A DNA stretch of 64,000 bases from Psychroserpens sp. (lineage in GTDB: Bacteria > Bacteroidota > Bacteroidia > Flavobacteriales > Flavobacteriaceae), in the NCBI GenBank assembly GCA_017643165.1, contig JAEPNY010000001.1, positions 496,001 to 560,000 on the forward strand. Direction: 5' to 3'. Shown piece after piece: positions 1 to 64,000 of this stretch. The notes below the pieces were generated by a model that searched no databases, was not told the DNA's origin, and saw nothing but the letters and a program-made list of their open reading frames with translations. Made by a program: the position numbers and the translations under genes. The first letter of the stretch is position 1; each line of letters opens with the position of its first letter.

Positions 1-168
1 AAAAGGAATATCGTTCAAAGATCTAACATCGCTAGGATGCACATACAATAGATCACAAAAAGAACGGTAGATCGCATTATTTTCAAACTGATGTCGAAAG
101 GTTTGCAACGCTAGTGACTGAAAGTCTTCTTCAGTTGAAATTGAAAAGATTTTTTGCGGATCTATCAT
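1..168 (-). CDS. LuxE/PaaK-type acyltransferase, N-terminal part
   Basis: The gene runs off the left edge, so only its first 56 residues are visible, starting MIDPQKIFSISTEEDFQ. The pattern IFSIST-x-EDF, then ALQTFRHQFENN-x-IYR-x-FCDLL and a proline-containing IPF end, is what I know from the flavobacterial acyl-protein synthetase/LuxE-like family. Members activate or transfer acyl or aryl acids and often sit in flexirubin or surface-sugar gene neighbourhoods. The start is the ATG at 168-166, with no upstream alternative in frame nearby. The catalytic part lies outside the window, so the family call rests on the N-terminus only. Confidence 0.6.
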   Translation of the reverse strand, partial: MIDPQKIFSISTEEDFQSLALQTFRHQFENNAIYRSFCDLLYVHPSDVRSLNDIPF

Positions 169-210
169 TAGTGCAAAAATAAGATATAGCTAACTAACTT
201 GAGCAAATAA

Positions 211-242
211 AAAAAGCGTTGTCATTATTGACAACGCTTTTT
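211..242. terminator. Bidirectional rho-independent terminator
   Basis: A perfect 14-bp stem (211-224 with 229-242) carries a 4-base TTAT loop. An A-run on the left and a T-run on the right allow it to work in both directions. It lies just downstream of the T9SS cargo gene on the minus strand. Confidence 0.85.
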
Positions 243-263
243 TATAAATAGTTATATGTGTTT

Positions 264-2315
264 TTATCTTATAACAAGCTTCTTTGTTACAGACGCATTA
301 TTTTGCGTAATTCTTAACATGTATAGCCCAGTTGTTAAAGATGATACATTTAAACGGTTATTAGTTAAAGATGTACTTAAAACTTCTTTACCTAAAATAT
401 CAAATACAGTTACATTGATATCTTCGTTGTTAGTACTAACAATATTTACAAATCCATCAGCAGCTGGGTTAGGGTAAACGCTAAATTCGTTAGCAGTTAA
501 TGATGGCGTTGATAATGTTGTTTGATTAAAATCTTCCGCAATTACAAGATTATCTATAGTAATAGTTTCATTTTCAGAAGAATCAGATTGACGCATTGCA
601 AATGAAAGTAATCCTTCACCCGGATCTGCTTCATCAGTTCCTAAAATTGAGGTATCAGATTGAAGTGTAGCATCAACCCAAAGTTCAGCAATACTTAAAT
701 CCTGATCATATCTTACAACAACTCTGTAAGTTGTGTCGAATGATAAGTCAGTTGCCCAGATTGCTTGAGCAGTACTAGCATCAGTTGCAATTCCTAAGGT
801 GTAATCACCACCAGCGGTTGGTTCTACGATATCTAATTGTGCAACAAAACCACTTCCAGTTCTGAAGTGCGCAAAATATTCGTTATCACCTCCAACATAA
901 GGTGCTCCTAAATCTGCTACAGACATATCAAATGCATAGAATACATCGCCTGTTACTGCTGCGAATGGTAACGCAACATCCTCACTTGGTGTACCGTGCT
1001 CACATATAGCTTGTCCAGAAGAAACTAAAAAGTCTCCAGGGTTTCCACTTGTGGATTGCCATTCACTATTACCAACCAAACTACCATCAGCATAAGTAAA
1101 CGTTTCGTTTATTGGTAGCGTCAATAAAGGATCACAGTCAGGACTATTGATATTTCTTGTAAAATCACAGCCACTATTCATCGGATCTCCAGTAAATGTA
1201 ACCACGAAGTCAGTGTCTTCTGGGATATTTGTAATTGTGATAGTACCAGCTGCAACTGATGTTGGGTTATCACCACCTAAAGTACCGATACCTTGCGTAT
1301 CAATGCCATATGTAGTAGTTCCACCACCAGTGTAATCTATTGTTACGTTGTAAGTATCACCAGGTCCAGGATTAATAGCATCACAGGTTTCTGTGATCGT
1401 TCCCACTTGAAGGTCACATGGGAAAGCAATACTAAAATCAATCGTTTCAAAATCTAAAACACCACCATCAACAAGTTCTGCAGTTAGGGTTACGGCATCA
1501 CCATCAACTAACGGCGTAACCTGAAATGGACTTGATACCCCGAATGAATCTACTGAGCTTCCACCATTTACACTATATGAAATATTTACGGTAGCACCAG
1601 GTGCATTTTCTACAATAAACTCAACATCAACTGATGTTGTTCCAGCAGCTAAAACCGCAAAGTCAGTTGGTGAGGTAATCGTTATTGTCGGTGCAGTCAA
1701 ACATCCTGTGTAAGAGCCTAATTCAGCCCATCCCGAATTTTGAGGGCCTACAATCCATTCTGATGAGGCAGCATCAACACCGAATGATCCTAACGGTGTT
1801 GGGTTAGGACTACAGATTGATGTTTTTCTAGTTAAAGTTTGATCTTGAGTACCATTCGGGTCATCACCAACAGCCCAACCTGTACCAGGGTCACCTTGAA
1901 GGTCTCCTAGAATATCAATAATGGTATATGTACTTGCTGTCGCTCCTGCAAGCGTAAGTGCGAATGCGTCATCACCATTACTTAAAAACGTAAAAGTTGT
2001 ATCAGCCTGAGCTAAAATTATAGGATCAGCACTTGGATGTGCAATTACATATACATCTCCATCGGCTAGTATAGTACCAGGAGCAAAAGTCACATTATCA
2101 GGAAAGTCAAACTCTCCAAAGGTGTCGCATCCGTTTGAACAACTCGATAACGAGTAGTTGCTTAAGTCTACATCTGATCCCGTACCATTATAAATTTCTA
2201 AGAATTTATTGTTGGCTGATCCTTCAGCATACTTACTGATTAATAGATCTGTAGTTTGTCCAAAAGACAAACCTGAAATCAAAAGGGAGAAAAAGAAAAA
2301 GTAAAGTTTTTTCAT
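264..2315 (-). CDS. Secreted lamin-tail protein with type IX secretion tail
   Basis: A 683-residue exported protein. Residues 1-19 form a signal peptide ending SGLSFGQ. Residues about 22-190 resemble a lamin-tail domain (LISKYAEGS, FLEIYNGTG, DLSNYSL), common in secreted Bacteroidota nucleases and surface proteins. The middle has bacterial Ig-like segments (TITSPTDF onward). Residues about 400-605 look like a jelly-roll or concanavalin-like module (FDMSVADLG, ITIDNLVIAEDF). The last 75 residues (SVYPNPAADGF to KKLVIR) are a type A T9SS sorting domain, so the product should be secreted across the outer membrane. No catalytic domain is recognisable, so an adhesive or structural role is inferred. 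It stands alone with its own promoter and terminator. Confidence 0.88.
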   Translation of the reverse strand: MKKLYFFFFSLLISGLSFGQTTDLLISKYAEGSANNKFLEIYNGTGSDVDLSNYSLSSCSNGCDTFGEFDFPDNVTFAPGTILADGDVYVIAHPSADPIILAQADTTFTFLSNGDDAFALTLAGATASTYTIIDILGDLQGDPGTGWAVGDDPNGTQDQTLTRKTSICSPNPTPLGSFGVDAASSEWIVGPQNSGWAELGSYTGCLTAPTITITSPTDFAVLAAGTTSVDVEFIVENAPGATVNISYSVNGGSSVDSFGVSSPFQVTPLVDGDAVTLTAELVDGGVLDFETIDFSIAFPCDLQVGTITETCDAINPGPGDTYNVTIDYTGGGTTTYGIDTQGIGTLGGDNPTSVAAGTITITNIPEDTDFVVTFTGDPMNSGCDFTRNINSPDCDPLLTLPINETFTYADGSLVGNSEWQSTSGNPGDFLVSSGQAICEHGTPSEDVALPFAAVTGDVFYAFDMSVADLGAPYVGGDNEYFAHFRTGSGFVAQLDIVEPTAGGDYTLGIATDASTAQAIWATDLSFDTTYRVVVRYDQDLSIAELWVDATLQSDTSILGTDEADPGEGLLSFAMRQSDSSENETITIDNLVIAEDFNQTTLSTPSLTANEFSVYPNPAADGFVNIVSTNNEDINVTVFDILGKEVLSTSLTNNRLNVSSLTTGLYMLRITQNNASVTKKLVIR

Positions 2316-2349
2316 AATTAATTAAATTAGATTGAAAATTAAAAGTGAA

Positions 2350-2381
2350 CAAATATACTGAGAATTTGGACGCCAAGCCAA
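2350..2381 (-). promoter_or_regulatory. Promoter of the T9SS cargo gene
   Basis: On the minus strand a TATATTTG box (2357-2350) matches the Bacteroidota -7 consensus TAnnTTTG. A TTGG lies 20 bp upstream (2381-2378) in the -33 place. The box is 35 bp before the ATG. Confidence 0.6.
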
Positions 2382-2553
2382 TGATGTTGATGTCAATTCA
2401 TTATTTTACAATATGATAACATTATGATAATTGGTACTTCTAAATTCCTCAATTGCCACTTAAATAGGTTAACTTAACGTTATTAATTTCTACGGAATTC
2501 TTAAATTTTCTGATTAATCCTATCTTTACGCTGTATATGTTCAACTAATTATT

Positions 2554-3237
2554 ATGAAAAAAAGGGACATCAAAATCTTACTGGTAGATGACGAACCAGA
2601 TATTTTAGAAATCGTTGGGTATAATTTATCTTCACAAGGCTATCAAATCTCCACAGCAGAGAATGGTGTAGATGGCGTTAAGAAAGCTAAAAAAGAAAAA
2701 CCCCATCTCATTATTCTGGATGTGATGATGCCTGAAATGGATGGAATTGAAGCTTGTGAGCAAATCAGAAAAGTTCCGGAATTAAGTGATACCATTATTA
2801 CCTTTTTAACAGCTAGAGGAGAAGACTATTCTCAGATGGCAGGTTTTGAAGCTGGTGCTGATGATTATATTACCAAACCAATAAAACCTAAAGTGTTGGT
2901 GAGTAAGGTTAAAGCTTTATTGAGACGACTTAAGGAAGAAGAAAAACCTGATGAGGTTTTAAAAATAGGTAACCTGACCATTAATCGTGAGGAATATAAA
3001 ATTACCATTAAAGGCGAAGAGCTTATTTTACCACGCAAAGAATTTGAATTATTATCTTTATTAGCCACAAAGCCCAATAAAGTATTTAAGCGTGAAGAAA
3101 TATTGGATAAGGTTTGGGGAAATGAAGTTGTAGTAGGTGGTCGAACCATTGATGTTCATATCAGAAAACTTCGCGAAAAAATTGGTGACAAAAAGTTTAA
3201 AACCATTAAAGGAGTTGGTTATAAGTTTGTAGATTAA
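2554..3237 (+). CDS. OmpR/PhoB-family response regulator
   Basis: A 227-residue regulator. The receiver domain occupies residues about 6-125, with the acidic pair DDE near residue 13, phospho-acceptor Asp56 in ILDVMMPEMDG, a Thr in FLTARG and Lys in ITKPIKP. A winged-helix DNA-binding domain follows (residues about 135-227, LPRKEFELLSLL, GRTIDVHIRKLREKIG). It overlaps the downstream kinase gene by one base (TAATG), so the two are translationally coupled partners. The set resembles the PhoB/PhoR and RprY/RprX groups of Bacteroidota. I cannot decide which without phylogeny, so no symbol is given. A TATCTTTA box at 2521 is a possible -7 element. Confidence 0.92.
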   Translation: MKKRDIKILLVDDEPDILEIVGYNLSSQGYQISTAENGVDGVKKAKKEKPHLIILDVMMPEMDGIEACEQIRKVPELSDTIITFLTARGEDYSQMAGFEAGADDYITKPIKPKVLVSKVKALLRRLKEEEKPDEVLKIGNLTINREEYKITIKGEELILPRKEFELLSLLATKPNKVFKREEILDKVWGNEVVVGGRTIDVHIRKLREKIGDKKFKTIKGVGYKFVD

Positions 3238-4280
3238 TGCAAAACAAATTAAAAAAAACGTACAAGTTCGCTTTAAGAACATCCATGTACATCACGATTT
3301 TTTTAACGCTCTTATCGAGTGTTTTTTTGTATTTGTTGCATTCTGTGGATATCATTTATCTAGTGTCCTTTGCAGCGTTTACCTATATTCTGTCGTTTCT
3401 GGTTATTCAATTTAGAGTGGAACGATTTATCTATCGAAGAGTAAAACGTATTTATGATGACCTGACCTTATTAGAATCAACCTCGCTTCGCAAGCAACCC
3501 ATTACTACAGATATGGCTACGTTAACCGAGGAGATCGATAAATATGCACGTGATAAAAAACTAGAAATTGAAACCTTAAAAGTCCGTGAAGAATATCGAA
3601 AGGAGTTTTTAGGGAACGTATCTCATGAATTAAAAACTCCATTGTTCACAGTTCAAGGCTATCTTTTAACTTTAATAGATGGAGCAATCGATGATAAGAA
3701 GGTTAGTGAAAAGTATCTTAATCGCGCCAATAAAGGGTTGGAACGACTAATTTATATTGTAAAAGATTTAGATATGATCACGAAGCTCGAAGTTGGTGAT
3801 CTGAGACTGAATATAGAGTCTTTTGATATTGTAGAATTGGTTGAAAATGTATTTGATCTATTAGAGATGAAAGCTGCTAAGAAAAAGATTTCTTTAATCT
3901 TTGATCTTGACTACAACGAACCGATTATGGTGTATGCCGATAAAGAGCGAATTCAACAAGTATTAACAAATTTAATTGTGAATTCAATTAAGTATGGTGA
4001 AGAAAAGGGAACTACCGAAGTAAGTATTGAAAATCTAATTAAGAATAAAGTGATCGTGAGAGTTACGGATAATGGTGAAGGCATTTCGGAAGTAAATTTA
4101 CCTCGACTTTTTGAACGATTCTATCGCGTTGATAAAAGTGGATCAAGAAAAGAAGGAGGTTCTGGATTGGGATTATCAATAGTGAAGCATATTATCGAAG
4201 CCCATGACGAAAAGATTTATGTCGAAAGTGAGTTAGGTATTGGTAGTGAGTTTTCATTCACTTTGGAAAAGGCTAAATAG
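3237..4280 (+). CDS. Membrane sensor histidine kinase, partner of the preceding regulator
   Basis: A 347-residue kinase with two adjacent membrane helices at about residues 12-33 and 37-57 and almost no periplasmic loop. It should therefore sense membrane or intracellular cues, or work through partners. The HisKA domain has phospho-acceptor His130 (NVSHELKTPL). The ATPase domain shows the N box (NLIVNSIKYG), G1 (DNGEGI), F box (LFERFYRVD) and G2 (GGSGLGLSI). The PhoR-like architecture fits the upstream PhoB-like regulator. Its last 27 bases overlap the convergent glycosyltransferase gene. Confidence 0.9.
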   Translation: MQNKLKKTYKFALRTSMYITIFLTLLSSVFLYLLHSVDIIYLVSFAAFTYILSFLVIQFRVERFIYRRVKRIYDDLTLLESTSLRKQPITTDMATLTEEIDKYARDKKLEIETLKVREEYRKEFLGNVSHELKTPLFTVQGYLLTLIDGAIDDKKVSEKYLNRANKGLERLIYIVKDLDMITKLEVGDLRLNIESFDIVELVENVFDLLEMKAAKKKISLIFDLDYNEPIMVYADKERIQQVLTNLIVNSIKYGEEKGTTEVSIENLIKNKVIVRVTDNGEGISEVNLPRLFERFYRVDKSGSRKEGGSGLGLSIVKHIIEAHDEKIYVESELGIGSEFSFTLEKAK

Positions 4281-5315
4281 CTTTTTAAAGTTAACTTCAT
4301 AGTCCATAGCTCTAAGACCACTAAATTGAGGAACTTCCATTAACTTTTCAATTGTAAACTCGTTTTGTTGACAGCTTGGAACGATTTTTAGATCGGTTAG
4401 ACGTTTTGCTAAATACTTTTGTTCAAATTGTCCAGGTGTAGGTATAAAAAATGCTTTTTTATTCAATTTGGCGAGATCCATTAACGTTGTATATCCAGAT
4501 CTGGATATAATCAAATCACTCTCATTAATGATGTTATTAAGTTCTGATGACGTCATAAAATTACATACACTGATAGACCCAAATTGAGTCATTCTTTGCT
4601 CATCTTCAACAATACCGCGAACTAATTTGACTTTACCGTCATATGCTTTAAACGTATCTAAGAGTAAGGTCTCAAGCATGCTTCGTTGTGGTTCAGGTCC
4701 TGAGATTAAGGCTAAAATATCGTATTTAATTGGTCGATCTTCAGATTTAAATCGACTCAAAGGTCCGATATATTTTATAGGAATATCGTACATCATTACA
4801 TGTCCTAATTTCCCACTCAAATTGGGTTCTCCTAAATTGTCTGGAACCCAACATTCATTAAATCGTTTGATTACTTTCTGATGTAACTTAGTACTAATCC
4901 ATGTGGTATTACCACTAAGTACCTGTAATTGATGGGTGATAAATACGCATGGAATGTCTTTGTGGTGCGCACCCAGTCTATTATCAGATATGATGCCGTC
5001 AATATTATGATCCTTAACTATGGTTGCAATTGTCTTTTTTTCCTGATTAATGGCCTTTAATAACTTAGGAGAATCTTGAATGAGTTTCAGTTTGAAGTGC
5101 TTCGCTTTTTTAGCATACGTTATATTGTATGGTGGCAGTTCAAATGCGGTAAGTTCAGGAAATTCTTTTTGTAATAAGGCTAAAGCAATACCATCGCTGG
5201 CGATATAAACTTCAAATTTATTAGCCTTTAAGGCATTAATAATTGGAATGCATCTAGCGGCATGTCCTAAACCCCAATTTAAGGGCGCAACCAGAATTCG
5301 TTTATTCGATTTCAT
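4254..5315 (-). CDS. MurG-like (GT-B fold) glycosyltransferase
   Basis: A 353-residue protein beginning MKSNKRILVAPLNWGLGHAAR. That glycine-rich GHxxR start is typical of the family of UDP-GlcNAc:LPS transferase or MurG-related proteins. The C-terminal donor-binding half has SRSGYTTLMDLAKLNKKAFFIPTPGQFEQKYLA, equivalent to the nucleotide-sugar binding motif. The longer frame would start from TTG at 5324, but the ATG at 5315 gives the usual N-terminus. Family members of this type glycosylate lipids. The acceptor here is unknown. The gene is convergent with, and overlaps, the kinase gene. Confidence 0.75.
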   Translation of the reverse strand: MKSNKRILVAPLNWGLGHAARCIPIINALKANKFEVYIASDGIALALLQKEFPELTAFELPPYNITYAKKAKHFKLKLIQDSPKLLKAINQEKKTIATIVKDHNIDGIISDNRLGAHHKDIPCVFITHQLQVLSGNTTWISTKLHQKVIKRFNECWVPDNLGEPNLSGKLGHVMMYDIPIKYIGPLSRFKSEDRPIKYDILALISGPEPQRSMLETLLLDTFKAYDGKVKLVRGIVEDEQRMTQFGSISVCNFMTSSELNNIINESDLIISRSGYTTLMDLAKLNKKAFFIPTPGQFEQKYLAKRLTDLKIVPSCQQNEFTIEKLMEVPQFSGLRAMDYEVNFKKLFSLFQSE

Positions 5316-5397
5316 GGAAAACAAAGTTAAAGCTTAAAATGTTTCCTTAATTTTACCCTCTGAATGCTAAAATAAAGAAATTGTTAAGAATTTAAGT

Positions 5398-6072
5398 GTG
5401 GGAAGCAAGAATAAATTAAAGCGATTTAAGGAAAATGAAACCTTTTCAAATGTGTTTCAACCGAAGCGTCATGAGTTAATAGAATCTGAATTTGCATTGA
5501 AAGGACAATGGGCAAAATCAGTGTTTAAAAATGACCACCCTATTGTACTTGAGTTGGGCTGTGGTAGAGGTGAGTATTCTGTTGAAATGGCACGCAAATA
5601 CCCTAAGAAGAACTTTATTGGGGTCGATATAAAAGGAGCGAGATTTTGGCGAGGTGCAAAGACCGCATTAGAAGATGAAATACGCAATGTTGCGTTTTTA
5701 AGAACACAGATAGAACTCATAGATTTTGCATTTGCTCCTAACGAAGTAGATGAAATATGGATCACATTTCCAGACCCGCAAATCAAATATAAACGCACCA
5801 AACACCGCATGACGAATATTGAGTTTTTGAAACGCTATCGACAAATTCTCAAACCAGATGGAATCGTTAATTTAAAGACCGATAGTGAGTTTATGCATGG
5901 GTATACTCTAGGGCTTTTACATGGTGCGGGACATGAAGTGCTCTATGCAAATCATAATGTTTATCATCAAGAAGGTAGCCCTGAGGACGTTACGGCTATT
6001 CAAACATATTATGAATCCCAATATCTAGAACATAACAAACCAATTACGTATATTAGGTTTAAAATAAAATAG
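5398..6072 (+). CDS. trmB: tRNA (guanine-N7-)-methyltransferase
   Basis: TrmB methylates G46 in the variable loop of tRNAs using S-adenosylmethionine. The 224-residue protein has the SAM-binding motif LELGCGRGEYSVEMA (residues about 51-65), the acidic GVDIKG, and the TrmB signature WITFPDPQIKYKRTKHRM. The start is a GTG, which gives the conserved N-terminus (MGSKNKLKRFKENETF). No in-frame ATG exists until much later. The next gene follows within 2 bases, suggesting one transcript. Confidence 0.95.
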   Translation: MGSKNKLKRFKENETFSNVFQPKRHELIESEFALKGQWAKSVFKNDHPIVLELGCGRGEYSVEMARKYPKKNFIGVDIKGARFWRGAKTALEDEIRNVAFLRTQIELIDFAFAPNEVDEIWITFPDPQIKYKRTKHRMTNIEFLKRYRQILKPDGIVNLKTDSEFMHGYTLGLLHGAGHEVLYANHNVYHQEGSPEDVTAIQTYYESQYLEHNKPITYIRFKIK

Positions 6073-6074
6073 AT

Positions 6075-6704
6075 TTGGATATAACAGCTATCTTCTTTTT
6101 GGGCTTGATCATAGTATTGGTCGGCGTTATTCCGCCGGGATTATTAAATATGACTGCGGCCAAGATCAGCTTAAAAGAAGGGTATAAACGCGGTATTGCA
6201 TTTTCAATAGGTGTCTGTTTAATCGTATTTCTTCAAACTTACCTTGCCGCTATGTTTGCTCGATACCTGAGTAATCATCAAGACGTCGTAGAAATTTTAC
6301 AACGCGTTGCACTTGTAATTTTTATATTGATCACTATTTATTACTTATTGCTTGCTAAAACGGATGCTAAACCAAATGTTGAAGAACATACAAAAAGTAG
6401 TCACAGTCGCTTTTTTCAAGGGATGTTTCTTTCGGCAATCAATGTATTTCCAATCCCTTACCAAGCGTATATGACCATTACAATTGCCTCATTTGGTTGG
6501 TTCAACTTTGAAAAACTTAGCATTATCACATATGTGACTGGAGCTTCAACTGGAACGTTTGTGATGCTGTATATTTATATATTCTTTTTTGACAAGATTA
6601 AAGACAAAGCCTTCACTTCTCAAAAAAATATGAACTATAGCATTGGTGCAATTACAGGAATTGTTGCTGCTGTGACATTGATAAATGTTTTGATGGAATT
6701 ATAG
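6075..6704 (+). CDS. LysE/RhtB-family exporter
   Basis: A 209-residue membrane protein with about six predicted helices and the family motif VIPPGLLNMTAAKISLKEGYKRG near the N-terminus. The family exports amino acids and other small metabolites. The substrate cannot be read from sequence. The start is a TTG two bases after the trmB stop, and the next ATG would delete the first helix. It is followed 1 base later by the alkyltransferase-like gene. Confidence 0.8.
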   Translation: MDITAIFFLGLIIVLVGVIPPGLLNMTAAKISLKEGYKRGIAFSIGVCLIVFLQTYLAAMFARYLSNHQDVVEILQRVALVIFILITIYYLLLAKTDAKPNVEEHTKSSHSRFFQGMFLSAINVFPIPYQAYMTITIASFGWFNFEKLSIITYVTGASTGTFVMLYIYIFFFDKIKDKAFTSQKNMNYSIGAITGIVAAVTLINVLMEL

Positions 6705-6705
6705 C

Positions 6706-7047
6706 ATGAAGGCAGAGACATTATCATTTTTTGAACGCGTGTACGATGTTGTAAGACTTATTCCTTACGGAAGGGTTACTAGTTATGGTGCTATTGCAAA
6801 TTATTTAGGTGCTAAGCGAAGCTCTAGAATGGTTGGATATGCAATGAATAGTTCGCATGGTAAGGATGTTCCTGCGCATCGCGTAGTTAATAGAATAGGC
6901 CTGTTGACGGGGAAACATCATTTTCAAGGTACAAATTTGATGCAACAACTCTTAGAAAATGAAGGTGTTGTTGTTGAAAATAATCAAGTTCAAGAATTTA
7001 AGACGGTATTCTGGGATCCCAATACTGAACTATACGATGAGCATTGA
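6706..7047 (+). CDS. Alkyltransferase-like (ATL) DNA-binding protein, MGMT family
   Basis: A 113-residue protein equal to the C-terminal DNA-binding domain of O6-alkylguanine-DNA alkyltransferase (IPYGRVTSYGAIANYLG helix-turn-helix, then the active-site loop). The alkyl-accepting cysteine of the canonical PCHRV motif is alanine here (VPAHRV, Ala57). The protein can bind alkylated bases but cannot accept the alkyl group. Known ATL proteins lack this Cys and hand lesions to nucleotide excision repair, and I infer the same role. The gene ends the trmB-lysE-ATL cluster. Confidence 0.88.
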   Translation: MKAETLSFFERVYDVVRLIPYGRVTSYGAIANYLGAKRSSRMVGYAMNSSHGKDVPAHRVVNRIGLLTGKHHFQGTNLMQQLLENEGVVVENNQVQEFKTVFWDPNTELYDEH

Positions 7048-7102
7048 GATTATCCATCATAACTCGCTCAAATTCAACCATAAGAAATAGCTATCTTATG
7101 AC

Positions 7103-7133
7103 TTTAAACTTCCCGCTTTATGTAGTATCTTTG
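7103..7133 (+). promoter_or_regulatory. Promoter of the Mrp Fe-S operon
   Basis: A TATCTTTG box at 7126-7133 matches the -7 consensus TAnnTTTG. A weak TTTA lies 19 bp upstream. The box is followed immediately by an inverted repeat that would cover the transcription start. Confidence 0.6.
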
Positions 7134-7134
7134 C

Positions 7135-7153
7135 ATTTAGAATGATTCTGAAT
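7135..7153 (+). promoter_or_regulatory. Candidate operator (19-bp inverted repeat), Fur-like
   Basis: The two 9-bp arms ATTTAGAAT and ATTCTGAAT flank a central G and match at 8 of 9 positions. The repeat abuts the -7 box, a repressor position. AT-rich 19-bp palindromes with a single-base centre are typical of Fur-family sites. Control of an Fe-S assembly gene by iron is plausible but inferred. Confidence 0.4.
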
Positions 7154-7182
7154 AAAAATAGAAGAGACTACAGCAATTTGCT

Positions 7183-8322
7183 ATGAAATTAAAAAAACAA
7201 GATATACTTGAAGCTCTACAATCTATTTCAGCTCCTGGTGAGGGTCAAAATATGGTTGAAAGTGGTGCAGTAACTAATGTGGTTACGTTCGCAGATGAAG
7301 TAATCGTAGATATTACTATTACCAATCCAAGCTTACAGGCCAAAAAGAAAACTGAAGTAGAGATCATGAAAACAATTCATGATAAAGTCTATGAGAAAGC
7401 AAAGATTACGGTCAACGTTAAAGTTGAAGCACCTCAAAAATCAGCGCCCAATGTTATAAAAGGAAAAGCCATACCTGGAATTAGCAATATTATTGCGGTG
7501 GCCTCAGGTAAAGGTGGTGTTGGAAAATCAACAGTCACGGCCAATTTGGGAGTAACACTGGCAAAGATGGGTTTTAAAGTAGGTATTCTAGATGCCGATA
7601 TTTACGGACCATCAATGCCTATTATGTTCGATGTAGAATTAGAACGTCCTCTAGCGGTTAATGTAGATGGTAAGTCTAAAATGAGACCAGTTGAAAACTA
7701 TGGCGTGAAGATGTTATCTATAGGGTTTTTTACAAAACCAGATCAAGCTGTTGTATGGCGTGGACCTATGGCTGCCAAAGCGCTCAATCAAATGATTTTC
7801 GACGCGGCTTGGGGTGAATTAGATTTCTTGTTATTAGATCTACCTCCGGGAACGGGAGATATTCATTTAAGTATTATGCAATCACTTCCTATTACAGGTG
7901 CCGTTGTAGTCAGTACGCCACAAAATGTGGCATTGGCCGATGCTAAAAAAGGAGTAGCGATGTTCCAACAAGATAGTATCCAAGTTCCTGTTTTAGGAAT
8001 TATTGAAAATATGGCTTACTTCACTCCGGAAGAATTACCTGATAATAAATATTATATCTTTGGAAAAGAAGGCGCGAAGCATCTTGCCGAAGATCTTAAG
8101 GTGCCTTTCTTAGGAGAGTTGCCATTAGTACAAAGCATTAGAGAAGCGGGAGATGTAGGTAGACCAGCGGCTTTGCAAACAGCAACTACTTTAGAGAGTG
8201 CTTTCGAAAAGCTTACTCAAAATGTGGTTGAAGAGGTTGTAAGACGTAATGAAAACCTACCGCCAACTGAAGCAATTAAAATTACAACAATGGCTGGATG
8301 TTCAGCAGTTAAGAAGAAATAG
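7183..8322 (+). CDS. mrp: Mrp/ApbC-type P-loop Fe-S cluster carrier
   Basis: A 379-residue protein that inserts or carries Fe-S clusters. The N-terminal MIP18/DUF59 domain covers residues about 5-85. The P-loop is GKGGVGKS (109-116), with GILDADIYGPSMP and the DLPPGTGD switch region following. Family members usually carry a CxxC in the C-terminal half that bridges the cluster between two subunits. Here that place reads ENMAYFTPEELPDNKYYIFG with no cysteine. The only cysteine in the protein is Cys373 in the tail (MAGCSAVKKK). The nifU-type gene follows 3 bases later. Confidence 0.93.
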   Translation: MKLKKQDILEALQSISAPGEGQNMVESGAVTNVVTFADEVIVDITITNPSLQAKKKTEVEIMKTIHDKVYEKAKITVNVKVEAPQKSAPNVIKGKAIPGISNIIAVASGKGGVGKSTVTANLGVTLAKMGFKVGILDADIYGPSMPIMFDVELERPLAVNVDGKSKMRPVENYGVKMLSIGFFTKPDQAVVWRGPMAAKALNQMIFDAAWGELDFLLLDLPPGTGDIHLSIMQSLPITGAVVVSTPQNVALADAKKGVAMFQQDSIQVPVLGIIENMAYFTPEELPDNKYYIFGKEGAKHLAEDLKVPFLGELPLVQSIREAGDVGRPAALQTATTLESAFEKLTQNVVEEVVRRNENLPPTEAIKITTMAGCSAVKKK

Positions 8323-8325
8323 AAC

Positions 8326-8568
8326 ATGAGTACAGAAGAATTAAAACTGAATATAGAAAAAGCACTTGAGGAAATTCGTCCATTTTTACAAAGTGATGGC
8401 GGTGACATTTCCTTATTATCTATCGAAGACGATAAATTAGTGAAAGTCCAGTTACAAGGTGCATGTGTTGGATGTAGTGTTAATCAAATGACTTTGAAGT
8501 CTGGTGTTGAAATGACTATAAAGAAGTATGCACCGCAAATCGAACAAGTCATTAACATTGAAGCTTAA
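8326..8568 (+). CDS. NifU-type Fe-S scaffold domain protein
   Basis: An 80-residue protein equal to the C-terminal NifU domain (Nfu), with the cluster-binding CxxC in GACVGCSVNQMTLKSGVE. Nfu proteins hold and pass on [4Fe-4S] clusters. Its position directly behind mrp and before ferredoxin genes supports a small Fe-S assembly and electron-transfer unit. Confidence 0.93.
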   Translation: MSTEELKLNIEKALEEIRPFLQSDGGDISLLSIEDDKLVKVQLQGACVGCSVNQMTLKSGVEMTIKKYAPQIEQVINIEA

Positions 8569-8570
8569 AG

Positions 8571-8586
8571 TGTGACTTTTGTCACA
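8571..8586 (+). promoter_or_regulatory. Candidate CRP/FNR-family operator
   Basis: TGTGACTTTTGTCACA is a perfect palindrome with the layout TGTGA-N6-TCACA, identical to the classical CRP site. It sits between the nifU-type gene and the ferredoxin reductase gene, 48 bp before the ATG. It lacks a following T-run, so it is not a typical terminator. Confidence 0.5.
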
Positions 8587-8634
8587 TAATTTGCGTTTTC
8601 AAACCCTTATTTTTACTTGCCGAAATTAGAATCC

Positions 8635-9687
8635 ATGATTAAGACAGATATACTCATTATTGGTGCGGGACCAACAGGTCTTTTTACTGTGTTTGAAGCT
8701 GGACTTTTAAAACTGAAATGCCATCTCATTGATGCTTTACCGCAACCTGGTGGCCAGTGTTCAGAGATATATCCTAAAAAACCAATTTATGATATTCCAG
8801 CATATCCAGAAATTTTAGCTGGAGATCTTACCGATAAATTAATGGAACAATGTAAGCAGTTCGAGCCAGGATTTACACTTGGTGAGCGTGCTGATACTAT
8901 TGAAAAACAAGACGATGGATCCTTTATCGTTACAACTAATAAAGGAACAAAACATCAAGCACCTGTAGTTGCTATTGCTGGTGGACTAGGAAGTTTCGAA
9001 CCTAGAAAACCACTTATAGATAATATCGGTGATTACGAAGAGAACGGTGTAGAATATATAATTAAAGATCCTGAATTTTATCGTGACAAGCGTGTTGTCA
9101 TTGCAGGTGGAGGTGATTCTGCTTTAGATTGGAGTATTTTTTTAAGTGATGTGGCAAGTGAAGTTACACTTATCCATCGTCGAAATGAATTCCGTGGGCA
9201 TTTAGATTCTGTCGAAAAAGTACAAGAGCTAAAAAACCAAGGTAAGATCGAATTGATAACACCAGCTGAGGTTATTGGTTTGGAAGGTGAAGGCAGAATA
9301 GAAGCTGTTACAGTTAAAAAAGGAGAAGAGGAATTCAAGAAATCATGTGATCATTTTGTGCCGTTGTTTGGACTTTCTCCGAAACTTGGACCAATTGCAA
9401 ATTGGGGATTAGAAATTGAAAAGAACGCAATTAAGGTTAATAATTCTCTAGATTATCAAACAAATATTCCAGGGATTTTTGCGATTGGTGATGTAAATAC
9501 ATATCCTGGTAAATTGAAATTGATTCTTTGCGGATTCCACGAAGCCACGCTGATGTGTCAAGCAGCGTATCAAATTATTAATCCTGGAAAGCGATATGTA
9601 TTGAAATATACAACTGTTAGTGGCGTTGATGGGTTTGATGGTACTAGGAAGGAAGCGCCAAAAGCCGTAGTAAAGGCAATCGAATAA
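8635..9687 (+). CDS. Ferredoxin--NADP+ reductase, thioredoxin-reductase-like type
   Basis: A 350-residue FAD/NAD(P)H oxidoreductase. The FAD motif is IIGAGPTGLFTVFEAG at the N-terminus. PQPGGQCSEIYPKKPIYDIPAYP follows. The NAD(P)-binding motif is VIAGGGDSALDW (about 150), and the second FAD motif is IPGIFAIGDVNTYPGKLKLI. The thioredoxin-reductase redox CxxC is absent, as expected for this FNR type. A TTG at 8617 is in frame, but the ATG at 8635 puts the Rossmann motif at the usual place. It overlaps the ferredoxin gene by one base, which names its partner. Confidence 0.9.
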   Translation: MIKTDILIIGAGPTGLFTVFEAGLLKLKCHLIDALPQPGGQCSEIYPKKPIYDIPAYPEILAGDLTDKLMEQCKQFEPGFTLGERADTIEKQDDGSFIVTTNKGTKHQAPVVAIAGGLGSFEPRKPLIDNIGDYEENGVEYIIKDPEFYRDKRVVIAGGGDSALDWSIFLSDVASEVTLIHRRNEFRGHLDSVEKVQELKNQGKIELITPAEVIGLEGEGRIEAVTVKKGEEEFKKSCDHFVPLFGLSPKLGPIANWGLEIEKNAIKVNNSLDYQTNIPGIFAIGDVNTYPGKLKLILCGFHEATLMCQAAYQIINPGKRYVLKYTTVSGVDGFDGTRKEAPKAVVKAIE

Positions 9688-10019
9688 TGGAGCAAGATGT
9701 CAATATAAAAATCACTGACCGAGATGGTAATACACATGAGATTCAAGCGCCAACAGATATGGCGATGAATTTAATGGAAGTAGTTCGATCTTATGAGCTT
9801 GCACCAGAAGGTACGATAGGCATATGCGGAGGTATGGCCATGTGCGCATCATGTCAATGTTATGTAAATTCAAATCATGAGCTTCCTGAAATGCAAGATG
9901 ATGAAGAAGCCATGCTGAGTGAAGCCTTCTATGTAAAAGACAATTCCCGATTAGGATGTCAAATTCAAATTACGCCAGATATGGAAGGACTTGAAGTAGA
10001 ATTGGCTCCAGAGAGTTAA
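9687..10019 (+). CDS. 2Fe-2S ferredoxin, adrenodoxin type
   Basis: A 110-residue ferredoxin. The cluster ligands are the cysteines in GICGGMAMCASCQC (C-x5-C-x2-C) and a fourth in RLGCQI, as in adrenodoxin/Isc-type ferredoxins. It is coupled by TAATG to the reductase, which should reduce it with NADPH. The pair likely supplies electrons for Fe-S assembly or monooxygenation. The last 4 bases overlap the convergent phosphoesterase gene. Confidence 0.93.
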   Translation: MEQDVNIKITDRDGNTHEIQAPTDMAMNLMEVVRSYELAPEGTIGICGGMAMCASCQCYVNSNHELPEMQDDEEAMLSEAFYVKDNSRLGCQIQITPDMEGLEVELAPES

Positions 10020-10915
10020 TGCGTTTTATAGTCTTTTATTGGAATTGGCCCTTCGAGTAGTACTCTTACAATCTTTAATATTCCATCATCGGTTGTAGCA
10101 ATCTGCCACTTGATTAATGAGATCGCTCCTTGTTCTATCTCTAAACCAGTGATGCTTCTTGGGTGTACGCAACTACCGTCATTAAAAAACGGTATATCTC
10201 CTGGTTCTGGAAATCTTGGGCGATGCGTATGACCAGCAATAGTTACTAAATTGTCATTTTCTGAAATCCATTTTTTAGTACGTCGCTCTACCTTTATTAA
10301 TTCCTTATAATTTTTTGCTGGGCTTGTAGGATCGGCAATTCCCATCACATTAAGCGGTTTCCATAAAATACGCACCAAAAACCGACTCCATTTCCAAAAA
10401 AGATAATTCCACCAATCGGCTTGATGCCCATGCATTAAAAATAGTTTTTGTCTCGTTTCAGAATGCTCAAGAATCAAGGCTTCGTGATACTTGATATCAC
10501 AAAATAGTTCAACGTCTTCACCCACTTTGGGATCGAAGTATGTTGACAGATGTTTTTCAACATATCTAGGGTTTCTATAAACCATATCATGATTCCCCCA
10601 AATCATATGTAAGCGACCTTCTTCGTGAAATTGCTTCATAAGAAGATATACATTTTTATGAGCGTTCAGCAGCGATTCAAATGAGCGATTTTCCCATAGC
10701 TCATCTCCATCGCCTAATTCACAATAAATAAAACCTTCATTGTAATAATGTTTTAAGGCATGAAAGTAAATATTTCTGTTATTGGCAAAATCGTCTGCAA
10801 AACTATTGTCACCTCTGTGACAATCACTAAATAAAATATACTTGCTCGAATCATCGAAGTAGATCTTACTTGCCTCTTTGAATGCTCTATCTAACCTTTT
10901 ATTTGCTGAAAACAT
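10016..10915 (-). CDS. Calcineurin-like metallophosphoesterase
   Basis: A 299-residue cytosolic enzyme with the full set of two-metal phosphoesterase motifs: SDCHRGD, ELGDGDELWE, WGNHDMVY, LMHGHQADWW and IAGHTHRPRF. It resembles the UDP-2,3-diacylglucosamine hydrolase-like branch but is longer, so the substrate is unknown. It ends overlapping the ferredoxin gene tail to tail. Confidence 0.85.
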   Translation of the reverse strand: MFSANKRLDRAFKEASKIYFDDSSKYILFSDCHRGDNSFADDFANNRNIYFHALKHYYNEGFIYCELGDGDELWENRSFESLLNAHKNVYLLMKQFHEEGRLHMIWGNHDMVYRNPRYVEKHLSTYFDPKVGEDVELFCDIKYHEALILEHSETRQKLFLMHGHQADWWNYLFWKWSRFLVRILWKPLNVMGIADPTSPAKNYKELIKVERRTKKWISENDNLVTIAGHTHRPRFPEPGDIPFFNDGSCVHPRSITGLEIEQGAISLIKWQIATTDDGILKIVRVLLEGPIPIKDYKTH

Positions 10916-10942
10916 AGTTTAAATGTAACTAAAAAGTTGAAT

Positions 10943-11710
10943 TCAATCTAGTTTTTCAATAGCAATAGGAAGTATTCGTTCAACGAATAAGCTATAGGCA
11001 AGCTCTGAAGGGTGTAAACCATCTGAAGCGATAAGTGCTGTATTGTCTAGGCCGAGTTGTGTTATATCGGTAATATAGACATAGCTTATGCCATTCTCAG
11101 CACAATAGGCTTCGGCAAAATCATTGTATTGTTCTATTTCAGAACTCGTTTCCTCGGGGTTTCCGAAGTTTTGACCAAATGGCGTAAAAGCATAATCTGG
11201 AATGGAAACCACAATGACATTTTCTGAATTGTAAGTGCCATATGAAATAGCCTTATTAACTAGGTTAGCGAATTCAGATTCATAAAGTTCAAAAGGTCTA
11301 TTAGTAAATTGATTGTTAACTCCGATAAGTAAGGTAACAAGATCAAAATCGTTAGGAGGATCAATTGAATCTACAGCATCAATAAGATTGGTGGTCGTCC
11401 AACCAGTCTGTGCAATGACCGTAAGCTCATACTCGGTGTTATCTAGATTTGCGCTTAAACTATCTTTTAGCTGCTCTGGAAATTTACACGTACTGCATAC
11501 ACTTTGCCCTATTGTATAACTATCTCCCAAAGAGAGCATTTTATAATTTTGAATTTCAGTAGTAGTATCTGTATCATCATCCTCTTCATCCGTGTCGGTA
11601 TCATCAGGAATATCGATTTCTTCTGTTATTGGTGGCGGAAGAAAAGATTCTGAGGAACTACAGGCCATTAGACCTGCAAGGAATAGCAAGACCAATATTT
11701 TCTTTTTCAT
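10943..11710 (-). CDS. SGNH/GDSL hydrolase lipoprotein
   Basis: A 255-residue lipoprotein. The signal peptide ends in the lipobox LMAC, then a strongly acidic Asp/Glu/Thr linker (residues about 28-50) acts as a spacer. The hydrolase domain has block I LSLGDSYTIG, block III GVNNQF and block V SDGLHPSE, giving the Ser-Asp-His machinery of lipases and carbohydrate esterases. It should act on the cell envelope. The acidic stretch just after the lipidated Cys resembles lipoprotein export signals reported for Bacteroidota, so surface exposure is possible. Confidence 0.87.
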   Translation of the reverse strand: MKKKILVLLFLAGLMACSSSESFLPPPITEEIDIPDDTDTDEEDDDTDTTTEIQNYKMLSLGDSYTIGQSVCSTCKFPEQLKDSLSANLDNTEYELTVIAQTGWTTTNLIDAVDSIDPPNDFDLVTLLIGVNNQFTNRPFELYESEFANLVNKAISYGTYNSENVIVVSIPDYAFTPFGQNFGNPEETSSEIEQYNDFAEAYCAENGISYVYITDITQLGLDNTALIASDGLHPSELAYSLFVERILPIAIEKLD

Positions 11711-11748
11711 AAGTTGTAAAGATACGACAACTTGTAAATACCATAAAA

Positions 11749-11774
11749 AAAGCCTCTCATTACAGAGAGGCTTT
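11749..11774 (-). terminator. Terminator of the acyl-CoA dehydrogenase gene
   Basis: A 10-bp perfect stem (11749-11758 with 11765-11774) has a 6-base loop. On the minus strand it is followed by seven T. It closes the rpsP to acyl-CoA dehydrogenase block. Confidence 0.8.
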
Positions 11775-11794
11775 AACGTATGATCTACGTCGAA

Positions 11795-12973
11795 TTATTT
11801 AAAGGCATTAATGCCTGTAATATCTAATCCTGTTATTAACAAGTGTATGTCGTGTGTACCTTCATAAGTTATAACACTCTCCAGATTCATCATATGTCTC
11901 ATGATACTATACTCACCTGTGATTCCCATTCCGCCAAGCATTTGACGTGCTTCACGTGCAATTTTTATTGCCATTTCTACATTATTGCGTTTAGCCATAG
12001 AAATTTGAGCTGAGGTAGCTCTATTCTCATTTTTTAGTTGACCTAATCGAAATGCTAATAATTGAGCTTTCGTGATTTCCGTTATCATTTCAGCCAATTT
12101 CTTTTGTTGTAATTGGAAACCAGCTATAGGTTTGCCAAATTGGATACGTTCTTTTGAATAACGTAAAGCTGTATCATAACAATCCATAGCAGCTCCAATC
12201 GCTCCCCATGCAATTCCATATCTCGCCGAATCAAGGCATCCTAATGGTGCACCTAGTCCAGATTTGTTTGGTAACAGATTTTCTTTAGGAACTTTTACAT
12301 CTTGGAATATCAATTCACCTGTTGCACTAGCTCTTAATGACCATTTGTTATGTGTTTCAGGAGTTGAAAAGCCTTCCATGCCTCGTTCAACAACTAATCC
12401 GTGTATTCTGCCTTCTTCGTTTTTAGCCCACACAACGGCCACATCACAAAAAGGAGAATTAGAAATCCAAAGTTTTGCACCATTTAAGAGATAATGATCA
12501 CCCATATCTTTGAAATGTGTGGTCATTCCACCTGGGTTACTTCCATGATCAGGTTCGGTCAATCCAAATGATCCCATCCATTCACCTGTCGCTAATTTAG
12601 GAAGATACTTTTGGCGTTGCGCTTCTGTACCATATTTCCAAATCGGATACATTACTAAAGATGATTGAACTGAAGCTGTACTTCTTACGCCAGAATCACC
12701 TCTTTCGATTTCTTGCATAATCAATCCGTAAGAAATTTGATCAAGACCAGCGCCACCATATTCTGCTGGTATATATGGACCGAAGGCACCAATTTCTGCT
12801 AAACCGTTGATAATTTGCTTAGGGAATTCTGCTTTTTGCGCGTATTCCTCAATTATTGGAGAGACATCACGTTTTACCCAATCTCTTGCTGCATCTCTGA
12901 CTAATTTATGCTCTTCAGAAAAGAGGTCATCAAGATTATAATAATCAGGTGCTTCAAATAAATCTGGCTTCAT
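11795..12973 (-). CDS. Acyl-CoA dehydrogenase, glutaryl-CoA dehydrogenase type
   Basis: A 392-residue FAD enzyme of the acyl-CoA dehydrogenase family. Motifs are FGLTEPDHGSNPGGM (FAD/substrate loop), LWISNSP, and the C-terminal YEGTHDIHLLITG, whose Glu is the catalytic base. The GTHDIH ending and overall likeness point to glutaryl-CoA dehydrogenase, which converts glutaryl-CoA to crotonyl-CoA in lysine/tryptophan degradation. A TTG at 13000 is in frame, but the ATG at 12973 (MKPDLFEAPDYYN) matches the usual start. It is last in the minus-strand block after trmN6. Confidence 0.85.
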   Translation of the reverse strand: MKPDLFEAPDYYNLDDLFSEEHKLVRDAARDWVKRDVSPIIEEYAQKAEFPKQIINGLAEIGAFGPYIPAEYGGAGLDQISYGLIMQEIERGDSGVRSTASVQSSLVMYPIWKYGTEAQRQKYLPKLATGEWMGSFGLTEPDHGSNPGGMTTHFKDMGDHYLLNGAKLWISNSPFCDVAVVWAKNEEGRIHGLVVERGMEGFSTPETHNKWSLRASATGELIFQDVKVPKENLLPNKSGLGAPLGCLDSARYGIAWGAIGAAMDCYDTALRYSKERIQFGKPIAGFQLQQKKLAEMITEITKAQLLAFRLGQLKNENRATSAQISMAKRNNVEMAIKIAREARQMLGGMGITGEYSIMRHMMNLESVITYEGTHDIHLLITGLDITGINAFK

Positions 12974-13036
12974 AGAAAAGTTGTTTTGTTTGGGAGACAA
13001 AAATAGCGAAAACGTTTTCAGCTAACAATTTTAAAC

Positions 13037-13750
13037 TTACATTTTCAAATAAAAATCTTTTGTCAATGCGATATAGTCATCGGTGTATTCATGACGAGAA
13101 GTTTCAATAATCAAATCATTTATTATTGGATCTGTCTTTTGAAAAGATAAATCGATTAAACTTCTTTTAAATTCAGTGTTCGGAGCCCCTTTCACTCTTA
13201 ATATTTTTCTGGCGAATAGGTCTTGCGCTCGTGAAAGATTTAAAAATCTACTTTCTTCAGAAAAAGGAATGATCACTACGAGTCTCCCTGTAGGTGTTAA
13301 TAATTGTCGTGCGCTTTCAATTAAATGATCAAATGGCATGGCATCTTGAAATCTAGCCAGATCTCTTGCCTCATTTCCACTTTTACTATAGTCAGGATAA
13401 AATGGAGGGTTTGAAATGATGAGGTCATAATGGTCATCAATTTCGTTTACAAATTCTTCCAATGAAGCATGATAGCAAAACAAACGATCACCCCAAGGCG
13501 AATGCTCAAAGTTGTCTACGCATTGTTCGTAAGCGCTATCGTCTATTTCAATCCCGTCAATTAACTCAGCTTGACTGCGTTGTGCGATCATAAGCGCTAA
13601 TATTCCAGTTCCGGTTCCGATGTCTAATACAGATTCTGTTGTTGGATGTAAGTCAGTCCATGCGCCTAAGAGCACACTATCAGTGCCAATTTTCATAGCA
13701 CTCTGATCTTGATTAATAGAAAACTGTTTGAAATGAAATGGCTTATTCAT
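13037..13750 (-). CDS. trmN6: tRNA1(Val) (adenine37-N6)-methyltransferase
   Basis: A 237-residue SAM methyltransferase related to YfiC. It has the N-terminal FHFKQFSINQDQSAMKIGTDSVLLGAW, SAM motif VLDIGTGTGILALMIA and catalytic NPPFY (LIISNPPFY), which marks N6-adenine or glutamine methylation. The FKQF-GTDSVLLG start is characteristic of the tRNA m6A37 enzyme. It lies 14 bases after rimM, fitting a translation-related operon. Confidence 0.88.
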   Translation of the reverse strand: MNKPFHFKQFSINQDQSAMKIGTDSVLLGAWTDLHPTTESVLDIGTGTGILALMIAQRSQAELIDGIEIDDSAYEQCVDNFEHSPWGDRLFCYHASLEEFVNEIDDHYDLIISNPPFYPDYSKSGNEARDLARFQDAMPFDHLIESARQLLTPTGRLVVIIPFSEESRFLNLSRAQDLFARKILRVKGAPNTEFKRSLIDLSFQKTDPIINDLIIETSRHEYTDDYIALTKDFYLKM

Positions 13751-13764
13751 GATGAGTTAAAAGT

Positions 13765-14295
13765 TTAATCGTTTAAGTATAAATCAATTAAACCAACTGG
13801 TGTCTCTACGATAATGATTTGATTAGGTTTATCGACTTTAACGATGAACCTATCATTCATAGGTATTAGTATCTCAATGCCATCACGGTCAATTTCAAAA
13901 AGAGATTGGGCGGTTGAATCGTTTACCGCTTTTATGATTCCAACATGACCAAAGTTTTTGTCTTCTACTTTAAATCCGATAATCTCATGGAAATAGAATT
14001 TATCGTCATCTAGTTCAGGTAAAAACTCTAATGGAAGATATAGCTCGCTTTTTAAAAGGGCGTCTGCGTCTTCTTCAGTATCTACATCTTCAAATTTAAT
14101 TCTTAGAAGCTCACTTTTATGGAGCTGAGAAGATTCAATAAAAAACGGAACCAAATTATTTCTAAGATTTACGAATACCGATTCCATATGCTCATATAAT
14201 TCAGGTTCATCAGTGTCAAGTTTAACCAATACTTCACCTTTAAAACTATATTTTTTAACGATCTTACCGAGAAAGAAGCAATCTTCTTTATGCAT
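13765..14295 (-). CDS. rimM: 16S rRNA processing protein RimM
   Basis: A 176-residue protein that binds ribosomal protein S19 and helps mature the 30S subunit. The N-terminal barrel starts MHKEDCFFLGKIVKKYSFKGEVLVK, and the PRC-barrel follows (KFYFHEIIGFKV, ILIPMNDRFI). A GTG at 14331 is in frame, but it lies inside the terminator hairpin following rpsP. The ATG at 14295 gives the family's normal N-terminus. Gene order rpsP-rimM is common in bacteria. Confidence 0.94.
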   Translation of the reverse strand: MHKEDCFFLGKIVKKYSFKGEVLVKLDTDEPELYEHMESVFVNLRNNLVPFFIESSQLHKSELLRIKFEDVDTEEDADALLKSELYLPLEFLPELDDDKFYFHEIIGFKVEDKNFGHVGIIKAVNDSTAQSLFEIDRDGIEILIPMNDRFIVKVDKPNQIIIVETPVGLIDLYLND

Positions 14296-14319
14296 GTGAT
14301 TAGGTTTAATAAAAACAAA

Positions 14320-14347
14320 AAACTCCGACACAATTGTATCGGAGTTT
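14320..14347 (-). terminator. Hairpin between rpsP and rimM (terminator or attenuator)
   Basis: A 9-bp perfect stem (14320-14328 with 14339-14347) encloses a self-complementary ACAATTGT core. On the minus strand it is followed by a T-rich run. It begins 21 bases after the rpsP stop, so it should reduce read-through into rimM. Confidence 0.75.
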
Positions 14348-14367
14348 AAAAGTATAAAAATAAATTT

Positions 14368-14877
14368 CTATTCTTCTTCGTTTGATGCTGTTGCTTCTAC
14401 TTCAGCGTCTTCAGTTTCTGTTTCTTCAACAGGGTTTGCAGCAGCGATTCTCGCTTCATTAACTGCCGTTTCAGCAGCTAATGCTTCAGCTTTAGCCTTT
14501 GCTTTAGCTTCAGAAAGCCCATCAGCTTTCGCTTGAATTTTAGTAGCTTTTTCTTCTAACCAAGCATTGAATTTAGCTTCAGCTTGCTCTTCAGTTAAAG
14601 CCCCTTTAGTAACACCACCAGCTAAATGATTCTTTAACATCGCCCCTTTGTAAGATAATATAGCTCTCGCAGTATCTGTTGGTTGCGCTCCGTTTTGTAA
14701 CCATTGTACAGCACCATCAACATTAAGATCAATAATTGCTGGGTTTACATTTGGATTGTAAGTTCCTAATTTTTCTAAGAATTTACCATCTCTTTTAGCT
14801 CGTGCATCTGCTGCAACGATCCAGTAAAAAGGTTTCCCTTTTTTACCATGTCTTTGTAATCTGATTTTTACAGGCAT
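14368..14877 (-). CDS. rpsP: 30S ribosomal protein S16
   Basis: S16 is a 30S assembly protein. Residues 1-80 are the conserved core (VKIRLQRHGKKGKPFYWIVAADARAKRDGKFLEKLGTYNP). At 169 residues it is about twice the length of E. coli S16. The extra C-terminal part is a Lys/Ala/Glu-rich helix ending in an acidic tail, as is usual in Bacteroidota. It heads the minus-strand block and has its own leader. Confidence 0.97.
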   Translation of the reverse strand: MPVKIRLQRHGKKGKPFYWIVAADARAKRDGKFLEKLGTYNPNVNPAIIDLNVDGAVQWLQNGAQPTDTARAILSYKGAMLKNHLAGGVTKGALTEEQAEAKFNAWLEEKATKIQAKADGLSEAKAKAKAEALAAETAVNEARIAAANPVEETETEDAEVEATASNEEE

Positions 14878-14893
14878 AATTTAATTAATTTGT

Positions 14894-14933
14894 GAGGTTC
14901 CCGACCTCTGTTATTAATGAGGCTGCAAAGATA
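14894..14933 (-). promoter_or_regulatory. rpsP -7 box and structured leader
   Basis: On the minus strand TATCTTTG (14933-14926) is a perfect -7 box. The short leader can form either of two exclusive hairpins. GAGGT/ACCTC (14894-14898 with 14904-14908) is one. The other pairs CCTC (14905-14908) with GAGG near 14919-14922. Competing stems in a ribosomal-protein leader suggest autoregulation, which I infer. Confidence 0.45.
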
Positions 14934-15069
14934 ATACAATTATTTAATTATGAACATTTTATTTGAAATTAGTAATATTGAAATTTTATTATACTTTTGG
15001 AAGTCCTAAGTCGTTATGATATATCTATAAACGATGTTCATAACAGTTACGTGAAACAAAACTAAATTA

Positions 15070-16437
15070 ATGAAAAGACTGGCTATACTTTTTATATCAA
15101 TTCTTACCTTAGTAAGTTGTGGTGATGAGGTAGAATTTAACACACCTGGTTTTCAGGGAAACCGTGAATATGGTCTATGGAGAGCAGAATTTACAACTGC
15201 TGCGATCGATGGTAACGGATATTTGACCATAACTGGTGGGAATAATATCGAGACGGTAGAATTAAAAGTACCTTCAGCCGCGGTAGGAACTTATATCGTT
15301 GGCGATTGGATTACCCTTGAGGCACGATATACTGATGCTAACGGTAAAGTGTTTACAACCAATAATCGACCAGACCCTAGTGTTTCGATTTATCCAGAAT
15401 ATGGATTTATTAAGATCGATGAAATCAATAATAATACATTCACAGGAACTTTTGAATTTCTAGCTTTTGATAATACTGGATTGAATTCAATTGGATATAA
15501 TGAAGGTGTATTCTTTAAAGTACCTTTAACGTCAGGAAGTATCCCTCCAATTGTAACGACTTGTGTAGATACCGAATTAATTGCTCAAGAAGCACGTGCA
15601 GATTATATTGCAGCCTTTGATCAATCATTAGAATATGTTGACGTAGATACATTTATTGCGGCTTGTGATGCCTACAATATTGCACTACGCACACAGCGTG
15701 ATTATTGTGGCGATGTAAGTGGTGAAATAACAGAAACAATTTTTAGTCTATCTGGTTGTGTATTTAGATGCGATTTTGCCGAACGAAATAGAGCATCAGC
15801 TCAAACTGCTTTTGAAGCTGCAACTATAGGAAATTACGAAGCAGCATGCGCGAATTATGTATTCTATTTGCAAGAGCAAATTGTGTATTGTGGTGACCCA
15901 GATGGTAGTATTCAAGCAATCATTGACAGTCTTGATTGTAATGATGATGACGGAGATGGTGTGCCAAATGTGTTCGAAGATTTTGATGGAAATGGAGATT
16001 TAGATGATGATGATATTGATGGTGATGGTATTCCAAATTATCTTGATGACGATGATGATGGTGACGGGGTTCCTACAGCCAATGAAGCGCAAGATGCCGA
16101 TGGTAACCCAATTGATACCGATGGTGATGGTGATGTAGACTATCTTGACGACGACGACGATGGTGATGGGTTCTTAACGAGTGCCGAAACGGGTGATACC
16201 GATGGTGATGGTGTTGATAACTATCTTGATAATGACGATGATGGTGATGGCGTACTCACACAATTCGAAGGTGCCGACACAGATGGCGATGGCATAGATA
16301 ATTATTTGGATGATGATGATGATGGCGATGGTATCTTAACAATTGATGAAAATCCAGACCCTAATGGTGACGGAGATCCAGCTGACGCAGTCGATACTGA
16401 TGGCGATGGAATTCCAGATTACCTTGATAATATGTAA
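15070..16437 (+). CDS. Lipoprotein with thrombospondin type-3-like Ca-binding repeats
   Basis: A 455-residue lipoprotein with lipobox LTLVSC. Residues about 30-165 form a beta-rich domain. Residues about 168-290 hold two copies of a helical unit with Ala-rich start, ACxxYxxxLxxQxxYCGD and G-x-I ending. From about 293 to the end are some ten Asp-rich D-x-D-x-DG-x-x-D repeats, as in thrombospondin type-3 or OmpA-linked linkers, which bind calcium. The protein ends right after the last repeat (DYLDNM) without an OmpA or T9SS domain. It is probably a surface or periplasmic spacer protein. Function is unknown. Confidence 0.82.
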   Translation: MKRLAILFISILTLVSCGDEVEFNTPGFQGNREYGLWRAEFTTAAIDGNGYLTITGGNNIETVELKVPSAAVGTYIVGDWITLEARYTDANGKVFTTNNRPDPSVSIYPEYGFIKIDEINNNTFTGTFEFLAFDNTGLNSIGYNEGVFFKVPLTSGSIPPIVTTCVDTELIAQEARADYIAAFDQSLEYVDVDTFIAACDAYNIALRTQRDYCGDVSGEITETIFSLSGCVFRCDFAERNRASAQTAFEAATIGNYEAACANYVFYLQEQIVYCGDPDGSIQAIIDSLDCNDDDGDGVPNVFEDFDGNGDLDDDDIDGDGIPNYLDDDDDGDGVPTANEAQDADGNPIDTDGDGDVDYLDDDDDGDGFLTSAETGDTDGDGVDNYLDNDDDGDGVLTQFEGADTDGDGIDNYLDDDDDGDGILTIDENPDPNGDGDPADAVDTDGDGIPDYLDNM

Positions 16438-16456
16438 GAAAAAATTCTTAATATAA

Positions 16457-16479
16457 AAGCAGCCTTTACAGCTGCTTTT
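16457..16479 (+). terminator. Terminator of the Ca-repeat lipoprotein gene
   Basis: An 8-bp stem (16457-16464 with 16472-16479), 7-base loop and T-run follow the stop by 19 bases. Confidence 0.85.
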
Positions 16480-16596
16480 TTTGTTTAAAACTCTTCATAA
16501 CTTTCACTTTATAAAAGTCTAGTTTCTTTGTAATTTTATGAATTCCTATTGTTAGGATCGCTTATTATTCATTACAAAACAATCGCGTAATCTTTT

Positions 16597-19500
16597 ATGT
16601 ATTTAATTTTTGATACAGAAACTACCGGACTTCCTAAACGTTGGGATGCGCCTATAACAGATGTTGACAATTGGCCAAGGTGTATTCAAATAGCTTGGCA
16701 GTTACATGACGAAATGGGGCAATGCATTGATCACCAAGATTATTTGGTTCAACCTGATGGTTTCAACATTCCATACGATGCTGAAAAAATTCATGGTATT
16801 TCAACGGAATTGGCTCAGGAAAATGGTGTGCCGTTGTTAGAGGTTCTTCAAAAATTTAATGAAGTCTTAGCGAAAACAAAGTTTGTTGTCGGACAAAATG
16901 TAAAATTTGATCTAAATATCATGGGTGCTGAGTTTGTGCGCGAATCAATCGCAAACCAACTTCAAGAGTTACCTGTTCTTGATACTTGTACAGAACATAC
17001 TGCTGAGTTGTGTAAAATTCCAGGAGGTAGAGGTGGAAAATTTAAATTGCCAACCTTAACAGAATTGCATCAATATTTATTTGATGCCCCATTTGATGAG
17101 GCACATAATGCAACAGCCGATGTTGAAGCAACAACGCGCTGCTTCCTTGAGTTAGTTAGACGTGAAGAATTCACAAAAGAAGAATTAGATGTACAGCCTG
17201 ATTATTTCCAAGAGTTTAAATCGTCAAACCCAGAGCCAATTTCGCTTATTGGTTTAAAGCATATTAATCTAAAGAAGGCTAGTGCTAAGATCAATGAGCG
17301 ATTGCAAAAGCTTCAAGAAGCGCAATTTTCAGATACTCAACTTCCGGGTGATACCGTAAATTTAGCGGATGTAGAATTTGTACATCTTCATAATCATTCA
17401 CAGTTTTCAGTATTGCAATCTACAATGAGCATTTCAGACCTTGTTGCTGAAGCGGCTGAAAACAATATGACCTCTGTTGCTTTAACTGATCATGCCAACA
17501 TGATGGGCGCATTTCATTTTGTAAAAGCGGTAAATAATCATAATAAAACGGTAAGATCTAAGCATGTTGAAGCCCAAGAAAAGGGTGAAGAATCAGATCT
17601 AAATGAAATAAAACCCATTATAGGTTGTGAATTCTTTGTTTGTGAAAATCATCAAGATCGAACAAGAAAAGATAATGGCTATCAAATCGTTTTGATCGCA
17701 AAGAATAAAAATGGCTATCACAATTTAGCAAAGTTGTCTTCTCATGCCTTTGTTGATGGCTTTTATTATGTGCCTAGAATAGATAAAACTCTAATTGAAA
17801 AGTATAAAGAAGACGTCATTTGTTTAACGGGTAACCTGTATGGTGAAGTGCCAAATAAGCTACTAAACGTTGGTGAAAAACAGGCAGAAGATGCCTTGAT
17901 CTGGTGGAAAGAGACCTTTGGGGAAGATCTTTATATCGAAGTGATGCGGCATAATCAAGAAGATGAAAATCGCGTCAATCAAGGGCTTATCAAATTAGCG
18001 CAGAAGCACGATGTCAAGATTGTTGCCACTAACAACACGTATTACGGAAAACAAGAAGATGCTAATGCTCATGATATTTTGTTATGTGTTAAAGACGGTG
18101 AAAAACAATCAACACCTATAGGTCGTGGACGTGGCTATCGTTATGGTTTGCCAAATCAGGAATACTATTTTAAGTCTTCCGAAGAAATGAAAGCCTTATT
18201 TAGGGATATACCTCAGGCTATAACAAATATTAAGGAAGTCGTTGATAAGGTAGAAGCGTTTGAATTAGCTAGAGATGTATTATTACCGGCATTCGATATA
18301 CCAGAAGAATTTAAAGATGAAAAAGATCTAAATGATGGCGGTAAGCGAGGTGAAAATGCGTATTTGAGACATCTCACTTATGAAGGCGCCAAAAAACGTT
18401 ACGGTGAGTTGAGCGATGAGATCACCGAACGTCTGGATTTCGAATTAAGTGTTATTGAAAACACAGGATATCCAGGTTACTTTTTGATTGTAGAAGATTT
18501 CATTCGTGAAGCGCGAAATATGAACGTATCTGTTGGACCTGGTAGAGGGTCGGCAGCAGGTTCAGTGGTAGCTTACTGTTTATGGATTACGAATATTGAT
18601 CCATTAAAGTATGATCTACTTTTTGAGCGTTTCTTAAATCCGGATCGTATTAGTATGCCTGATATTGATATCGATTTTGATGACGAAGGGCGAAGTCGTG
18701 TTATGGATTATGTAATCGAAAAGTATGGTGCAAACCAGGTAGCTCAGATTATTACCTATGGAACCATGGCAGCTAAATCATCTATAAGAGATACGGCGAG
18801 AGTGCTTGACTTACCATTGTTTGATGCAGATCGTATTGCGAAGCTTATTCCGACCATGTCTAAGCTTAATAAAATATTTGGTTTGGATGATAAAGCCTTA
18901 GCCAAAAAGTTTAGAGCTGAAGATTTAGAAAAAGTCAATCAGTTATTAAATATTTCTGAAGGTGATGATCTTGAAGCTAAGACGGTAAATTTAGCACGAA
19001 CGCTAGAAGGTTCGGTTAGGAATACAGGTATTCATGCCTGTGGTGTAATCATTACACCAGATGACATTACGAAGTTCGTTCCGGTTTCAACCGCTAAGGA
19101 TTCTGATCTATATGTCACTCAGTTTGACAACTCTGTAGTGGAAGATGCAGGCTTATTAAAGATGGATTTCCTTGGTTTAAAAACATTGACCTTGATAAAG
19201 GACACTGTGAAAATCGTTAAGGCGAAACATGGAATTGCCCTAGACCCAGAAAGCTTTCCTTTAGATGATGAAAAGACTTACGAGCTATTTCAACGTGGTG
19301 AGACGGTTGGTGTGTTCCAATATGAATCACCTGGAATGCAGAAGCACCTTCGAGATTTGAAGCCAACCGTTTTCGAAGATTTGATCGCCATGAATGCTTT
19401 ATATCGTCCAGGGCCAATGGAATATATACCAAGTTTTGTAAGACGTAAGCATGGTGAAGAAGATATTGATTATGATCTTCCGGCGATGGAAGAGTATCTC

Positions 19501-20982
19501 AAGGAAACCTATGGTATTACCGTTTATCAAGAGCAAGTAATGCTATTATCTCAGAAGTTAGCCGACTTTACAAAAGGTGAAGCCGATGTACTAAGGAAGG
19601 CGATGGGGAAAAAGCAAATCGCAGTTCTGGCTAAAATGAAGCCCAAATTTATTGAACAGGCTTCCGCTAATGGTCATGACACGAAAGTTTTAGAAAAAGT
19701 ATGGAAAGATTGGGAAGCTTTTGCGAGTTACGCCTTCAATAAATCGCACTCTACTTGCTATGCATGGATTGCCTATCAGACTGCGTATTTAAAAGCACAT
19801 TATCCAGCTGAGTATATGGCTGCGGTATTGTCAAACAATATGAATGACATCAAGCAGGTAACCTTCTTTATGGAGGAGTGCAAACGTATGCGTTTAGAAG
19901 TACTTGGGCCCGATGTCAATGAATCTTATTATAAGTTCTCGGTAAATCAAGACAATGCAGTTCGATTTGGTATGGGCGCAATTAAAGGTGTTGGTCATGG
20001 TGCCGTAAAAACCATTGTTGAGCATCGAAAGAAAGATGGTCATTACAAATCCATATTTGATATGGCGAAGCGTATTGACTTAAGAGCCGCTAATAAAAAG
20101 GCTTTTGAAAATCTTGCGTTAGCCGGAGGCTTTGATGGATTTGGTGAAACGCATCGTGCACAGTATTTCCATGACGAAGGTGACGGAATTACATTTTTAG
20201 AAAAAGCAATACGATATGGGGCAAAACATCAGGAGAACGAAAATTCGGCGCAGGTGAGTTTATTTGGAGCAACTAGTGAAGTTCAAATTGCCGAACCTTC
20301 CATTCCACCCTGCGAAGAATGGGGTACCATGGAAAAATTGGCGCAAGAAAAAGAAGTTGTTGGTGTTTATATTTCTGGCCATCCCTTAGATGATTTTAAG
20401 GTGGAAATGAAAACTTTTTGTAATGCTAATCTCGCCTTATTTAACGAGTTGGAAAATTATGTAAATCGCGAATTAACGTATGGTGGTGTGGTTACTGATG
20501 TACAGCATCGCGTTAGTAAACAAGGCAAAGGATGGGCAGCATTCACAGTAGAAGACTATACCGATAGTTTTGAGTTTCGAATTTTTGGTGAAGACTATTT
20601 GAAGTTTAGACATTTCCTGGTACGCAATAGTTTTGTGTATGTTAGAGCTTTTGTTCGAGAGGGTTGGATGAATCGTGATACGGGTAAAAAAGGTGATCCT
20701 CGTATTCAATTTAATAATTTCCAGCTGTTGCATGATGTCATGGATACCTATGCAAAGAAGTTATCCATACAATTGAATATTAGGGATTTACAAGAACAGC
20801 GCATACATATATTACAAGATCTATTTAAAAGTCATAAAGGAGATAAAGCCTTAAATTTTGTGATTTATGACAATGATGAAAAGATTAAATTGAATATGCC
20901 TAGCCGAAAACAAAAAGTCAGCATCTCACAAGAATTATTGGATGAGTTAGAGGATAATGATGTGAAGTATAAATTGAATTGA
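16597..20982 (+). CDS. dnaE: DNA polymerase III alpha subunit with fused proofreading exonuclease
   Basis: The replicative polymerase, 1461 residues, about 300 more than E. coli DnaE. The extra N-terminal part (1-190) is a DnaQ-like DEDDh 3'-5' exonuclease: FDTETTG with Asp6/Glu8, VVGQNVKFDLNIM, and DEAHNATADVEAT. The PHP domain starts near His263 (HLHNHSQFSVL). The polymerase palm has GPGRGSAAGS and the catalytic PDIDIDF (688-694). A clamp-binding QVSLF lies at 1219-1223, followed by an OB-fold. All exonuclease acidic residues are present, so proofreading is probably built in. The fusion is known in Bacteroidota. Confidence 0.96.
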   Translation: MYLIFDTETTGLPKRWDAPITDVDNWPRCIQIAWQLHDEMGQCIDHQDYLVQPDGFNIPYDAEKIHGISTELAQENGVPLLEVLQKFNEVLAKTKFVVGQNVKFDLNIMGAEFVRESIANQLQELPVLDTCTEHTAELCKIPGGRGGKFKLPTLTELHQYLFDAPFDEAHNATADVEATTRCFLELVRREEFTKEELDVQPDYFQEFKSSNPEPISLIGLKHINLKKASAKINERLQKLQEAQFSDTQLPGDTVNLADVEFVHLHNHSQFSVLQSTMSISDLVAEAAENNMTSVALTDHANMMGAFHFVKAVNNHNKTVRSKHVEAQEKGEESDLNEIKPIIGCEFFVCENHQDRTRKDNGYQIVLIAKNKNGYHNLAKLSSHAFVDGFYYVPRIDKTLIEKYKEDVICLTGNLYGEVPNKLLNVGEKQAEDALIWWKETFGEDLYIEVMRHNQEDENRVNQGLIKLAQKHDVKIVATNNTYYGKQEDANAHDILLCVKDGEKQSTPIGRGRGYRYGLPNQEYYFKSSEEMKALFRDIPQAITNIKEVVDKVEAFELARDVLLPAFDIPEEFKDEKDLNDGGKRGENAYLRHLTYEGAKKRYGELSDEITERLDFELSVIENTGYPGYFLIVEDFIREARNMNVSVGPGRGSAAGSVVAYCLWITNIDPLKYDLLFERFLNPDRISMPDIDIDFDDEGRSRVMDYVIEKYGANQVAQIITYGTMAAKSSIRDTARVLDLPLFDADRIAKLIPTMSKLNKIFGLDDKALAKKFRAEDLEKVNQLLNISEGDDLEAKTVNLARTLEGSVRNTGIHACGVIITPDDITKFVPVSTAKDSDLYVTQFDNSVVEDAGLLKMDFLGLKTLTLIKDTVKIVKAKHGIALDPESFPLDDEKTYELFQRGETVGVFQYESPGMQKHLRDLKPTVFEDLIAMNALYRPGPMEYIPSFVRRKHGEEDIDYDLPAMEEYLKETYGITVYQEQVMLLSQKLADFTKGEADVLRKAMGKKQIAVLAKMKPKFIEQASANGHDTKVLEKVWKDWEAFASYAFNKSHSTCYAWIAYQTAYLKAHYPAEYMAAVLSNNMNDIKQVTFFMEECKRMRLEVLGPDVNESYYKFSVNQDNAVRFGMGAIKGVGHGAVKTIVEHRKKDGHYKSIFDMAKRIDLRAANKKAFENLALAGGFDGFGETHRAQYFHDEGDGITFLEKAIRYGAKHQENENSAQVSLFGATSEVQIAEPSIPPCEEWGTMEKLAQEKEVVGVYISGHPLDDFKVEMKTFCNANLALFNELENYVNRELTYGGVVTDVQHRVSKQGKGWAAFTVEDYTDSFEFRIFGEDYLKFRHFLVRNSFVYVRAFVREGWMNRDTGKKGDPRIQFNNFQLLHDVMDTYAKKLSIQLNIRDLQEQRIHILQDLFKSHKGDKALNFVIYDNDEKIKLNMPSRKQKVSISQELLDELEDNDVKYKLN

Positions 20983-21070
20983 TCAAGTAACTTAAATTAG
21001 TATACAAACCCTCAATATACCTATAATCAAAACAAATACTGTGGTTGTAAGGTTTGGAAAAAAAATTGAC

Positions 21071-21078
21071 TAATTTTG
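21071..21078 (+). promoter_or_regulatory. -7 box of trxA
   Basis: TAATTTTG matches TAnnTTTG. TTTG at 21053 and TTG at 21045 are possible but poorly spaced -33 elements. The leader to the ATG is about 40 bases. Confidence 0.5.
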
Positions 21079-21121
21079 CATATTAATAAATTAGAAGTTA
21101 AACATATTAGACAATATAATT

Positions 21122-21439
21122 ATGGCATTAGAAATAACAGATGCGTCGTTTGAAGAAACGGTATTAAAAAGTGATAAACCAGTAATGGTTGATTTTTGGG
21201 CTGCTTGGTGTGGACCATGTAGAATGGTTGGACCGATCATTGATGAAATCAGTTCAGAATATGAAGGGAAAGCTGTAGTAGGAAAAGTAGATGTAGATGC
21301 AAATCAAGAATTTGCTGCTAAATATGGCGTTAGAAATATCCCTACAGTCTTAGTATTTCAAAACGGTGAAGTTGTAGGTCGTCAGGTAGGTGTTGCACCA
21401 AAGAATGCATACACAGACGCGATCGATTCTTTATTGTAA
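21122..21439 (+). CDS. trxA: Thioredoxin
   Basis: A 105-residue general disulfide reductase of the cytosol. It has the active site WCGPC (residues 29-33), the buried Asp in VMVDFWA, and the cis-proline loop NIPTVLVF. It has no signal peptide. It stands alone with its own promoter and a strong terminator. Confidence 0.97.
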   Translation: MALEITDASFEETVLKSDKPVMVDFWAAWCGPCRMVGPIIDEISSEYEGKAVVGKVDVDANQEFAAKYGVRNIPTVLVFQNGEVVGRQVGVAPKNAYTDAIDSLL

Positions 21440-21461
21440 GATATAATCTAAAAGAAATGAT

Positions 21462-21490
21462 AAAAGGTTTGCCACTATGGTGAACCTTTT
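21462..21490 (+). terminator. trxA terminator
   Basis: A 13-bp stem with two wobble positions (21462-21474 with 21478-21490) and a 3-base loop is followed by a T-run. Confidence 0.85.
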
Positions 21491-21529
21491 TTTATTTTTA
21501 AATATTATTAAAATTTAATTTCAATATAC

Positions 21530-22072
21530 ATGAGTAAACAACCAAAAGCTCAAGATCTCATAGATCATAAGTTATTAGAAGATCGAAAAGTATTCCTATG
21601 GGGAATGGTAGATGATAAATCTGCTAAGCATGTCATCGATCGATTATTGTATCTAGATGCTCTAGAAACTAAAGACATCCAATTGTATATAAATAGTCCT
21701 GGTGGTTATGTCACCTCTGGATTTGCTATGTATGATTGTATTAAGTCTTTAAATAGTGATGTTTCTACCATTTGTACGGGTTTAGCAGCATCAATGGGAT
21801 CTATTCTACTGTCTGTCGGCACAAAAGGAAAACGTTTCATTCAACCACATGCTAGAGTAATGATCCATCAGCCAAGCGGTGGTGCACGTGGTCAGGCGAG
21901 TGATATTGAAATTACTGCTCAAGAAATTTTAAAGACGAAAGAGTTAAGTGCTCAAATATTAGCTGATAATTGTGGTCAGGATGTTGAGAAAGTGATGAAA
22001 GATTTTAATCGTGATCATTGGATGGGAGCAGAAGAATCTGTTGCCTACGGAATAGTAGATGGTGTTATTTAA
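21530..22072 (+). CDS. ClpP-family serine protease
   Basis: A 180-residue protein with the complete ClpP triad: Ser88 in GLAASMGS, His113 in VMIHQPSGG and Asp162 in NRDHWMGA. ClpP forms a barrel-shaped peptidase fed by Clp ATPases. It has no propeptide and starts MSKQPKAQDLIDHKLLEDRKVFLWG, unlike the main ClpP. I take it to be the second paralogue found in many flavobacteria. No clpX lies nearby. The DUF58 gene starts right at its stop. Confidence 0.88.
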   Translation: MSKQPKAQDLIDHKLLEDRKVFLWGMVDDKSAKHVIDRLLYLDALETKDIQLYINSPGGYVTSGFAMYDCIKSLNSDVSTICTGLAASMGSILLSVGTKGKRFIQPHARVMIHQPSGGARGQASDIEITAQEILKTKELSAQILADNCGQDVEKVMKDFNRDHWMGAEESVAYGIVDGVI

Positions 22073-23002
22073 ATGAATATACAGGCAGAATTAAATAAAG
22101 CGGGAGGATTTAAAAATCTCGAGCTACTTGCCAAGCAAGTGGTGGAAGGGTTTATTGCTGGAATGCATAAAAGCCCCTTTCATGGTTTTTCTGCCGAATT
22201 TGCTGAACATAAAATTTATAATCAGGGCGAAAGTACACGTCATATCGATTGGAAACTCTACGCAAAAACTGATAAACTTTACACAAAGCGTTACGATGAC
22301 GAAACCAATCTAAGATGTCATTTAATCATTGACGACAGTAGTTCGATGCATTATCCAGCTGTCAAGGAATTTGGGATCGACAATCTAAACAAGATTAGTT
22401 TTTCGGCCTTGGCCGCCGCGTCATTGATGCATATTTTAAAAAAACAGCGCGATGCAGTTGGATTGAGTATCTATAGTGATGCTTACGATTATTATGCGCC
22501 TGAAAAAGGAAGTGAACGCCATCATCAGATGCTGCTTAAGCAATTGAGTACAATGGTTATTAGTAAGCAATTAAATAAGCAAACAGAAACCTATACCTAC
22601 TTGCATCAAATCGCCGAAAAGATTCATCGTCGATCGATGATTTTTTTCTTTACAGATATGTTTCAAACGAGTACAGATGAGGTGAAACTTTTTGAAGCGT
22701 TACGTCACTTAAAGTACAATAAACATGAAGTCGTGTTATTTCATGTGATAGATAAGGAGAAGGAGCTTAGTTTTAATTTCGATAATTCGCCTAGACGATT
22801 TGTTGATGTTGAAACGAATGAATTTATTAATCTTTATCCTGATACCATTAAAGAAGGATATGAGCAAGCAGTTGAAGATTATTTCAAAAGTATCCGATTA
22901 AAATGTGGTCAGTATAAGATCAAATATGTCGAAGCTGATATTAATAGAAGTTTTGATAAAATCTTAACGACCTATATGGTCGAACGACAAAAGTTTATTT
23001 AA
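22073..23002 (+). CDS. DUF58 domain protein (VWA-like)
   Basis: A 309-residue cytosolic protein of the DUF58 family, with the signature RHIDWKLYAKTDKLYTKRYDDETN, then a von Willebrand A-like fold with the metal site DDSSSM. DUF58 proteins usually accompany MoxR ATPases and act as chaperone-like metal-insertion or envelope-stress factors. No moxR is visible here. The gene begins at the base after the clpP-family stop, so the two are coupled. Confidence 0.85.
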   Translation: MNIQAELNKAGGFKNLELLAKQVVEGFIAGMHKSPFHGFSAEFAEHKIYNQGESTRHIDWKLYAKTDKLYTKRYDDETNLRCHLIIDDSSSMHYPAVKEFGIDNLNKISFSALAAASLMHILKKQRDAVGLSIYSDAYDYYAPEKGSERHHQMLLKQLSTMVISKQLNKQTETYTYLHQIAEKIHRRSMIFFFTDMFQTSTDEVKLFEALRHLKYNKHEVVLFHVIDKEKELSFNFDNSPRRFVDVETNEFINLYPDTIKEGYEQAVEDYFKSIRLKCGQYKIKYVEADINRSFDKILTTYMVERQKFI

Positions 23003-23032
23003 AGATTTTTGATAAAAAATATGTTTAATTTA

Positions 23033-23063
23033 TTTGTGATATTAAAAATCGAATGTATATTTG
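23033..23063 (+). promoter_or_regulatory. tRNA-Asp promoter
   Basis: TTTG (23033-23036), a 19-bp spacer, then TATATTTG (23056-23063): a perfect match to the Bacteroidota sigma-A promoter, 18 bases before the mature tRNA. Confidence 0.8.
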
Positions 23064-23081
23064 CCCTCGCAATAATGCAAC

Positions 23082-23155
23082 GGTCTGGTAGTTCAGTTGG
23101 TTAGAATATCTGCCTGTCACGCAGGGGGTCGCGGGTTCGAGTCCCGTCCAGACCG
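23082..23155 (+). tRNA. tRNA-Asp (anticodon GTC)
   Basis: A 74-base cloverleaf with acceptor stem GGTCTGG/CCAGACC, the T-loop GGTTCGAGTCC and the anticodon loop CTGTCAC, giving anticodon GTC. The discriminator is G, as required for Asp. CCA is not encoded. Confidence 0.97.
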
Positions 23156-23167
23156 CAAAAATTGCTA

Positions 23168-23194
23168 AGGCTCCGAGAAATTGGAGCTTTTTTT
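23168..23194 (+). terminator. tRNA-Asp terminator
   Basis: GCTCC (23170-23174) pairs with GGAGC (23183-23187), extended by A-T pairs around a bulged G and followed by eight T. Confidence 0.7.
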
Positions 23195-23219
23195 TAGCAT
23201 GAAGATTAGTTGTGTTGTT

Positions 23220-23261
23220 CTCAGAGTAATCTGAGACGTAGTGTACCAAAGCAATTTGGTA
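23220..23261 (+). other. Two adjacent hairpins with GNRA-type loops
   Basis: CTCAGA-gtaa-TCTGAG (23220-23235) and TACCAAA-gcaa-TTTGGTA (23244-23261) are perfect stems of 6 and 7 bp with GUAA and GCAA tetraloops. They lie in the 277-base gap between tRNA-Asp and the next gene, where no ORF is supported. Function is unknown. They may belong to a structured RNA. Confidence 0.35.
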
Positions 23262-23432
23262 TCCAATGAAAGGCTTTCCTTTTTTCTGCAAAGAAAATCG
23301 GGATGCTTTTTTGTTTTGAGACAATCTCTAATAATATTACCTGGTAAATTTTAGTCTTCTTTAATTGCGAATTGCGCCTCACAATAAAATTAATTGTAAT
23401 TTAGGTACCGAACTAAAAACGTATTAAATATC

Positions 23433-23849
23433 ATGAGAAACTTTTCATTGCTTTTTGTTTTAATTGTTACACTATCATTTACTGATTTGAATGCGCAATC
23501 GTCTACAGAGAAAAAAGAGGATTATAAAGTGAAACTATTTTCAGATGATGAATATGCGAATCTTCATATGTGGTTTTATAACCAAGTTCAGCAAATGAAA
23601 TTATCAGAAAGAGCTGATGACGAGTATGGTAGTTATTTGTCAATGCATGTGTCTCGTATGATGCGTCTTGATGATAAGGATAAAGGATACTCAAAATCTA
23701 CAATTATTCAGAAGTATAATGAGATATTTAATAACTTAAACAAAGATGTTAAACCCGTTTTAAATGAAGAACAGTTTAGACAACATTTAGAAATCATGAG
23801 TGTATTAAGCAAGGCTATCTTTAATAAGTTAGATCAGAAAATGGATTGA
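23433..23849 (+). CDS. Small secreted protein, unknown function
   Basis: A 138-residue protein with a clear signal peptide (MRNFSLLFVLIVTLSFTDLNAQ, cleaved after NAQ). The mature part is charged and mostly helical (LHMWFYNQVQQMKLSERADDEYG, then a C-terminal amphipathic helix). It has no cysteine and no recognisable domain. It is expected in the periplasm. It is convergent with the small lipoprotein gene, with an 11-base gap. Confidence 0.7.
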   Translation: MRNFSLLFVLIVTLSFTDLNAQSSTEKKEDYKVKLFSDDEYANLHMWFYNQVQQMKLSERADDEYGSYLSMHVSRMMRLDDKDKGYSKSTIIQKYNEIFNNLNKDVKPVLNEEQFRQHLEIMSVLSKAIFNKLDQKMD

Positions 23850-23860
23850 TTAAGGCGCTT

Positions 23861-24160
23861 TTATTTTAATTCAATACATTCAATTTTTACAATATAACCT
23901 GCCATACATATTCCCATGACGTCTTCTTGTAATGCATAGGTTAAAGAAACTGATGCTCCATCCAAGACTTCTATATTAAATTCTTCAAGGTTCGTAGGTA
24001 TTAATATTTCATTATTTTCTAATTCGATAACGAAATTACACCCATCTAAACCGTTCAAGTTTTTAAATTGACCATTCACGCCGTTTGCACATTTATTTTG
24101 GGTACAGGAATTGAACATCAAAATAATACCAACTACAATAATTAAATTTATATACTTCAT
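23861..24160 (-). CDS. Small lipoprotein, unknown function
   Basis: A 99-residue protein with a signal peptide ending in FNSC, a plausible lipobox. Mature residues contain six further cysteines or aromatic turns (NKCANG, GCNFV, GICMAG, KIECIE), suggesting a disulfide-stabilised beta fold. No family is recognised. It starts at the ATG at 24160 and stands alone. Confidence 0.65.
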   Translation of the reverse strand: MKYINLIIVVGIILMFNSCTQNKCANGVNGQFKNLNGLDGCNFVIELENNEILIPTNLEEFNIEVLDGASVSLTYALQEDVMGICMAGYIVKIECIELK

Positions 24161-24346
24161 CGTTAATTTTTACGAGTAATAAATAGTGTTTATAACGTGG
24201 TAAACTTAGTAAAAAATTAGACCTGTAGATAAACCGGCTTGATTATTTCTACTCATATGTGATTAATCTTAGTTGTCTGACGTAATATATGAGTTACATG
24301 ATTCATTTTCGTGAACTGATGATCGTCTATAATACTTTAAAAATCG

Positions 24347-24658
24347 ATGGTAATTGTAGATGGCGCATATTATCGGTTTTTGGGCTACAGCTATGGCAAG
24401 ATTGGAGAAGATGATCAGGCTTACGTCGTTATAGATAGTATTAAGGCGTTAGATAAAACAAGCCTCAAGAATCATCGAATAGCTGTAGTTTTTGCTGGAC
24501 TTGAGGAAAATGACAGTGTGTTTTATTACTTAGACACGCTACGAAATAAAAGTCGTAGGTTTAATAGTTCACGAATAGCCTATTTTGATTATTTAAAATC
24601 ATCAGAGGCGTTTCAGCAATTGCTTGATCAACATGGGATCCCTTCTTCAGACGATTGA
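24347..24658 (+). pseudogene. C-terminal remnant of a TPR regulator protein
   Basis: A 103-residue frame that begins at an ATG straight after an in-frame TAA. The content (YYRFLGYSYGKIGEDDQAYVVIDSIKAL, then YFDYLKSSEAFQQLLDQHGIP) looks like the last TPR unit and the terminal section of large TPR/adenylate-cyclase-like or winged-helix TPR proteins, which commonly end with a 'DPRFQxLLxxxGLP' pattern. The 186 bases upstream hold stops in all frames and no start. I read it as the tail of a decayed gene. A small free-standing gene is the alternative. Confidence 0.45.
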
Positions 24659-25046
24659 CATATGTTGGTTAAGGTTAAAAAACAACGTGAAGATCATGTA
24701 ATTGTAAGCCTGCTAAAGTTTAGTTATTAACAGGTCTTCAACATAGGAATTTGACAAAAATTGCATTTTATCGATAAAATATTACATTTAATCGTGTATA
24801 TTTTTGGAAATCTGCTATTTAGTGCTATGTTTGTAGTCCTTCATAAGCCCCTAAATCACTTATCAAGGAAATCTTATTAATCCATTTTATACATAATGCT
24901 TGTCGCATTTGTATTCCCTCGTTTGTATTGGCATCTCATGTCAGCTTAATTAATTATCCATTCTTCCCTCGAATAGGCATTTTTAATGCTGTTTTTGTAT
25001 TAACATAATTAAGTTGAATTAACATAATCCCTAAAAAACGAGAACC
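24659..25046 (+). promoter_or_regulatory. Gene-free stretch: promoter and long leader of a small peptide gene
   Basis: This 388-base gap holds a consensus promoter: TTTG (24803-24806), a 19-bp spacer, then TATGTTTG (24826-24833). Transcription from about 24840 would give a leader of about 207 bases before the 56-residue peptide gene at 25047. A 12-base direct repeat GAATTAACATAA-like (near 25003-25027) lies just before the start. The longest ORF in the leader is 17 codons (24896) and looks incidental. Confidence 0.5.
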
Positions 25047-25217
25047 ATGAAGACCTTAAAAATTACTTTATTGTTAGCCGCGGTTTTATTATTAACGGTT
25101 TCTGGACAGAGTAGCGATACAATTACTAACGATGTACCACAAGACCCTACTACAATGGACGTTCATTTAGTAGCGCACAAAAAAGCAAAGCTTAAAATTC
25201 CTACGCAACAAGGATAA
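25047..25217 (+). CDS. 56-residue secreted peptide
   Basis: A short gene with start ATG at 25047, preceded by GAGAACC, and stop TAA at 25217. Residues 1-20 form a signal peptide (MKTLKITLLLAAVLLLTVSG, then QSSD). The mature peptide of about 35 residues is polar and ends in a basic stretch (VAHKKAKLKIPTQQG). It has its own promoter and a terminator 25 bases after the stop, and precedes the TPR kinase gene. That combination supports a real gene. Function is unknown. A ligand for, or target of, the neighbouring kinase is only a guess. Confidence 0.65.
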   Translation: MKTLKITLLLAAVLLLTVSGQSSDTITNDVPQDPTTMDVHLVAHKKAKLKIPTQQG

Positions 25218-25241
25218 CAAACAATTGCATCTTGAATATAT

Positions 25242-25266
25242 ACCCTTAATTGAATTAATTAAGGGT
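25242..25266 (+). terminator. Terminator of the small peptide gene
   Basis: A 10-bp perfect stem (25242-25251 with 25257-25266) and a 5-base loop, then TTTTG. Confidence 0.75.
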
Positions 25267-25292
25267 TTTGGTGTTTTATCTTAAGTCTTCGT

Positions 25293-25322
25293 ATTGGGTT
25301 CTTAGAAATTATTCTAAATTTG
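25293..25322 (+). promoter_or_regulatory. Promoter of the TPR kinase gene
   Basis: TTG at 25294-25296, an 18-bp spacer, then TAAATTTG (25315-25322), a perfect -7 box. The predicted start, about 25329, leaves a leader of under 20 bases to the ATG at 25347. Confidence 0.6.
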
Positions 25323-25346
25323 AGTAGCTATACTTAATTGCGTCTA

Positions 25347-27365
25347 ATGTTGAGAATCCTTTTTACCTTTCTTTGTTTCATTATCTATACGACAAGTATA
25401 TGTGCGCAATCAAAAACCATAGATAGTATACTTGTTTTAAGAAAACGTTCTGCAGACACAGAACTGTCTTTCGAAGATCGTTTTAAATATGCTCAAATTG
25501 CCAGTGAGCTTTCCATAACGACTAATGTTGATTCTACGATTCTAAATAGTAACAAGAATTTGGCGTTTTTCTATATGTCTAAGGATTTTAATATCTATGG
25601 GAAGATGAATCTTGACAATTTAGCACTCGCTAAAAAAATAAATGACTCCAGTTCGATTGCCAGCATAAGTTTTAATCTAGGGTTTTATCATCATTATTTT
25701 GAACAGCAAAATGATAGTGCTTATTATTATTATAAGAATGCCGTCGAAGTGTATGATAAACTAGATGAGAAAAAGGAACTTGCGTCTGTATTAATAAACA
25801 TTGCGACATTACAGCAAATAGAAAATGATTTTGTAGGATCTGAAGAAAATGCTATTAAAGCTATCGAGATTCTTCAAACACTTCCTAGAAAGGAATCAAA
25901 TCTTGGTGATTTGTATCTGTTATATAACTTACTTGGATTAAACGCTTATGATCTTAAGGATTATGAAAAGTCAATAGAGAATCATGAGAACGCGTTAGAT
26001 ATAGCTAGGGAAATGAATTATGGGCGATTAAACGAACTCTATTCGTCTGGTAATTTAGCCCTGGTTTATCGAGAAATTGGTGATCTAGAAAAAGCCATTC
26101 AACTCTGGGAAGGTGTACTTAGTAATGATATCTTAATGGAAGAAGATCCATCGTTCTTTGCGTTGTCTTTGGAAAATATTACCTACACGAAATTCTTGAA
26201 TGGCTATGCAGATAATGAAGAAATAGAGCGATCATTTGAAAGAGCATATCAACTAAGCGATAGCTTAGACGAGGCCTATGTTAAGGCTTCGACAACGATT
26301 AGTATGACACGATATTTCAAAGGCATAAACAATGTACCTTCAGCCTTCAAGTATGCTGAAGAAACCTATGCCATATCCACAGAAATCGGTGCAAATGATT
26401 TAAGACTTGAATCGTTGCTACTACTCTCGAAGTTAAAAACAGGAGAAGAAGGAAAGAAATATTTAAATGAACATATTCGATTAAGCGATAGTTTGTTAAA
26501 TGTAGAGCGTAATGTTCGAAATAAGCGCGCACGTATCCAATTAGAAACTGATGAATTGGAGCGGGAAAATGAACGTATCGAACAACAGCGTCTTTGGTTA
26601 ATTGTTGTTTCAGTAGGACTACTTATAACACTTCTGTTCATTTATATTATTATAACACAGCGCTCTAGAAATAAAGAGTTACAATTCAAGCAAGATCAGC
26701 AAAAAGCTAATGAGGAAATCTATAATTTGATGCTTTCTCAACAAGATAAGGTTGATGAAGCAAGGGCCAACGAAAAGAAACGTATTTCTGAAGAGTTGCA
26801 CGATGGTGTACTCGGTCGTTTGTTTGGAACGCGTCTAAGTCTTGATAGTTTGAATTTTTCAGAAGGACAAGATGCCATAAAGAATAGAGCGTCATATATA
26901 GAAGAATTAAAAACTATTGAAAATGATATTCGAAAGATATCACACGATCTTAATACAGATTTTGTTTCTGGATCCGGATTTATGGATATAGTTTCTGAAC
27001 TGATTGAGAAACAAACCCTTGCATATCAATTGAGTTCATCCTTTGATTTTACAGATGATATCAACTGGGAATCCATTCCAAATAAGACTAAAATTAACAT
27101 TTACAGGATCATACAAGAATCACTTCAAAATATTTACAAACATGCTAATGCTAATGCTGTAAAAATTAGTATTCAATTAAAAAATAATGTAATTTGCTTA
27201 TCCATTAATGACGATGGTGATGGGTTTGATATTAATAAAAGTAAAAAGGGAATTGGTATCAAAAACATTAATTCTAGAGTTAATGAAGTTGAAGGAACAG
27301 CTGAATTTAATTCTGAAATAAATAAAGGGACCGAGGTATTGATCAGCATACCGTACAAAAATTAG
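25347..27365 (+). CDS. TPR-containing sensor histidine kinase (HisKA_3/NarL-partner type)
   Basis: A 672-residue kinase. It has a signal peptide (MLRILFTFLCFIIYTTSICAQ), then about 350 residues of periplasmic TPR units (for example LGDLYLLYNLLGLNAYDLKDYEKSIENHENAL). A membrane helix at about 407-430 and a short coiled coil follow. HisKA_3 has phospho-acceptor His485 (KKRISEELHDGVLGRLFG), and the ATPase domain has QESLQNIYKHANA, DDGDGFD and KKGIGIKNI. A TTG three codons earlier is possible, but the promoter lies so close that the ATG at 25347 is preferred. The regulator gene follows after 5 bases. Confidence 0.9.
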   Translation: MLRILFTFLCFIIYTTSICAQSKTIDSILVLRKRSADTELSFEDRFKYAQIASELSITTNVDSTILNSNKNLAFFYMSKDFNIYGKMNLDNLALAKKINDSSSIASISFNLGFYHHYFEQQNDSAYYYYKNAVEVYDKLDEKKELASVLINIATLQQIENDFVGSEENAIKAIEILQTLPRKESNLGDLYLLYNLLGLNAYDLKDYEKSIENHENALDIAREMNYGRLNELYSSGNLALVYREIGDLEKAIQLWEGVLSNDILMEEDPSFFALSLENITYTKFLNGYADNEEIERSFERAYQLSDSLDEAYVKASTTISMTRYFKGINNVPSAFKYAEETYAISTEIGANDLRLESLLLLSKLKTGEEGKKYLNEHIRLSDSLLNVERNVRNKRARIQLETDELERENERIEQQRLWLIVVSVGLLITLLFIYIIITQRSRNKELQFKQDQQKANEEIYNLMLSQQDKVDEARANEKKRISEELHDGVLGRLFGTRLSLDSLNFSEGQDAIKNRASYIEELKTIENDIRKISHDLNTDFVSGSGFMDIVSELIEKQTLAYQLSSSFDFTDDINWESIPNKTKINIYRIIQESLQNIYKHANANAVKISIQLKNNVICLSINDDGDGFDINKSKKGIGIKNINSRVNEVEGTAEFNSEINKGTEVLISIPYKN

Positions 27366-27370
27366 ATCAA

Positions 27371-28039
27371 ATGGAACATATTCACATTTTAATGGTGGAT
27401 GATCATCCAATCATTATTGAAGGATATCAGAATACATTAATGGCAACAAAGAAGGAACACCAAACTTTAGTCATTGATACTGCCAATACTTGTGATGCTG
27501 CCAATTTATTAATGCAACGTGCTGCAAAAGAACGTCCTTATGATGTATGTTTCTTTGATATAAGTCTGCCACCATCTTCAGATGGTAAAATTACTTCAGG
27601 TGAAGATTTAGCTAAAATATCTAGGAATATATTGCCAAATGCTAGAGTTATTATACTCACTATGTTTAATGAGTCGTATCGTATCCATAGTATCGTAAAA
27701 GAAATTAATCCCGACGGATTTCTAATTAAAAGTGATTTGACCTCCAGTGAATTGGCTGAGGCTTTCCATCATATTTTGGTCGATCCACCCTACTATAGTA
27801 GTACCGTTAGTAATTTTCTAAATAAGTCGGTTGTGAATGAAATCTATGTTGATGAAATCAATCGCAAAATTCTTCATTTATTATCACAAGGAATTAAAAC
27901 AAGAAGCCTTACGGAATATATTGACCTGTCAATGAGTGCCATCGAAAAACGCAAGAAGCAACTTAAAATTTTGTTTTCTATTAATGATGGAAAGGACGAA
28001 TCACTCATTATGGAGGCCAGAAAAAAAGGATTTTTGTAA
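27371..28039 (+). CDS. Response regulator with divergent LuxR-like output domain
   Basis: A 222-residue partner of the TPR kinase. The receiver has VDDHPII, phospho-acceptor Asp63 (CFFDISLPP), ILTMFNES and KSDLTSSE. The C-terminal 60 residues (INRKILHLLSQGIKTRSLTEYIDLSMSAIEKRKKQLKI) fit a NarL/LuxR helix-turn-helix in outline but lack the canonical LTxRExEVL start. The domain is therefore a divergent variant. Two identical palindromes and an orphan promoter lie just behind the gene and are its likely targets. Confidence 0.85.
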   Translation: MEHIHILMVDDHPIIIEGYQNTLMATKKEHQTLVIDTANTCDAANLLMQRAAKERPYDVCFFDISLPPSSDGKITSGEDLAKISRNILPNARVIILTMFNESYRIHSIVKEINPDGFLIKSDLTSSELAEAFHHILVDPPYYSSTVSNFLNKSVVNEIYVDEINRKILHLLSQGIKTRSLTEYIDLSMSAIEKRKKQLKILFSINDGKDESLIMEARKKGFL

Positions 28040-28108
28040 TAATTAGTGTTAAAATTCACGATTTCAGCGACTTAACACGCTCTTGAAAACCCCGTCATTC
28101 CTAGAAAC

Positions 28109-28143
28109 TACGGTTTTTCCGCATCAAGTTTACGGTTTTTCCG
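28109..28143 (+). repeat. Tandem palindromic operator, two copies 22 bp apart
   Basis: The 13-base sequence TACGGTTTTTCCG occurs at 28109-28121 and again, identical, at 28131-28143. Each copy contains a CGG-N5-CCG palindrome. The 22-bp step places both on the same face of the helix, upstream of the TATATTTG box at 28168. Confidence 0.7.
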
Positions 28144-28167
28144 TAACAAAAAGTTATCACTAGTCTA

Positions 28168-28175
28168 TATATTTG
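28168..28175 (+). promoter_or_regulatory. Orphan -7 promoter box behind the tandem operator
   Basis: TATATTTG is a perfect TAnnTTTG box. The -33 place reads TAAC rather than TTTG, as expected of an activator-dependent promoter. Relative to a start near 28182, the palindromes centre at about -45 and -67. No ORF follows before the terminator. Confidence 0.55.
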
Positions 28176-28181
28176 AGTAAT

Positions 28182-28275
28182 CAACAACATTAATTAATCC
28201 CTCTAAGTAATTTGTTGAATTAATAGCAAAGAAGAGAACCTAATGTCACTCAACAGGCATTAGGTTTTTCTTTTG
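28182..28275 (+). ncRNA. Candidate small RNA of about 95 nt
   Basis: The stretch lies between the orphan promoter and a strong terminator and encodes no ORF longer than a few codons. A regulated small RNA is inferred from promoter, operator and terminator alone. The terminator could instead serve the kinase/regulator operon. Confidence 0.35.
28237..28266 (+). terminator. Rho-independent terminator
   Basis: A 9-bp stem (28237-28245 with 28258-28266) and a 12-base loop, then TTTCTTTT. Confidence 0.75.
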
Positions 28276-28287
28276 TGTCAACTGATT

Positions 28288-28785
28288 CTAAAAGATGGCA
28301 CCGCTATATTCAAAGAATTTAGAAAGGAATAATCCTAGAAAGATTATAGCCACCACGAACTTGATAAAGGTTGAAGCAATAAATCCAATAAAAGAGCCAA
28401 ATGCGGCTTTTACAGCCTTGTCAAAATCACTTTTATAAATAAGTTCTCCGATTAATGCGCCAAAGAATGGCCCAATGATAATTCCACCTGGTATAGGAGA
28501 GAAAAGTCCAACGAGTAGTCCTATTGTCGTACCAATCATTCCAGCTTTGCTTCCGCCGTATCGTTTGGTTCCCATAGCTGGAATTATATAATCTAAAATC
28601 CATATCGCGAGCGCAATAATAAACGTGATGATTAGAAATGTCCAATTCATAGGAACAACATCGGTTAAATGAAACACAAGTAATCCAACCCAACTGGTCA
28701 ATGGGCCTGGAAGGATAGGAAGAAAACTTCCGATAATTCCTAAAATCATAAGTAATGCAGCTACGATTACTAATATAATGTCCAT
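28288..28785 (-). CDS. DUF456 membrane protein
   Basis: A 165-residue protein with about five membrane helices and glycine-rich repeats (GIIGSFLPILPGPLTSW, GGSKAGMIGTTIGLLVGLF, GIIIGPFFGALIGELI). This pattern is typical of DUF456, a small inner-membrane family of unknown function. It is transcribed divergently from the blaI-like gene. Confidence 0.85.
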   Translation of the reverse strand: MDIILVIVAALLMILGIIGSFLPILPGPLTSWVGLLVFHLTDVVPMNWTFLIITFIIALAIWILDYIIPAMGTKRYGGSKAGMIGTTIGLLVGLFSPIPGGIIIGPFFGALIGELIYKSDFDKAVKAAFGSFIGFIASTFIKFVVAIIFLGLFLSKFFEYSGAIF

Positions 28786-28844
28786 ATTGTATTGTTTGAT
28801 TTGTAATAAGTTGGACGTGACAATGTTAAAATTGTTACATTTTT

Positions 28845-28878
28845 AAACTAAATGATTAGTTTAAACTAAAACTTTAGT
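28845..28878 (+). promoter_or_regulatory. BlaI-type operator array
   Basis: The perfect 14-bp palindrome TTAGTTTAAACTAA (28856-28869) overlaps a second inverted repeat ACTAAA-AC-TTTAGT (28865-28878). An extra AAACTAA half-site lies at 28845-28851. BlaI/MecI dimers bind such palindromes, and this one sits 29 bp before the blaI-like start codon. Confidence 0.65.
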
Positions 28879-28906
28879 TATATTAGCATTTCTTAATATT
28901 AAATTT

Positions 28907-29269
28907 ATGAAGCAATTAACTAAGGCAGAGGAGGAGATCATGCAAATCTTATGGACTTTAGAATATGCTAATGTAAAAGACATTATTGCAACTATTCCTG
29001 AGCCCAAACCTGCTTACAACACGGTGTCGACAATCGTTCGAATTTTGGAGAATAAAGGGTTTGTTGATTACAAAAAACAGGGTAAAGGACACATATACTT
29101 TCCATTAATACAGAAACAAGATTATAGCAATCAATCCATAAATAACATAGTCGATAATTATTTTCAAGGCTCATTCAAAAGTATGGTATCGTTCTTCGTT
29201 AAAAAGAATGATCTTAATTTAAAAGAAATGGAGTCAATACTGAAGGAAATACATAAAACCAAATCTTGA
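28907..29269 (+). CDS. BlaI/MecI/CopY-family repressor
   Basis: A 120-residue winged-helix repressor, with MKQLTKAEEEIMQILWTLEYANVKDI, PAYNTVSTIVRILENKGFVDY and a helical dimerisation tail. Family members are released from DNA by proteolysis triggered by a BlaR1-like membrane protease. That protein is encoded in the next gene, one base downstream. The palindromes upstream imply autoregulation. Confidence 0.93.
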   Translation: MKQLTKAEEEIMQILWTLEYANVKDIIATIPEPKPAYNTVSTIVRILENKGFVDYKKQGKGHIYFPLIQKQDYSNQSINNIVDNYFQGSFKSMVSFFVKKNDLNLKEMESILKEIHKTKS

Positions 29270-29270
29270 T

Positions 29271-31574
29271 ATGTTACATTATATTATTCAAGTTGTTTGT
29301 TTTCAGCTATTATTTTTAGTGATTTATGATACATTTTTAAGAAAGGAAACATTCTTTAATTTGAATCGAATCTATTTAGTTGGTACAGCCGTATTGTCAT
29401 TGTTTCTACCATTTATTAAAGTGCCTCAGGTAAAACAAGTTATTGCTAAAGACTTTACTATTGCACTACCAGAGGTCATTATTGGTAATGGCGCGACTAC
29501 AAATCAATTCGTTCCTACAGCTGAGGCTCTTGGTGAATTAACATCAACGCCCGAAACATCTTTGTCTATTTGGTTGACCATTATGTTGGTTGGTATGGGG
29601 CTTGCAGGTCTCATCTTTACTTTAAAACTTGGGAAGTTGGTTTGGATGGTTCATAAGAATCCAAAACGCTGGCACGGAAATGTATTGATCATTCAACTCT
29701 TCAATAGTACAAAGGCATTTTCATTTTTTAACCGCATATTTTTAGGTCAGCGCTTAAGACCATCGGAACAAGCTTCCATATTAGAGCACGAATTGGTTCA
29801 TGTAAAAGAATTTCATTCTTTAGATCTCTTGTGTTTTGAATTATTGCGAATTGTATTTTGGTTCAATCCTCTCATTTATATGTATCAAAATAGGATTGCC
29901 ACATTACATGAATATATTGCCGATGCAAAAGCGGTGAAGTCACAAAGCAAATCGGATTATTATGACAAACTTCTTTCACAAGTTTTTGATACCAAATCAA
30001 TGTCGATTGTAAATCCATTTTTCAAACAATCATTAATTAAAAAACGAATTATTATGTTAAGTAGAACTCAATCAAAGCGCATTCATCTTTTTAAATATAC
30101 GTTGTTGTTGCCAATAGTCTTTTGTATGTTAATATATACATCGTCTTACGCTCAACAAGAAGTAAAGCAAACCAAAACGGAGAAGAATCAGGAGTTGACA
30201 GATGATGCACTATTTGATAAGTATACTCAGGAAATTGTAGCACTCGCAAACCAAGGGGAGGATCTTGTAAGTATAGACAATGCGTATAGTGCAAACCCAG
30301 ATAAGTATGTTTATTCTAGAGAAGACTATTACAAAACCATTGCCTACCATAATTTCATGTTTAACTTGAATCAACAAGAATTAATGGAAAATGGTGATCA
30401 TACAAAGGTGACATCTGAATCCATAAAAAGATATACGAAACTCTTATCTTATGAGGACTATTTAGCCTATAAAAAGACGTCAGATGCGAAACAGAAGTGG
30501 GAAGCTCGACCTAAAGAAGGCGTGTTAAGGTTGGTGGTTGATGATACAGAAAAATTAACTTCTGAAGAAGAAGATAAATTCCATTCAAAATTAGATGCAC
30601 TCGAAAAGGACCCTGAAGTAAAAGGCGTTTTAATGGTGTCGAGTGATGGAAAGTCAAAACTAATGATTCATGATTCTGAAACTATTAAAAAAGCAATCCA
30701 ACAGGAGCAAATTACAGGTATTCCTGAAGGTAAAACAGAAGTTCCTTTTGGGATCATCGATGAGATTCCTATGCTTAACCAATGTGAAAGCTTAGAAGAT
30801 GCCAGTGCTCGTAAAAAATGTGTGGCACAAGAGATCGCAAAACATGTCAATGCCAAATTCAATACGAAATTAGCGACACAGCTTGGTCTTGTGGGGAAAC
30901 AACGTATTAGTGTAATGTTTAAAATAGACAAACTAGGTAATGTAGGAGAAGTGAGAGCTCGAGCTTCGCATCCAGGATTAGAAGATGAAGCAGTTCGTGT
31001 CATTTCATTGCTTCCAAAATTCAAACCTGGAAAGCAAAAGGGTGAGCCTGTAATTGTGCCATATAGCTTACCTATACTTTTTCAGGTTAATGCCAAGCCT
31101 GGAGATGATCATTCAAATGCTTCGGAAAGTACATTAGAAGAAGCGCTTAAACAAAGTATAGAAACGTCGCCGACATTTCAGAATGTTGAAGTACCATATA
31201 ACGCAGTTGATGAGGTACCATATTTACCAGAATGTGAATCAACTAATAACCAGGATGAGCGAAAGAAGTGCGTGAGTCAGGCAGTTGCCAAGTTTGTAAA
31301 TTTAAATTTTGATATGGATCTTGCAGCAAGTTTGGATCTCAACGGCGTACAACGTATTAATACCATATTTAAAATAGATACTTCGGGTAAAGTCGTAGAT
31401 ATTAAAGCTAGAGCACCACATCCAGATTTAGAAGAAGAAGCCATTCGCGTCATATCAGAATTACCTACATTTATTCCAGGAAAAGATGACGGTAAGACCG
31501 TATCTGTTGTTTATGCCTTGCCAATTAAGTTTCAAGTTGTTGGAAAAAAACGAAAAAGAAATAAGAAGAATTGA
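29271..31574 (+). CDS. BlaR1-like M56 metallopeptidase with two TonB-type C-terminal domains
   Basis: A 767-residue membrane protease. Three or four helices lie in residues 1-290, with the zinc site HELVH (His173, Glu174, His177) on the cytosolic side. A helix at about 274-291 (FKYTLLLPIVFCMLIYTSSYA) leads to a periplasmic part. The last 280 residues hold two copies of a TonB-C-like domain (VPFGIIDEIPMLNQCES to ILFQV, and VPYNAVDEVPYLPECES to IKFQV). There is no beta-lactam-binding sensor domain, so the trigger is unlikely to be a beta-lactam. It probably cleaves the BlaI partner. The downstream TPR gene overlaps its stop. Confidence 0.88.
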   Translation: MLHYIIQVVCFQLLFLVIYDTFLRKETFFNLNRIYLVGTAVLSLFLPFIKVPQVKQVIAKDFTIALPEVIIGNGATTNQFVPTAEALGELTSTPETSLSIWLTIMLVGMGLAGLIFTLKLGKLVWMVHKNPKRWHGNVLIIQLFNSTKAFSFFNRIFLGQRLRPSEQASILEHELVHVKEFHSLDLLCFELLRIVFWFNPLIYMYQNRIATLHEYIADAKAVKSQSKSDYYDKLLSQVFDTKSMSIVNPFFKQSLIKKRIIMLSRTQSKRIHLFKYTLLLPIVFCMLIYTSSYAQQEVKQTKTEKNQELTDDALFDKYTQEIVALANQGEDLVSIDNAYSANPDKYVYSREDYYKTIAYHNFMFNLNQQELMENGDHTKVTSESIKRYTKLLSYEDYLAYKKTSDAKQKWEARPKEGVLRLVVDDTEKLTSEEEDKFHSKLDALEKDPEVKGVLMVSSDGKSKLMIHDSETIKKAIQQEQITGIPEGKTEVPFGIIDEIPMLNQCESLEDASARKKCVAQEIAKHVNAKFNTKLATQLGLVGKQRISVMFKIDKLGNVGEVRARASHPGLEDEAVRVISLLPKFKPGKQKGEPVIVPYSLPILFQVNAKPGDDHSNASESTLEEALKQSIETSPTFQNVEVPYNAVDEVPYLPECESTNNQDERKKCVSQAVAKFVNLNFDMDLAASLDLNGVQRINTIFKIDTSGKVVDIKARAPHPDLEEEAIRVISELPTFIPGKDDGKTVSVVYALPIKFQVVGKKRKRNKKN

Positions 31575-32710
31575 TACGATATATTTATTGTTGCTTATGT
31601 GTGTTCATGGTTTGGCATACAAATGCTCAGACATTGGAAATTAGAAATGCTGATAGCCTTTATCAGAGTGGTAATTATAGCAAGGCTATTGAGGCTTATA
31701 CTAAGGTCAATGATCCTAAATTAATATACGATCGCATCGCAAAGTCTTACGTGGCTATTGGGAATTATGATTTAGCTTTAGAAAATTACCAGCGTGCTAT
31801 AGAAGTCGATTCAAGTAATGAGTTGGCCTTGTATGAGTACGCCAAGTTGCTGTCGAAAACTAAAAAATTTCAATCGTCAGTAGAAGTTTTCAATCAACTT
31901 ATGAATATCGATTATCGCAATCCGAATTATCACTATGAAATGGGATTAGCGCAAAATCGGCTTAAGGATTCAACAGCTATAAATAGATTTATTTCGGCGT
32001 TTCAGCTTGATCGAACCCATCAAAAAGCAATATATCAAATTGCAAAGCACTACCTCAAAAGAGGTCGTTTTTCTTTGGTTGATCACTATACGGAAATAGG
32101 GTTAGAGAACTATGAGAATAATGTTGAACTTATCAGTTTAAAAGCGCAAAGTGATTTCAGACGAGAATACTATTCTAAAGCGCAGAAGTCATTTGAAAAA
32201 CTTACAGAACTTGGCGAATCTTCCGAATTTATACATGAAAAACTCAGTATTTGCTATGCTCAAAATTATGATTTTGTACGCGCTATTGAACAAAAAAAGA
32301 AGCTCTTAGAGTTTGACCCATACAATACGAATGCGATGGCAGGTATAAGTGTTTATTATCAACAAATTAAAGATTATGAAAACGCCGAAAAGTATATGAG
32401 GCAGGTCATAACGCTTAGGGATGTACCTCTAGATTACGAATTTGAGCAATTAGGAATCGCATTAAATAGGCAGGAAAAACATAAAGAAGCTATTGAAGCA
32501 TTTAAAAGAGCTGTAAAAGAGAATCCGCAAAACCTCAATTCAGCCTTCTATATTGTTTCAACCAAGGATAAATTTTATGCTGATATTGATACGAAAATTA
32601 AGTTATATCAGGATTTCATTGAAGCACACCCTGAAAGCTCATACAGTAAACTCGCTCAGTATAGAATTAAGCAATTAAAAGAAGAAAAATTCTTGCAAAA
32701 AGAGGAATAA
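31571..32710 (+). CDS. Secreted TPR protein
   Basis: A 379-residue periplasmic protein with seven or more TPR units (ADSLYQSGNYSKAIEAYTKV, YAVIGNYDLALENYQRAIEV-type pairs, QEKHKEAIEAFKRAVKENP). The start is TTG at 31571, overlapping the protease stop (TTGA). It is needed for a full signal peptide (MIRYIYCCLCVFMVWHTNAQ), since the internal ATG would cut it. It probably scaffolds interactions linked to the M56/BlaI system. Confidence 0.82.
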   Translation: MIRYIYCCLCVFMVWHTNAQTLEIRNADSLYQSGNYSKAIEAYTKVNDPKLIYDRIAKSYVAIGNYDLALENYQRAIEVDSSNELALYEYAKLLSKTKKFQSSVEVFNQLMNIDYRNPNYHYEMGLAQNRLKDSTAINRFISAFQLDRTHQKAIYQIAKHYLKRGRFSLVDHYTEIGLENYENNVELISLKAQSDFRREYYSKAQKSFEKLTELGESSEFIHEKLSICYAQNYDFVRAIEQKKKLLEFDPYNTNAMAGISVYYQQIKDYENAEKYMRQVITLRDVPLDYEFEQLGIALNRQEKHKEAIEAFKRAVKENPQNLNSAFYIVSTKDKFYADIDTKIKLYQDFIEAHPESSYSKLAQYRIKQLKEEKFLQKEE

Positions 32711-32756
32711 CATAGAATCGCCAAAAAAGTCGTAATTTTCAGTTTCAGAATTATTC

Positions 32757-33233
32757 ATGAAACGATTTTTTGTTTTAGTATTTGCTCTCAACCTTTTTGC
32801 TTGCGATTATTTCGAAAAGAGAAAAGTGTATACTGAAGATCTTTTAGAGGAAGAGCTACAGACCTTTAATTGGAATGAGGTTGACGAATACCCTTCATTT
32901 GATGCATGCAGCAAGTTCACCGATAAAGCTGAGAAAAAAGATTGTTTTGAGACTATTTTACGTGCATCATTTAGTGATAACCTTTCGAAGCATCGCATTA
33001 TAGTTTCAGATGATATAGATGATACCATCACCCTAGAACTCATAATAGATAGAACTGGCCAAATGGACATTCAGGATATTCAATATTCTGAGCGTACGAG
33101 AACATTGATTCCAAAACTAGATAGTTTGATAAGAATTAGTGTTGATCCTATGCCGAAGATTTATCCTGCAATAAAACGCAGTCAACAAGTAACTACAAAA
33201 TTCACATTACCTATCATCGTTCAGATTCATTAA
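32757..33233 (+). CDS. Lipoprotein with degenerate TonB-C-like domain
   Basis: A 158-residue lipoprotein with lipobox LFAC. The mature part repeats the layout of the TonB-C-like domains of the M56 protein two genes upstream (EYPSFDAC, KKDCFETIL, a beta-rich middle, LPIIVQIH end). It is likely a paralogous module of the same system. The last 4 bases overlap the convergent gene. Confidence 0.75.
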   Translation: MKRFFVLVFALNLFACDYFEKRKVYTEDLLEEELQTFNWNEVDEYPSFDACSKFTDKAEKKDCFETILRASFSDNLSKHRIIVSDDIDDTITLELIIDRTGQMDIQDIQYSERTRTLIPKLDSLIRISVDPMPKIYPAIKRSQQVTTKFTLPIIVQIH

Positions 33234-33967
33234 AATCTGATGGCTAATTTCTGCATAAATCGCAAGATTTCCACGTATAACCAAATTAGGGTAGCTAATA
33301 AGCCCCAAGTTGCTAACCATTCTTTCGACTTAGGCGCACGATTTTTATACTTTTCAATGTAATCAAAATCTAGAAGCAATGAAAAGGAAGCCACGATTGC
33401 CGCAATACAATTAAATACAATTGCTAGCCAAGAGGTGCCCCAAATAAATGATTTAATGCCAAAGAAACTTAGAATAAACGCAATAAAATAGACTACAAAA
33501 ATACTAGCCGCGGCTGTAATAATTACAGCCTTTAATTTTTTGGTGACTACGATTATTCTGGTTTGGTATAAGATAAGCATAACGAAGAATGTGACTATTG
33601 TTACGCCAATGGCTTGATAAGGTAATTCTGGGAAATTATTATGTGCGTAAGCTGAAAACCCACCCAGAAAACACCCTTTAGCTATCGTATATAGCGGTAC
33701 AAGAAAGAATGCCCAATGTTTTCTAACCGAAATCACAACACTAATGACAATAGCGCTTAACATTCCTCCAAGTGTAAACCATTTAACTGAAGTTCCGCCT
33801 TCACTTAATTTCCAGATGTATGCCGTAATTCCCGCAATAATAAGAATACATATCATGGACTTCAGAAAAATTCCCGTAACCGTCATTTTTTGATCACTAG
33901 TTTTCGGGTCATCCCAGAAGAAGCCTGAAAATACGGGATTGTTGGTTTTGTAATTGGCTAATCGCAT
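33230..33967 (-). CDS. Bax inhibitor-1/YccA-family membrane protein
   Basis: A 245-residue protein with seven predicted helices. It starts MRLANYKTNNPVFSGFFWDD, typical of the YccA/BI-1-like branch in Bacteroidota. Family members are proton-sensitive ion leak channels or protease modulators. The start is the ATG at 33967, overlapping the stop of the upstream gene (ATGA), so both are co-translated. Confidence 0.85.
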   Translation of the reverse strand: MRLANYKTNNPVFSGFFWDDPKTSDQKMTVTGIFLKSMICILIIAGITAYIWKLSEGGTSVKWFTLGGMLSAIVISVVISVRKHWAFFLVPLYTIAKGCFLGGFSAYAHNNFPELPYQAIGVTIVTFFVMLILYQTRIIVVTKKLKAVIITAAASIFVVYFIAFILSFFGIKSFIWGTSWLAIVFNCIAAIVASFSLLLDFDYIEKYKNRAPKSKEWLATWGLLATLIWLYVEILRFMQKLAIRF

Positions 33968-34839
33968 CAAAGATTGAACTTATATCCTATTGTAAAGTCT
34001 TGAGAAAAATTACCTTGGTTGTCTAAGAGAATTGCAAATAATTCGTTGTATGCTAAAGTAATAAAACTGTTCTCAGATATTCTAATATCGGCACCAATAC
34101 CAAATATAAAAGGCACATCAAATGCAGTTTCGTTGAATTCTTCCGTTGTAATCGTACCATTTGTATTTGTAGACACTACTGCATTAGAGAAATTCACGGT
34201 TGCGAATTTGACATTGGCATATAGACTAAATTTTGCCTTATTTATGGCGCGAAAGCGATAACCTAGTGCGAGTTCAGTAGTAGAGTATTGTAATTCATCT
34301 TGTTCTAATACATGCTTAATTTGAAAAAATGCAGCATGACGAGAAATTTGATTCACGTCTAAAACTTCTAATTCACCTCCAAATAAGGGCGTGGTCAAAT
34401 TATCTGGATTTGTAACAAACGGACTATTGGTAAGCCCACCAAAAACGCCTAATCTAAACAGCAGTTTGTTTCTAGATACTGTAGATTCATAAGTCGAATC
34501 TACTGTACTATTATAGTCGTCTATAAATTCAGATAAGCTGAAGAGCGTCAGATTAAGTCGTTTCGTAGATTTGGAATTGTCGGTCAATTCAGTCAGCAAG
34601 TCTCGATATTCAAATTGATATTTGCCGTCTACTTTAGTATTCTTTAATTCAACAATTGTATTGGTGTCAGTTCTCACAAAATATCGGTAGTTTCCATCGA
34701 TGATATTCCATAAGAGATCAAGTTTTCCCGAAACTTCTGTTTTTAGTTGTAATTCTTCACCTTCAATCATATATAATTCCTGAGCTTGGGACAATGAACA
34801 GGAGATTAGAAGGAAGAGTAAACAAATTAATTTTCGCAT
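33967..34839 (-). CDS. Putative outer-membrane beta-barrel protein
   Basis: A 290-residue exported protein with a signal peptide ending SLSQAQ. Residues about 125-290 alternate as amphipathic strands (LLFRLGVFGGL, ELALGYRFRA, FSLYANVKFATVNF, PFIFGIGADIRI) and end in FTIGYKFNL with a terminal aromatic-rich strand, as in small barrels. The N-terminal 120 residues resemble the flavobacterial signal module 'kFYDLIEGxxxLLxxYxxgxxrYF', here reduced. The ligand is unknown. Confidence 0.65.
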   Translation of the reverse strand: MRKLICLLFLLISCSLSQAQELYMIEGEELQLKTEVSGKLDLLWNIIDGNYRYFVRTDTNTIVELKNTKVDGKYQFEYRDLLTELTDNSKSTKRLNLTLFSLSEFIDDYNSTVDSTYESTVSRNKLLFRLGVFGGLTNSPFVTNPDNLTTPLFGGELEVLDVNQISRHAAFFQIKHVLEQDELQYSTTELALGYRFRAINKAKFSLYANVKFATVNFSNAVVSTNTNGTITTEEFNETAFDVPFIFGIGADIRISENSFITLAYNELFAILLDNQGNFSQDFTIGYKFNL

Positions 34840-34892
34840 GTGTTGTAGGATAAAGGTTATTGTAAATCTAAAAAAAATAAATGATAGTTAGA

Positions 34893-36020
34893 TTATTTCG
34901 AATAATGACGCCCTTTCCATTTATAGTTGCTAAATACAGAAGCAATTGCGACATAAATAGAAAAAAGGGGATAGAATAAGCTTGAAGCTATATAGGATAT
35001 CAAGAATTGCTCTTGTTCAAAAAATCGTGCCGACTTATATATCAATAAGAAATCAATAAGAATCTTTATAAAGAGAATATAAATTAAGGACTTAATTGAA
35101 ATTAAGCCTATTCCAAAAAATAGAGGTAAGCAAATTATAAGTCCATTCATGATCACCACAGTCAAGCCTGTTAGTTTTCCGAAGATCGAGTTATAATTTG
35201 TGGTCTTAGAGGCCCATCTAATGCGTTGTTGTTTAAGCAATTTAAAATTTGGTTCGGTTTGTGTTTTAACCGTAACGAGATTACTTTTTAGATAATGTAC
35301 CGCTTTTTTATTGACGCTTATTGCTTTCTGTAATAGAAAAACATCATCTCCACTTGCGATGTTCGTATTTCCTTCAAAACCATTGATATCAAAAAAGAAC
35401 TTTTTGGAATATACAAGATTAGCACCATTGCACATAAAAGGTTTGCCAATTCCAAAACTTCCTATGGTTGTTCCTTGCAAACTTAATAGTTCTAAAATTT
35501 GAAAACGATCTAAAAACGTAACTCCATTGGTATACGTTACTGGTCCCATTATGAAATTTGGTTTATAGTGCTGTATATAACTATCATAAGCATCTAACCA
35601 ATATTTTGGTACGATACAATCTGCATCTGAGGTCACGATCCAGTCATACTTGGTATTTTTTATACCTAAGGTAATCGCATCTTTTTTGGGCGCAGCACTT
35701 ATGCGTTCATTTGATAGTACTTTGAGGTCTAGAGATTGATATTTGCTATGCAATGTTTCAATAAGTTCGACAGATGAATCATTAGAGTCATCATCGATAA
35801 GAAGTATTTCAAAATGTGATTTCGGATAATTTAGGTGTGCTAAGGACGTAATTAGGTTTTCCAAATGATCAGACTCGTTTCTAAAAGGAATGATCAACGA
35901 GAATTTTGTTTTTGGGGTAACATCTGAAATGGTAAAATTAGAAACTTTGTCAAACCCATAAATAAAACTACCTATTATGAAAACATAAAGTGCGGTTATG
36001 ACGAATATGAGTAGTAGCAT
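34893..36020 (-). CDS. GT2 glycosyltransferase with membrane anchors
   Basis: A 375-residue protein. It has one N-terminal helix, then a GT-A domain with LIIPFRNESDHLENLI, IDDDSNDSS, the metal-binding SDADCIVP and the QQRIRW acceptor motif. Two or three C-terminal helices follow. Such processive-type enzymes transfer sugars to membrane lipids. It is coupled by one base to the flippase-like gene, implying joint work on a lipid-linked sugar. Confidence 0.85.
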   Translation of the reverse strand: MLLLIFVITALYVFIIGSFIYGFDKVSNFTISDVTPKTKFSLIIPFRNESDHLENLITSLAHLNYPKSHFEILLIDDDSNDSSVELIETLHSKYQSLDLKVLSNERISAAPKKDAITLGIKNTKYDWIVTSDADCIVPKYWLDAYDSYIQHYKPNFIMGPVTYTNGVTFLDRFQILELLSLQGTTIGSFGIGKPFMCNGANLVYSKKFFFDINGFEGNTNIASGDDVFLLQKAISVNKKAVHYLKSNLVTVKTQTEPNFKLLKQQRIRWASKTTNYNSIFGKLTGLTVVIMNGLIICLPLFFGIGLISIKSLIYILFIKILIDFLLIYKSARFFEQEQFLISYIASSLFYPLFSIYVAIASVFSNYKWKGRHYSK

Positions 36021-36994
36021 TACAAGTCGTTGGTTTTAGGTAAGTTAAAATTAAGTACATAAAAACTTCCAAAAATACTGGGAAGGACAAAGTTCAAAAG
36101 CCACATAATTGTAATTATCGATAAGGTTGTGAACGCATTAACACCAACAATCGAAAAGAGATATACTGCAACGCTACCTTTTATGACAACATCAAAAATA
36201 AAAATTGAAGGAATGATTGACGATATAAGGTACATTGAGGTAATTACGACCATCGCGTTATAGTAATTTACTCGAACGCCAAAAAAGTCTAATAAGATAT
36301 AAAACTGGAAAGAGAAGATTAAATAGCGCAGAAATGAAATCACAAATGCTTTAATCGCAATTGATTTAGAAAGCTGTCTAATAAATTCTTTCAAACGTTC
36401 TATAGAGAATCCTTTGATTCTGAATTTGTTTTGATGTAATCCGAAAACAGTGAAAATGGCGATTACAATAACAATTAATGAAAATTTTAATAGTCTGAAA
36501 TAATCAATTTGTAAGTTAAATTTTTGATGCATTATGGTGATTCCTATAATGCCTAAAATAAGTGTCACAGACATCTGCATCATATTACTGATTAAATTTA
36601 GGAGCATGATTTCTTTTCGTCTTGATCTTTCGAAATAGATTGCTTTAGCACCATATTCACCAATTCGGTTTGGTGTAAACAGCGACGCTGTTAGTGCTCC
36701 CAAGCTCTGCTCCATAGCATTTTTGAAGGAAATTTCTCTTATTGAACCGACTAAAGTCTTCCATTTTAAAATTTCAAAAAACCAATTAAAAATGGTTAAA
36801 ATGATTAAAAAAATGATGTTTTTGGCCGAAAACGCATCATTTCTCCGTAAAAAACGCAAAAACTCACCAAAATCTAAATCTTCGTTTGTAGTGAGTTTTT
36901 GATAAATAAAGTAAAAAGCCCCTACGACAATACTTAATTTGATAAGTACAAAAAAGAATTGTTTAGTTTTGTATGAAAGGCCTCCTATAAGCAT
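36020..36994 (-). CDS. LPG-synthase/AglD-like flippase-domain membrane protein
   Basis: A 324-residue protein with about eight helices. It belongs to the lysylphosphatidylglycerol synthase transmembrane family (signature LGALTASLFTPNRIGEYGAKAIYFERSRR). The family includes lipid flippase-like proteins often paired with GT2 enzymes. The frame extends to a TTG at 37030, but the ATG at 36994 avoids running into the divergent gene and is preferred. Confidence 0.8.
   Translation of the reverse strand: MLIGGLSYKTKQFFFVLIKLSIVVGAFYFIYQKLTTNEDLDFGEFLRFLRRNDAFSAKNIIFLIILTIFNWFFEILKWKTLVGSIREISFKNAMEQSLGALTASLFTPNRIGEYGAKAIYFERSRRKEIMLLNLISNMMQMSVTLILGIIGITIMHQKFNLQIDYFRLLKFSLIVIVIAIFTVFGLHQNKFRIKGFSIERLKEFIRQLSKSIAIKAFVISFLRYLIFSFQFYILLDFFGVRVNYYNAMVVITSMYLISSIIPSIFIFDVVIKGSVAVYLFSIVGVNAFTTLSIITIMWLLNFVLPSIFGSFYVLNFNLPKTNDL
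36938..36971 (+). promoter_or_regulatory. Promoter of the outer-membrane protein/ruvC unit
   Basis: TTTG at 36938-36941 and TAGTTTTG at 36964-36971 with a 22-bp spacer. It overlaps the start of the divergent flippase-like gene. Confidence 0.45.
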
Positions 36995-37014
36995 GGCACA
37001 ATTTAAATCTTTAT

Positions 37015-37659
37015 ATGCAAATGTCCTCAAATTTTAAACCTCAATTACTTGCAACCTTTTTGGCTGTGTTTTGCATTGTCTTTGCTGGTCAAGCGCAACG
37101 TGATACAAATAAATGGAAAGCACAAATTGCGCTCGGTATTAACAGTCCTTCGTCGTCTGGATTTGTGGATGGCTTTGTTGCAAAGTCAATAAATTTTCCG
37201 ACGGTAAATCTCGGTATTCAGCATATGTTTAAACCACAGCTAGGCGCGAAATTAGATTTTGGATTTAATCGATTTTCAAGTGATGATAGTAGTCTGGTCG
37301 AGTTCAAAACCAATTATTCAAGAATCAATGCCCAGATCGTATATGACCCAAGTGAGAGTCTGCAATTTCTTCCGCAACGTATGGGTTTAGTGGCTCATGC
37401 AGGACCTGGGTATACCTTTATTAAACCCTTAGGTGATTTTGGAGCAAATAACATTTCGTTTTTGAACCTTATGGGTGGTTTAGAAATTCATTATGGATTG
37501 ACACAACGTATGTCGGTTTATACCGATGTCTCTTATATTCTTGGATTTGCAGGAGATTTTGATCCTGTGACTGATGGCTTTGGTTCCTTTAATGGTAATT
37601 TATTAACCGTGACTTTCGGATTGACCTTTTCAATAAGTGGTTGTCAATATTGTGATTAA
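37015..37659 (+). CDS. Outer-membrane beta-barrel protein (OmpA-barrel-like)
   Basis: A 214-residue exported barrel. The signal peptide ends FAGQAQ. Eight alternating strands follow (INSPSSSGF, PTVNLGIQHMF, LGAKLDFGFNRF, MGLVAHAGPGYTF, GLEIHYGLTQRMSVYTDVSY). It lacks the OmpA peptidoglycan-binding domain. The end LTFSISGCQYCD carries two cysteines. The stop overlaps the ruvC start by a base. Confidence 0.78.
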   Translation: MQMSSNFKPQLLATFLAVFCIVFAGQAQRDTNKWKAQIALGINSPSSSGFVDGFVAKSINFPTVNLGIQHMFKPQLGAKLDFGFNRFSSDDSSLVEFKTNYSRINAQIVYDPSESLQFLPQRMGLVAHAGPGYTFIKPLGDFGANNISFLNLMGGLEIHYGLTQRMSVYTDVSYILGFAGDFDPVTDGFGSFNGNLLTVTFGLTFSISGCQYCD

Positions 37660-38213
37660 TGAGTAACGAAAAGATTATATTAGGAATTGACCCAGGAACA
37701 ACCGTGATGGGTTTTGGATTGATCAAAGTCGTTGGCAAATCAATGACGTTCTTGCAATTGAATGAACTGGATTTAAAAAAATATTCAGATCATTATTTAA
37801 AGTTAAAGCTCATTTTTGAACGTACGGTTGAACTCATTGATACACATCATCCAGATGAGATTGCTATTGAAGCGCCATTCTTTGGAAAGAATGTTCAGAG
37901 TATGCTAAAGTTAGGTCGTGCTCAAGGTGTTGCCATGGCTGCAGGATTATCTCGAGAAGTTCCTATTACAGAGTACTCTCCAAAAAAAATCAAAATGGCC
38001 ATAACTGGTAACGGAAATGCGAGTAAAGAGCAAGTGGCAAAAATGCTTCAAAGTTTATTGAATCTAAAGACGCTGCCCAAAAATTTAGATGCGACAGATG
38101 GATTAGCCGCTGCAGTATGCCATTTCTATAATCAAGGGCGTGTTAATGTAGGTAAAAGCTATTCGGGTTGGGCAGCATTTGTGAAGCAGAATGAAAAACG
38201 CATCGATAAATAA
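37659..38213 (+). CDS. ruvC: Holliday junction resolvase RuvC
   Basis: A 184-residue nuclease that cuts Holliday junctions with RuvAB. Catalytic acidic residues are visible in GIDPGT, AIEAPFFGKN (Glu) and the C-terminal DATDGLAAA. The length is normal. It is coupled to the barrel-protein gene by TAATG and followed by hemW. Confidence 0.95.
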   Translation: MSNEKIILGIDPGTTVMGFGLIKVVGKSMTFLQLNELDLKKYSDHYLKLKLIFERTVELIDTHHPDEIAIEAPFFGKNVQSMLKLGRAQGVAMAAGLSREVPITEYSPKKIKMAITGNGNASKEQVAKMLQSLLNLKTLPKNLDATDGLAAAVCHFYNQGRVNVGKSYSGWAAFVKQNEKRIDK

Positions 38214-38248
38214 ATTAGTAGTCTTCTAACCGTTTAAAACCGATTGTC

Positions 38249-39382
38249 ATTTCAGGTATTTATATCCACATACCATTTTGCAAACAAGCGTGTCACTATT
38301 GTGATTTTCATTTTTCGACGTCCTTGAAGAAAAAGAATGAAATGATAGAAGCAATTATCATTGAGTTGCAACTTCGAAAGCAAGAGTACACTGGGCAAAC
38401 AGTTGAAACCATATATTTTGGAGGTGGTACACCAAGCCTTCTTTCAAACGAAGAATTACAGTTGATACTCGGTGCCGTAGACACGCACTATGATGTCATA
38501 GTTGATCCAGAAATAACCTTAGAAGCTAATCCTGATGATCTCTCTGTCACTCGAATAAAGGCGCTAGCTCAAACGCCAATTAATCGATTGAGTATTGGCA
38601 TACAGTCCTTTTTTGATGAAGATTTAAAACTCATGAATCGCGCTCATAATTCTGAAGAGGCTCGAAAGTGCCTTAAGGAAGCCACGAAACATTTTGAAAA
38701 TATTACTGTTGATTTGATTTATGGAATTCCTGGAATGAGCAAGGAGCGTTGGATTCAAAATATTGAGGAAGCCTTAAGTTATAACATTTCTCATATATCA
38801 AGCTATGCTCTAACAGTAGAACCAAAAACGGCATTGGCATCATTCATTCAAAAAGGGATCGTTGACAATGTAAATGACGACGAAGCTCAAGAACATTTCC
38901 ATTTGCTTATTGATAGATTAGATGAAGCAGGCTTTATTCACTACGAGATCTCCAATTTTGGAAAAGAAGGCTTTTTTAGTAAAAATAATACGGCCTATTG
39001 GCAAGGTAAATCGTACTTAGGGATTGGGCCATCTGCTCATTCATTTGATGGTCACAATCGTGGTTGGAACATTAGAAATAATACAAGATACATCAAGACC
39101 ATTAACGATGGTATGCTCCCGATGGAGATTGAACATCTTTCGGTTACCGACAAGTATAATGAATATATCATGACTGGATTACGAACCATATGGGGCGTTT
39201 CTTTGAATAAGGTTGAAAAGGATTTTGGTAAATCTTATAAAGACTATGTATTACTTCAGGCACAACCACTTATAAATGAACATTTGTTGTATATTGATGA
39301 TGATAAGTTATTGGTTACCAAGAAAGGAAAATTCCTTAGTGATGGAATTGCCTCAGATTTGTTTAAGCTCAATTTAGAATGA
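38249..39382 (+). CDS. hemW: Radical SAM heme chaperone HemW, with a non-standard start
   Basis: A 377-residue radical SAM protein. The cluster motif C-x3-C-x2-C is FCKQACHYC (Cys11, 15, 18), preceded by the conserved GIYIHIP. Later motifs are FGGGTPSLL, ANPDDL and NRLSIGIQSF. An obvious start, TTG at 38324, would remove the cluster motif. Between the upstream in-frame stop (38219) and the motif there is no ATG, GTG, TTG or CTG. The ATT at 38249 gives MSGIYIHIPFC, the family's normal start, and is my choice. HemW is thought to deliver heme and is not a coproporphyrinogen oxidase. Confidence 0.82.
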   Translation: MSGIYIHIPFCKQACHYCDFHFSTSLKKKNEMIEAIIIELQLRKQEYTGQTVETIYFGGGTPSLLSNEELQLILGAVDTHYDVIVDPEITLEANPDDLSVTRIKALAQTPINRLSIGIQSFFDEDLKLMNRAHNSEEARKCLKEATKHFENITVDLIYGIPGMSKERWIQNIEEALSYNISHISSYALTVEPKTALASFIQKGIVDNVNDDEAQEHFHLLIDRLDEAGFIHYEISNFGKEGFFSKNNTAYWQGKSYLGIGPSAHSFDGHNRGWNIRNNTRYIKTINDGMLPMEIEHLSVTDKYNEYIMTGLRTIWGVSLNKVEKDFGKSYKDYVLLQAQPLINEHLLYIDDDKLLVTKKGKFLSDGIASDLFKLNLE

Positions 39383-40128
39383 TAGCAACAATACAATACA
39401 ATTCAAGAAAACTTCAAATTGATCTATCTAAGCCATTAGATATTTCAATTCCGTTGCGTGCATCGACTTCTAATGTCAATGCGTGGTATATTGATGAACC
39501 AAAAATTGCACCAGTGGTTATGGAAGATGATGTTATTAGTGTCGCTAAAGGCGCTTCGGTTAATTTTAATAACATACAATTTAATCCGCATGCGCATGGC
39601 ACACACACTGAATGCGTTGGTCATATCACCGAAACTGTTCATTCGGTTAATCAAAATTTAAAGCAATTTTTCTTTTTAGCAGAAGTGATCACGATAGCAC
39701 CTGAAGTTCGAGGAGAAGATACCGTAATCTCTAAGGCTCAGTTGCAGTTCGCCTTAGGTAATAAGAAGCGAGACGCCCTTGTTATTAGGACTTTGCCGAA
39801 TACAAATGAGAAATTATCTGCGCACTATTCCCATACCAATTGGACTTATTTTGAAGATGATGCTATGGAATTATTAGTTAAAAAAGGGATTAAACATTTA
39901 TTAATAGATCAACCAAGTGTCGATAGGGAAGAAGATGGCGGTGAGTTACGCGGACATAATATTTTCTGGAACACTGCTGGGCCAATACGAAAAGGGAGCA
40001 CGATTACCGAGTTCATTTTTGTACCTAATGACATTGATGACGGTGAGTACTTTTTAAATCTTCAGATTGCGCCATTTGAAAATGATGCAACGCCTAGTAA
40101 ACCCGTTTTGTATAAGACCATCAGTTAA
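39379..40128 (+). CDS. Cyclase-family metal hydrolase (kynurenine formamidase-like)
   Basis: A 249-residue protein with the zinc motif HAHGTHTECVGH of the cyclase/KynB family and a second metal-site region DQPSVDREEDGG. Members hydrolyse formamides or cyclise small acids. The substrate is uncertain. It overlaps hemW by 4 bases (ATGA). Confidence 0.8.
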   Translation: MIATIQYNSRKLQIDLSKPLDISIPLRASTSNVNAWYIDEPKIAPVVMEDDVISVAKGASVNFNNIQFNPHAHGTHTECVGHITETVHSVNQNLKQFFFLAEVITIAPEVRGEDTVISKAQLQFALGNKKRDALVIRTLPNTNEKLSAHYSHTNWTYFEDDAMELLVKKGIKHLLIDQPSVDREEDGGELRGHNIFWNTAGPIRKGSTITEFIFVPNDIDDGEYFLNLQIAPFENDATPSKPVLYKTIS

Positions 40129-40170
40129 CATGTAACTTTTCGGACTAATACGTGTCCAATATTTACAATT

Positions 40171-40779
40171 ATGGAAACATTTTTTATAATTATAATAAGC
40201 ATACTTATCACTTTAGGAATTATGACTGTGGTAAGACAAATGCAAACTAGGAAGCTTACTAAGCAACAGTCTGTGTTGTTATTAGACAAAGTGAAACGCG
40301 TTTGTAAGTTTATTACAGTTGAAGGTGATTTTGCTGAAATCTATCATTATGAGGATGTCAAAGAAAAGTTTTTAAAGCTTATTACGAGCAAAAAGAAAGC
40401 GTTGGTGGTAATCAATGCCAAGGCACATGTAGGATTTGATCTTACCAAAGTTCAAATGAGTACAGATCCTAAAACCAAACGTGTTGTCTTATCTCATTTC
40501 CCGCAACCTGAGATATTATCTATAGAAACCGACATCAATTATTACGATAAGAAAGACGGGATGCTCAATAAGTTTGAAGCTTCAGATCTCACAGAATTAC
40601 ACAATCAAGCTAAATCGCATATTAGAGATAAGATTCCGCAAAGTGGTTTGTATGGGATTGCTAGAGGAGAGGCTTTAGAAGTGATACATTTGATCGAGAC
40701 CATCGTGAGTACGATTGGATGGAAGTTGGACTATTCGGCTTTGAAGATTAGTGGTGAGGATAAAAAATTATTGGAATGA
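40171..40779 (+). CDS. DUF4230 protein
   Basis: A 202-residue protein with one N-terminal membrane helix (FFIIIISILITLGIMTVV) and a soluble beta-rich domain (VCKFITVEGDFAEIYHY, KALVVINAKAHVGFDLTKV). This is typical of DUF4230, a family of unknown function. The soluble part should face the periplasm or cytosol as a membrane-tethered domain. The MmcQ gene overlaps its end by 4 bases. Confidence 0.8.
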   Translation: METFFIIIISILITLGIMTVVRQMQTRKLTKQQSVLLLDKVKRVCKFITVEGDFAEIYHYEDVKEKFLKLITSKKKALVVINAKAHVGFDLTKVQMSTDPKTKRVVLSHFPQPEILSIETDINYYDKKDGMLNKFEASDLTELHNQAKSHIRDKIPQSGLYGIARGEALEVIHLIETIVSTIGWKLDYSALKISGEDKKLLE

Positions 40780-41138
40780 ACATCGAAGAGTTTAGAAATT
40801 ACTGCATGCAGAAAAAGGAAGTTTCTGTACATTTTCCTTTTGATAATGATACTCTTGTTTTTAAAGTATTAGGTAAGATGTTTGCATTAGCGTCATTAAA
40901 ACGTTGGGAGCAAGGAGAAGGCTTTATCAATTTGAAATGCGACCCTGATTATGCCCAGGAATTGAGAGAGCAGTATGACAGCATCAAACCTGGCTATCAC
41001 ATGCACAAACAGCAGTGGAATAGTGTTTATATTCACAATCAAGACCTTCCACCTAAACTAGTACTCGATCTTATAGATCATTCTTATGATATGGTCGTAA
41101 AGGGCATGCCTAAATCGAAGCAAAAATTAGTGCAATAA
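40776..41138 (+). CDS. MmcQ/YjbR-family protein
   Basis: A 120-residue protein of the MmcQ/YjbR double-wing fold, with MNIEEFRNYCMQKKEVSVHFPFDNDTLVFKV, LKCDPDYAQELREQY, GYHMHKQQWNSV and LIDHSYDMVVKGM. The family is often described as DNA-binding, but no function is settled. It is the last gene before the signalling operon. Confidence 0.88.
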   Translation: MNIEEFRNYCMQKKEVSVHFPFDNDTLVFKVLGKMFALASLKRWEQGEGFINLKCDPDYAQELREQYDSIKPGYHMHKQQWNSVYIHNQDLPPKLVLDLIDHSYDMVVKGMPKSKQKLVQ

Positions 41139-41141
41139 CCA

Positions 41142-41227
41142 TTCGTCGACACTTATCTGCCACCCGTAGACACTTAAATTAGATTAATCGAAATAAACAC
41201 TTAGTTAGCACTTGTAGTAGTATTTTG
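41142..41227 (+). promoter_or_regulatory. LytTR-type site A: three direct half-sites before the H-NOX operon
   Basis: Half-sites CGTCGACACTT (41144), CGTAGACACTT (41165) and AATCGAAATAA (41186) step by exactly 21 bp. A -7-like TATTTTG starts at 41221, 79 bp after the TTCGTC at 41142. The promoter-proximal half-site lies 34 bp before the -7 box. The downstream operon encodes the proposed regulator, so this would be autoregulation. Confidence 0.7.
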
Positions 41228-41253
41228 CTTCATTGAACCACATATACCCTCTA

Positions 41254-41667
41254 ATGAAAAACGCACTAAAAATACTATTAATTGAAGATGATACTATTGA
41301 AGTGATGAAGCTGAATCGAGCGACGTCATCGTTAAATATGAATCACCAAATAATAGAAGCTAAAAATGGAGAAGTAGCTTTAGAACTATTAAAGGACCAT
41401 TCAGCTTTACCAGATATTATTCTATTGGATTTAAACATGCCTAAAATCAATGGTATCGAGTTTCTTAGAATATTAAAGAATGATGATCGTTTAAAATACA
41501 TTCCAACAATTATCTTGACGACTTCAAATAATCAAAAAGATCTTTTAGAATGTTATAAAATCGGAATTGCCGGATATGTTTTAAAACCTTTAAAATATGA
41601 AGAATACGTTTCGAAAATAGAGAAATTATTAGCATATTGGCGTATGAATGAATTAATTGAAGCCTAA
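41254..41667 (+). CDS. Single-domain response regulator (Rcp1-like)
   Basis: A 137-residue receiver with no output domain: LLIEDDTIE, phospho-acceptor Asp59 in ILLDLNMPKINGIEFL, ILTTSNN and KPLKYEEY. A TTG further upstream (41233) is in frame, but the ATG at 41254 starts one short turn before the first strand. It lies one base before the H-NOX gene. A free receiver beside a kinase, an Hpt protein and a DNA-binding regulator suits the middle step of a phosphorelay. Confidence 0.92.
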   Translation: MKNALKILLIEDDTIEVMKLNRATSSLNMNHQIIEAKNGEVALELLKDHSALPDIILLDLNMPKINGIEFLRILKNDDRLKYIPTIILTTSNNQKDLLECYKIGIAGYVLKPLKYEEYVSKIEKLLAYWRMNELIEA

Positions 41668-42206
41668 TGAAAGGAATAATATTTACAGAGTTTTTAGAAT
41701 TGGTCGAAGATAAGTTTGGCCTAGGTATGGTTGACAAGATTATTTCGCAATCTGAACTGGATTCAGGAGGAATTTATACCTCTGTAGGAACATATGAGTT
41801 TTCAGAAATGTTGCAACTTATATCTCATTTAAGTAACAATACAGATATTTCAGTAGATGATCTATTAATGGTCTATTCAGAGCACTTATTTTCAGTGCTT
41901 GTTAAAACACATCCAGATCTGGTCAAGCATTATAAAGACCCTATGGATCTTTTAGCTTCTATTGAAAATCACATTCATGTAGAGGTTCAGAAGATTTATC
42001 CTGAAGCACAATTGCCAACATTTGAACTTGAAGAACGTACCGAAGAAAAAATGGTTATGGTCTATAAATCGGAAAGAGCCTTATATATGTTAGGTAAAGG
42101 CTTAATGCTAGAAACATTTAAACTATTTGATGTTCCTGTAACCATAGATTATGAAAAATTAAATGATAAAGGTACCGAGGTGCGATTTATTGTAAATAAA
42201 CAATGA
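41667..42206 (+). CDS. H-NOX (heme NO/O2-binding) sensor protein
   Basis: A 179-residue stand-alone H-NOX protein. It starts MKGIIFTEFLELVEDKFG, followed by GGIYTSVGTYEFSEM. The proximal heme ligand is His104 (ENHIHVEVQKIYPEA). The heme-propionate motif YxSxR is complete (Tyr133, Ser135, Arg137 in VYKSERAL). H-NOX proteins bind NO, and in anaerobes O2, and control kinases or cyclic-di-GMP enzymes encoded next to them. Stop and start overlap with both neighbours, so it is co-translated with the kinase. Whether it senses NO, O2 or CO cannot be fixed from sequence. NO is most likely. Confidence 0.9.
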   Translation: MKGIIFTEFLELVEDKFGLGMVDKIISQSELDSGGIYTSVGTYEFSEMLQLISHLSNNTDISVDDLLMVYSEHLFSVLVKTHPDLVKHYKDPMDLLASIENHIHVEVQKIYPEAQLPTFELEERTEEKMVMVYKSERALYMLGKGLMLETFKLFDVPVTIDYEKLNDKGTEVRFIVNKQ

Positions 42207-44182
42207 ATAAGGAAGAGGTAGATATCTTAAAACGTGCTTTAGCACGTGAAAAAGCTGCGCGAAAAGCTGCGGAGAAAATTCTCGAGGAGAAGTCTGCCGA
42301 ACTCTATGATCTTACCCAAGAGCTTCAATCTTCAAATGAACAATTAGAGAAATTAGTTAAAGAGAAAACATCAGAACTGCGTGGTGTTTTCGAGAATATT
42401 ATTGATGCTTATGTGGTCATCGATCTCTGGGGAAATGTGCTGAAGATGAATGATTCCGCTGTTTCTCTTTTAGGTTATAATAACGAAATACAAGACTTTA
42501 ATCTTCTAGAGTTAGCAGATGTTTCAGAGGCCGAACATATAATGAATGGATTTCATAGTATTAAATATGAGGGCTCTATAACCGATTTCCAAGTTAAGAT
42601 CAACACTAAAAATAGAGGTCAGAGATTGGTTCATATCAATGCTAGTCTCATTATTGACGAAGAAAATAATCCTATAGCGGCACAGGGCATCGTTAGAGAT
42701 ATTACGCAGGAGAAAGCTGCTGAAAAACAGCTTATAGAGTCTGAGAATAGACTGGCGACATTGATTCAGAATCTTGATAGTGGTGTCTTATTGGAAGATG
42801 AGAATCGAACCATTGCTTTGACTAATAAAAAGTTTTGTGAGCTGTTCAAGATTCCGTTAAACCCAGAGGAGTTGATTGGTCAAGATTGCACGAATTCAGC
42901 AGAAGATAGTAAGGTGCTTTTTGAAGAACCTGAAGCATTTGTGGATCGCATTAATTCTATAATTGAAAAACGTGAGCTAGTATTAGGTGACGAATTGGTT
43001 ATGGTTAATGGAACCGTGTTAGAGCGTGATTATATTCCAATTTTTGAAGACTCCACATACAAAGGGCATTTGTGGAAGTACAAAGATATTACCCTTAGGC
43101 AAAAATATAGACAGAGTATTGAAGCAGAACGCGAAAAATATAGTAATATCATTGCTAATATGAACCTTGGATTGATCGAAGTTAGTGTTGATGATGAAAT
43201 ACTGATGGCTAATAATAGTTTTTTAGAGATGTCAGGTTACTCGGAAGATGAGCTAATTGGTCAAATCGCTCATAATACCTTCGCTACCGATGATTCAAAA
43301 AAGAGAATTGTAAATGAAAATTTAGATCGTAAAAAAGGTTTGTCAAACTCTTATGAAATCGAAGTGTATAGAAAAGATGGTGTATTGAGAAATTGGTTGA
43401 TTAGTGGTGCACCTAATTACAGCTTAAACGGAGAAGTTGTTGGATCAATAGGAATTCATTTAGATATTACAAATCTTAAAAACCTTCAGCGTCAAAAAGA
43501 AACGCTATTAAAAGAGTTAGAAAAGTCTAATGATGAACTTCAGGAATATGCGCATATTGTTTCTCATGATTTGAAATCTCCGCTAAGGAGCATCAATGCA
43601 TTGGTTAGTTGGATCAAAGAGGATAATAATGGGAAATTGGATAAGTTAAGCTTACAGAATTTTGACCATATCGAAACGACCTTGGAAAAGATGGAATTAT
43701 TGATTTCAGATGTTTTGGAATATTCTAGTATTGGTTCGAACGTCACCGCAAAGAACGATATTGATTTGAATGAACTAGTAGAAGATCTTAAACGAATTCT
43801 ATTCGTACCTGATCATATCAGTATTAATATTTTGAATCCATTACCTGTTATAAAAGGAGAAAAAACAAAATTACAGCAATTGTTTCAGAATTTGATTAGT
43901 AATGCTATTAAGTTTAATGATAAAGCACATGGTATAATTGAAATAGATGTAAAAGAGAAATCTTCATATTATCAATTTTCTATCAGTGATAATGGCGTAG
44001 GAATTGATAAACAGTATCATGACAAGATTTTCAAAATTTTCCATGCTCTGAATAAAAGTAAAGATTCTACCGGTATTGGATTATCTATTGTAAAGAAAAT
44101 TATTGACCTCTATAAGGGTGAGATTTGGATCGAATCAGAAGAAGGTCTGGGAACCACATTTCACTTTACACTGAAAAAGTAA
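42203..44182 (+). CDS. Cytosolic triple-PAS histidine kinase, partner of H-NOX
   Basis: A 659-residue soluble kinase. It has an N-terminal coiled coil (ALAREKAARKAAEKILEEKSAELYDL, residues 10-60), then three PAS domains (about 68-175, 185-300 and 315-430). HisKA has phospho-acceptor His455 (YAHIVSHDLKSPLRSINAL). The ATPase domain has NLISNAIKFN, DNGVGID and STGIGLSIV. No membrane helix is present, so it receives internal signals, most directly from the H-NOX protein whose gene overlaps by 4 bases. It has no receiver of its own, so it must phosphorylate a separate one. Confidence 0.92.
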   Translation: MNKEEVDILKRALAREKAARKAAEKILEEKSAELYDLTQELQSSNEQLEKLVKEKTSELRGVFENIIDAYVVIDLWGNVLKMNDSAVSLLGYNNEIQDFNLLELADVSEAEHIMNGFHSIKYEGSITDFQVKINTKNRGQRLVHINASLIIDEENNPIAAQGIVRDITQEKAAEKQLIESENRLATLIQNLDSGVLLEDENRTIALTNKKFCELFKIPLNPEELIGQDCTNSAEDSKVLFEEPEAFVDRINSIIEKRELVLGDELVMVNGTVLERDYIPIFEDSTYKGHLWKYKDITLRQKYRQSIEAEREKYSNIIANMNLGLIEVSVDDEILMANNSFLEMSGYSEDELIGQIAHNTFATDDSKKRIVNENLDRKKGLSNSYEIEVYRKDGVLRNWLISGAPNYSLNGEVVGSIGIHLDITNLKNLQRQKETLLKELEKSNDELQEYAHIVSHDLKSPLRSINALVSWIKEDNNGKLDKLSLQNFDHIETTLEKMELLISDVLEYSSIGSNVTAKNDIDLNELVEDLKRILFVPDHISINILNPLPVIKGEKTKLQQLFQNLISNAIKFNDKAHGIIEIDVKEKSSYYQFSISDNGVGIDKQYHDKIFKIFHALNKSKDSTGIGLSIVKKIIDLYKGEIWIESEEGLGTTFHFTLKK

Positions 44183-44184
44183 CT

Positions 44185-44502
44185 ATGGAAAAGCCAAATT
44201 TATTTTATATACAAAACATGTTAGGAGGTGATACAGGATTTGAGCAAAAACTTATTAATATCATAAAGGCCGAATTTCCAGAAGAGCAGCAGACGTATCA
44301 GAATTGTATCTCGAGTAAAGATTATAAGGCAACATCTGAAATCGTACATAAACTTAAACATAAAATTAGTATTTTAGGGCTAGAGAAAAGTTATCAGGTT
44401 GCCGCTGCATATGAATTGAAACTTCTTGATGGTCAATTAGATTTAAAAGAGGAGTTCGAATTAATTTTAGCAACCATAACTAATTATTTGCAAGAGATAT
44501 AA
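44185..44502 (+). CDS. Hpt phosphotransfer protein
   Basis: A 105-residue all-helical protein with a histidine phosphotransfer motif (EIVHKLKHKISILGL, likely phospho-His55). The usual H-x-L-K-G-S is H-K-L-K-H-K here. The ATG at 44185 lies 2 bases after the kinase stop. A longer frame from 44125 would overlap the kinase and is unlikely. It should shuttle phosphate from a receiver to the LytTR regulator. Confidence 0.82.
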   Translation: MEKPNLFYIQNMLGGDTGFEQKLINIIKAEFPEEQQTYQNCISSKDYKATSEIVHKLKHKISILGLEKSYQVAAAYELKLLDGQLDLKEEFELILATITNYLQEI

Positions 44503-44509
44503 TTAGCCT

Positions 44510-45220
44510 ATGAATTATATAATTATTGATGATGAAGCTACAGCTCGAGCCATCATCTCACAACTATGCTCCAATATCGAAGACCTCAATGTGATTGAGG
44601 AATTCCCTAACGCAATCCAAGCCATTAAATATTTAAACCAAAACGAAGTAGATCTGATCTTTTTGGATATACATATGCCGGATTTTACGGGCTTTGATTT
44701 CATTGAAACGATAAAGAATCCACCGCGAATTATTCTCACGACTTCAGATTCTAATTTTGCGATCCAGGCATTTGAATACGATTGTATAGTAGATTATCTA
44801 GTAAAACCAATTACTCAGGAACGTTTTAATAAGGCCATTCAAAAGGCTAAATCGCAACAGGTTCAAAGCGCTCCATATCAGTCAGCTGAACCCGTAGAAA
44901 CGACCTCGGGAAATGATCTTTATGTCAATATTGATCGACGTTTGATCAAAATAGATATTCCTAGTATCTATTTGGTTGAGGCTAAAGGTGACTACATCTA
45001 TGTCAAGGCCGAAAATCAAAACTATACGGTTCACTCAACATTAAAGAAGATCGAAGATAAACTCCCAAATGATCTCTTCTTAAAAGTGCATCGTTCTTAC
45101 ATTATCAACGTTAGTAAGATTATTGATATTGAGGATAATAGCGTTCTCATAAAAAAAGATGTAATTCCTGTAAGTCGCTCCAATAGACCTGAGTTAATGA
45201 AGCGATTAAACCTCTTATAA
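44510..45220 (+). CDS. LytTR-family response regulator
   Basis: A 236-residue regulator. The receiver has YIIIDDEATAR, phospho-acceptor Asp53 (FLDIHMPDFTGFDF), ILTTSDSN and LVKPITQERF. The LytTR DNA-binding domain (residues about 140-236) has IPSIYLVEAKGDYIYVKA, HSTLKKIEDKL, FLKVHRSYIINVSKI and VIPVSRSNR. LytTR proteins bind two direct repeats about 21 bp apart. Precisely such sites occur five times around it, including its own operon promoter. It is the proposed master activator of the exopolysaccharide locus. Confidence 0.93.
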   Translation: MNYIIIDDEATARAIISQLCSNIEDLNVIEEFPNAIQAIKYLNQNEVDLIFLDIHMPDFTGFDFIETIKNPPRIILTTSDSNFAIQAFEYDCIVDYLVKPITQERFNKAIQKAKSQQVQSAPYQSAEPVETTSGNDLYVNIDRRLIKIDIPSIYLVEAKGDYIYVKAENQNYTVHSTLKKIEDKLPNDLFLKVHRSYIINVSKIIDIEDNSVLIKKDVIPVSRSNRPELMKRLNLL

Positions 45221-45241
45221 CTTATCCAAAAGACGCGTCAA

Positions 45242-45308
45242 TTCGTCTACACCTATTGTCCATCCATCGAAATATAAGGCATTAAAAACTTAATGACCCA
45301 TAGGTTTG
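45242..45308 (+). promoter_or_regulatory. LytTR-type site B and promoter of the ugd unit
   Basis: TTCGTCTACACC (45242) and the second half-site CATCGAAATAT (45265) are 21 bp apart. A perfect -7 box TAGGTTTG (45301-45308) lies 59 bp after the start of the motif. Transcription from about 45315 excludes an upstream ATG at 45293 as the ugd start. Confidence 0.75.
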
Positions 45309-45337
45309 TACTGAATTTAAACCAAAACTTATATTTT

Positions 45338-46696
45338 ATGAAAGTAGCAATAGTTGGAAGCGGATATGTAGGATTAGTTACAGGCGCTTGTTTTTCTGAA
45401 GTGGGAATTGACGTTGTATGCGTCGATGTAGATAAGGAGAAGATTCAAAATTTGAATAACGGGATCATTCCTATTTACGAACCGGGTTTAGAAGAAATGA
45501 TCACTAGAAATATGGCCAAGAAACGATTAAGCTTTTCTACCAGTTTAGCCGATGCCATTGTCGATTCTGAAGTTGTATTTATTAGTGTTGGTACGCCACC
45601 TGATGAAGATGGTAGTGCTGATCTAAAGCACGTTATTGCAGTTGCAAGAGAATGTGGTAAACATATGGATGACTACAAATTGATTGTTACCAAAAGTACG
45701 GTTCCTGTAGGCACGTCGTTAAAGGTTAAAAATGCAATAAAAGAAGAATTATCAAAGCGTAAAGCAGCAGTGGAGTTTGATGTAGCTTCAAACCCAGAGT
45801 TCTTAAAAGAAGGCGCCGCAATTGAAGACTTTTTAAAACCAGATCGTATTGTGATTGGAACAGAAAGTTCAAGATCAGAGAAGCTCTTGAATAAATTATA
45901 CAAACCATTTACATTAAACGGTCATCCTATCATATTTATGGATATTGTATCAGCTGAAATGACTAAGTACGCTGCAAATTCGATGCTAGCTACTAAGATT
46001 AGTTTTATCAATGATATTGCAAATCTTTGTGAGATCGTTGGTGCAGATATCAATAACGTGAGGAGAGGTATTGGATCTGATACGCGAATAGGTAAGAAAT
46101 TCATCTATCCTGGAATTGGATATGGAGGATCTTGTTTCCCTAAAGATGTTAAAGCTTTAATTAAAACGGCAAGTGAAAATCAATATGAGCTAAAAGTACT
46201 CAAAGCTGTCGAAGCCGTTAATAATGCTCAAAAATCAAAATTATTCGAAAAGATCTTTGCACATTTTGATGGGGATTTAAAAGATAAAACTGTAGCGGTT
46301 TGGGGACTTTCATTTAAGCCACAAACCGATGATATGCGCGAAGCACCATCACTAGAAATTGTAAAGAGATTATTAGACGCAGGAGCTAATGTGAAAGCCT
46401 ATGATCCTGTAGCGTTAGAGGAAGCAAAATGTCATTTTGGTGATACTATAGGCTATTGTACAGATCAGTATGAATCTTTAATAGATGCTGATTGTTTAGC
46501 TGTATTGACAGAATGGTCTGAATTTAGAGTACCAAACTTTAAGATTATGAAACGTTTGATGAATGCCTCGGTAGTATTTGATGGACGTAACATTTATGAC
46601 AAAGAAGAAATGGAAGCCGCAGACTATACATACTATTGTATCGGTGTAAGAACAGAAAAGAGACATAGATCCAACGAGTTACAATTGGTTGTGTAA
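45338..46696 (+). CDS. ugd: UDP-glucose 6-dehydrogenase
   Basis: A 452-residue enzyme that oxidises UDP-glucose to UDP-glucuronate with NAD+. It has the N-terminal Rossmann motif VAIVGSGYVGLVTGACF, VFISVGTPPDEDG, and the catalytic-cysteine loop GIGYGGSCFPKDVKAL. The C-terminal domain has VAVWGLSFKPQTDDMREAPS. An in-frame ATG at 45293 overlaps the promoter, so the start is 45338. It supplies precursor to the next gene and to uronic-acid-containing polysaccharide. Confidence 0.95.
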   Translation: MKVAIVGSGYVGLVTGACFSEVGIDVVCVDVDKEKIQNLNNGIIPIYEPGLEEMITRNMAKKRLSFSTSLADAIVDSEVVFISVGTPPDEDGSADLKHVIAVARECGKHMDDYKLIVTKSTVPVGTSLKVKNAIKEELSKRKAAVEFDVASNPEFLKEGAAIEDFLKPDRIVIGTESSRSEKLLNKLYKPFTLNGHPIIFMDIVSAEMTKYAANSMLATKISFINDIANLCEIVGADINNVRRGIGSDTRIGKKFIYPGIGYGGSCFPKDVKALIKTASENQYELKVLKAVEAVNNAQKSKLFEKIFAHFDGDLKDKTVAVWGLSFKPQTDDMREAPSLEIVKRLLDAGANVKAYDPVALEEAKCHFGDTIGYCTDQYESLIDADCLAVLTEWSEFRVPNFKIMKRLMNASVVFDGRNIYDKEEMEAADYTYYCIGVRTEKRHRSNELQLVV

Positions 46697-46726
46697 TCAT
46701 TAACTAATCCAAAATTATTTAATGCC

Positions 46727-47668
46727 ATGATCAAGAAGAGAGTACTTGTCACTGGAGGTGCAGGTTTTGTTGGATCACATCTTTGTGAAAGACTATTAGA
46801 GGAAGATAATGAAGTGTATTGTATGGATAACTTCTTTACAGGTCAGAAGCGTAATGTTCTTCATCTACTGAACAACCCATATTTTGAACTTATTAGACAT
46901 GACGTCATAAATCCATTTATGATCGAAGTTGATGAGATATATAATTTGGCTTGTCCGGCTTCTCCAGTTCATTATCAGTATAATCCTATAAAAACCATAA
47001 AGACCTCTGTAATGGGCGCCATTAACATGTTAGGCTTAGCCAAAAGAGTAAATGCCAAGATTCTTCAGGCTTCAACAAGTGAAGTGTATGGTAATCCAAT
47101 GGTACATCCGCAACCAGAATCTTATTGGGGAAATGTAAATCCGATTGGAGAGCGTTCCTGCTATGATGAAGGAAAGCGTGCCGCAGAAACTTTATTCAGG
47201 GATTATCGCCATCAAAATAATGTTCATACTAAGATTGTTAGAATTTTCAATACTTATGGGCCTCGAATGCATCCAAATGATGGGAGAGTAGTGTCGAACT
47301 TTATCGTTCAAGCCATACAAAATAAGGACATTACAGTTTACGGTAAAGGAGAACAAACAAGAAGCTTTCAATATGTAGATGACCTTATAGAGGGTATGGT
47401 GAGGGCTATGAATACGGATCAATCTTTTACAGGTCCTGTTAACATTGGTAACCCAGATGAATTTAGGATCATTGAATTAGCGGAAAAGGTTATAAAATTG
47501 ACGAATTCTAAATCAAAAATTGTCTATCAACCTTTGCCTTCTGATGATCCTATGATGAGAAGGCCAGACATTGAGTTTGCCAAACGTGAATTAGGTTGGG
47601 AGCCAAAAATTAAACTAGATGAAGGGTTGGATAAAACCATTTTCTTCTTTAAAGAGTTGATTAAGTAA
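46727..47668 (+). CDS. uxs: UDP-glucuronate decarboxylase (UDP-xylose synthase)
   Basis: A 313-residue short-chain dehydrogenase-type enzyme: NAD motif [11 protein letters not shown], catalytic Tyr-x3-Lys in [12 protein letters not shown], plus [27 protein letters not shown] and [16 protein letters not shown], all characteristic of the Uxs group. It converts UDP-glucuronate to UDP-xylose. Together with ugd it predicts xylose (or its derivatives) in the polymer. Confidence 0.92.
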
Positions 47669-47682
47669 TAAAATTAAAAATC

Positions 47683-48069
47683 ATGAAAAAAAAGATACTT
47701 GTAATAGACGATGAGGTAACAATGACAACCTTGCTTCAGTTTTTTCTAGGTGAAACCTATAGTATTCATGCTGTGAGCTCAGGTAAAGAGGCAATAACAT
47801 GGCTAAATAGTAATATACCAGATCTGATTATTAGTGATATTCAAATGCCAGAAATGAACGGATTTGATTTTTTAAAAGCATTACGTTTGATAGGTTATAC
47901 AAAGCATACACCGGTGATTATGCTTTCCGGGAAATCAGAGAGTAAAGAGCGTGTAAAGTGTTATCAGCTAGGTGCTCAAGATTATTTGACTAAGCCGTTT
48001 AATCCTCAAGAATTGGAAGAATTAGTTAAAAAGAATCTATTTCCAATTCATTATGCCAGTGCCTGGTAG
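47683..48069 (+). CDS. Second single-domain response regulator, inside the polysaccharide unit
   Basis: A 128-residue receiver only: VIDDEVTMT, phospho-acceptor Asp52 (IISDIQMPEMNGFDFL), MLSGKSES and LTKPFNPQEL. It lies between the sugar-nucleotide genes and the initiating transferase, 32 bases or fewer before it. It may link the phosphorelay to the enzyme's pseudo-receiver domain. That is inference from position. Confidence 0.92.
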   Translation: MKKKILVIDDEVTMTTLLQFFLGETYSIHAVSSGKEAITWLNSNIPDLIISDIQMPEMNGFDFLKALRLIGYTKHTPVIMLSGKSESKERVKCYQLGAQDYLTKPFNPQELEELVKKNLFPIHYASAW

Positions 48070-48101
48070 TTGCAGTGAGTATTAAACAAAACTTAATTAA
48101 G

Positions 48102-49292
48102 ATGAACATTTTATACATAGGAAAGGAATTATACTTCACCGAGGAATTTCTTGAAAATAGTAGTATTGAGCTTATCCATAAGAATAGTGCCTTAGAAGCA
48201 TTAAAATTATTAAGATCGAAGATTTCTGTGGATGCTATTATTGCACACTATGATTTGTCAGGAAATGATGGTTTATTCTTTTATGAAGAATTAAAACATG
48301 AATTTAATAGTATTGAAGCTCCTTGTCTTTTATTATTTGATGAATTTAATGTAGAAGCCTTTAAACGAGCCTTCGAATTAGGGGTGGATGATTGTTTTGT
48401 GATACCATCCACTGATCAAACTAAATTGATTGAACGTATTAAATATTTATATGAGTCGATTCATGATAAAGAATCCATAGGATCTATTCAAAAGGATCGC
48501 GTAAATTATAAGATTCCTTTATCAAAACGAATTTTTGATATTGTAACAGCCTCAATGGCCTTAATTATACTGTCCCCCATTCTAATTTTAACGATGTTGG
48601 CAATTAGACTAGAGTCCAAAGGAAAGGTTTATTATATAGCCAAACGAGTAGGCCGTAAAACCTTTGATTTTTATAAGTTAAGATCTATGAGAAATGGAGC
48701 AGATAAACTTTTAAAAGAATTAGCAGAAACGAAAAATCAATATAATAATAATGAGGAGGTCTCTTCATCTATAGAAATGACTGTTAAGTGTCCACGCTGC
48801 AGTGCATTACCAATCGGAGAATACTGTTCACCACTCAATTATGAAGGTATTGAAAAGATATGCGATTATATGTATCATGAACAACGGCGTTCAATTCAAA
48901 ACTACAGTTCGAGTTTTATAAAAATTGTTGATGATCCTCGAATCACACGAATAGGGAAGTTTATTAGAAATACAAGTATTGATGAATTACCGCAATTGAT
49001 CAATGTCATTAAAGGGGATATGTCTTTGGTTGGAAATCGTCCATTACCTGTATACGAGGCTGAATTATTAACTCAAGATCAGATGTCAAAACGATTTTTG
49101 GCGCCAGCTGGAATTACAGGCTTATGGCAAGTAGAATTGAGAGGTAAGGGCGGGGATTTGTCTGAAGAGGACCGAATGAATCTGGACAATGCTTATGCCG
49201 ATCATTTTATTGGAAATAACTATTCCTTCTGGTTTGATTTAAAACTGTTGCTAAGAACTGTTCCCGCATTATTTCAGAAAAGTACAGTATAG
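48102..49292 (+). CDS. Initiating phosphoglycosyltransferase with N-terminal pseudo-receiver
   Basis: A 396-residue protein. Residues 1-125 follow a receiver fold (ILYIGKELYFTEEFL, VDAIIAHYDLSGNDG, ELGVDDCFVIPSTDQTKLIERI), but the phospho-acceptor Asp is His49. Residues about 145-396 are a WcaJ/ExoY-type polyprenyl-phosphate sugar-1-phosphate transferase: a membrane helix (RIFDIVTASMALIILSPILIL), KLRSM, DELPQLINVIKGDMSLVGNRPLP and GITGLWQVELRG. An insertion after KLRSM holds four cysteines (230, 233, 242 and 254), a possible zinc ribbon. It starts the polymer repeat on undecaprenyl phosphate. A GTG at 48075 is an alternative start. Confidence 0.9.
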   Translation: MNILYIGKELYFTEEFLENSSIELIHKNSALEALKLLRSKISVDAIIAHYDLSGNDGLFFYEELKHEFNSIEAPCLLLFDEFNVEAFKRAFELGVDDCFVIPSTDQTKLIERIKYLYESIHDKESIGSIQKDRVNYKIPLSKRIFDIVTASMALIILSPILILTMLAIRLESKGKVYYIAKRVGRKTFDFYKLRSMRNGADKLLKELAETKNQYNNNEEVSSSIEMTVKCPRCSALPIGEYCSPLNYEGIEKICDYMYHEQRRSIQNYSSSFIKIVDDPRITRIGKFIRNTSIDELPQLINVIKGDMSLVGNRPLPVYEAELLTQDQMSKRFLAPAGITGLWQVELRGKGGDLSEEDRMNLDNAYADHFIGNNYSFWFDLKLLLRTVPALFQKSTV

Positions 49293-49327
49293 TAGTTTAT
49301 TGCCCTATTTTAGATGTCCCTCGTCAC

Positions 49328-49356
49328 CTGCGAATTCACCTTTTTAGAATTCGCAG
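49328..49356 (+). terminator. Terminator of the ugd-transferase unit
   Basis: A 10-bp perfect stem (49328-49337 with 49347-49356) and a 9-base loop, then TTGTTTTATTT. It separates this unit from the next LytTR-type promoter. Confidence 0.8.
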
Positions 49357-49414
49357 TTGTTTTATTTATAAGTATGTCAAGTCCATATAATACTTGGTCA
49401 TTTGGAATCTTCTA

Positions 49415-49481
49415 TTCGTCTACACTTACTGTTCATCCATCGAAATATAATAGAATCCTCACTATTCTGAGGGTATGTTTG
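49415..49481 (+). promoter_or_regulatory. LytTR-type site C and promoter of the export unit
   Basis: TTCGTCTACACTT (49415) and CATCGAAATAT (49438) repeat with a 21-bp period. The -7 box TATGTTTG (49474-49481) is exactly 59 bp after the motif start, as at sites B and D. Confidence 0.75.
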
Positions 49482-49524
49482 TACTGTATTTAAAGTGTAA
49501 ATAGAATAAGGAAAACCAAATAAA

Positions 49525-50259
49525 ATGAAAAAGTTATCCAAATTTATAATGGCATTGATTTTTTTATGCTTAACCTATTTTGACGGTTATTCTCAAGACA
49601 GTCCTTTGGTTGAGCAAGAGCCAGAATCTTATAAGCTGCTCATTCCAGAATTAGGCGTATTAATTGATTCGGCATTGGCTAATAATGGGATGCTAAATTA
49701 TAGAATTGATGAAATCGAAGTTAAAAAAGCGAACCTAAAAGCAAAGCGTCGTAATTGGACTCGAAATTTCGGAATTCAAGCAGATACAAGATACGGCACT
49801 TTTGATAATTTTTCGAATAACGTAAGTGGGCCTAATACCGTCACTTTAGCGAGTACTACTACACAATTTAATTATGGCGTTGGTCTGTATTTAAAGATTC
49901 CAGTTTTTGATGTTTTTAATCGCAGATCTGAAATAAAACAGGCTAAGACTGAAATATCTCAAGCCAAGAATTTGGTAAAATTTCAGGCAGATGAGATAAG
50001 AGAGACTGTGATTAGGCAATATGAGGATCTACTTTTAAGACAGAATTTATTTGAGATACAGGCCATTAATTTAGGAGATGCGAAAGCTAATAAAGCAATG
50101 GCAGAGAAAGAATTTAGAAATGGGATAATTCCTGTTTATGAATATGTGAGAATTTTGGATATCACTTCTGGGATTGCTAGAGAATATGAAAAGGCGAAAT
50201 CAGAACTGATGTTATCAAAAAAGTTATTAGAGAACTTAACGGGTATGGTCATAAACTAA
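49525..50259 (+). CDS. Half-length TolC-family outer-membrane protein
   Basis: A 244-residue protein with a signal peptide ending GYSQ. Two long heptad-rich helices flank a short barrel segment (GILIDSALANNGML, AKRRNWTRNFGIQADTRYG, FNYGVGLYLKIPVFDVFNRRSEIKQAKTEISQAKNLVKFQADEI). This is one of the two repeats of a usual TolC (about 420-450 residues). It could form hexamers instead of trimers. It heads the export unit before the Wzc-like gene. Confidence 0.75.
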   Translation: MKKLSKFIMALIFLCLTYFDGYSQDSPLVEQEPESYKLLIPELGVLIDSALANNGMLNYRIDEIEVKKANLKAKRRNWTRNFGIQADTRYGTFDNFSNNVSGPNTVTLASTTTQFNYGVGLYLKIPVFDVFNRRSEIKQAKTEISQAKNLVKFQADEIRETVIRQYEDLLLRQNLFEIQAINLGDAKANKAMAEKEFRNGIIPVYEYVRILDITSGIAREYEKAKSELMLSKKLLENLTGMVIN

Positions 50260-50277
50260 ATTTCAAAGATTAGAGAC

Positions 50278-52590
50278 ATGAAACCTATAGATTTTATAAG
50301 ATTAGTGCTAAAACATAAAGTCGTGTTAACTACGATTCCACTGATTTTTGGAATATTAGCAATTGTGCTTACTAGTAATCCCAAGCGTAGTTATTATTCA
50401 CAAACAATTCTTTACACAGGAATTGCTTCGGGATCATCTATCGAAATGGATAAGTCATTCAATTATCTGGCGACAAATAATGCATTTGATAACCTATTAA
50501 ATATTATCAAATCAAGAGAGACTCAGGAGGAAGTGGCTATTCGACTTTTAAGTCAGCATTTACTGCTGGATAAACACGATCTTTCCCTTATTTCGGCAGA
50601 ATCATATGAAAGATTAATGGAAATTTTACCAGATGAAATAAAGACATTGAGATCGCAGTTGGGTTCAGATAAAGAGAGTTATGAAGTCCTGGTGGCCGAG
50701 CTAACCGATTTAATGGCGCAAGACAATTCGAATTTCGTTTATGCAATACTCAATTTTGATCATCCTTATTACTCATTAGAAGCAATTTCAAAAGTAAAAG
50801 CCGAACGAATATCTTCTAGTGATCTTGTAAAACTGAGTTATGAAATCGATGATCCAGGAATTTGTCAACAGACTCTGTCGATATACAATGAAGTTTGTAT
50901 CAAGAAGTATAAAGTTTTGAAAGAAAATGGTTCCGATGCTGTGGTGAAATACTTTGAAACGCAACTAAAGTTATCAGAGACTAAATTAAAAGCAATTGAA
51001 CAAAAACTTCTAAGGTTCAATCAACAAAATAACATTATAAACTATTATGAACAAAGTAAAGCTGTAGCTATTGTCAAGGAGGACATGGAAGTGGAATACA
51101 AGAAAAAAATGGCTCAGTTAGCCGGTTCTGAAGCTTCAGCAAAAAGACTGGAAGAAAAACTAGAAATTCAGGAATTAATTCAAGACAAGAATAATACGAT
51201 CATTGAAAGTAAAAAAAGACTCGGTGAGTTGAATTATAAAATTGGAATGTATGAGGCCAAAGCCAGCGTTTCAAAAGAGGCTGCAGAAAATGTTAGAACA
51301 CTAAAGCAAGAAGCTGAAGATTTGCAACAAGAAATTAAGTCAAATGTGGATGAATTATACACTTTTCAGAACTCTGTAGATGGTGTTCCAATTCAAAAAG
51401 TATTGCCTGACTGGGTAGATAAAGAGGTGGAAACCGAAGATCTCAAGGCAAAACTTGAGGTTATGGATGAACATAACAAAGCTATCGAAAAGCAGTTTGC
51501 GAAATACGCCCCAGCGGGTGCCAATTTAAAACGCATTGAAAGAGAGATTGAAGTAGCTGAGCAAGAATATTTAGAGATCCTACATGGATTAAATCTTGCG
51601 AAATTGAAATTCCAAGATACTCAGCTTTCAAGTAATTTAAGAGCTGTTGATCCACCATATTTCCCATTAAATCCTATTCCTTCTAAACGTAAATTCATAA
51701 TTGCAGCTATTATACTATTTACTGGGCTTGTCGTAATAGGGATACTTTTATTCATGGAGTATTTTGATGATACATTAAAGAACGATAAAGTGGCTGCCGA
51801 AAAGTTAGGCTTCCCTGCTTTGGGAATGTTATCTAAAGTCTTTAAATCCCATGATCAGAAAGGTCTTATAAGAATCCAAAATAGATTAATGGATTTTGTG
51901 ATGCAGCGTTTTCATAAGTCATTAGATTATCATGGAACACAAAAAAGAACCAAGATTATAACAGTTTTAAGTACAAGAGGAAAAGAAGGCAAAACAACGG
52001 TAGCGAAAAACATCGCAAAAGAACTGATTTCTTCTGGGAAGTCTGTCTTGGTTTTGAATCATTCAGAATATATGCCACTTCAGACTAAATCGTCAAAATC
52101 TGCTTGGATGCATCGCTTATTTGGTTATGAAGATCCACGAATCGATTATTCACACCCTTTTTTAGAATCGATCGACGACAGCTTGAACGCATCAGAATAT
52201 CAATTATATAATGTAGATAATAGTTTAAGATCTGTCGATAATTATTCAGATCTAAACTTCAAAAGTAGTCTTGTTAATATGAATGATCTTGACTACGTCA
52301 TTATTGAGTTACCTAATTTGCTAGAGTCGAATTATCCTTCAAAATTACTTACAAAATCTGATTTGGCTCTATTGGTATGCAGATCAAATCGACTGTGGTC
52401 CAAGGCTGATGAAAATGTATTAAATACGATCAAGGAACATTTAGGCGCAAAATTACAATTCATAGTGAATGGCGTAGATCTTAAAGAAGTTGAAAGTGTT
52501 TTAGGAGAACTGCCAAAGAATCGAACTACATTCAGAAGACGTGTAAAGAATATACTGAGATTTCAATTTTATACAAATCAACATATATAA
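50278..52590 (+). CDS. Wzc/GumC-like polysaccharide copolymerase with degenerate kinase domain
   Basis: A 770-residue inner-membrane protein. Wzz-type helices lie at about 14-32 and 473-496, enclosing a long periplasmic coiled coil (residues about 215-450). The C-terminal part is a BY-kinase-like P-loop domain: Walker A STRGKEGKTT (565-574) is intact. The second site reads VLVLNHSE where kinases have LIDxD, and Walker B reads VIIELPNL instead of IIIDTPP. There is no C-terminal tyrosine cluster. It should govern chain length and export without tyrosine autokinase activity. Confidence 0.85.
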   Translation: MKPIDFIRLVLKHKVVLTTIPLIFGILAIVLTSNPKRSYYSQTILYTGIASGSSIEMDKSFNYLATNNAFDNLLNIIKSRETQEEVAIRLLSQHLLLDKHDLSLISAESYERLMEILPDEIKTLRSQLGSDKESYEVLVAELTDLMAQDNSNFVYAILNFDHPYYSLEAISKVKAERISSSDLVKLSYEIDDPGICQQTLSIYNEVCIKKYKVLKENGSDAVVKYFETQLKLSETKLKAIEQKLLRFNQQNNIINYYEQSKAVAIVKEDMEVEYKKKMAQLAGSEASAKRLEEKLEIQELIQDKNNTIIESKKRLGELNYKIGMYEAKASVSKEAAENVRTLKQEAEDLQQEIKSNVDELYTFQNSVDGVPIQKVLPDWVDKEVETEDLKAKLEVMDEHNKAIEKQFAKYAPAGANLKRIEREIEVAEQEYLEILHGLNLAKLKFQDTQLSSNLRAVDPPYFPLNPIPSKRKFIIAAIILFTGLVVIGILLFMEYFDDTLKNDKVAAEKLGFPALGMLSKVFKSHDQKGLIRIQNRLMDFVMQRFHKSLDYHGTQKRTKIITVLSTRGKEGKTTVAKNIAKELISSGKSVLVLNHSEYMPLQTKSSKSAWMHRLFGYEDPRIDYSHPFLESIDDSLNASEYQLYNVDNSLRSVDNYSDLNFKSSLVNMNDLDYVIIELPNLLESNYPSKLLTKSDLALLVCRSNRLWSKADENVLNTIKEHLGAKLQFIVNGVDLKEVESVLGELPKNRTTFRRRVKNILRFQFYTNQHI

Positions 52591-52595
52591 ATAGA

Positions 52596-53966
52596 ATGCT
52601 TCGGCTTTTTTCTAAAATAATCAAAGAAGATAATTTTTTATCACTATCAGGTAATTTAGTGATTGCGGTTCTTGGGTTTGGTGGTTTTGGGCTCTTAGCG
52701 AGGACCTTGGATCCTGAAGATTTTGCAGCTTGGGTATTGTTTATTTCCTGCGGATCTTTGATCGAGATGTTGAGGTATGGAATAACTAACAACGCTTTAG
52801 TTAGATTCTTATCTGGAGCTTCCAAAACTAAAAAAGATCAGTACATTGGCTCAAATATGCTCATTAGCCTAATAGCAACGATGTGTATTTCTGCAATGCT
52901 AATCACGCTTAAAATAGGCTTTAGTAATGTGATAGAGGGTTCTTCTTATGAATTATTTTTTGATTGGTATCCAGTTCTTGCTTTTTTGAATCTTCCATTA
53001 AATAATGCACTTGTAGTACAACAGGCGTATATGAACTACGGAAGGATTTTAGTGGTTAAAGTATTAAATAGCGGATTGTTCTTTTGTGCCGTTCTAATGA
53101 ACTTTGTTGTTTTCGATCTTTCTATAGATCAGCTAATTTACATTTACCTAGGGATTAATTCCCTGGTTTCAATTATCTGTATCACAAAATCATGGGATGG
53201 ATTAAAACTGATTACAAAATCAACCAAAACTACAATTAAGACATTATTGAATTTTGGTAAATACAGTACGTTTACACTGATTGGAACTAACTTGTTACGT
53301 AATGCCGATATCTGGATTATTAGTATCAGTCCGTTTGGAAGTGCTGCCGTAGCATTGTTCAGTATCCCTTTAAAGTTGACCGAAATACAACAAATTCCAT
53401 TACGAAGTTTCGCCGCTACGGCATTCCCAAAAATGTCAAAAGCAAGTATGGAGGGTAGAACCAAAGATGTTCGCAAATACTTTAACACCTATGCAGGAGC
53501 ATTGACATATTTATTTATTGGGATGTCATTAGTAACATTCCTGTTCGCAGAAGAATTCGTAATCTTAGTATCAGGTTACCAATATTTAGATCATCAATTG
53601 GCCGATGTTAGTATAACGGTTTTGGTTAAGATCTTATCCATTTACGGACTTCTACTTCCAATAGATAGAATGACAGGAATAGGATTAGACAGTGTTAATC
53701 GACCAAAGATCAATGCTTTTAAAGTATGTGTTATGTTAATTACTAACCTAATAGGAGATCTTACAGCTGTATTTGTTTTCGAATCTCTCGAACTTGTAGC
53801 GATTTCAACAATTATATTTACTTCCATGGGAATAGTATTAGGAAGTTATTTTCTGAATAAGGAATTTGAGGTCTCTCCAAGAGCCATATTTAAAGAAGGG
53901 AATAGCTTTTATAGATCGATTTGGTTTCAATATCGTCAGCTTACTAAACGTATTGGTACATTTTAG
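52596..53966 (+). CDS. Wzx-type oligosaccharide flippase
   Basis: A 456-residue membrane protein with 12-14 helices of the MOP/polysaccharide-transporter superfamily. Its N-terminal pattern is LSLSGNLVIAVLGFGGFGLLARTLDPEDFAAWVLF, and it has a NADIWIISISPFGSAAVALFSIPLKL segment. It moves the lipid-linked repeat unit across the inner membrane. It starts 5 bases after the Wzc-like gene and ends the export unit. Confidence 0.87.
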   Translation: MLRLFSKIIKEDNFLSLSGNLVIAVLGFGGFGLLARTLDPEDFAAWVLFISCGSLIEMLRYGITNNALVRFLSGASKTKKDQYIGSNMLISLIATMCISAMLITLKIGFSNVIEGSSYELFFDWYPVLAFLNLPLNNALVVQQAYMNYGRILVVKVLNSGLFFCAVLMNFVVFDLSIDQLIYIYLGINSLVSIICITKSWDGLKLITKSTKTTIKTLLNFGKYSTFTLIGTNLLRNADIWIISISPFGSAAVALFSIPLKLTEIQQIPLRSFAATAFPKMSKASMEGRTKDVRKYFNTYAGALTYLFIGMSLVTFLFAEEFVILVSGYQYLDHQLADVSITVLVKILSIYGLLLPIDRMTGIGLDSVNRPKINAFKVCVMLITNLIGDLTAVFVFESLELVAISTIIFTSMGIVLGSYFLNKEFEVSPRAIFKEGNSFYRSIWFQYRQLTKRIGTF

Positions 53967-54024
53967 TCATAGATGAACATGAATTTCTAAACATCTATAT
54001 GACTTAAACATAATCATCAATCTA

Positions 54025-54091
54025 TTCGTCTACACTTAACGTTCATCCGTCGAATTCCCCCATCATTCTTACTAACATCATTCTATGTTTG
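54025..54091 (+). promoter_or_regulatory. LytTR-type site D and promoter of the polymerase/glycosyltransferase unit
   Basis: TTCGTCTACACTT (54025) and CGTCGAATTCC (54048) have the 21-bp period. TATGTTTG (54084-54091) lies 59 bp after the motif start, the same as B and C. Confidence 0.75.
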
Positions 54092-54134
54092 TAATGTGAA
54101 ATGACCGTAATAAATGGGTTAGTTTCAATGACGA

Positions 54135-55619
54135 ATGAACGAATTAAAAAAACATATTAATCCTTTTGAATCGACCGCTGGAGCAATGAGTTTTTTAAAA
54201 CCAAAAGTCATGATTTTGGTTTTGGCCATAATTAGCGTTTTAGTTTTTATAATAGCGAAGACTGAAATACTTGGTTTGGCAACAATAGTGGGTTTAATGA
54301 TTGCTTTGGCGGTAGTTTCAAAGATTTTTAATAAGCCTAAATCAGGTATTTATCTGCTGATTGTTATGGGCTTTTTCGTAACAGGAGCCTCCAGATATAT
54401 TCAAGCGCCTTGGGGATTAACAATTGACGCTATGCTTGTGTTGATTTATATAGCCTTATTCTTCAAAGGGTTTGCTGTTAAACAACCATGGAATAAAGCA
54501 AAGTCAAATTTAACGTTGTTAGCAAGCATATGGATGGGCTATGTTTTTTTACAATTAGCAAATCCTGAAGTATTAAGTAGAGAGGCTTGGTTTTACGCTA
54601 TGCGAGGTGTAGGATTATACCAGTTTATAGCAATACCCTTGTTGTTCATGTTATTCAACAAACAAAAGGACCTCAATACATTTTTTGTTATATGGGGAGT
54701 ACTTTCAATTTTAGGGACGTTAAAAGGGTTCCAACAATTTTATTTTGGAGTTGATCCTTTTGAACAGCGTTGGTTGGATCAAGGAGGTGCAGAAACGCAC
54801 ATGCTCTTTGGCAAGTTACGCATATTCTCTTTTTACTCAGATGCTGGGCAATTTGGAGCTTCTCAAGCACATTCAGGTGTTGTATTTGGCATCTTGACTT
54901 TATTTAAAAAGTCGAATATTCGATTAAAAACATTTTTCGCTTGCGTTGCTTTGGCAGGTTTTCTAGGTATGCTCATTTCTGGAACTAGAGGGGCAATAGC
55001 CGTTCCAGCTGTGGGCGGACTGATGTTCCTTATACTCCGTAAAAATATCAAAGTATTGATTCTTGGTGTACTCTTCGGACTGGGGGTTTATGTATTTTTT
55101 GCACATACTACAATTGGACAAGGGAATGCAGAGATTAGACGAATGCGTACAGCATTTGACCCTAACGAGGCCTCTTTACAGGTTCGATTAACTAATCAAA
55201 GAAAATTGAAAGGTTATCTGTCAAGTCGGCCATTTGGAGGTGGTGTTGGAGCTACAGGTAACTGGGGACAGCGATTTACACCGCATAGCTTTTTGGCAAA
55301 TACTGCTACCGATAGCTGGTATGTGATGATTTGGGCAGATACTGGAATAATTGGATTGATCTATTATTTGTTTATGATCTTCTTCATCTTAATCACAGGG
55401 GCTTATAATGTGATGACCAAGTTAACCAACACTGAATTGAAAGTTCAGATTACAGCATTAACCTGCGGAATGGCAGGTATTATGTTGGCCTCCTATGGAA
55501 ACGGGGTTTTCGGGCAAATGCCGACGGGCATATTAATGTATGTAACGATGGTTTTCATGTTTATATCACCAAAACTAAATCAAACTATAACTGATAACCT
55601 AATAAATAAGAAATTATGA
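54135..55619 (+). CDS. O-antigen ligase/polymerase-family protein (Wzy-like)
   Basis: A 494-residue protein with about 11-12 helices and a large periplasmic loop near residues 330-400 (RMRTAFDPNEASLQVRLTNQRK, PFGGGVGATGNWGQRF, FLANTATDSWYVMIWADTGIIGL). This layout is typical of the Wzy_C/O-antigen ligase family. With a flippase, a Wzc-like protein and an initiating transferase nearby, it is probably the polymerase. It overlaps the next gene by 4 bases. Confidence 0.87.
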   Translation: MNELKKHINPFESTAGAMSFLKPKVMILVLAIISVLVFIIAKTEILGLATIVGLMIALAVVSKIFNKPKSGIYLLIVMGFFVTGASRYIQAPWGLTIDAMLVLIYIALFFKGFAVKQPWNKAKSNLTLLASIWMGYVFLQLANPEVLSREAWFYAMRGVGLYQFIAIPLLFMLFNKQKDLNTFFVIWGVLSILGTLKGFQQFYFGVDPFEQRWLDQGGAETHMLFGKLRIFSFYSDAGQFGASQAHSGVVFGILTLFKKSNIRLKTFFACVALAGFLGMLISGTRGAIAVPAVGGLMFLILRKNIKVLILGVLFGLGVYVFFAHTTIGQGNAEIRRMRTAFDPNEASLQVRLTNQRKLKGYLSSRPFGGGVGATGNWGQRFTPHSFLANTATDSWYVMIWADTGIIGLIYYLFMIFFILITGAYNVMTKLTNTELKVQITALTCGMAGIMLASYGNGVFGQMPTGILMYVTMVFMFISPKLNQTITDNLINKKL

Positions 55620-56590
55620 ATTATAGAAGTATAAAAGATTTAAACGAAACTATATTAAGGGAACTGCATGTTATCCCAAGAGATATCGATCTTATTGTCG
55701 GTGTACCTCGAAGTGGAATGATGCCAGCGAATTTAATGGCATTATACCTTAATCTTCCATATACAGATATTCATTCATTCATAAATGGCTATATCTACAA
55801 ATCGGGAGCACGACGACAGTTTTTTGATAATTCAGAATACAAAAAGATCCTAGTAGTTGATGACAGTATAGCATCAGGTTCAGCTCTTATAGAATGTAAA
55901 CAAAGTTTAGAACATTTGGATGGGAAATATGACTTCAAATACTGTGTGGTCTATACTACTCCTGAAAAAGAGAACTTAGCAGATTACGCGTTGGAGATTG
56001 TCTCAACACCACGCTATTTTCAATGGAACGTATTTAACCACACAACCTTAGAGAAAGCTTGCTTTGATATTGATGGCGTGCTTTGTGTGGATCCAACAGA
56101 AACCCAAAATGATGATGGTCCACAATACATCTCTTTTCTACTGAATGCCGCGCCACTTTACATACCTGGTAGTAAAATAGGAACATTAGTAACCTCGCGA
56201 TTAGAGAAATATCGAGAAGAAACGGAAACATGGTTAAAAAATAATGGAGTGCGTTATGACAAATTGGTTATGCTTAATCTGCCTGATATGAAAGCAAGAC
56301 AAAAAGCAAATTGTCACGGGTCTCATAAAGCAAAAGAGTATAAATCCGGCAAATACAATCTCTTTGTGGAGAGTGATCTAAAACAAGCAATAGAGATTAA
56401 TAAACTCACTAAAAAACCAGTCTATTGTACGCAAAATTTTGAGATGATCTATGATGCTGAATCGATATCATACAACATAAAAAGTGGTAAATACCTTCCA
56501 TTTTTACGTCGATATGCGCTGCACCTTAGAAGTTATCTAAAGGATTTGAAATCAAAATCTCAATTATTAAGGAAAGTACTTTCAGCGTAA
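55616..56590 (+). CDS. Phosphoribosyltransferase-HAD-like fusion protein
   Basis: A 324-residue two-domain protein. Residues 1-140 are a type I phosphoribosyltransferase fold with the PRPP loop KILVVDDSIASGSALIE and VGVPRSGMMPANLMA. Residues about 148-290 start with a HAD-type motif CFDIDGVLCVDPT and go on to GTLVTSRLEKYREETETWL and LFVESDLKQAI, as in HAD phosphatase-like proteins. I know no defined function for the fusion. It sits inside the polysaccharide unit, so it may modify a nucleotide-activated donor. Confidence 0.78.
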   Translation: MNYRSIKDLNETILRELHVIPRDIDLIVGVPRSGMMPANLMALYLNLPYTDIHSFINGYIYKSGARRQFFDNSEYKKILVVDDSIASGSALIECKQSLEHLDGKYDFKYCVVYTTPEKENLADYALEIVSTPRYFQWNVFNHTTLEKACFDIDGVLCVDPTETQNDDGPQYISFLLNAAPLYIPGSKIGTLVTSRLEKYREETETWLKNNGVRYDKLVMLNLPDMKARQKANCHGSHKAKEYKSGKYNLFVESDLKQAIEINKLTKKPVYCTQNFEMIYDAESISYNIKSGKYLPFLRRYALHLRSYLKDLKSKSQLLRKVLSA

Positions 56591-56627
56591 TTGATCAAAT
56601 AAATTATCTCCAAATAAAAGTTATAAA

Positions 56628-57830
56628 ATGGTACTACTACAAAACATATTTAAAGGCATAGAAATTGCTCTAGCTCTATACTTTGGGATGTCATGCATTT
56701 ACGTATTTATATTCTCGGTTGCTGGGCACTTTTACAAGCGACGAGATAATGATACCGAAGAAGAGTTAGGAAAGTTTGCTGTCCTAATTCCAGCTTATAA
56801 AGAAGATGAAGTTATCGTCGAAGTTGCAAAATCAGCATTACTTCAACAGTATCCTCCGAGTTATTTTGATGTAGTGGTTATAGCCGATTCTTTGAAAAAA
56901 CAGACTTTAAATAATCTTAATCGATTACAGATAAAAGTTATCGAAGTTCTATTTGAAAACAGTACTAAATCGAAGGCCTTAAACGCAGCTTTAGATCAAT
57001 TAGATCAATCATATGATTATGCCCTTGTCTTGGATGCTGATAATATAATGGAACCTGAGTTCTTAGCTAAAATCAACAAGTCATTTAGAATGGGCTATCA
57101 AATTGTACAAGGTCATAGAAAAGCAAAAAACTTAAACACACCTTTTGCCATCTTAGACGCAGCTAGTGAAGCGATTAATAATCATATCTTCAGAAGAGGT
57201 CATAGAGCCTTAGGATTGTCCTCTGGGCTTATTGGTTCTGGAATGGCATTCGACTATAAGCTCTTCAAATCGATAATGAAGCAAATTAAAGCTGTTGGAG
57301 GTTTTGATAAAGAACTTGAATTTGAGTTAGCTCAACGTAATTTAGAAATCGAGTATTTGCAAGATGCTTATGTTTTAGACGAAAAAATTCAGAGACCTGC
57401 AGAATTCTCTAACCAAAGAAGACGATGGTTAGCTACACAATTCGTATACCTCAAGCGAAATTTCATTAAAGGTTTCAATGAACTCTTGGTTAACAAGAAT
57501 ATAAACTTCTTTGACAAGGTTTGGCAATTGATCATTCCTCCAAGGGTTATACTACTTGGTGTAACGGTTGTTCTTACATTAATATATGTCTTCTTGAATT
57601 TTGTGGTAAAAATTTCTACTCAAGTTCCTGAATATGTTTGGATATCTAATTTAATAATTCTCGTTTCTACCTTCATTTTAGCACTTCCTAGGAGTTTTTA
57701 TAGACTGAATACACTAATGGCGATGTTTTCACTTCCTACAGCATTCTTTAGAATGTTCATGCTATTATTTAAGCTAAAAGGAGCAAATAGAAGGTTCATT
57801 CACACTGCACATTCTGCTATTAATAATTAA
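56628..57830 (+). CDS. Membrane GT2 glycosyltransferase (processive type)
   Basis: A 400-residue protein. One N-terminal helix, then a GT-A domain with VLIPAYKEDEVIVEV, the metal-binding LDADNIMEPEF, GSGMAFD, ELEFELAQRN and NQRRRWLATQ (the QxxRW acceptor motif), then three or four C-terminal helices. It resembles hyaluronan/cellulose-synthase-like enzymes. It probably adds a backbone or branch sugar to the lipid-linked repeat. Confidence 0.88.
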   Translation: MVLLQNIFKGIEIALALYFGMSCIYVFIFSVAGHFYKRRDNDTEEELGKFAVLIPAYKEDEVIVEVAKSALLQQYPPSYFDVVVIADSLKKQTLNNLNRLQIKVIEVLFENSTKSKALNAALDQLDQSYDYALVLDADNIMEPEFLAKINKSFRMGYQIVQGHRKAKNLNTPFAILDAASEAINNHIFRRGHRALGLSSGLIGSGMAFDYKLFKSIMKQIKAVGGFDKELEFELAQRNLEIEYLQDAYVLDEKIQRPAEFSNQRRRWLATQFVYLKRNFIKGFNELLVNKNINFFDKVWQLIIPPRVILLGVTVVLTLIYVFLNFVVKISTQVPEYVWISNLIILVSTFILALPRSFYRLNTLMAMFSLPTAFFRMFMLLFKLKGANRRFIHTAHSAINN

Positions 57831-57834
57831 GATC

Positions 57835-58989
57835 ATGAGAATAGGAATCGAGGCACAGCGATTATTTCGTCCGCATAAGCATGGAATGGATAGGGTAGCT
57901 CTTGAATTGATCAAGAATCTTCAAAAGTTAGACACGCTAAATGAATATTTTATTTTCGTGAAACCAGATCAAGATAATCAGATCATTAAGGAGACCAGCA
58001 ATTTCAAAATTGTCGAAATTCCTGGAGGGTCTTATCCTATATGGGAACAGTTCAAACTTCCTAGAGTTGCACAAAAATACAAGTGTGATATTTTGCATTG
58101 TACAAGTAACACGGCACCTATGTATCAAAGCATCCCGTTGGTTACAACTTTACACGATGTAATATTCAGCGAGACCAGTATGATCAAGCAGATTCTTAGT
58201 AGTGCCTCTTGGTACCAGAAACTTGGGAATATTTATAGAAGATTAATTGTGAATCGCGTGATTAAGCGAAGTGCACAGTTGATTACGGTATCAAATTTTG
58301 AAAAGCAAAATATAAAAGATCGTTATAGAATAAGTACGGATAAAATAGAGACTGTTTACAACGGGGTGAATTCTGATTTTTCAGCCAAAATTGACAGCAT
58401 AAAACAAGAGCGCGTTGTTAAAAAGTATAAGCTACCAGAACTGTTTCTTCTGCATATTGGAAATACTGACCCTAGAAAGAATACGAGTAGAGTTCTTGAA
58501 GCCTTTAACGAATTTATTGACTGCAGTTCAGAATCATATAAACTAGTACTTGTTGGTTTGAACGAGGACAAGTTAGACGCTCTTCTTAATGATCTAGGTC
58601 TTACCAAATTAAAGCAACATATTGTTTTAACAGGTTATGTGTCAGATGAAGATTTACCAGTAATCTTCAGTATGGCTAAAGTATTCTTATTCCCATCACT
58701 ACGCGAAGGATTCGGAATACCCATTATTGAGGCTATGGCTAGTGGTATACCTGTCATTACATCAAATACATCATCAATGCCTGAAGTTGCTGGAGAGGCT
58801 GCTTGTATCGTGGATCCTTATTGTAAAGATGATATTCTTCTAGGGATTACAAACATATTGACAAATGATCAACTTCGTCTGGAATTGGTAAAAAAAGGCT
58901 TAACACGTAGCAACGCATTCTCATGGATGAATTCTGCAACAAGCGTGTTGGAGTTATATCAACAACTATATGAAGTTAAAAACAAATAG
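57835..58989 (+). CDS. GT4-family glycosyltransferase
   Basis: A 384-residue GT-B enzyme: N-terminal GIEAQRLFRPHKHGMDRVALEL, interdomain LHIGNTDPRKNTSRVLEAF, and donor-binding FPSLREGFGIPIIEAMASGIPVITS with the EX7E pair, then MPEVAGEAA. It should retain stereochemistry and add one sugar from a nucleotide donor at the cytosolic membrane face. It starts 4 bases after the GT2 gene. Confidence 0.9.
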   Translation: MRIGIEAQRLFRPHKHGMDRVALELIKNLQKLDTLNEYFIFVKPDQDNQIIKETSNFKIVEIPGGSYPIWEQFKLPRVAQKYKCDILHCTSNTAPMYQSIPLVTTLHDVIFSETSMIKQILSSASWYQKLGNIYRRLIVNRVIKRSAQLITVSNFEKQNIKDRYRISTDKIETVYNGVNSDFSAKIDSIKQERVVKKYKLPELFLLHIGNTDPRKNTSRVLEAFNEFIDCSSESYKLVLVGLNEDKLDALLNDLGLTKLKQHIVLTGYVSDEDLPVIFSMAKVFLFPSLREGFGIPIIEAMASGIPVITSNTSSMPEVAGEAACIVDPYCKDDILLGITNILTNDQLRLELVKKGLTRSNAFSWMNSATSVLELYQQLYEVKNK

Positions 58990-58993
58990 AATT

Positions 58994-60205
58994 ATGATAA
59001 AAGGAAGAGATATAATCATTGTTGGTATTCAACCGTGGGATATTCAAATTGGAAGTAATTGCAAGAATATAGCAGTAGAATTTTCGAAACATAATAGAGT
59101 ATTGTATGTCAATCCTCCATTAGATCGCATAACTCGTTTGAAGTCGAGAAAAAGTGAAAGAATTCAAAAGCGAATTGCAGTTTCGAAAGGTCAAATTTCG
59201 GACCTTGAACAGTTAGACAAGAACTTATGGAATCTTTATCCAAAAACCATAATTGAATCTATAAACTGGATGAGTTCACCAACCTTATTCAATTTCTTAA
59301 ACAGACGAAATTCCAAATTGTTTGCCTCGAATATCAAAAGTGCTGTTGATCGATTAGGGTTTAAAGATTATTTAATATTCAATGATAGCTCAATGTTCTT
59401 GGGATTACACCTTAAGGAGTTACTTCAACCAGAATTATATACCTATTACGTTCGAGATAATTTGATTCAGGTTCCTTATTGGGCTAAACATGGCGAGCGT
59501 CTTGAACCTAAAACAATTGCATCCGCAGACGTAGTTGTGAATAATTCAGAATACTATGTGGAATATAGCGAAAGATTTAATTCAAATAGCCATATGGTGG
59601 GACAAGGCTGTGACGTCTCAATGTTTAATGATCTGAATAATGACATTCCAATTGCAGATGAATACAATTCAATAAAATCTCCTGTAGTTGGTTATGTAGG
59701 CTCTTTAACAACGCTTCGTCTTGATATAGAGCTTCTAGAATATATCGCAGAACAACGACCAAAATGGAGTATTGTATTAGTTGGACCAGAAGACGAAGAC
59801 TTCAAAAGATCTAAACTACACCAATTATCTAATGTTCTGTTTTTGGGCAATAAACCTATGAATGAATTGCCTTCATATATCAAAGGTTTTGATGTGGCAA
59901 TAAATCCTCAAGTTATAAATGAAATTACTATAGGTAATTACCCAAGAAAGATCGATGAGTATCTCGCGATGGGGAAACCAATTGTTGCCACAAGAACAAA
60001 AGCAATGGAAATGTTCGATGATCACGTTTATCTAGGTGAATCCAAAGAAGACTATATAGCGCTTATCGAATTAGCATTAATACAACACACTAAAGCTAAA
60101 GCTGAAACTAATATCAAGTTTGCATGTACTCATACCTGGACAAATAGTGTAAAAGATATTTATAAAGCAATGGAAATAACATTAAATGAAACAACATGGA
60201 ATTAG
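58994..60205 (+). CDS. GT-B glycosyltransferase (TuaH-like)
   Basis: A 403-residue protein: MIKGRDIIIVGIQPWDIQIGSNCKNIA, then VVGYVGSLTTLRLDIELLEYIAE, WSIVLVGPEDE and GNYPRKIDEYLAMGKPIVATRTKAMEMF with a Glu-based donor motif. Similar enzymes act in teichuronic-acid-like and capsule synthesis. A longer frame starts at 58970 inside the previous gene. The ATG at 58994, 4 bases after that gene's stop, is preferred. The acyltransferase gene overlaps its end by 10 bases. Confidence 0.85.
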   Translation: MIKGRDIIIVGIQPWDIQIGSNCKNIAVEFSKHNRVLYVNPPLDRITRLKSRKSERIQKRIAVSKGQISDLEQLDKNLWNLYPKTIIESINWMSSPTLFNFLNRRNSKLFASNIKSAVDRLGFKDYLIFNDSSMFLGLHLKELLQPELYTYYVRDNLIQVPYWAKHGERLEPKTIASADVVVNNSEYYVEYSERFNSNSHMVGQGCDVSMFNDLNNDIPIADEYNSIKSPVVGYVGSLTTLRLDIELLEYIAEQRPKWSIVLVGPEDEDFKRSKLHQLSNVLFLGNKPMNELPSYIKGFDVAINPQVINEITIGNYPRKIDEYLAMGKPIVATRTKAMEMFDDHVYLGESKEDYIALIELALIQHTKAKAETNIKFACTHTWTNSVKDIYKAMEITLNETTWN

Positions 60206-60810
60206 TAGCACACATAAAATCAAATAAACGATTAAAAAAGCTTGCACATTGGTCAATTTTGATACCTAATCAATCACGACCAAGATTATGGATCAAGTGG
60301 TTTGTTAATCCATTTGTTCACAAGAAGGGATTTAGATCCTGCATTCGTAAACGCACACGATTGGATGTAGTGCCATGGAATAAGTTCAACTTGGGAGAAC
60401 AATCAACTATAGAAGATTTTTCTGCAGTTAATAACGGTGTTGGTGATGTACTCATTGGTGATCGAACGAGAATTGGTCTCAGCAATACGATTATCGGTCC
60501 AGTTAAGATTGGAAATGATGTGCGATTAGCTCAAAATGTCGTCCTCTCTGGATTGAATCACAATTATGCTGAAATTGATAGCCCTATTCATGAACAAGGG
60601 GTATCTACTAAACCAATCATTATTGAGGACGAATCTTGGATAGGTGCAAATGTTGTGATCGTTCCAGGTGTAACTGTGGGAAGGCATTCAATAGTAGCAG
60701 CAGGAAGCGTAGTTACTAAGAATATTCCGCCATTTTCTGTTGCAGCGGGGAATCCTGCTCGCATTTTAAAACAATACGATTTCGTAACAAAAACATGGCA
60801 AAAAAAATAA
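60196..60810 (+). CDS. Hexapeptide-repeat acyltransferase
   Basis: A 204-residue left-handed beta-helix protein with I/V/L-x4 hexapeptide repeats (VLIGDRTRIGLSNTIIGPVKIGNDVRLAQNVVL, WIGANVVIVPGVTVGRHSIVAAGSVVTKNIP) and the ending AAGNPARILK. The catalytic His is likely in LSGLNHNYAE. It probably O- or N-acetylates a sugar of the polymer. It is 4 bases before the next GT gene. Confidence 0.9.
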   Translation: MELVAHIKSNKRLKKLAHWSILIPNQSRPRLWIKWFVNPFVHKKGFRSCIRKRTRLDVVPWNKFNLGEQSTIEDFSAVNNGVGDVLIGDRTRIGLSNTIIGPVKIGNDVRLAQNVVLSGLNHNYAEIDSPIHEQGVSTKPIIIEDESWIGANVVIVPGVTVGRHSIVAAGSVVTKNIPPFSVAAGNPARILKQYDFVTKTWQKK

Positions 60811-60814
60811 AAAG

Positions 60815-62011
60815 ATGATTATGGAATTTTTAAAATTACTTTTTTGGATTTTACTAATAATAGTGTTCTACACTTACATCGGATATGGAATAATACTTTA
60901 TGTACTTGTTAGAATTAAAAGGGCTTTTACCAATTCAAGGAATGATGTTGTCGAAATAACAGATTATCCCGAATTAACCTTATTAATTCCGGCTTTTAAT
61001 GAGCGTGATTATGTCGAAAAGAAAATGAGAAATACAATGAATTTAGATTACCCGAAAGAAAAATTAAAGATTGTTTGGGTAACTGACGGTTCTACCGATG
61101 GCACAAATAAGTTACTAGAATCTTATGATAACATCAAATTGTTTCATAATGATGAAAGAAAGGGAAAGATCAATGCTATGAATCGAGTTATGCCATTTGT
61201 AAAATCTGAACTTGTTGTATTCACTGATGCGAATACGGAGTTAGGTAAGGATTCTTTAAAGCATATAGCGAGATGTTTTAGTGATCCAAAGGTTGGTTGT
61301 GTTTCTGGTGAAAAGAGAATCGTAAATCACAGTTCTGATGCTGCTGCGGGTGCCGGAGAGGGTTTATACTGGAGATATGAATCTACTTTAAAAAAGTGGG
61401 ATGCAGAGTTGTATTCTGCTGTTGGAGCCGCAGGCGAATTGTTCGCTATAAGAACTGAACTTTATAATGAAGTAGAACAAGATACCATACTAGACGATTT
61501 TATTATTTCATTGCGAGTTGCTCAAAGAGGATATACTATCCAATATAATCCTGATGCTTATGCTATAGAAGCGGCATCTGAAAATGTAAGCGAAGAACTT
61601 AAGCGAAAAATTAGAATCTCTGCTGGAGGCATTCAATCAGTTTTAAGATTAAGATCACTTTTCAATATTTTCAAATATGGAATTCTGTCCTTTCAGTTCA
61701 TTTCACATCGTGTGTTGAGATGGACATTAACGCCATTGTGTTTGTTGTTATTAATTCCAATTTCTGCAACTTTAGCAATTAATGAGGGAGTCTTAGAGCT
61801 GGGTCTTTACTCCAGTATGTTTTGGATTCAAATGATAATGTATTTAGCTGCTTTAACAGGTTGGTTGCTTGAACATAAATCCACTAGAATCAAAATGTTA
61901 TTCGTGCCATATTATTTCTTTATAATGAACTTATCCGTCTTTCTTGGTTTTATGAGGATCATTAATAATAATCAATCTGTGAATTGGGAACGTGCTAAAA
62001 GAGCTAGTTAA
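60815..62011 (+). CDS. Membrane GT2 glycosyltransferase
   Basis: A 398-residue protein. An N-terminal helix is followed by a GT-A domain with LTLLIPAFNERDYVEKKM, VTDGSTDGT, the metal site VFTDANTEL, GAAGELFAIR and DDFIISLRVAQRG, then three C-terminal helices. The usual QxxRW is replaced by RKIRISAGG. A second ATG at 60821 is also possible. It is the last complete glycosyltransferase of the unit. Confidence 0.87.
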   Translation: MIMEFLKLLFWILLIIVFYTYIGYGIILYVLVRIKRAFTNSRNDVVEITDYPELTLLIPAFNERDYVEKKMRNTMNLDYPKEKLKIVWVTDGSTDGTNKLLESYDNIKLFHNDERKGKINAMNRVMPFVKSELVVFTDANTELGKDSLKHIARCFSDPKVGCVSGEKRIVNHSSDAAAGAGEGLYWRYESTLKKWDAELYSAVGAAGELFAIRTELYNEVEQDTILDDFIISLRVAQRGYTIQYNPDAYAIEAASENVSEELKRKIRISAGGIQSVLRLRSLFNIFKYGILSFQFISHRVLRWTLTPLCLLLLIPISATLAINEGVLELGLYSSMFWIQMIMYLAALTGWLLEHKSTRIKMLFVPYYFFIMNLSVFLGFMRIINNNQSVNWERAKRAS

Positions 62012-62046
62012 GTATATACAATACATCAAATAAGATTTCTGGACTT

Positions 62047-62502
62047 ATGAAAATTGGAATCATAATAGTGTTTAATACGATTGAAGAGGATAACTTCAAG
62101 AAGGAGCTGTTAAAGTATTTAAAAAAGGCTAAAGACATTGAATTTTGTTTGGTTAACAATGGTCAAAGTGAACATGTTCATGAGAGTTTGATTGATATTT
62201 CTGAACAACGAAAAAACGTTTGTGTTGTGAACATTAGAAAGAAGAAACTCGAAACTGCCGCTGTAAGAGCAGGTGCAAGATATATGTACAATAACTTTAA
62301 TCTTAAACATTTGGGCTTTATTAGTAAGGTCTCAGGTCAGGAGTTATTGGATACGATTGAATATTTGATAATATATCAAAAAGAGATCATCATTATGAAT
62401 ACAAATGATCAAAATACGCGTCAGGTAAAGCAAACCTTCTTCCAAAGTATTTTTTCAGTATCAAAACAAATAAGTCAGCTTAATTTGAAATCTGCCATTT
62501 GA
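62047..62502 (+). CDS. Short GT-A-like protein of the polysaccharide unit
   Basis: A 151-residue protein that looks like only the first half of a GT2 fold: MKIGIIIVFNTIEEDNF (beta1-alpha1), IEFCLVNNGQSEHVHESL (beta2), KNVCVVNIRKKKLETAAVRAGARYMY and LGFISKV. There is no DxD motif and no acceptor domain. It may be a truncated gene or a small accessory protein. The same promoter (site D) probably serves it, with a gap of 35 bases from the previous gene. Confidence 0.6.
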   Translation: MKIGIIIVFNTIEEDNFKKELLKYLKKAKDIEFCLVNNGQSEHVHESLIDISEQRKNVCVVNIRKKKLETAAVRAGARYMYNNFNLKHLGFISKVSGQELLDTIEYLIIYQKEIIIMNTNDQNTRQVKQTFFQSIFSVSKQISQLNLKSAI

Positions 62503-62569
62503 ATTCATCTCTTGTAAATCCAATGTGAAACAGAGTCACTTAAAATTCAGATAATTTTTCTGATTTCAA

Positions 62570-62656
62570 TTCGTCGACAGTAATCTGCAATCCATCGGCA
62601 GTGATCAACACACTATAGAAAAGTTTAAATATTGCTAAATGAGTAATCTAATTTTA
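62570..62656 (+). promoter_or_regulatory. LytTR-type site E before the LruC lipoprotein gene
   Basis: Half-sites CGTCGACAGTA (62572), CATCGGCAGTG (62593) and TATAGAAAAGT (62614, degenerate) step by 21 bp. A -7-like TAATTTTA begins at 62649, 79 bp after the motif start, the same as at site A. The three-repeat, 79-bp layout is shared only by A and E. Confidence 0.6.
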
Positions 62657-62702
62657 CTTGTTGAAATAGAGTGTATAGTTGAAATAACATAAATCAATTG
62701 TA

Positions 62703-64000
62703 ATGAAGTTTATCAGACTCAACCTTGGAATCTTAACCTTATTAGTCGTATCTAATTGCGCTAAACCAGACTTAACTGACGCAAATTCATCCGACATAAA
62801 TACTGATGTGATCAATATCCCTGGAGGATTTGATTACAGTACATACCGAACAGTAAAAGTACGAATTAACGACAATGCATCATATGTTCGTTATGATGTT
62901 TTCGCATACTCGTCAGAACCGTATTTAGTAGGTTCAGAAACGTTTGAAGATCAAAACGGGGATATGGTTACCGAAGCGACTTACCGAAATGATATACTAA
63001 ATAAGCAGGTCTTTAGTGGAGTTCCAAAGAATGGAATTCTAGAGCAATCAATTAATCTACCAACGTATTATGATAAAATCTATATTCGTAGAAATGACAA
63101 TCTTAATTATTCATCTTCGATAGAATCAATCGTAGATAATGAAGTAAATTATTTTCATGCGAACGGAACTGCCGATCGTTCTTCTGAGAATATTGTGGTT
63201 ACTGACTATTTATATTGTGTTAATGGGTCAGGGGAGTTATTTCAGGTGGACCCATTATCAGGAGTTTTAACATATTTATCAGATATGCCTATGGGCAGTT
63301 GGACTTGTGCAATTGATCAAGAGAATAAGATGTTGTACTCCATTGGAAGGAGTAATCCTTATCCTTTAATGAAGTATTCGATAGAAAACAATTCATGGGA
63401 GATCATAGCAAATCTAGGTATAGGAGGTCCGAGATTGGATTTTAATACCGATGATAATCTACTCTATTTTTCTAAGAATAATAAGCTATACACTTTTGAT
63501 CCCACAAATGGAGCTAATCTCAATATTTGGACGATCAATGGTTTACACAATACAAATGGAGGTGATCTAGCATTTGCAGAAGATGGTACTTTGTTTCTTT
63601 GTACATTTTCTGGTCTATACAGGTTGGAGATGAATGACAATAATGAATACGATAGCACTAGAATAAGTGCTGATAATTTACCATTTCAACCAACGTCAAT
63701 GACTTTTGATTCTAATCAAGAACTTTGGTTAGCCAATAATGCAAGTAGTTCGGATCTTATCATCATGGACACCGTAACTGGTGGTTGGCAATATGAATAT
63801 GGCATCAACGCCGAGAATAATACCAATTTTGGAAGAACGATAAATGATTTAACAACATTTAGAATCTTTTCAGAAGACACTCAAGAAATAGACTCTGATG
63901 GGGATGGTATATTAGATCGTGATGATTCTTATCCTGAGGATGCAGAAAAAGCTTTTGAAATCTTTACACCTAGTAAATACGGTACTGGAACAATTGCATT
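62703..64000 (+). CDS. LruC-domain surface lipoprotein, N-terminal part
   Basis: The gene runs off the right edge after 432 residues. Start ATG at 62703, signal peptide with lipobox VVSNC. Residues about 165-400 form repeated beta-propeller-like units (LYCVNGSGELFQVDPLSGVLTYLSD, LAFAEDGTLFLCTFSGLYRLEM). Then an Asp-rich DSDGDGILDRDDSYPEDAEKAF and the beginning of a LruC domain (EIFTPSKYGTGTIA). LruC proteins are outer-membrane or surface lipoproteins linked to biofilm or matrix in some bacteria. It has its own LytTR-type promoter, tying it to the polysaccharide regulon. Confidence 0.82.
   Translation, partial: MKFIRLNLGILTLLVVSNCAKPDLTDANSSDINTDVINIPGGFDYSTYRTVKVRINDNASYVRYDVFAYSSEPYLVGSETFEDQNGDMVTEATYRNDILNKQVFSGVPKNGILEQSINLPTYYDKIYIRRNDNLNYSSSIESIVDNEVNYFHANGTADRSSENIVVTDYLYCVNGSGELFQVDPLSGVLTYLSDMPMGSWTCAIDQENKMLYSIGRSNPYPLMKYSIENNSWEIIANLGIGGPRLDFNTDDNLLYFSKNNKLYTFDPTNGANLNIWTINGLHNTNGGDLAFAEDGTLFLCTFSGLYRLEMNDNNEYDSTRISADNLPFQPTSMTFDSNQELWLANNASSSDLIIMDTVTGGWQYEYGINAENNTNFGRTINDLTTFRIFSEDTQEIDSDGDGILDRDDSYPEDAEKAFEIFTPSKYGTGTIA

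Follow-up and report, generated by a model that had tools for sequence, protein, structure and literature searches.

A paired-repeat element and its probable LytTR reader at an H-NOX phosphorelay locus of Flavobacteriaceae

We found five copies of a paired direct repeat in the window, a 64,000-nucleotide stretch of a Psychroserpens sp. genome (contig JAEPNY010000001.1), and comparison with related genomes makes it very probable that they are read by the REC-LytTR response regulator encoded among them. The arrangement is probably explained by an H-NOX phosphorelay that ends in LytTR, which in turn switches on the relay operon itself, a polysaccharide cluster and an LruC-STAS unit. In the literature searched, which covered few subscription papers, the role of H-NOX in Bacteroidetes is seemingly undescribed, and we met no account joining H-NOX to a LytTR regulon or describing the output of Flavobacteriaceae H-NOX. 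The sites supply a candidate for that output in the form of five named promoters, and the motif predicts targets throughout the Flavobacteriaceae, a family abundant on marine particles; with both in hand, the question of H-NOX output becomes testable. The wiring is common to related marine bacteria and suggests that NO tunes the production of surface sugars.

Results

Five sites with a 21-bp period

The pattern TTCGTCKACA, that is TTCGTC(T/G)ACA, has exactly five exact matches in the window, at 41142, 45242, 49415, 54025 and 62570, all on the plus strand. By chance 0.17 would be expected, and none of 100 shuffles of the window contained five or more; the preliminary description, which had listed these five positions and found no others, was accurate. 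Allowing one mismatch adds four matches in the window, which is the chance level. Every site is built of direct repeats that step by 21 bp, as had been claimed for the half-sites, with the addition that the first copy is a triple repeat (unit scores of 16, 13 and 11.9 out of 16):

Site A, 41140–41197, plus strand: three 16-bp units at 41140, 41161 and 41182, upstream of the phosphorelay operon
Site B, 45240–45276, plus strand: two units with the 21-bp period, upstream of ugd
Site C, 49413–49449, plus strand: two units, upstream of the outer-membrane export gene
Site D, 54023–54059, plus strand: two units, upstream of the Wzy/ligase-like gene
Site E, 62568–62604, plus strand: two units, upstream of the LruC-domain gene

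Across the whole genome, a longer pattern with at most two mismatches recovered the five sites at zero mismatches, one place at one and two at two. The site model R1 was trained on 70 sites, none of them from this genome, with a training pattern descended from the five sites. Its ranking of the 3.14-Mb genome, based on scores for 150 of 1,923 first-look candidates, gave as the top five B and C (38.8 bits each), D (34.5), E (25.4) and A (24.8), and the sixth match, at 12.7 bits, overlapped the third repeat of site A. A model from other genomes thus placed the five promoters first in this one, and not the scattered genes that had been named beforehand as the contrary outcome. The shuffles, the whole-genome pattern search and the R1 ranking rule out a chance origin of the five copies.

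Promoter architecture

The Bacteroidetes sigma-A-type consensus consists of a −7 box, TAnnTTTG, and a −33 element, TTTG. For B, C and D the preliminary description had placed a −7 box 59 bp from the motif start, and we found an exact TAnnTTTG at that distance in each:

−7 box of site B, 45301–45308, plus strand: TAGGTTTG, exact, 59 bp past the motif start
−7 box of site C, 49474–49481, plus strand: TATGTTTG, exact, 59 bp past the motif start
−7 box of site D, 54084–54091, plus strand: TATGTTTG, exact, 59 bp past the motif start

Sites A and E have no −7 box with at most one mismatch at 58–60 bp, and the sole candidate of site E lies at 79, with one mismatch. In other genomes, 39 of 162 sites had the box at 58/59, 8 had it at 79/80 and 5 elsewhere within 0–142; a box that follows a triple repeat may be counted twice. 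With up to one mismatch allowed, 95 of 168 sites had a box at 57–60, whereas two control windows gave 2 and 3. No conserved −33 TTTG was seen between the motif and the −7 box across the 168 sites, and the promoters therefore look activator-dependent.

The phosphorelay operon and the other units

Downstream of the motif, the conserved operon order is RR–H-NOX–kinase–Hpt–LytTR, represented here by the following genes:

41254–41667, plus strand: RR1, single-domain response regulator (PF00072, E 3.5e-22), its start set at the ATG from comparison with relatives
41667–42206, plus strand: H-NOX haem NO-binding protein (PF07700, E 9.4e-36)
42203–44182, plus strand: PAS-containing soluble histidine kinase (PAS, HisKA, HATPase_c), candidate H-NOX-associated kinase
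44185–44502, plus strand: Hpt phosphotransfer protein (PF01627, E 8.4e-5)
44510–45220, plus strand: REC-LytTR response regulator (LytTR E 8.1e-21, receiver E 2.9e-20), the proposed reader of the sites

Both domain matches of the last gene exceed the curated cut-offs, in agreement with its earlier identification as a LytTR regulator. RR1 was found in 84 and a kinase in 80 of 86 H-NOX loci, the kinase here adjoining H-NOX. The H-NOX protein has both the haem-ligand histidine and the YxSxR motif: His104, which we take to be the ligand, is conserved in 87 of 87 aligned sequences, as are Y133 and S135, and R137, presumably completing the motif, in 86 of 87. The Hpt match, at 23.2 bits slightly below the curated cut-off of 24.6, was counted as an Hpt domain, and its phospho-accepting His55 is conserved in all 81 aligned sequences. 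A NosP-like FIST gene, a second type of NO sensor, occurs in 45 of the 86 H-NOX loci; the putative NosP-like gene of this genome lies away from the relay, at C1:1057731 (45% identity).

The units downstream of sites B to E are made up as follows:

45338–46696, plus strand: UDP-glucose 6-dehydrogenase, Ugd (PF03721/PF00984/PF03720), first gene past site B
46727–47668, plus strand: NAD-dependent nucleotide-sugar epimerase/decarboxylase-like gene (PF16363/PF01370)
47683–48069, plus strand: RR2, single-domain response regulator within the polysaccharide unit (PF00072, E 9.6e-31)
48075–49292, plus strand: sugar transferase (PF02397, E 2.5e-52) whose N-terminal part weakly resembles a receiver (PF00072, E 7.2e-4, below cut-off)
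49525–50259, plus strand: OEP-type outer-membrane export gene (PF02321, E 2e-18), first past site C
50278–52590, plus strand: Wzc-like chain-length gene (PF13614; TIGR03007, E 4.7e-15, below cut-off)
52596–53966, plus strand: flippase (PF01943)
54135–55619, plus strand: Wzy_C/O-antigen-ligase-like gene (PF04932), first past site D
55616–62502, plus strand: phosphoribosyltransferase-like gene, glycosyltransferases and hexapeptide acyltransferase (Pfam scan, minus genes 57835–58989 and 62047–62502)
62703–64000, plus strand: LruC-domain secreted protein of 661 aa (PF16130; TIGR04456, E 3.5e-56), gene end 688 bases past the window

For Ugd, we preferred the start at 45338 over that at 45293 because the latter would precede the −7 box. 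The TIGR04456 match bears out the claim that an LruC gene follows the fifth motif copy, and the unit of site E extends beyond the window, with two STAS-like genes after LruC.

Co-inheritance of motif and LytTR

The motif was present in 52 of the 397 genomes examined, and a LytTR ortholog was found in 50 and H-NOX in 49 of these 52 (motif–LytTR association: P = 3.7e-20, Fisher test without kinship correction). The two motif genomes lacking LytTR, G117 and G274, look like chance matches. Among 34 genera with mixed LytTR presence, 10 were concordant for motif and LytTR, none discordant and 24 tied, and matches of at least 22 bits occurred in 11 of 12 LytTR-bearing genomes versus none of 12 without LytTR (best 18.6). 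Together with the R1 ranking, this co-inheritance supports the earlier reading of LytTR as regulator of the five sites. A class-wide search at E 1e-60 found the LytTR ortholog in at least 4 of 295 genomes, and among the matches listed all four were Flavobacteriaceae.

In genomes with H-NOX, 54 of 69 motif matches lay within 30 kb of it, and all 54 were on the H-NOX strand. When the repeat spacing was chosen freely between 14 and 40, the best spacing was 21 in 69 and 22 in 6 of 86 H-NOX loci, compared with 5 and 2 in shuffles. A repeat-score control on 20 loci (L221–L240, 368 kb) gave 13 scores of at least 26.5 on the relay strand, 2 on the opposite strand and none in reversed sequence. Family-wide, the motif precedes phosphorelay, polysaccharide and LruC/T9SS-type genes, and tblastn placed a STAS gene (92 aa) within 900 nt 3′ of 29 of 154 sites.

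The exact pattern occurred in 36 stretches of genome contigs, 26 from Flavobacteriaceae and 10 from elsewhere (Rhizobiales/Rhizobium, Caballeronia, Polyangia, Microgenomates). All ten of the latter lie within ORFs of at least 100 aa, so they were treated as chance and excluded from later counts. One of the 26 Flavobacteriaceae stretches, L056, was flagged as intra-ORF yet lies 90 bp upstream of an RR1 gene.

Loci where LytTR, H-NOX and motif are separated

We examined eight genomes in which LytTR lies apart from H-NOX. In five of them, from three genera (G033, G402, G248, G193 and G367), the motif has remained with LytTR, where a site is present, and the H-NOX locus has none; the five cases may be one event. 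The separated LytTR loci of G200, G340 and G218 have no site of at least 26.5, and in G200 and G340 a weak site sits at the H-NOX locus. Genomes lacking H-NOX retained the site at 5 of 12 LytTR loci and missed it at 7, two of these on short contigs. No motif match with at most one mismatch was found in 109 of 159 LytTR genomes, although most H-NOX loci carry a degenerate repeat. G373, with two LytTR genes, had no match above 14.8 bits. Polysaccharide promoters with the motif also occur far from the relay, on another contig in G308 and 2 Mb away in G226.

Discussion

Proposed mechanism

The sequences show the sites, their uniqueness in the genome, their phasing and conservation, and their co-inheritance with LytTR; we infer LytTR binding, activation, phosphate flow and the effect of NO. 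The five elements would be the operators of the regulator at 44510–45220, and the H-NOX, PAS kinase, Hpt and receiver proteins would form a relay ending in this LytTR output. Once phosphorylated, LytTR would bind as dimers to repeats spaced by 21 bp, either a pair or a triplet, whose end lies about 25–30 bp before the −7 box, and from there bring in the Bacteroidetes RNA polymerase. The regulator would thereby drive its own relay operon and four other promoters, serving sugar-nucleotide synthesis, polysaccharide export, polymerisation and glycosyl transfer, and the LruC-STAS unit. Vibrio H-NOX systems serve as the analogy for the effect of NO: in its NO-bound form, H-NOX would dampen kinase activity, and less output would follow. 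A broader proposition, on which we are evenly divided, is a family-wide NO switch: H-NOX, joined in about half of the loci by a NosP-like sensor, would signal via one Hpt to one LytTR with a near-invariant DNA-binding domain, placing under its direct control the synthesis and export of polysaccharide, secreted proteins of the LruC/T9SS type and a STAS-flippase-glycosyltransferase module. Through this switch NO would determine how marine Bacteroidetes are coated and how they attach.

Alternative readings

It is conceivable, if somewhat unlikely, that LytTR reads the repeats while the relay responds to a signal other than NO. H-NOX can bind other gases, the kinase might detect another signal with its PAS domains, and motif and LytTR persist at the 5 of 12 loci from genomes without detected H-NOX. 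The conserved haem ligand and YxSxR motif, the 139 genomes having H-NOX together with LytTR and the frequency of NosP-like FIST genes at H-NOX loci nevertheless argue for NO.

We consider it unlikely that LytTR acts as a repressor, its binding near −33 silencing the polysaccharide genes for as long as the relay stays phosphorylated. The proximal unit does end near the expected −33 element, and the LytTR-domain protein CoxC represses from three direct repeats over a −35 box (PMC11347149). The 168 sites, however, have no conserved TTTG there, so that the promoters look activator-dependent, and LytTR regulators mostly bind upstream of −35 and activate, according to the same source (PMC11347149).

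Still less probable is another reader, for example a paralogous LytTR protein or one that partners RR1 or RR2, with the neighbouring LytTR merely travelling along. First-look counts gave several LytTR-like candidates per genome, and RR1 adjoins the sites in all five separated loci too, but RR1 has no DNA-binding domain, and direct repeats two turns apart are the geometry of LytTR proteins. Moreover, the H-NOX loci L136, L191 and L193 keep RR1 and not LytTR, and there the motif is gone, being retained at LytTR.

A reading of the motif as a repeat that is mobile or transcribed (an RNA element or insertion remnant) and serves no regulator was already disfavoured and is hardly credible: the element does recur between genes, but we reject this reading because of its fixed distance upstream of the −7 box, and against it stand also the lack of copies elsewhere in the genome, the lack of repeat boundaries flanking the units and the mere 5 of 165 other-genome sites enclosed by ORFs of at least 150 aa.

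Comparison with known systems

In Vibrio fischeri, the Hpt belongs to SypF as one of its domains, and the output regulator is not known to be a LytTR protein. The present system differs from it by a free Hpt, the LytTR output, Bacteroidetes promoters and linked operators at five promoters. The H-NOX–HahK–SypF Hpt–syp pathway is alike in that H-NOX lies beside a histidine kinase and the signal runs through an Hpt domain before reaching a polysaccharide regulon and biofilm (PMC8738867). The two-repeat geometry that the preliminary description had ascribed to LytTR proteins matches published sites: in RcoM and CoxC the LytTR domain binds direct repeats spaced by roughly two turns of the helix, and triplets comparable to site A occur among them, although both proteins are one-component CO sensors of Proteobacteria, whereas here a receiver-LytTR protein stands at the end of a relay (PMC11347149). 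AgrA and other LytTR response regulators likewise bind as receiver-LytTR dimers to two direct repeats upstream of a promoter, but AgrA systems have another half-site, Gram-positive promoters and a quorum-sensing input (PMC4227749). A search of the PDB with the LytTR profile retrieved 3d6w as the sole match, and not AgrA. NosP (FIST)–kinase NO systems resemble 40 of the 86 H-NOX loci, those where the six other markers are all present and FIST and then kinase lie inside the relay operon; they differ from the present genome, whose putative NosP-like gene sits outside it.

Sites A–E in the Window and the Genome

We found TTCGTC(T/G)ACA in the window at exactly the five positions that the preliminary description had named and at no other, and aligning these sites brought out the direct repeats of 21-bp period that it had proposed. 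The repeated unit is 16 bp long, the best copies being CATTCGTCKACACTTA; the second unit in sites B to E is weaker and CATCCATCGAAATA-like, and site A has a third unit at 41182.

Transcription units behind sites A–E (motif start, strand, genes)
41142, +, site A: single-domain response regulator (RR1), H-NOX, PAS histidine kinase, Hpt protein, receiver-LytTR regulator
45242, +, site B: ugd, epimerase-type gene, second response regulator, sugar transferase
49415, +, site C: outer-membrane export gene, Wzc-like gene, flippase
54025, +, site D: Wzy/ligase-like gene, phosphoribosyltransferase-like gene, glycosyltransferases, acyltransferase
62570, +, site E: 661-aa LruC-domain protein, then two STAS-like genes past the window end (38% and 33% identical to the STAS gene in a genome of the same genus)

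The matrix scan proposed in that description was run over the complete 3.14-Mb genome with a sequence-only model of 70 sites from other genomes. Among the 150 of 1,923 first-look candidates that were scored, the five best matches were sites A–E (38.8 to 24.8 bits), followed at 12.7 bits by a match overlapping the third unit of site A. At 47683–49292, the polysaccharide unit of site B includes the second response regulator, which is of the single-domain type, and the sugar transferase, whose N-terminal part weakly resembles a receiver; this hints at posttranslational control by the same relay.

Distribution across Flavobacteriaceae

A search of genome contigs for the exact pattern returned 36 stretches, 26 of them titled Flavobacteriaceae (Olleya, Winogradskyella, Lacinutrix, Nonlabens, Algibacter, and others); in the other 10, it always fell within coding frames. 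At no more than one mismatch, the motif was present in 52 of 397 family genomes at 72 places, as against one match for the backwards-read pattern. H-NOX was found in 145 of the 397 genomes and a LytTR ortholog in 159 (E value 1e-50), and the motif genomes contained them in 49 and 50 cases, respectively (Fisher 7e-21 and 3.7e-20, both uncorrected for kinship). Among the 34 genera with mixed LytTR presence, 10 showed the motif alongside LytTR and 0 showed the opposite; in 24, both groups lacked it. The H-NOX genomes contained 69 motif places: 54 lay within 30 kb of H-NOX, every one of them on its strand, and 15 were on different contigs or beyond 30 kb.

Downstream genes could be assigned to 154 other-genome sites. 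About 60 sites preceded RR1, 29 were followed within 900 nt by a STAS gene, 13 preceded a gene resembling the DUF6923/T9SS-tail protein of locus L157, 10 preceded a glycosyltransferase, and a few preceded ugd, export, Wzc, ligase, or phosphoribosyltransferase genes. G308 carries its relay on a different contig from ugd, the export gene, and the ligase gene, all three of which have a motif and an exact −7 box. G226 has its relay at 37 kb and its polysaccharide cluster, with motifs, at 2.03 Mb. These arrangements tie the motif to polysaccharide genes even when the regulator is no neighbor. Near the G226 cluster, a strong three-unit site (L202, oriented 6070–6130) precedes a 383-aa gene of unknown family. 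A STAS-flippase-glycosyltransferase cluster (L157:4894–5172, reverse strand, and relatives) forms a second recurrent target, and the window genome has its STAS-like genes behind the LruC gene.

Candidate Reader of the Sites

We examined eight genomes in which LytTR is parted from H-NOX. In five of them (G033, G402, G248, G193, and G367), representing three genera and possibly one event, the RR1-LytTR pair is preceded by a site, whereas the H-NOX locus has none. Three do not fit: G200 and G340 show only a weak site, at the H-NOX locus, and in G218 the LytTR locus, the only one considered, is without a site. Among 12 LytTR loci drawn from 20 genomes without detected H-NOX, 5 kept a site (four 80 to 150 bp before RR1, one ~570 bp before LytTR) and 7 had none, 2 of these 7 being on short contigs. 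The repeat-score control on 20 loci gave 13 matches on the same strand as the relay, against 2 on the opposite strand and 0 with the sequence read backwards. Model matches of at least 22 bits occurred in 11 of 12 LytTR-bearing genomes, several of which had supplied training sites, and in 0 of 12 genomes without LytTR (best, 18.6 bits); G373, with two LytTR genes, had no such match. At L222 and L223 (oriented 14.8–15.2 kb), from genomes with no detected H-NOX, two more motif copies directly behind the LytTR gene suggest extra targets there.

Promoter Geometry

The 59-bp phase claimed for sites B, C, and D was borne out, TAnnTTTG starting 59 bp from the motif start in each. Among 162 nonredundant other-genome sites, the exact −7 box lay at 58/59 in 39 and at 79/80 in 8, with five further offsets between 0 and 142 seen once each, and a box may count twice where the pattern matches the first unit as well as the second. 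Triple repeats, in which the array begins one period earlier, make up the 79/80 cases. With at most one mismatch, the box was at 57–60 in 95 of 168 sites (the window's own included), against 2 and 3 in control windows shifted by ten bases in either direction. No conserved −33 TTTG was found between repeat and box in the 168 sites, and from this we infer promoters that look activator-dependent. PMC11347149 describes published LytTR sites as paired repeats about two turns apart, with triplets known for RcoM and CoxC, and most LytTR proteins as activating from upstream of −35. A few relay promoters (L184, L189, L172) have a 22-bp period in place of 21 bp.

The Relay as a Unit

Of the 86 H-NOX loci examined, 84 had RR1, 80 had the kinase, 80 had Hpt, and 76 had LytTR. 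With spacing left free from 14 to 40, the best upstream unit pair was spaced by 21 in 69 loci and by 22 in 6 (5 and 2 after shuffling); a degenerate repeat thus remains in this position in most LytTR genomes that lack a strict match. Residues His104, Y133, and S135 of H-NOX were conserved in 87 of 87 aligned sequences and R137 in 86, as was His55 of Hpt in 81 of 81, and the LytTR domain had a mean identity of 86% (18 sequences). His104 is the heme ligand; Y133, S135, and R137 belong to the YxSxR motif, and His55 is the phospho-accepting residue of Hpt.

The best account of these patterns is a phosphorelay that would be fed by H-NOX and have as its output a LytTR activator, which would also regulate its own relay operon. 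In Vibrio fischeri, H-NOX is already known to act on a kinase, on Hpt, and on polysaccharide genes (PMC8738867), whereas the LytTR output, its predicted operator, and the family-wide regulon are, on the searches made, new: our literature searches found no published account of them, and LytTR enters the accessible part of PMC6769237 only through AgrA nitrosylation.

A FIST-domain (NosP-like) protein was present at 45 of the 86 H-NOX loci and a second kinase at 44, both genes lying within the relay operon, as at L157:13271–14404 (reverse strand); such operons are candidates for two NO sensors in one relay. The window's relay operon is without this pair, and its genome has a FIST gene followed by a kinase-like ORF 0.5 Mb away, outside that operon (G000:C1:1057731, L280).
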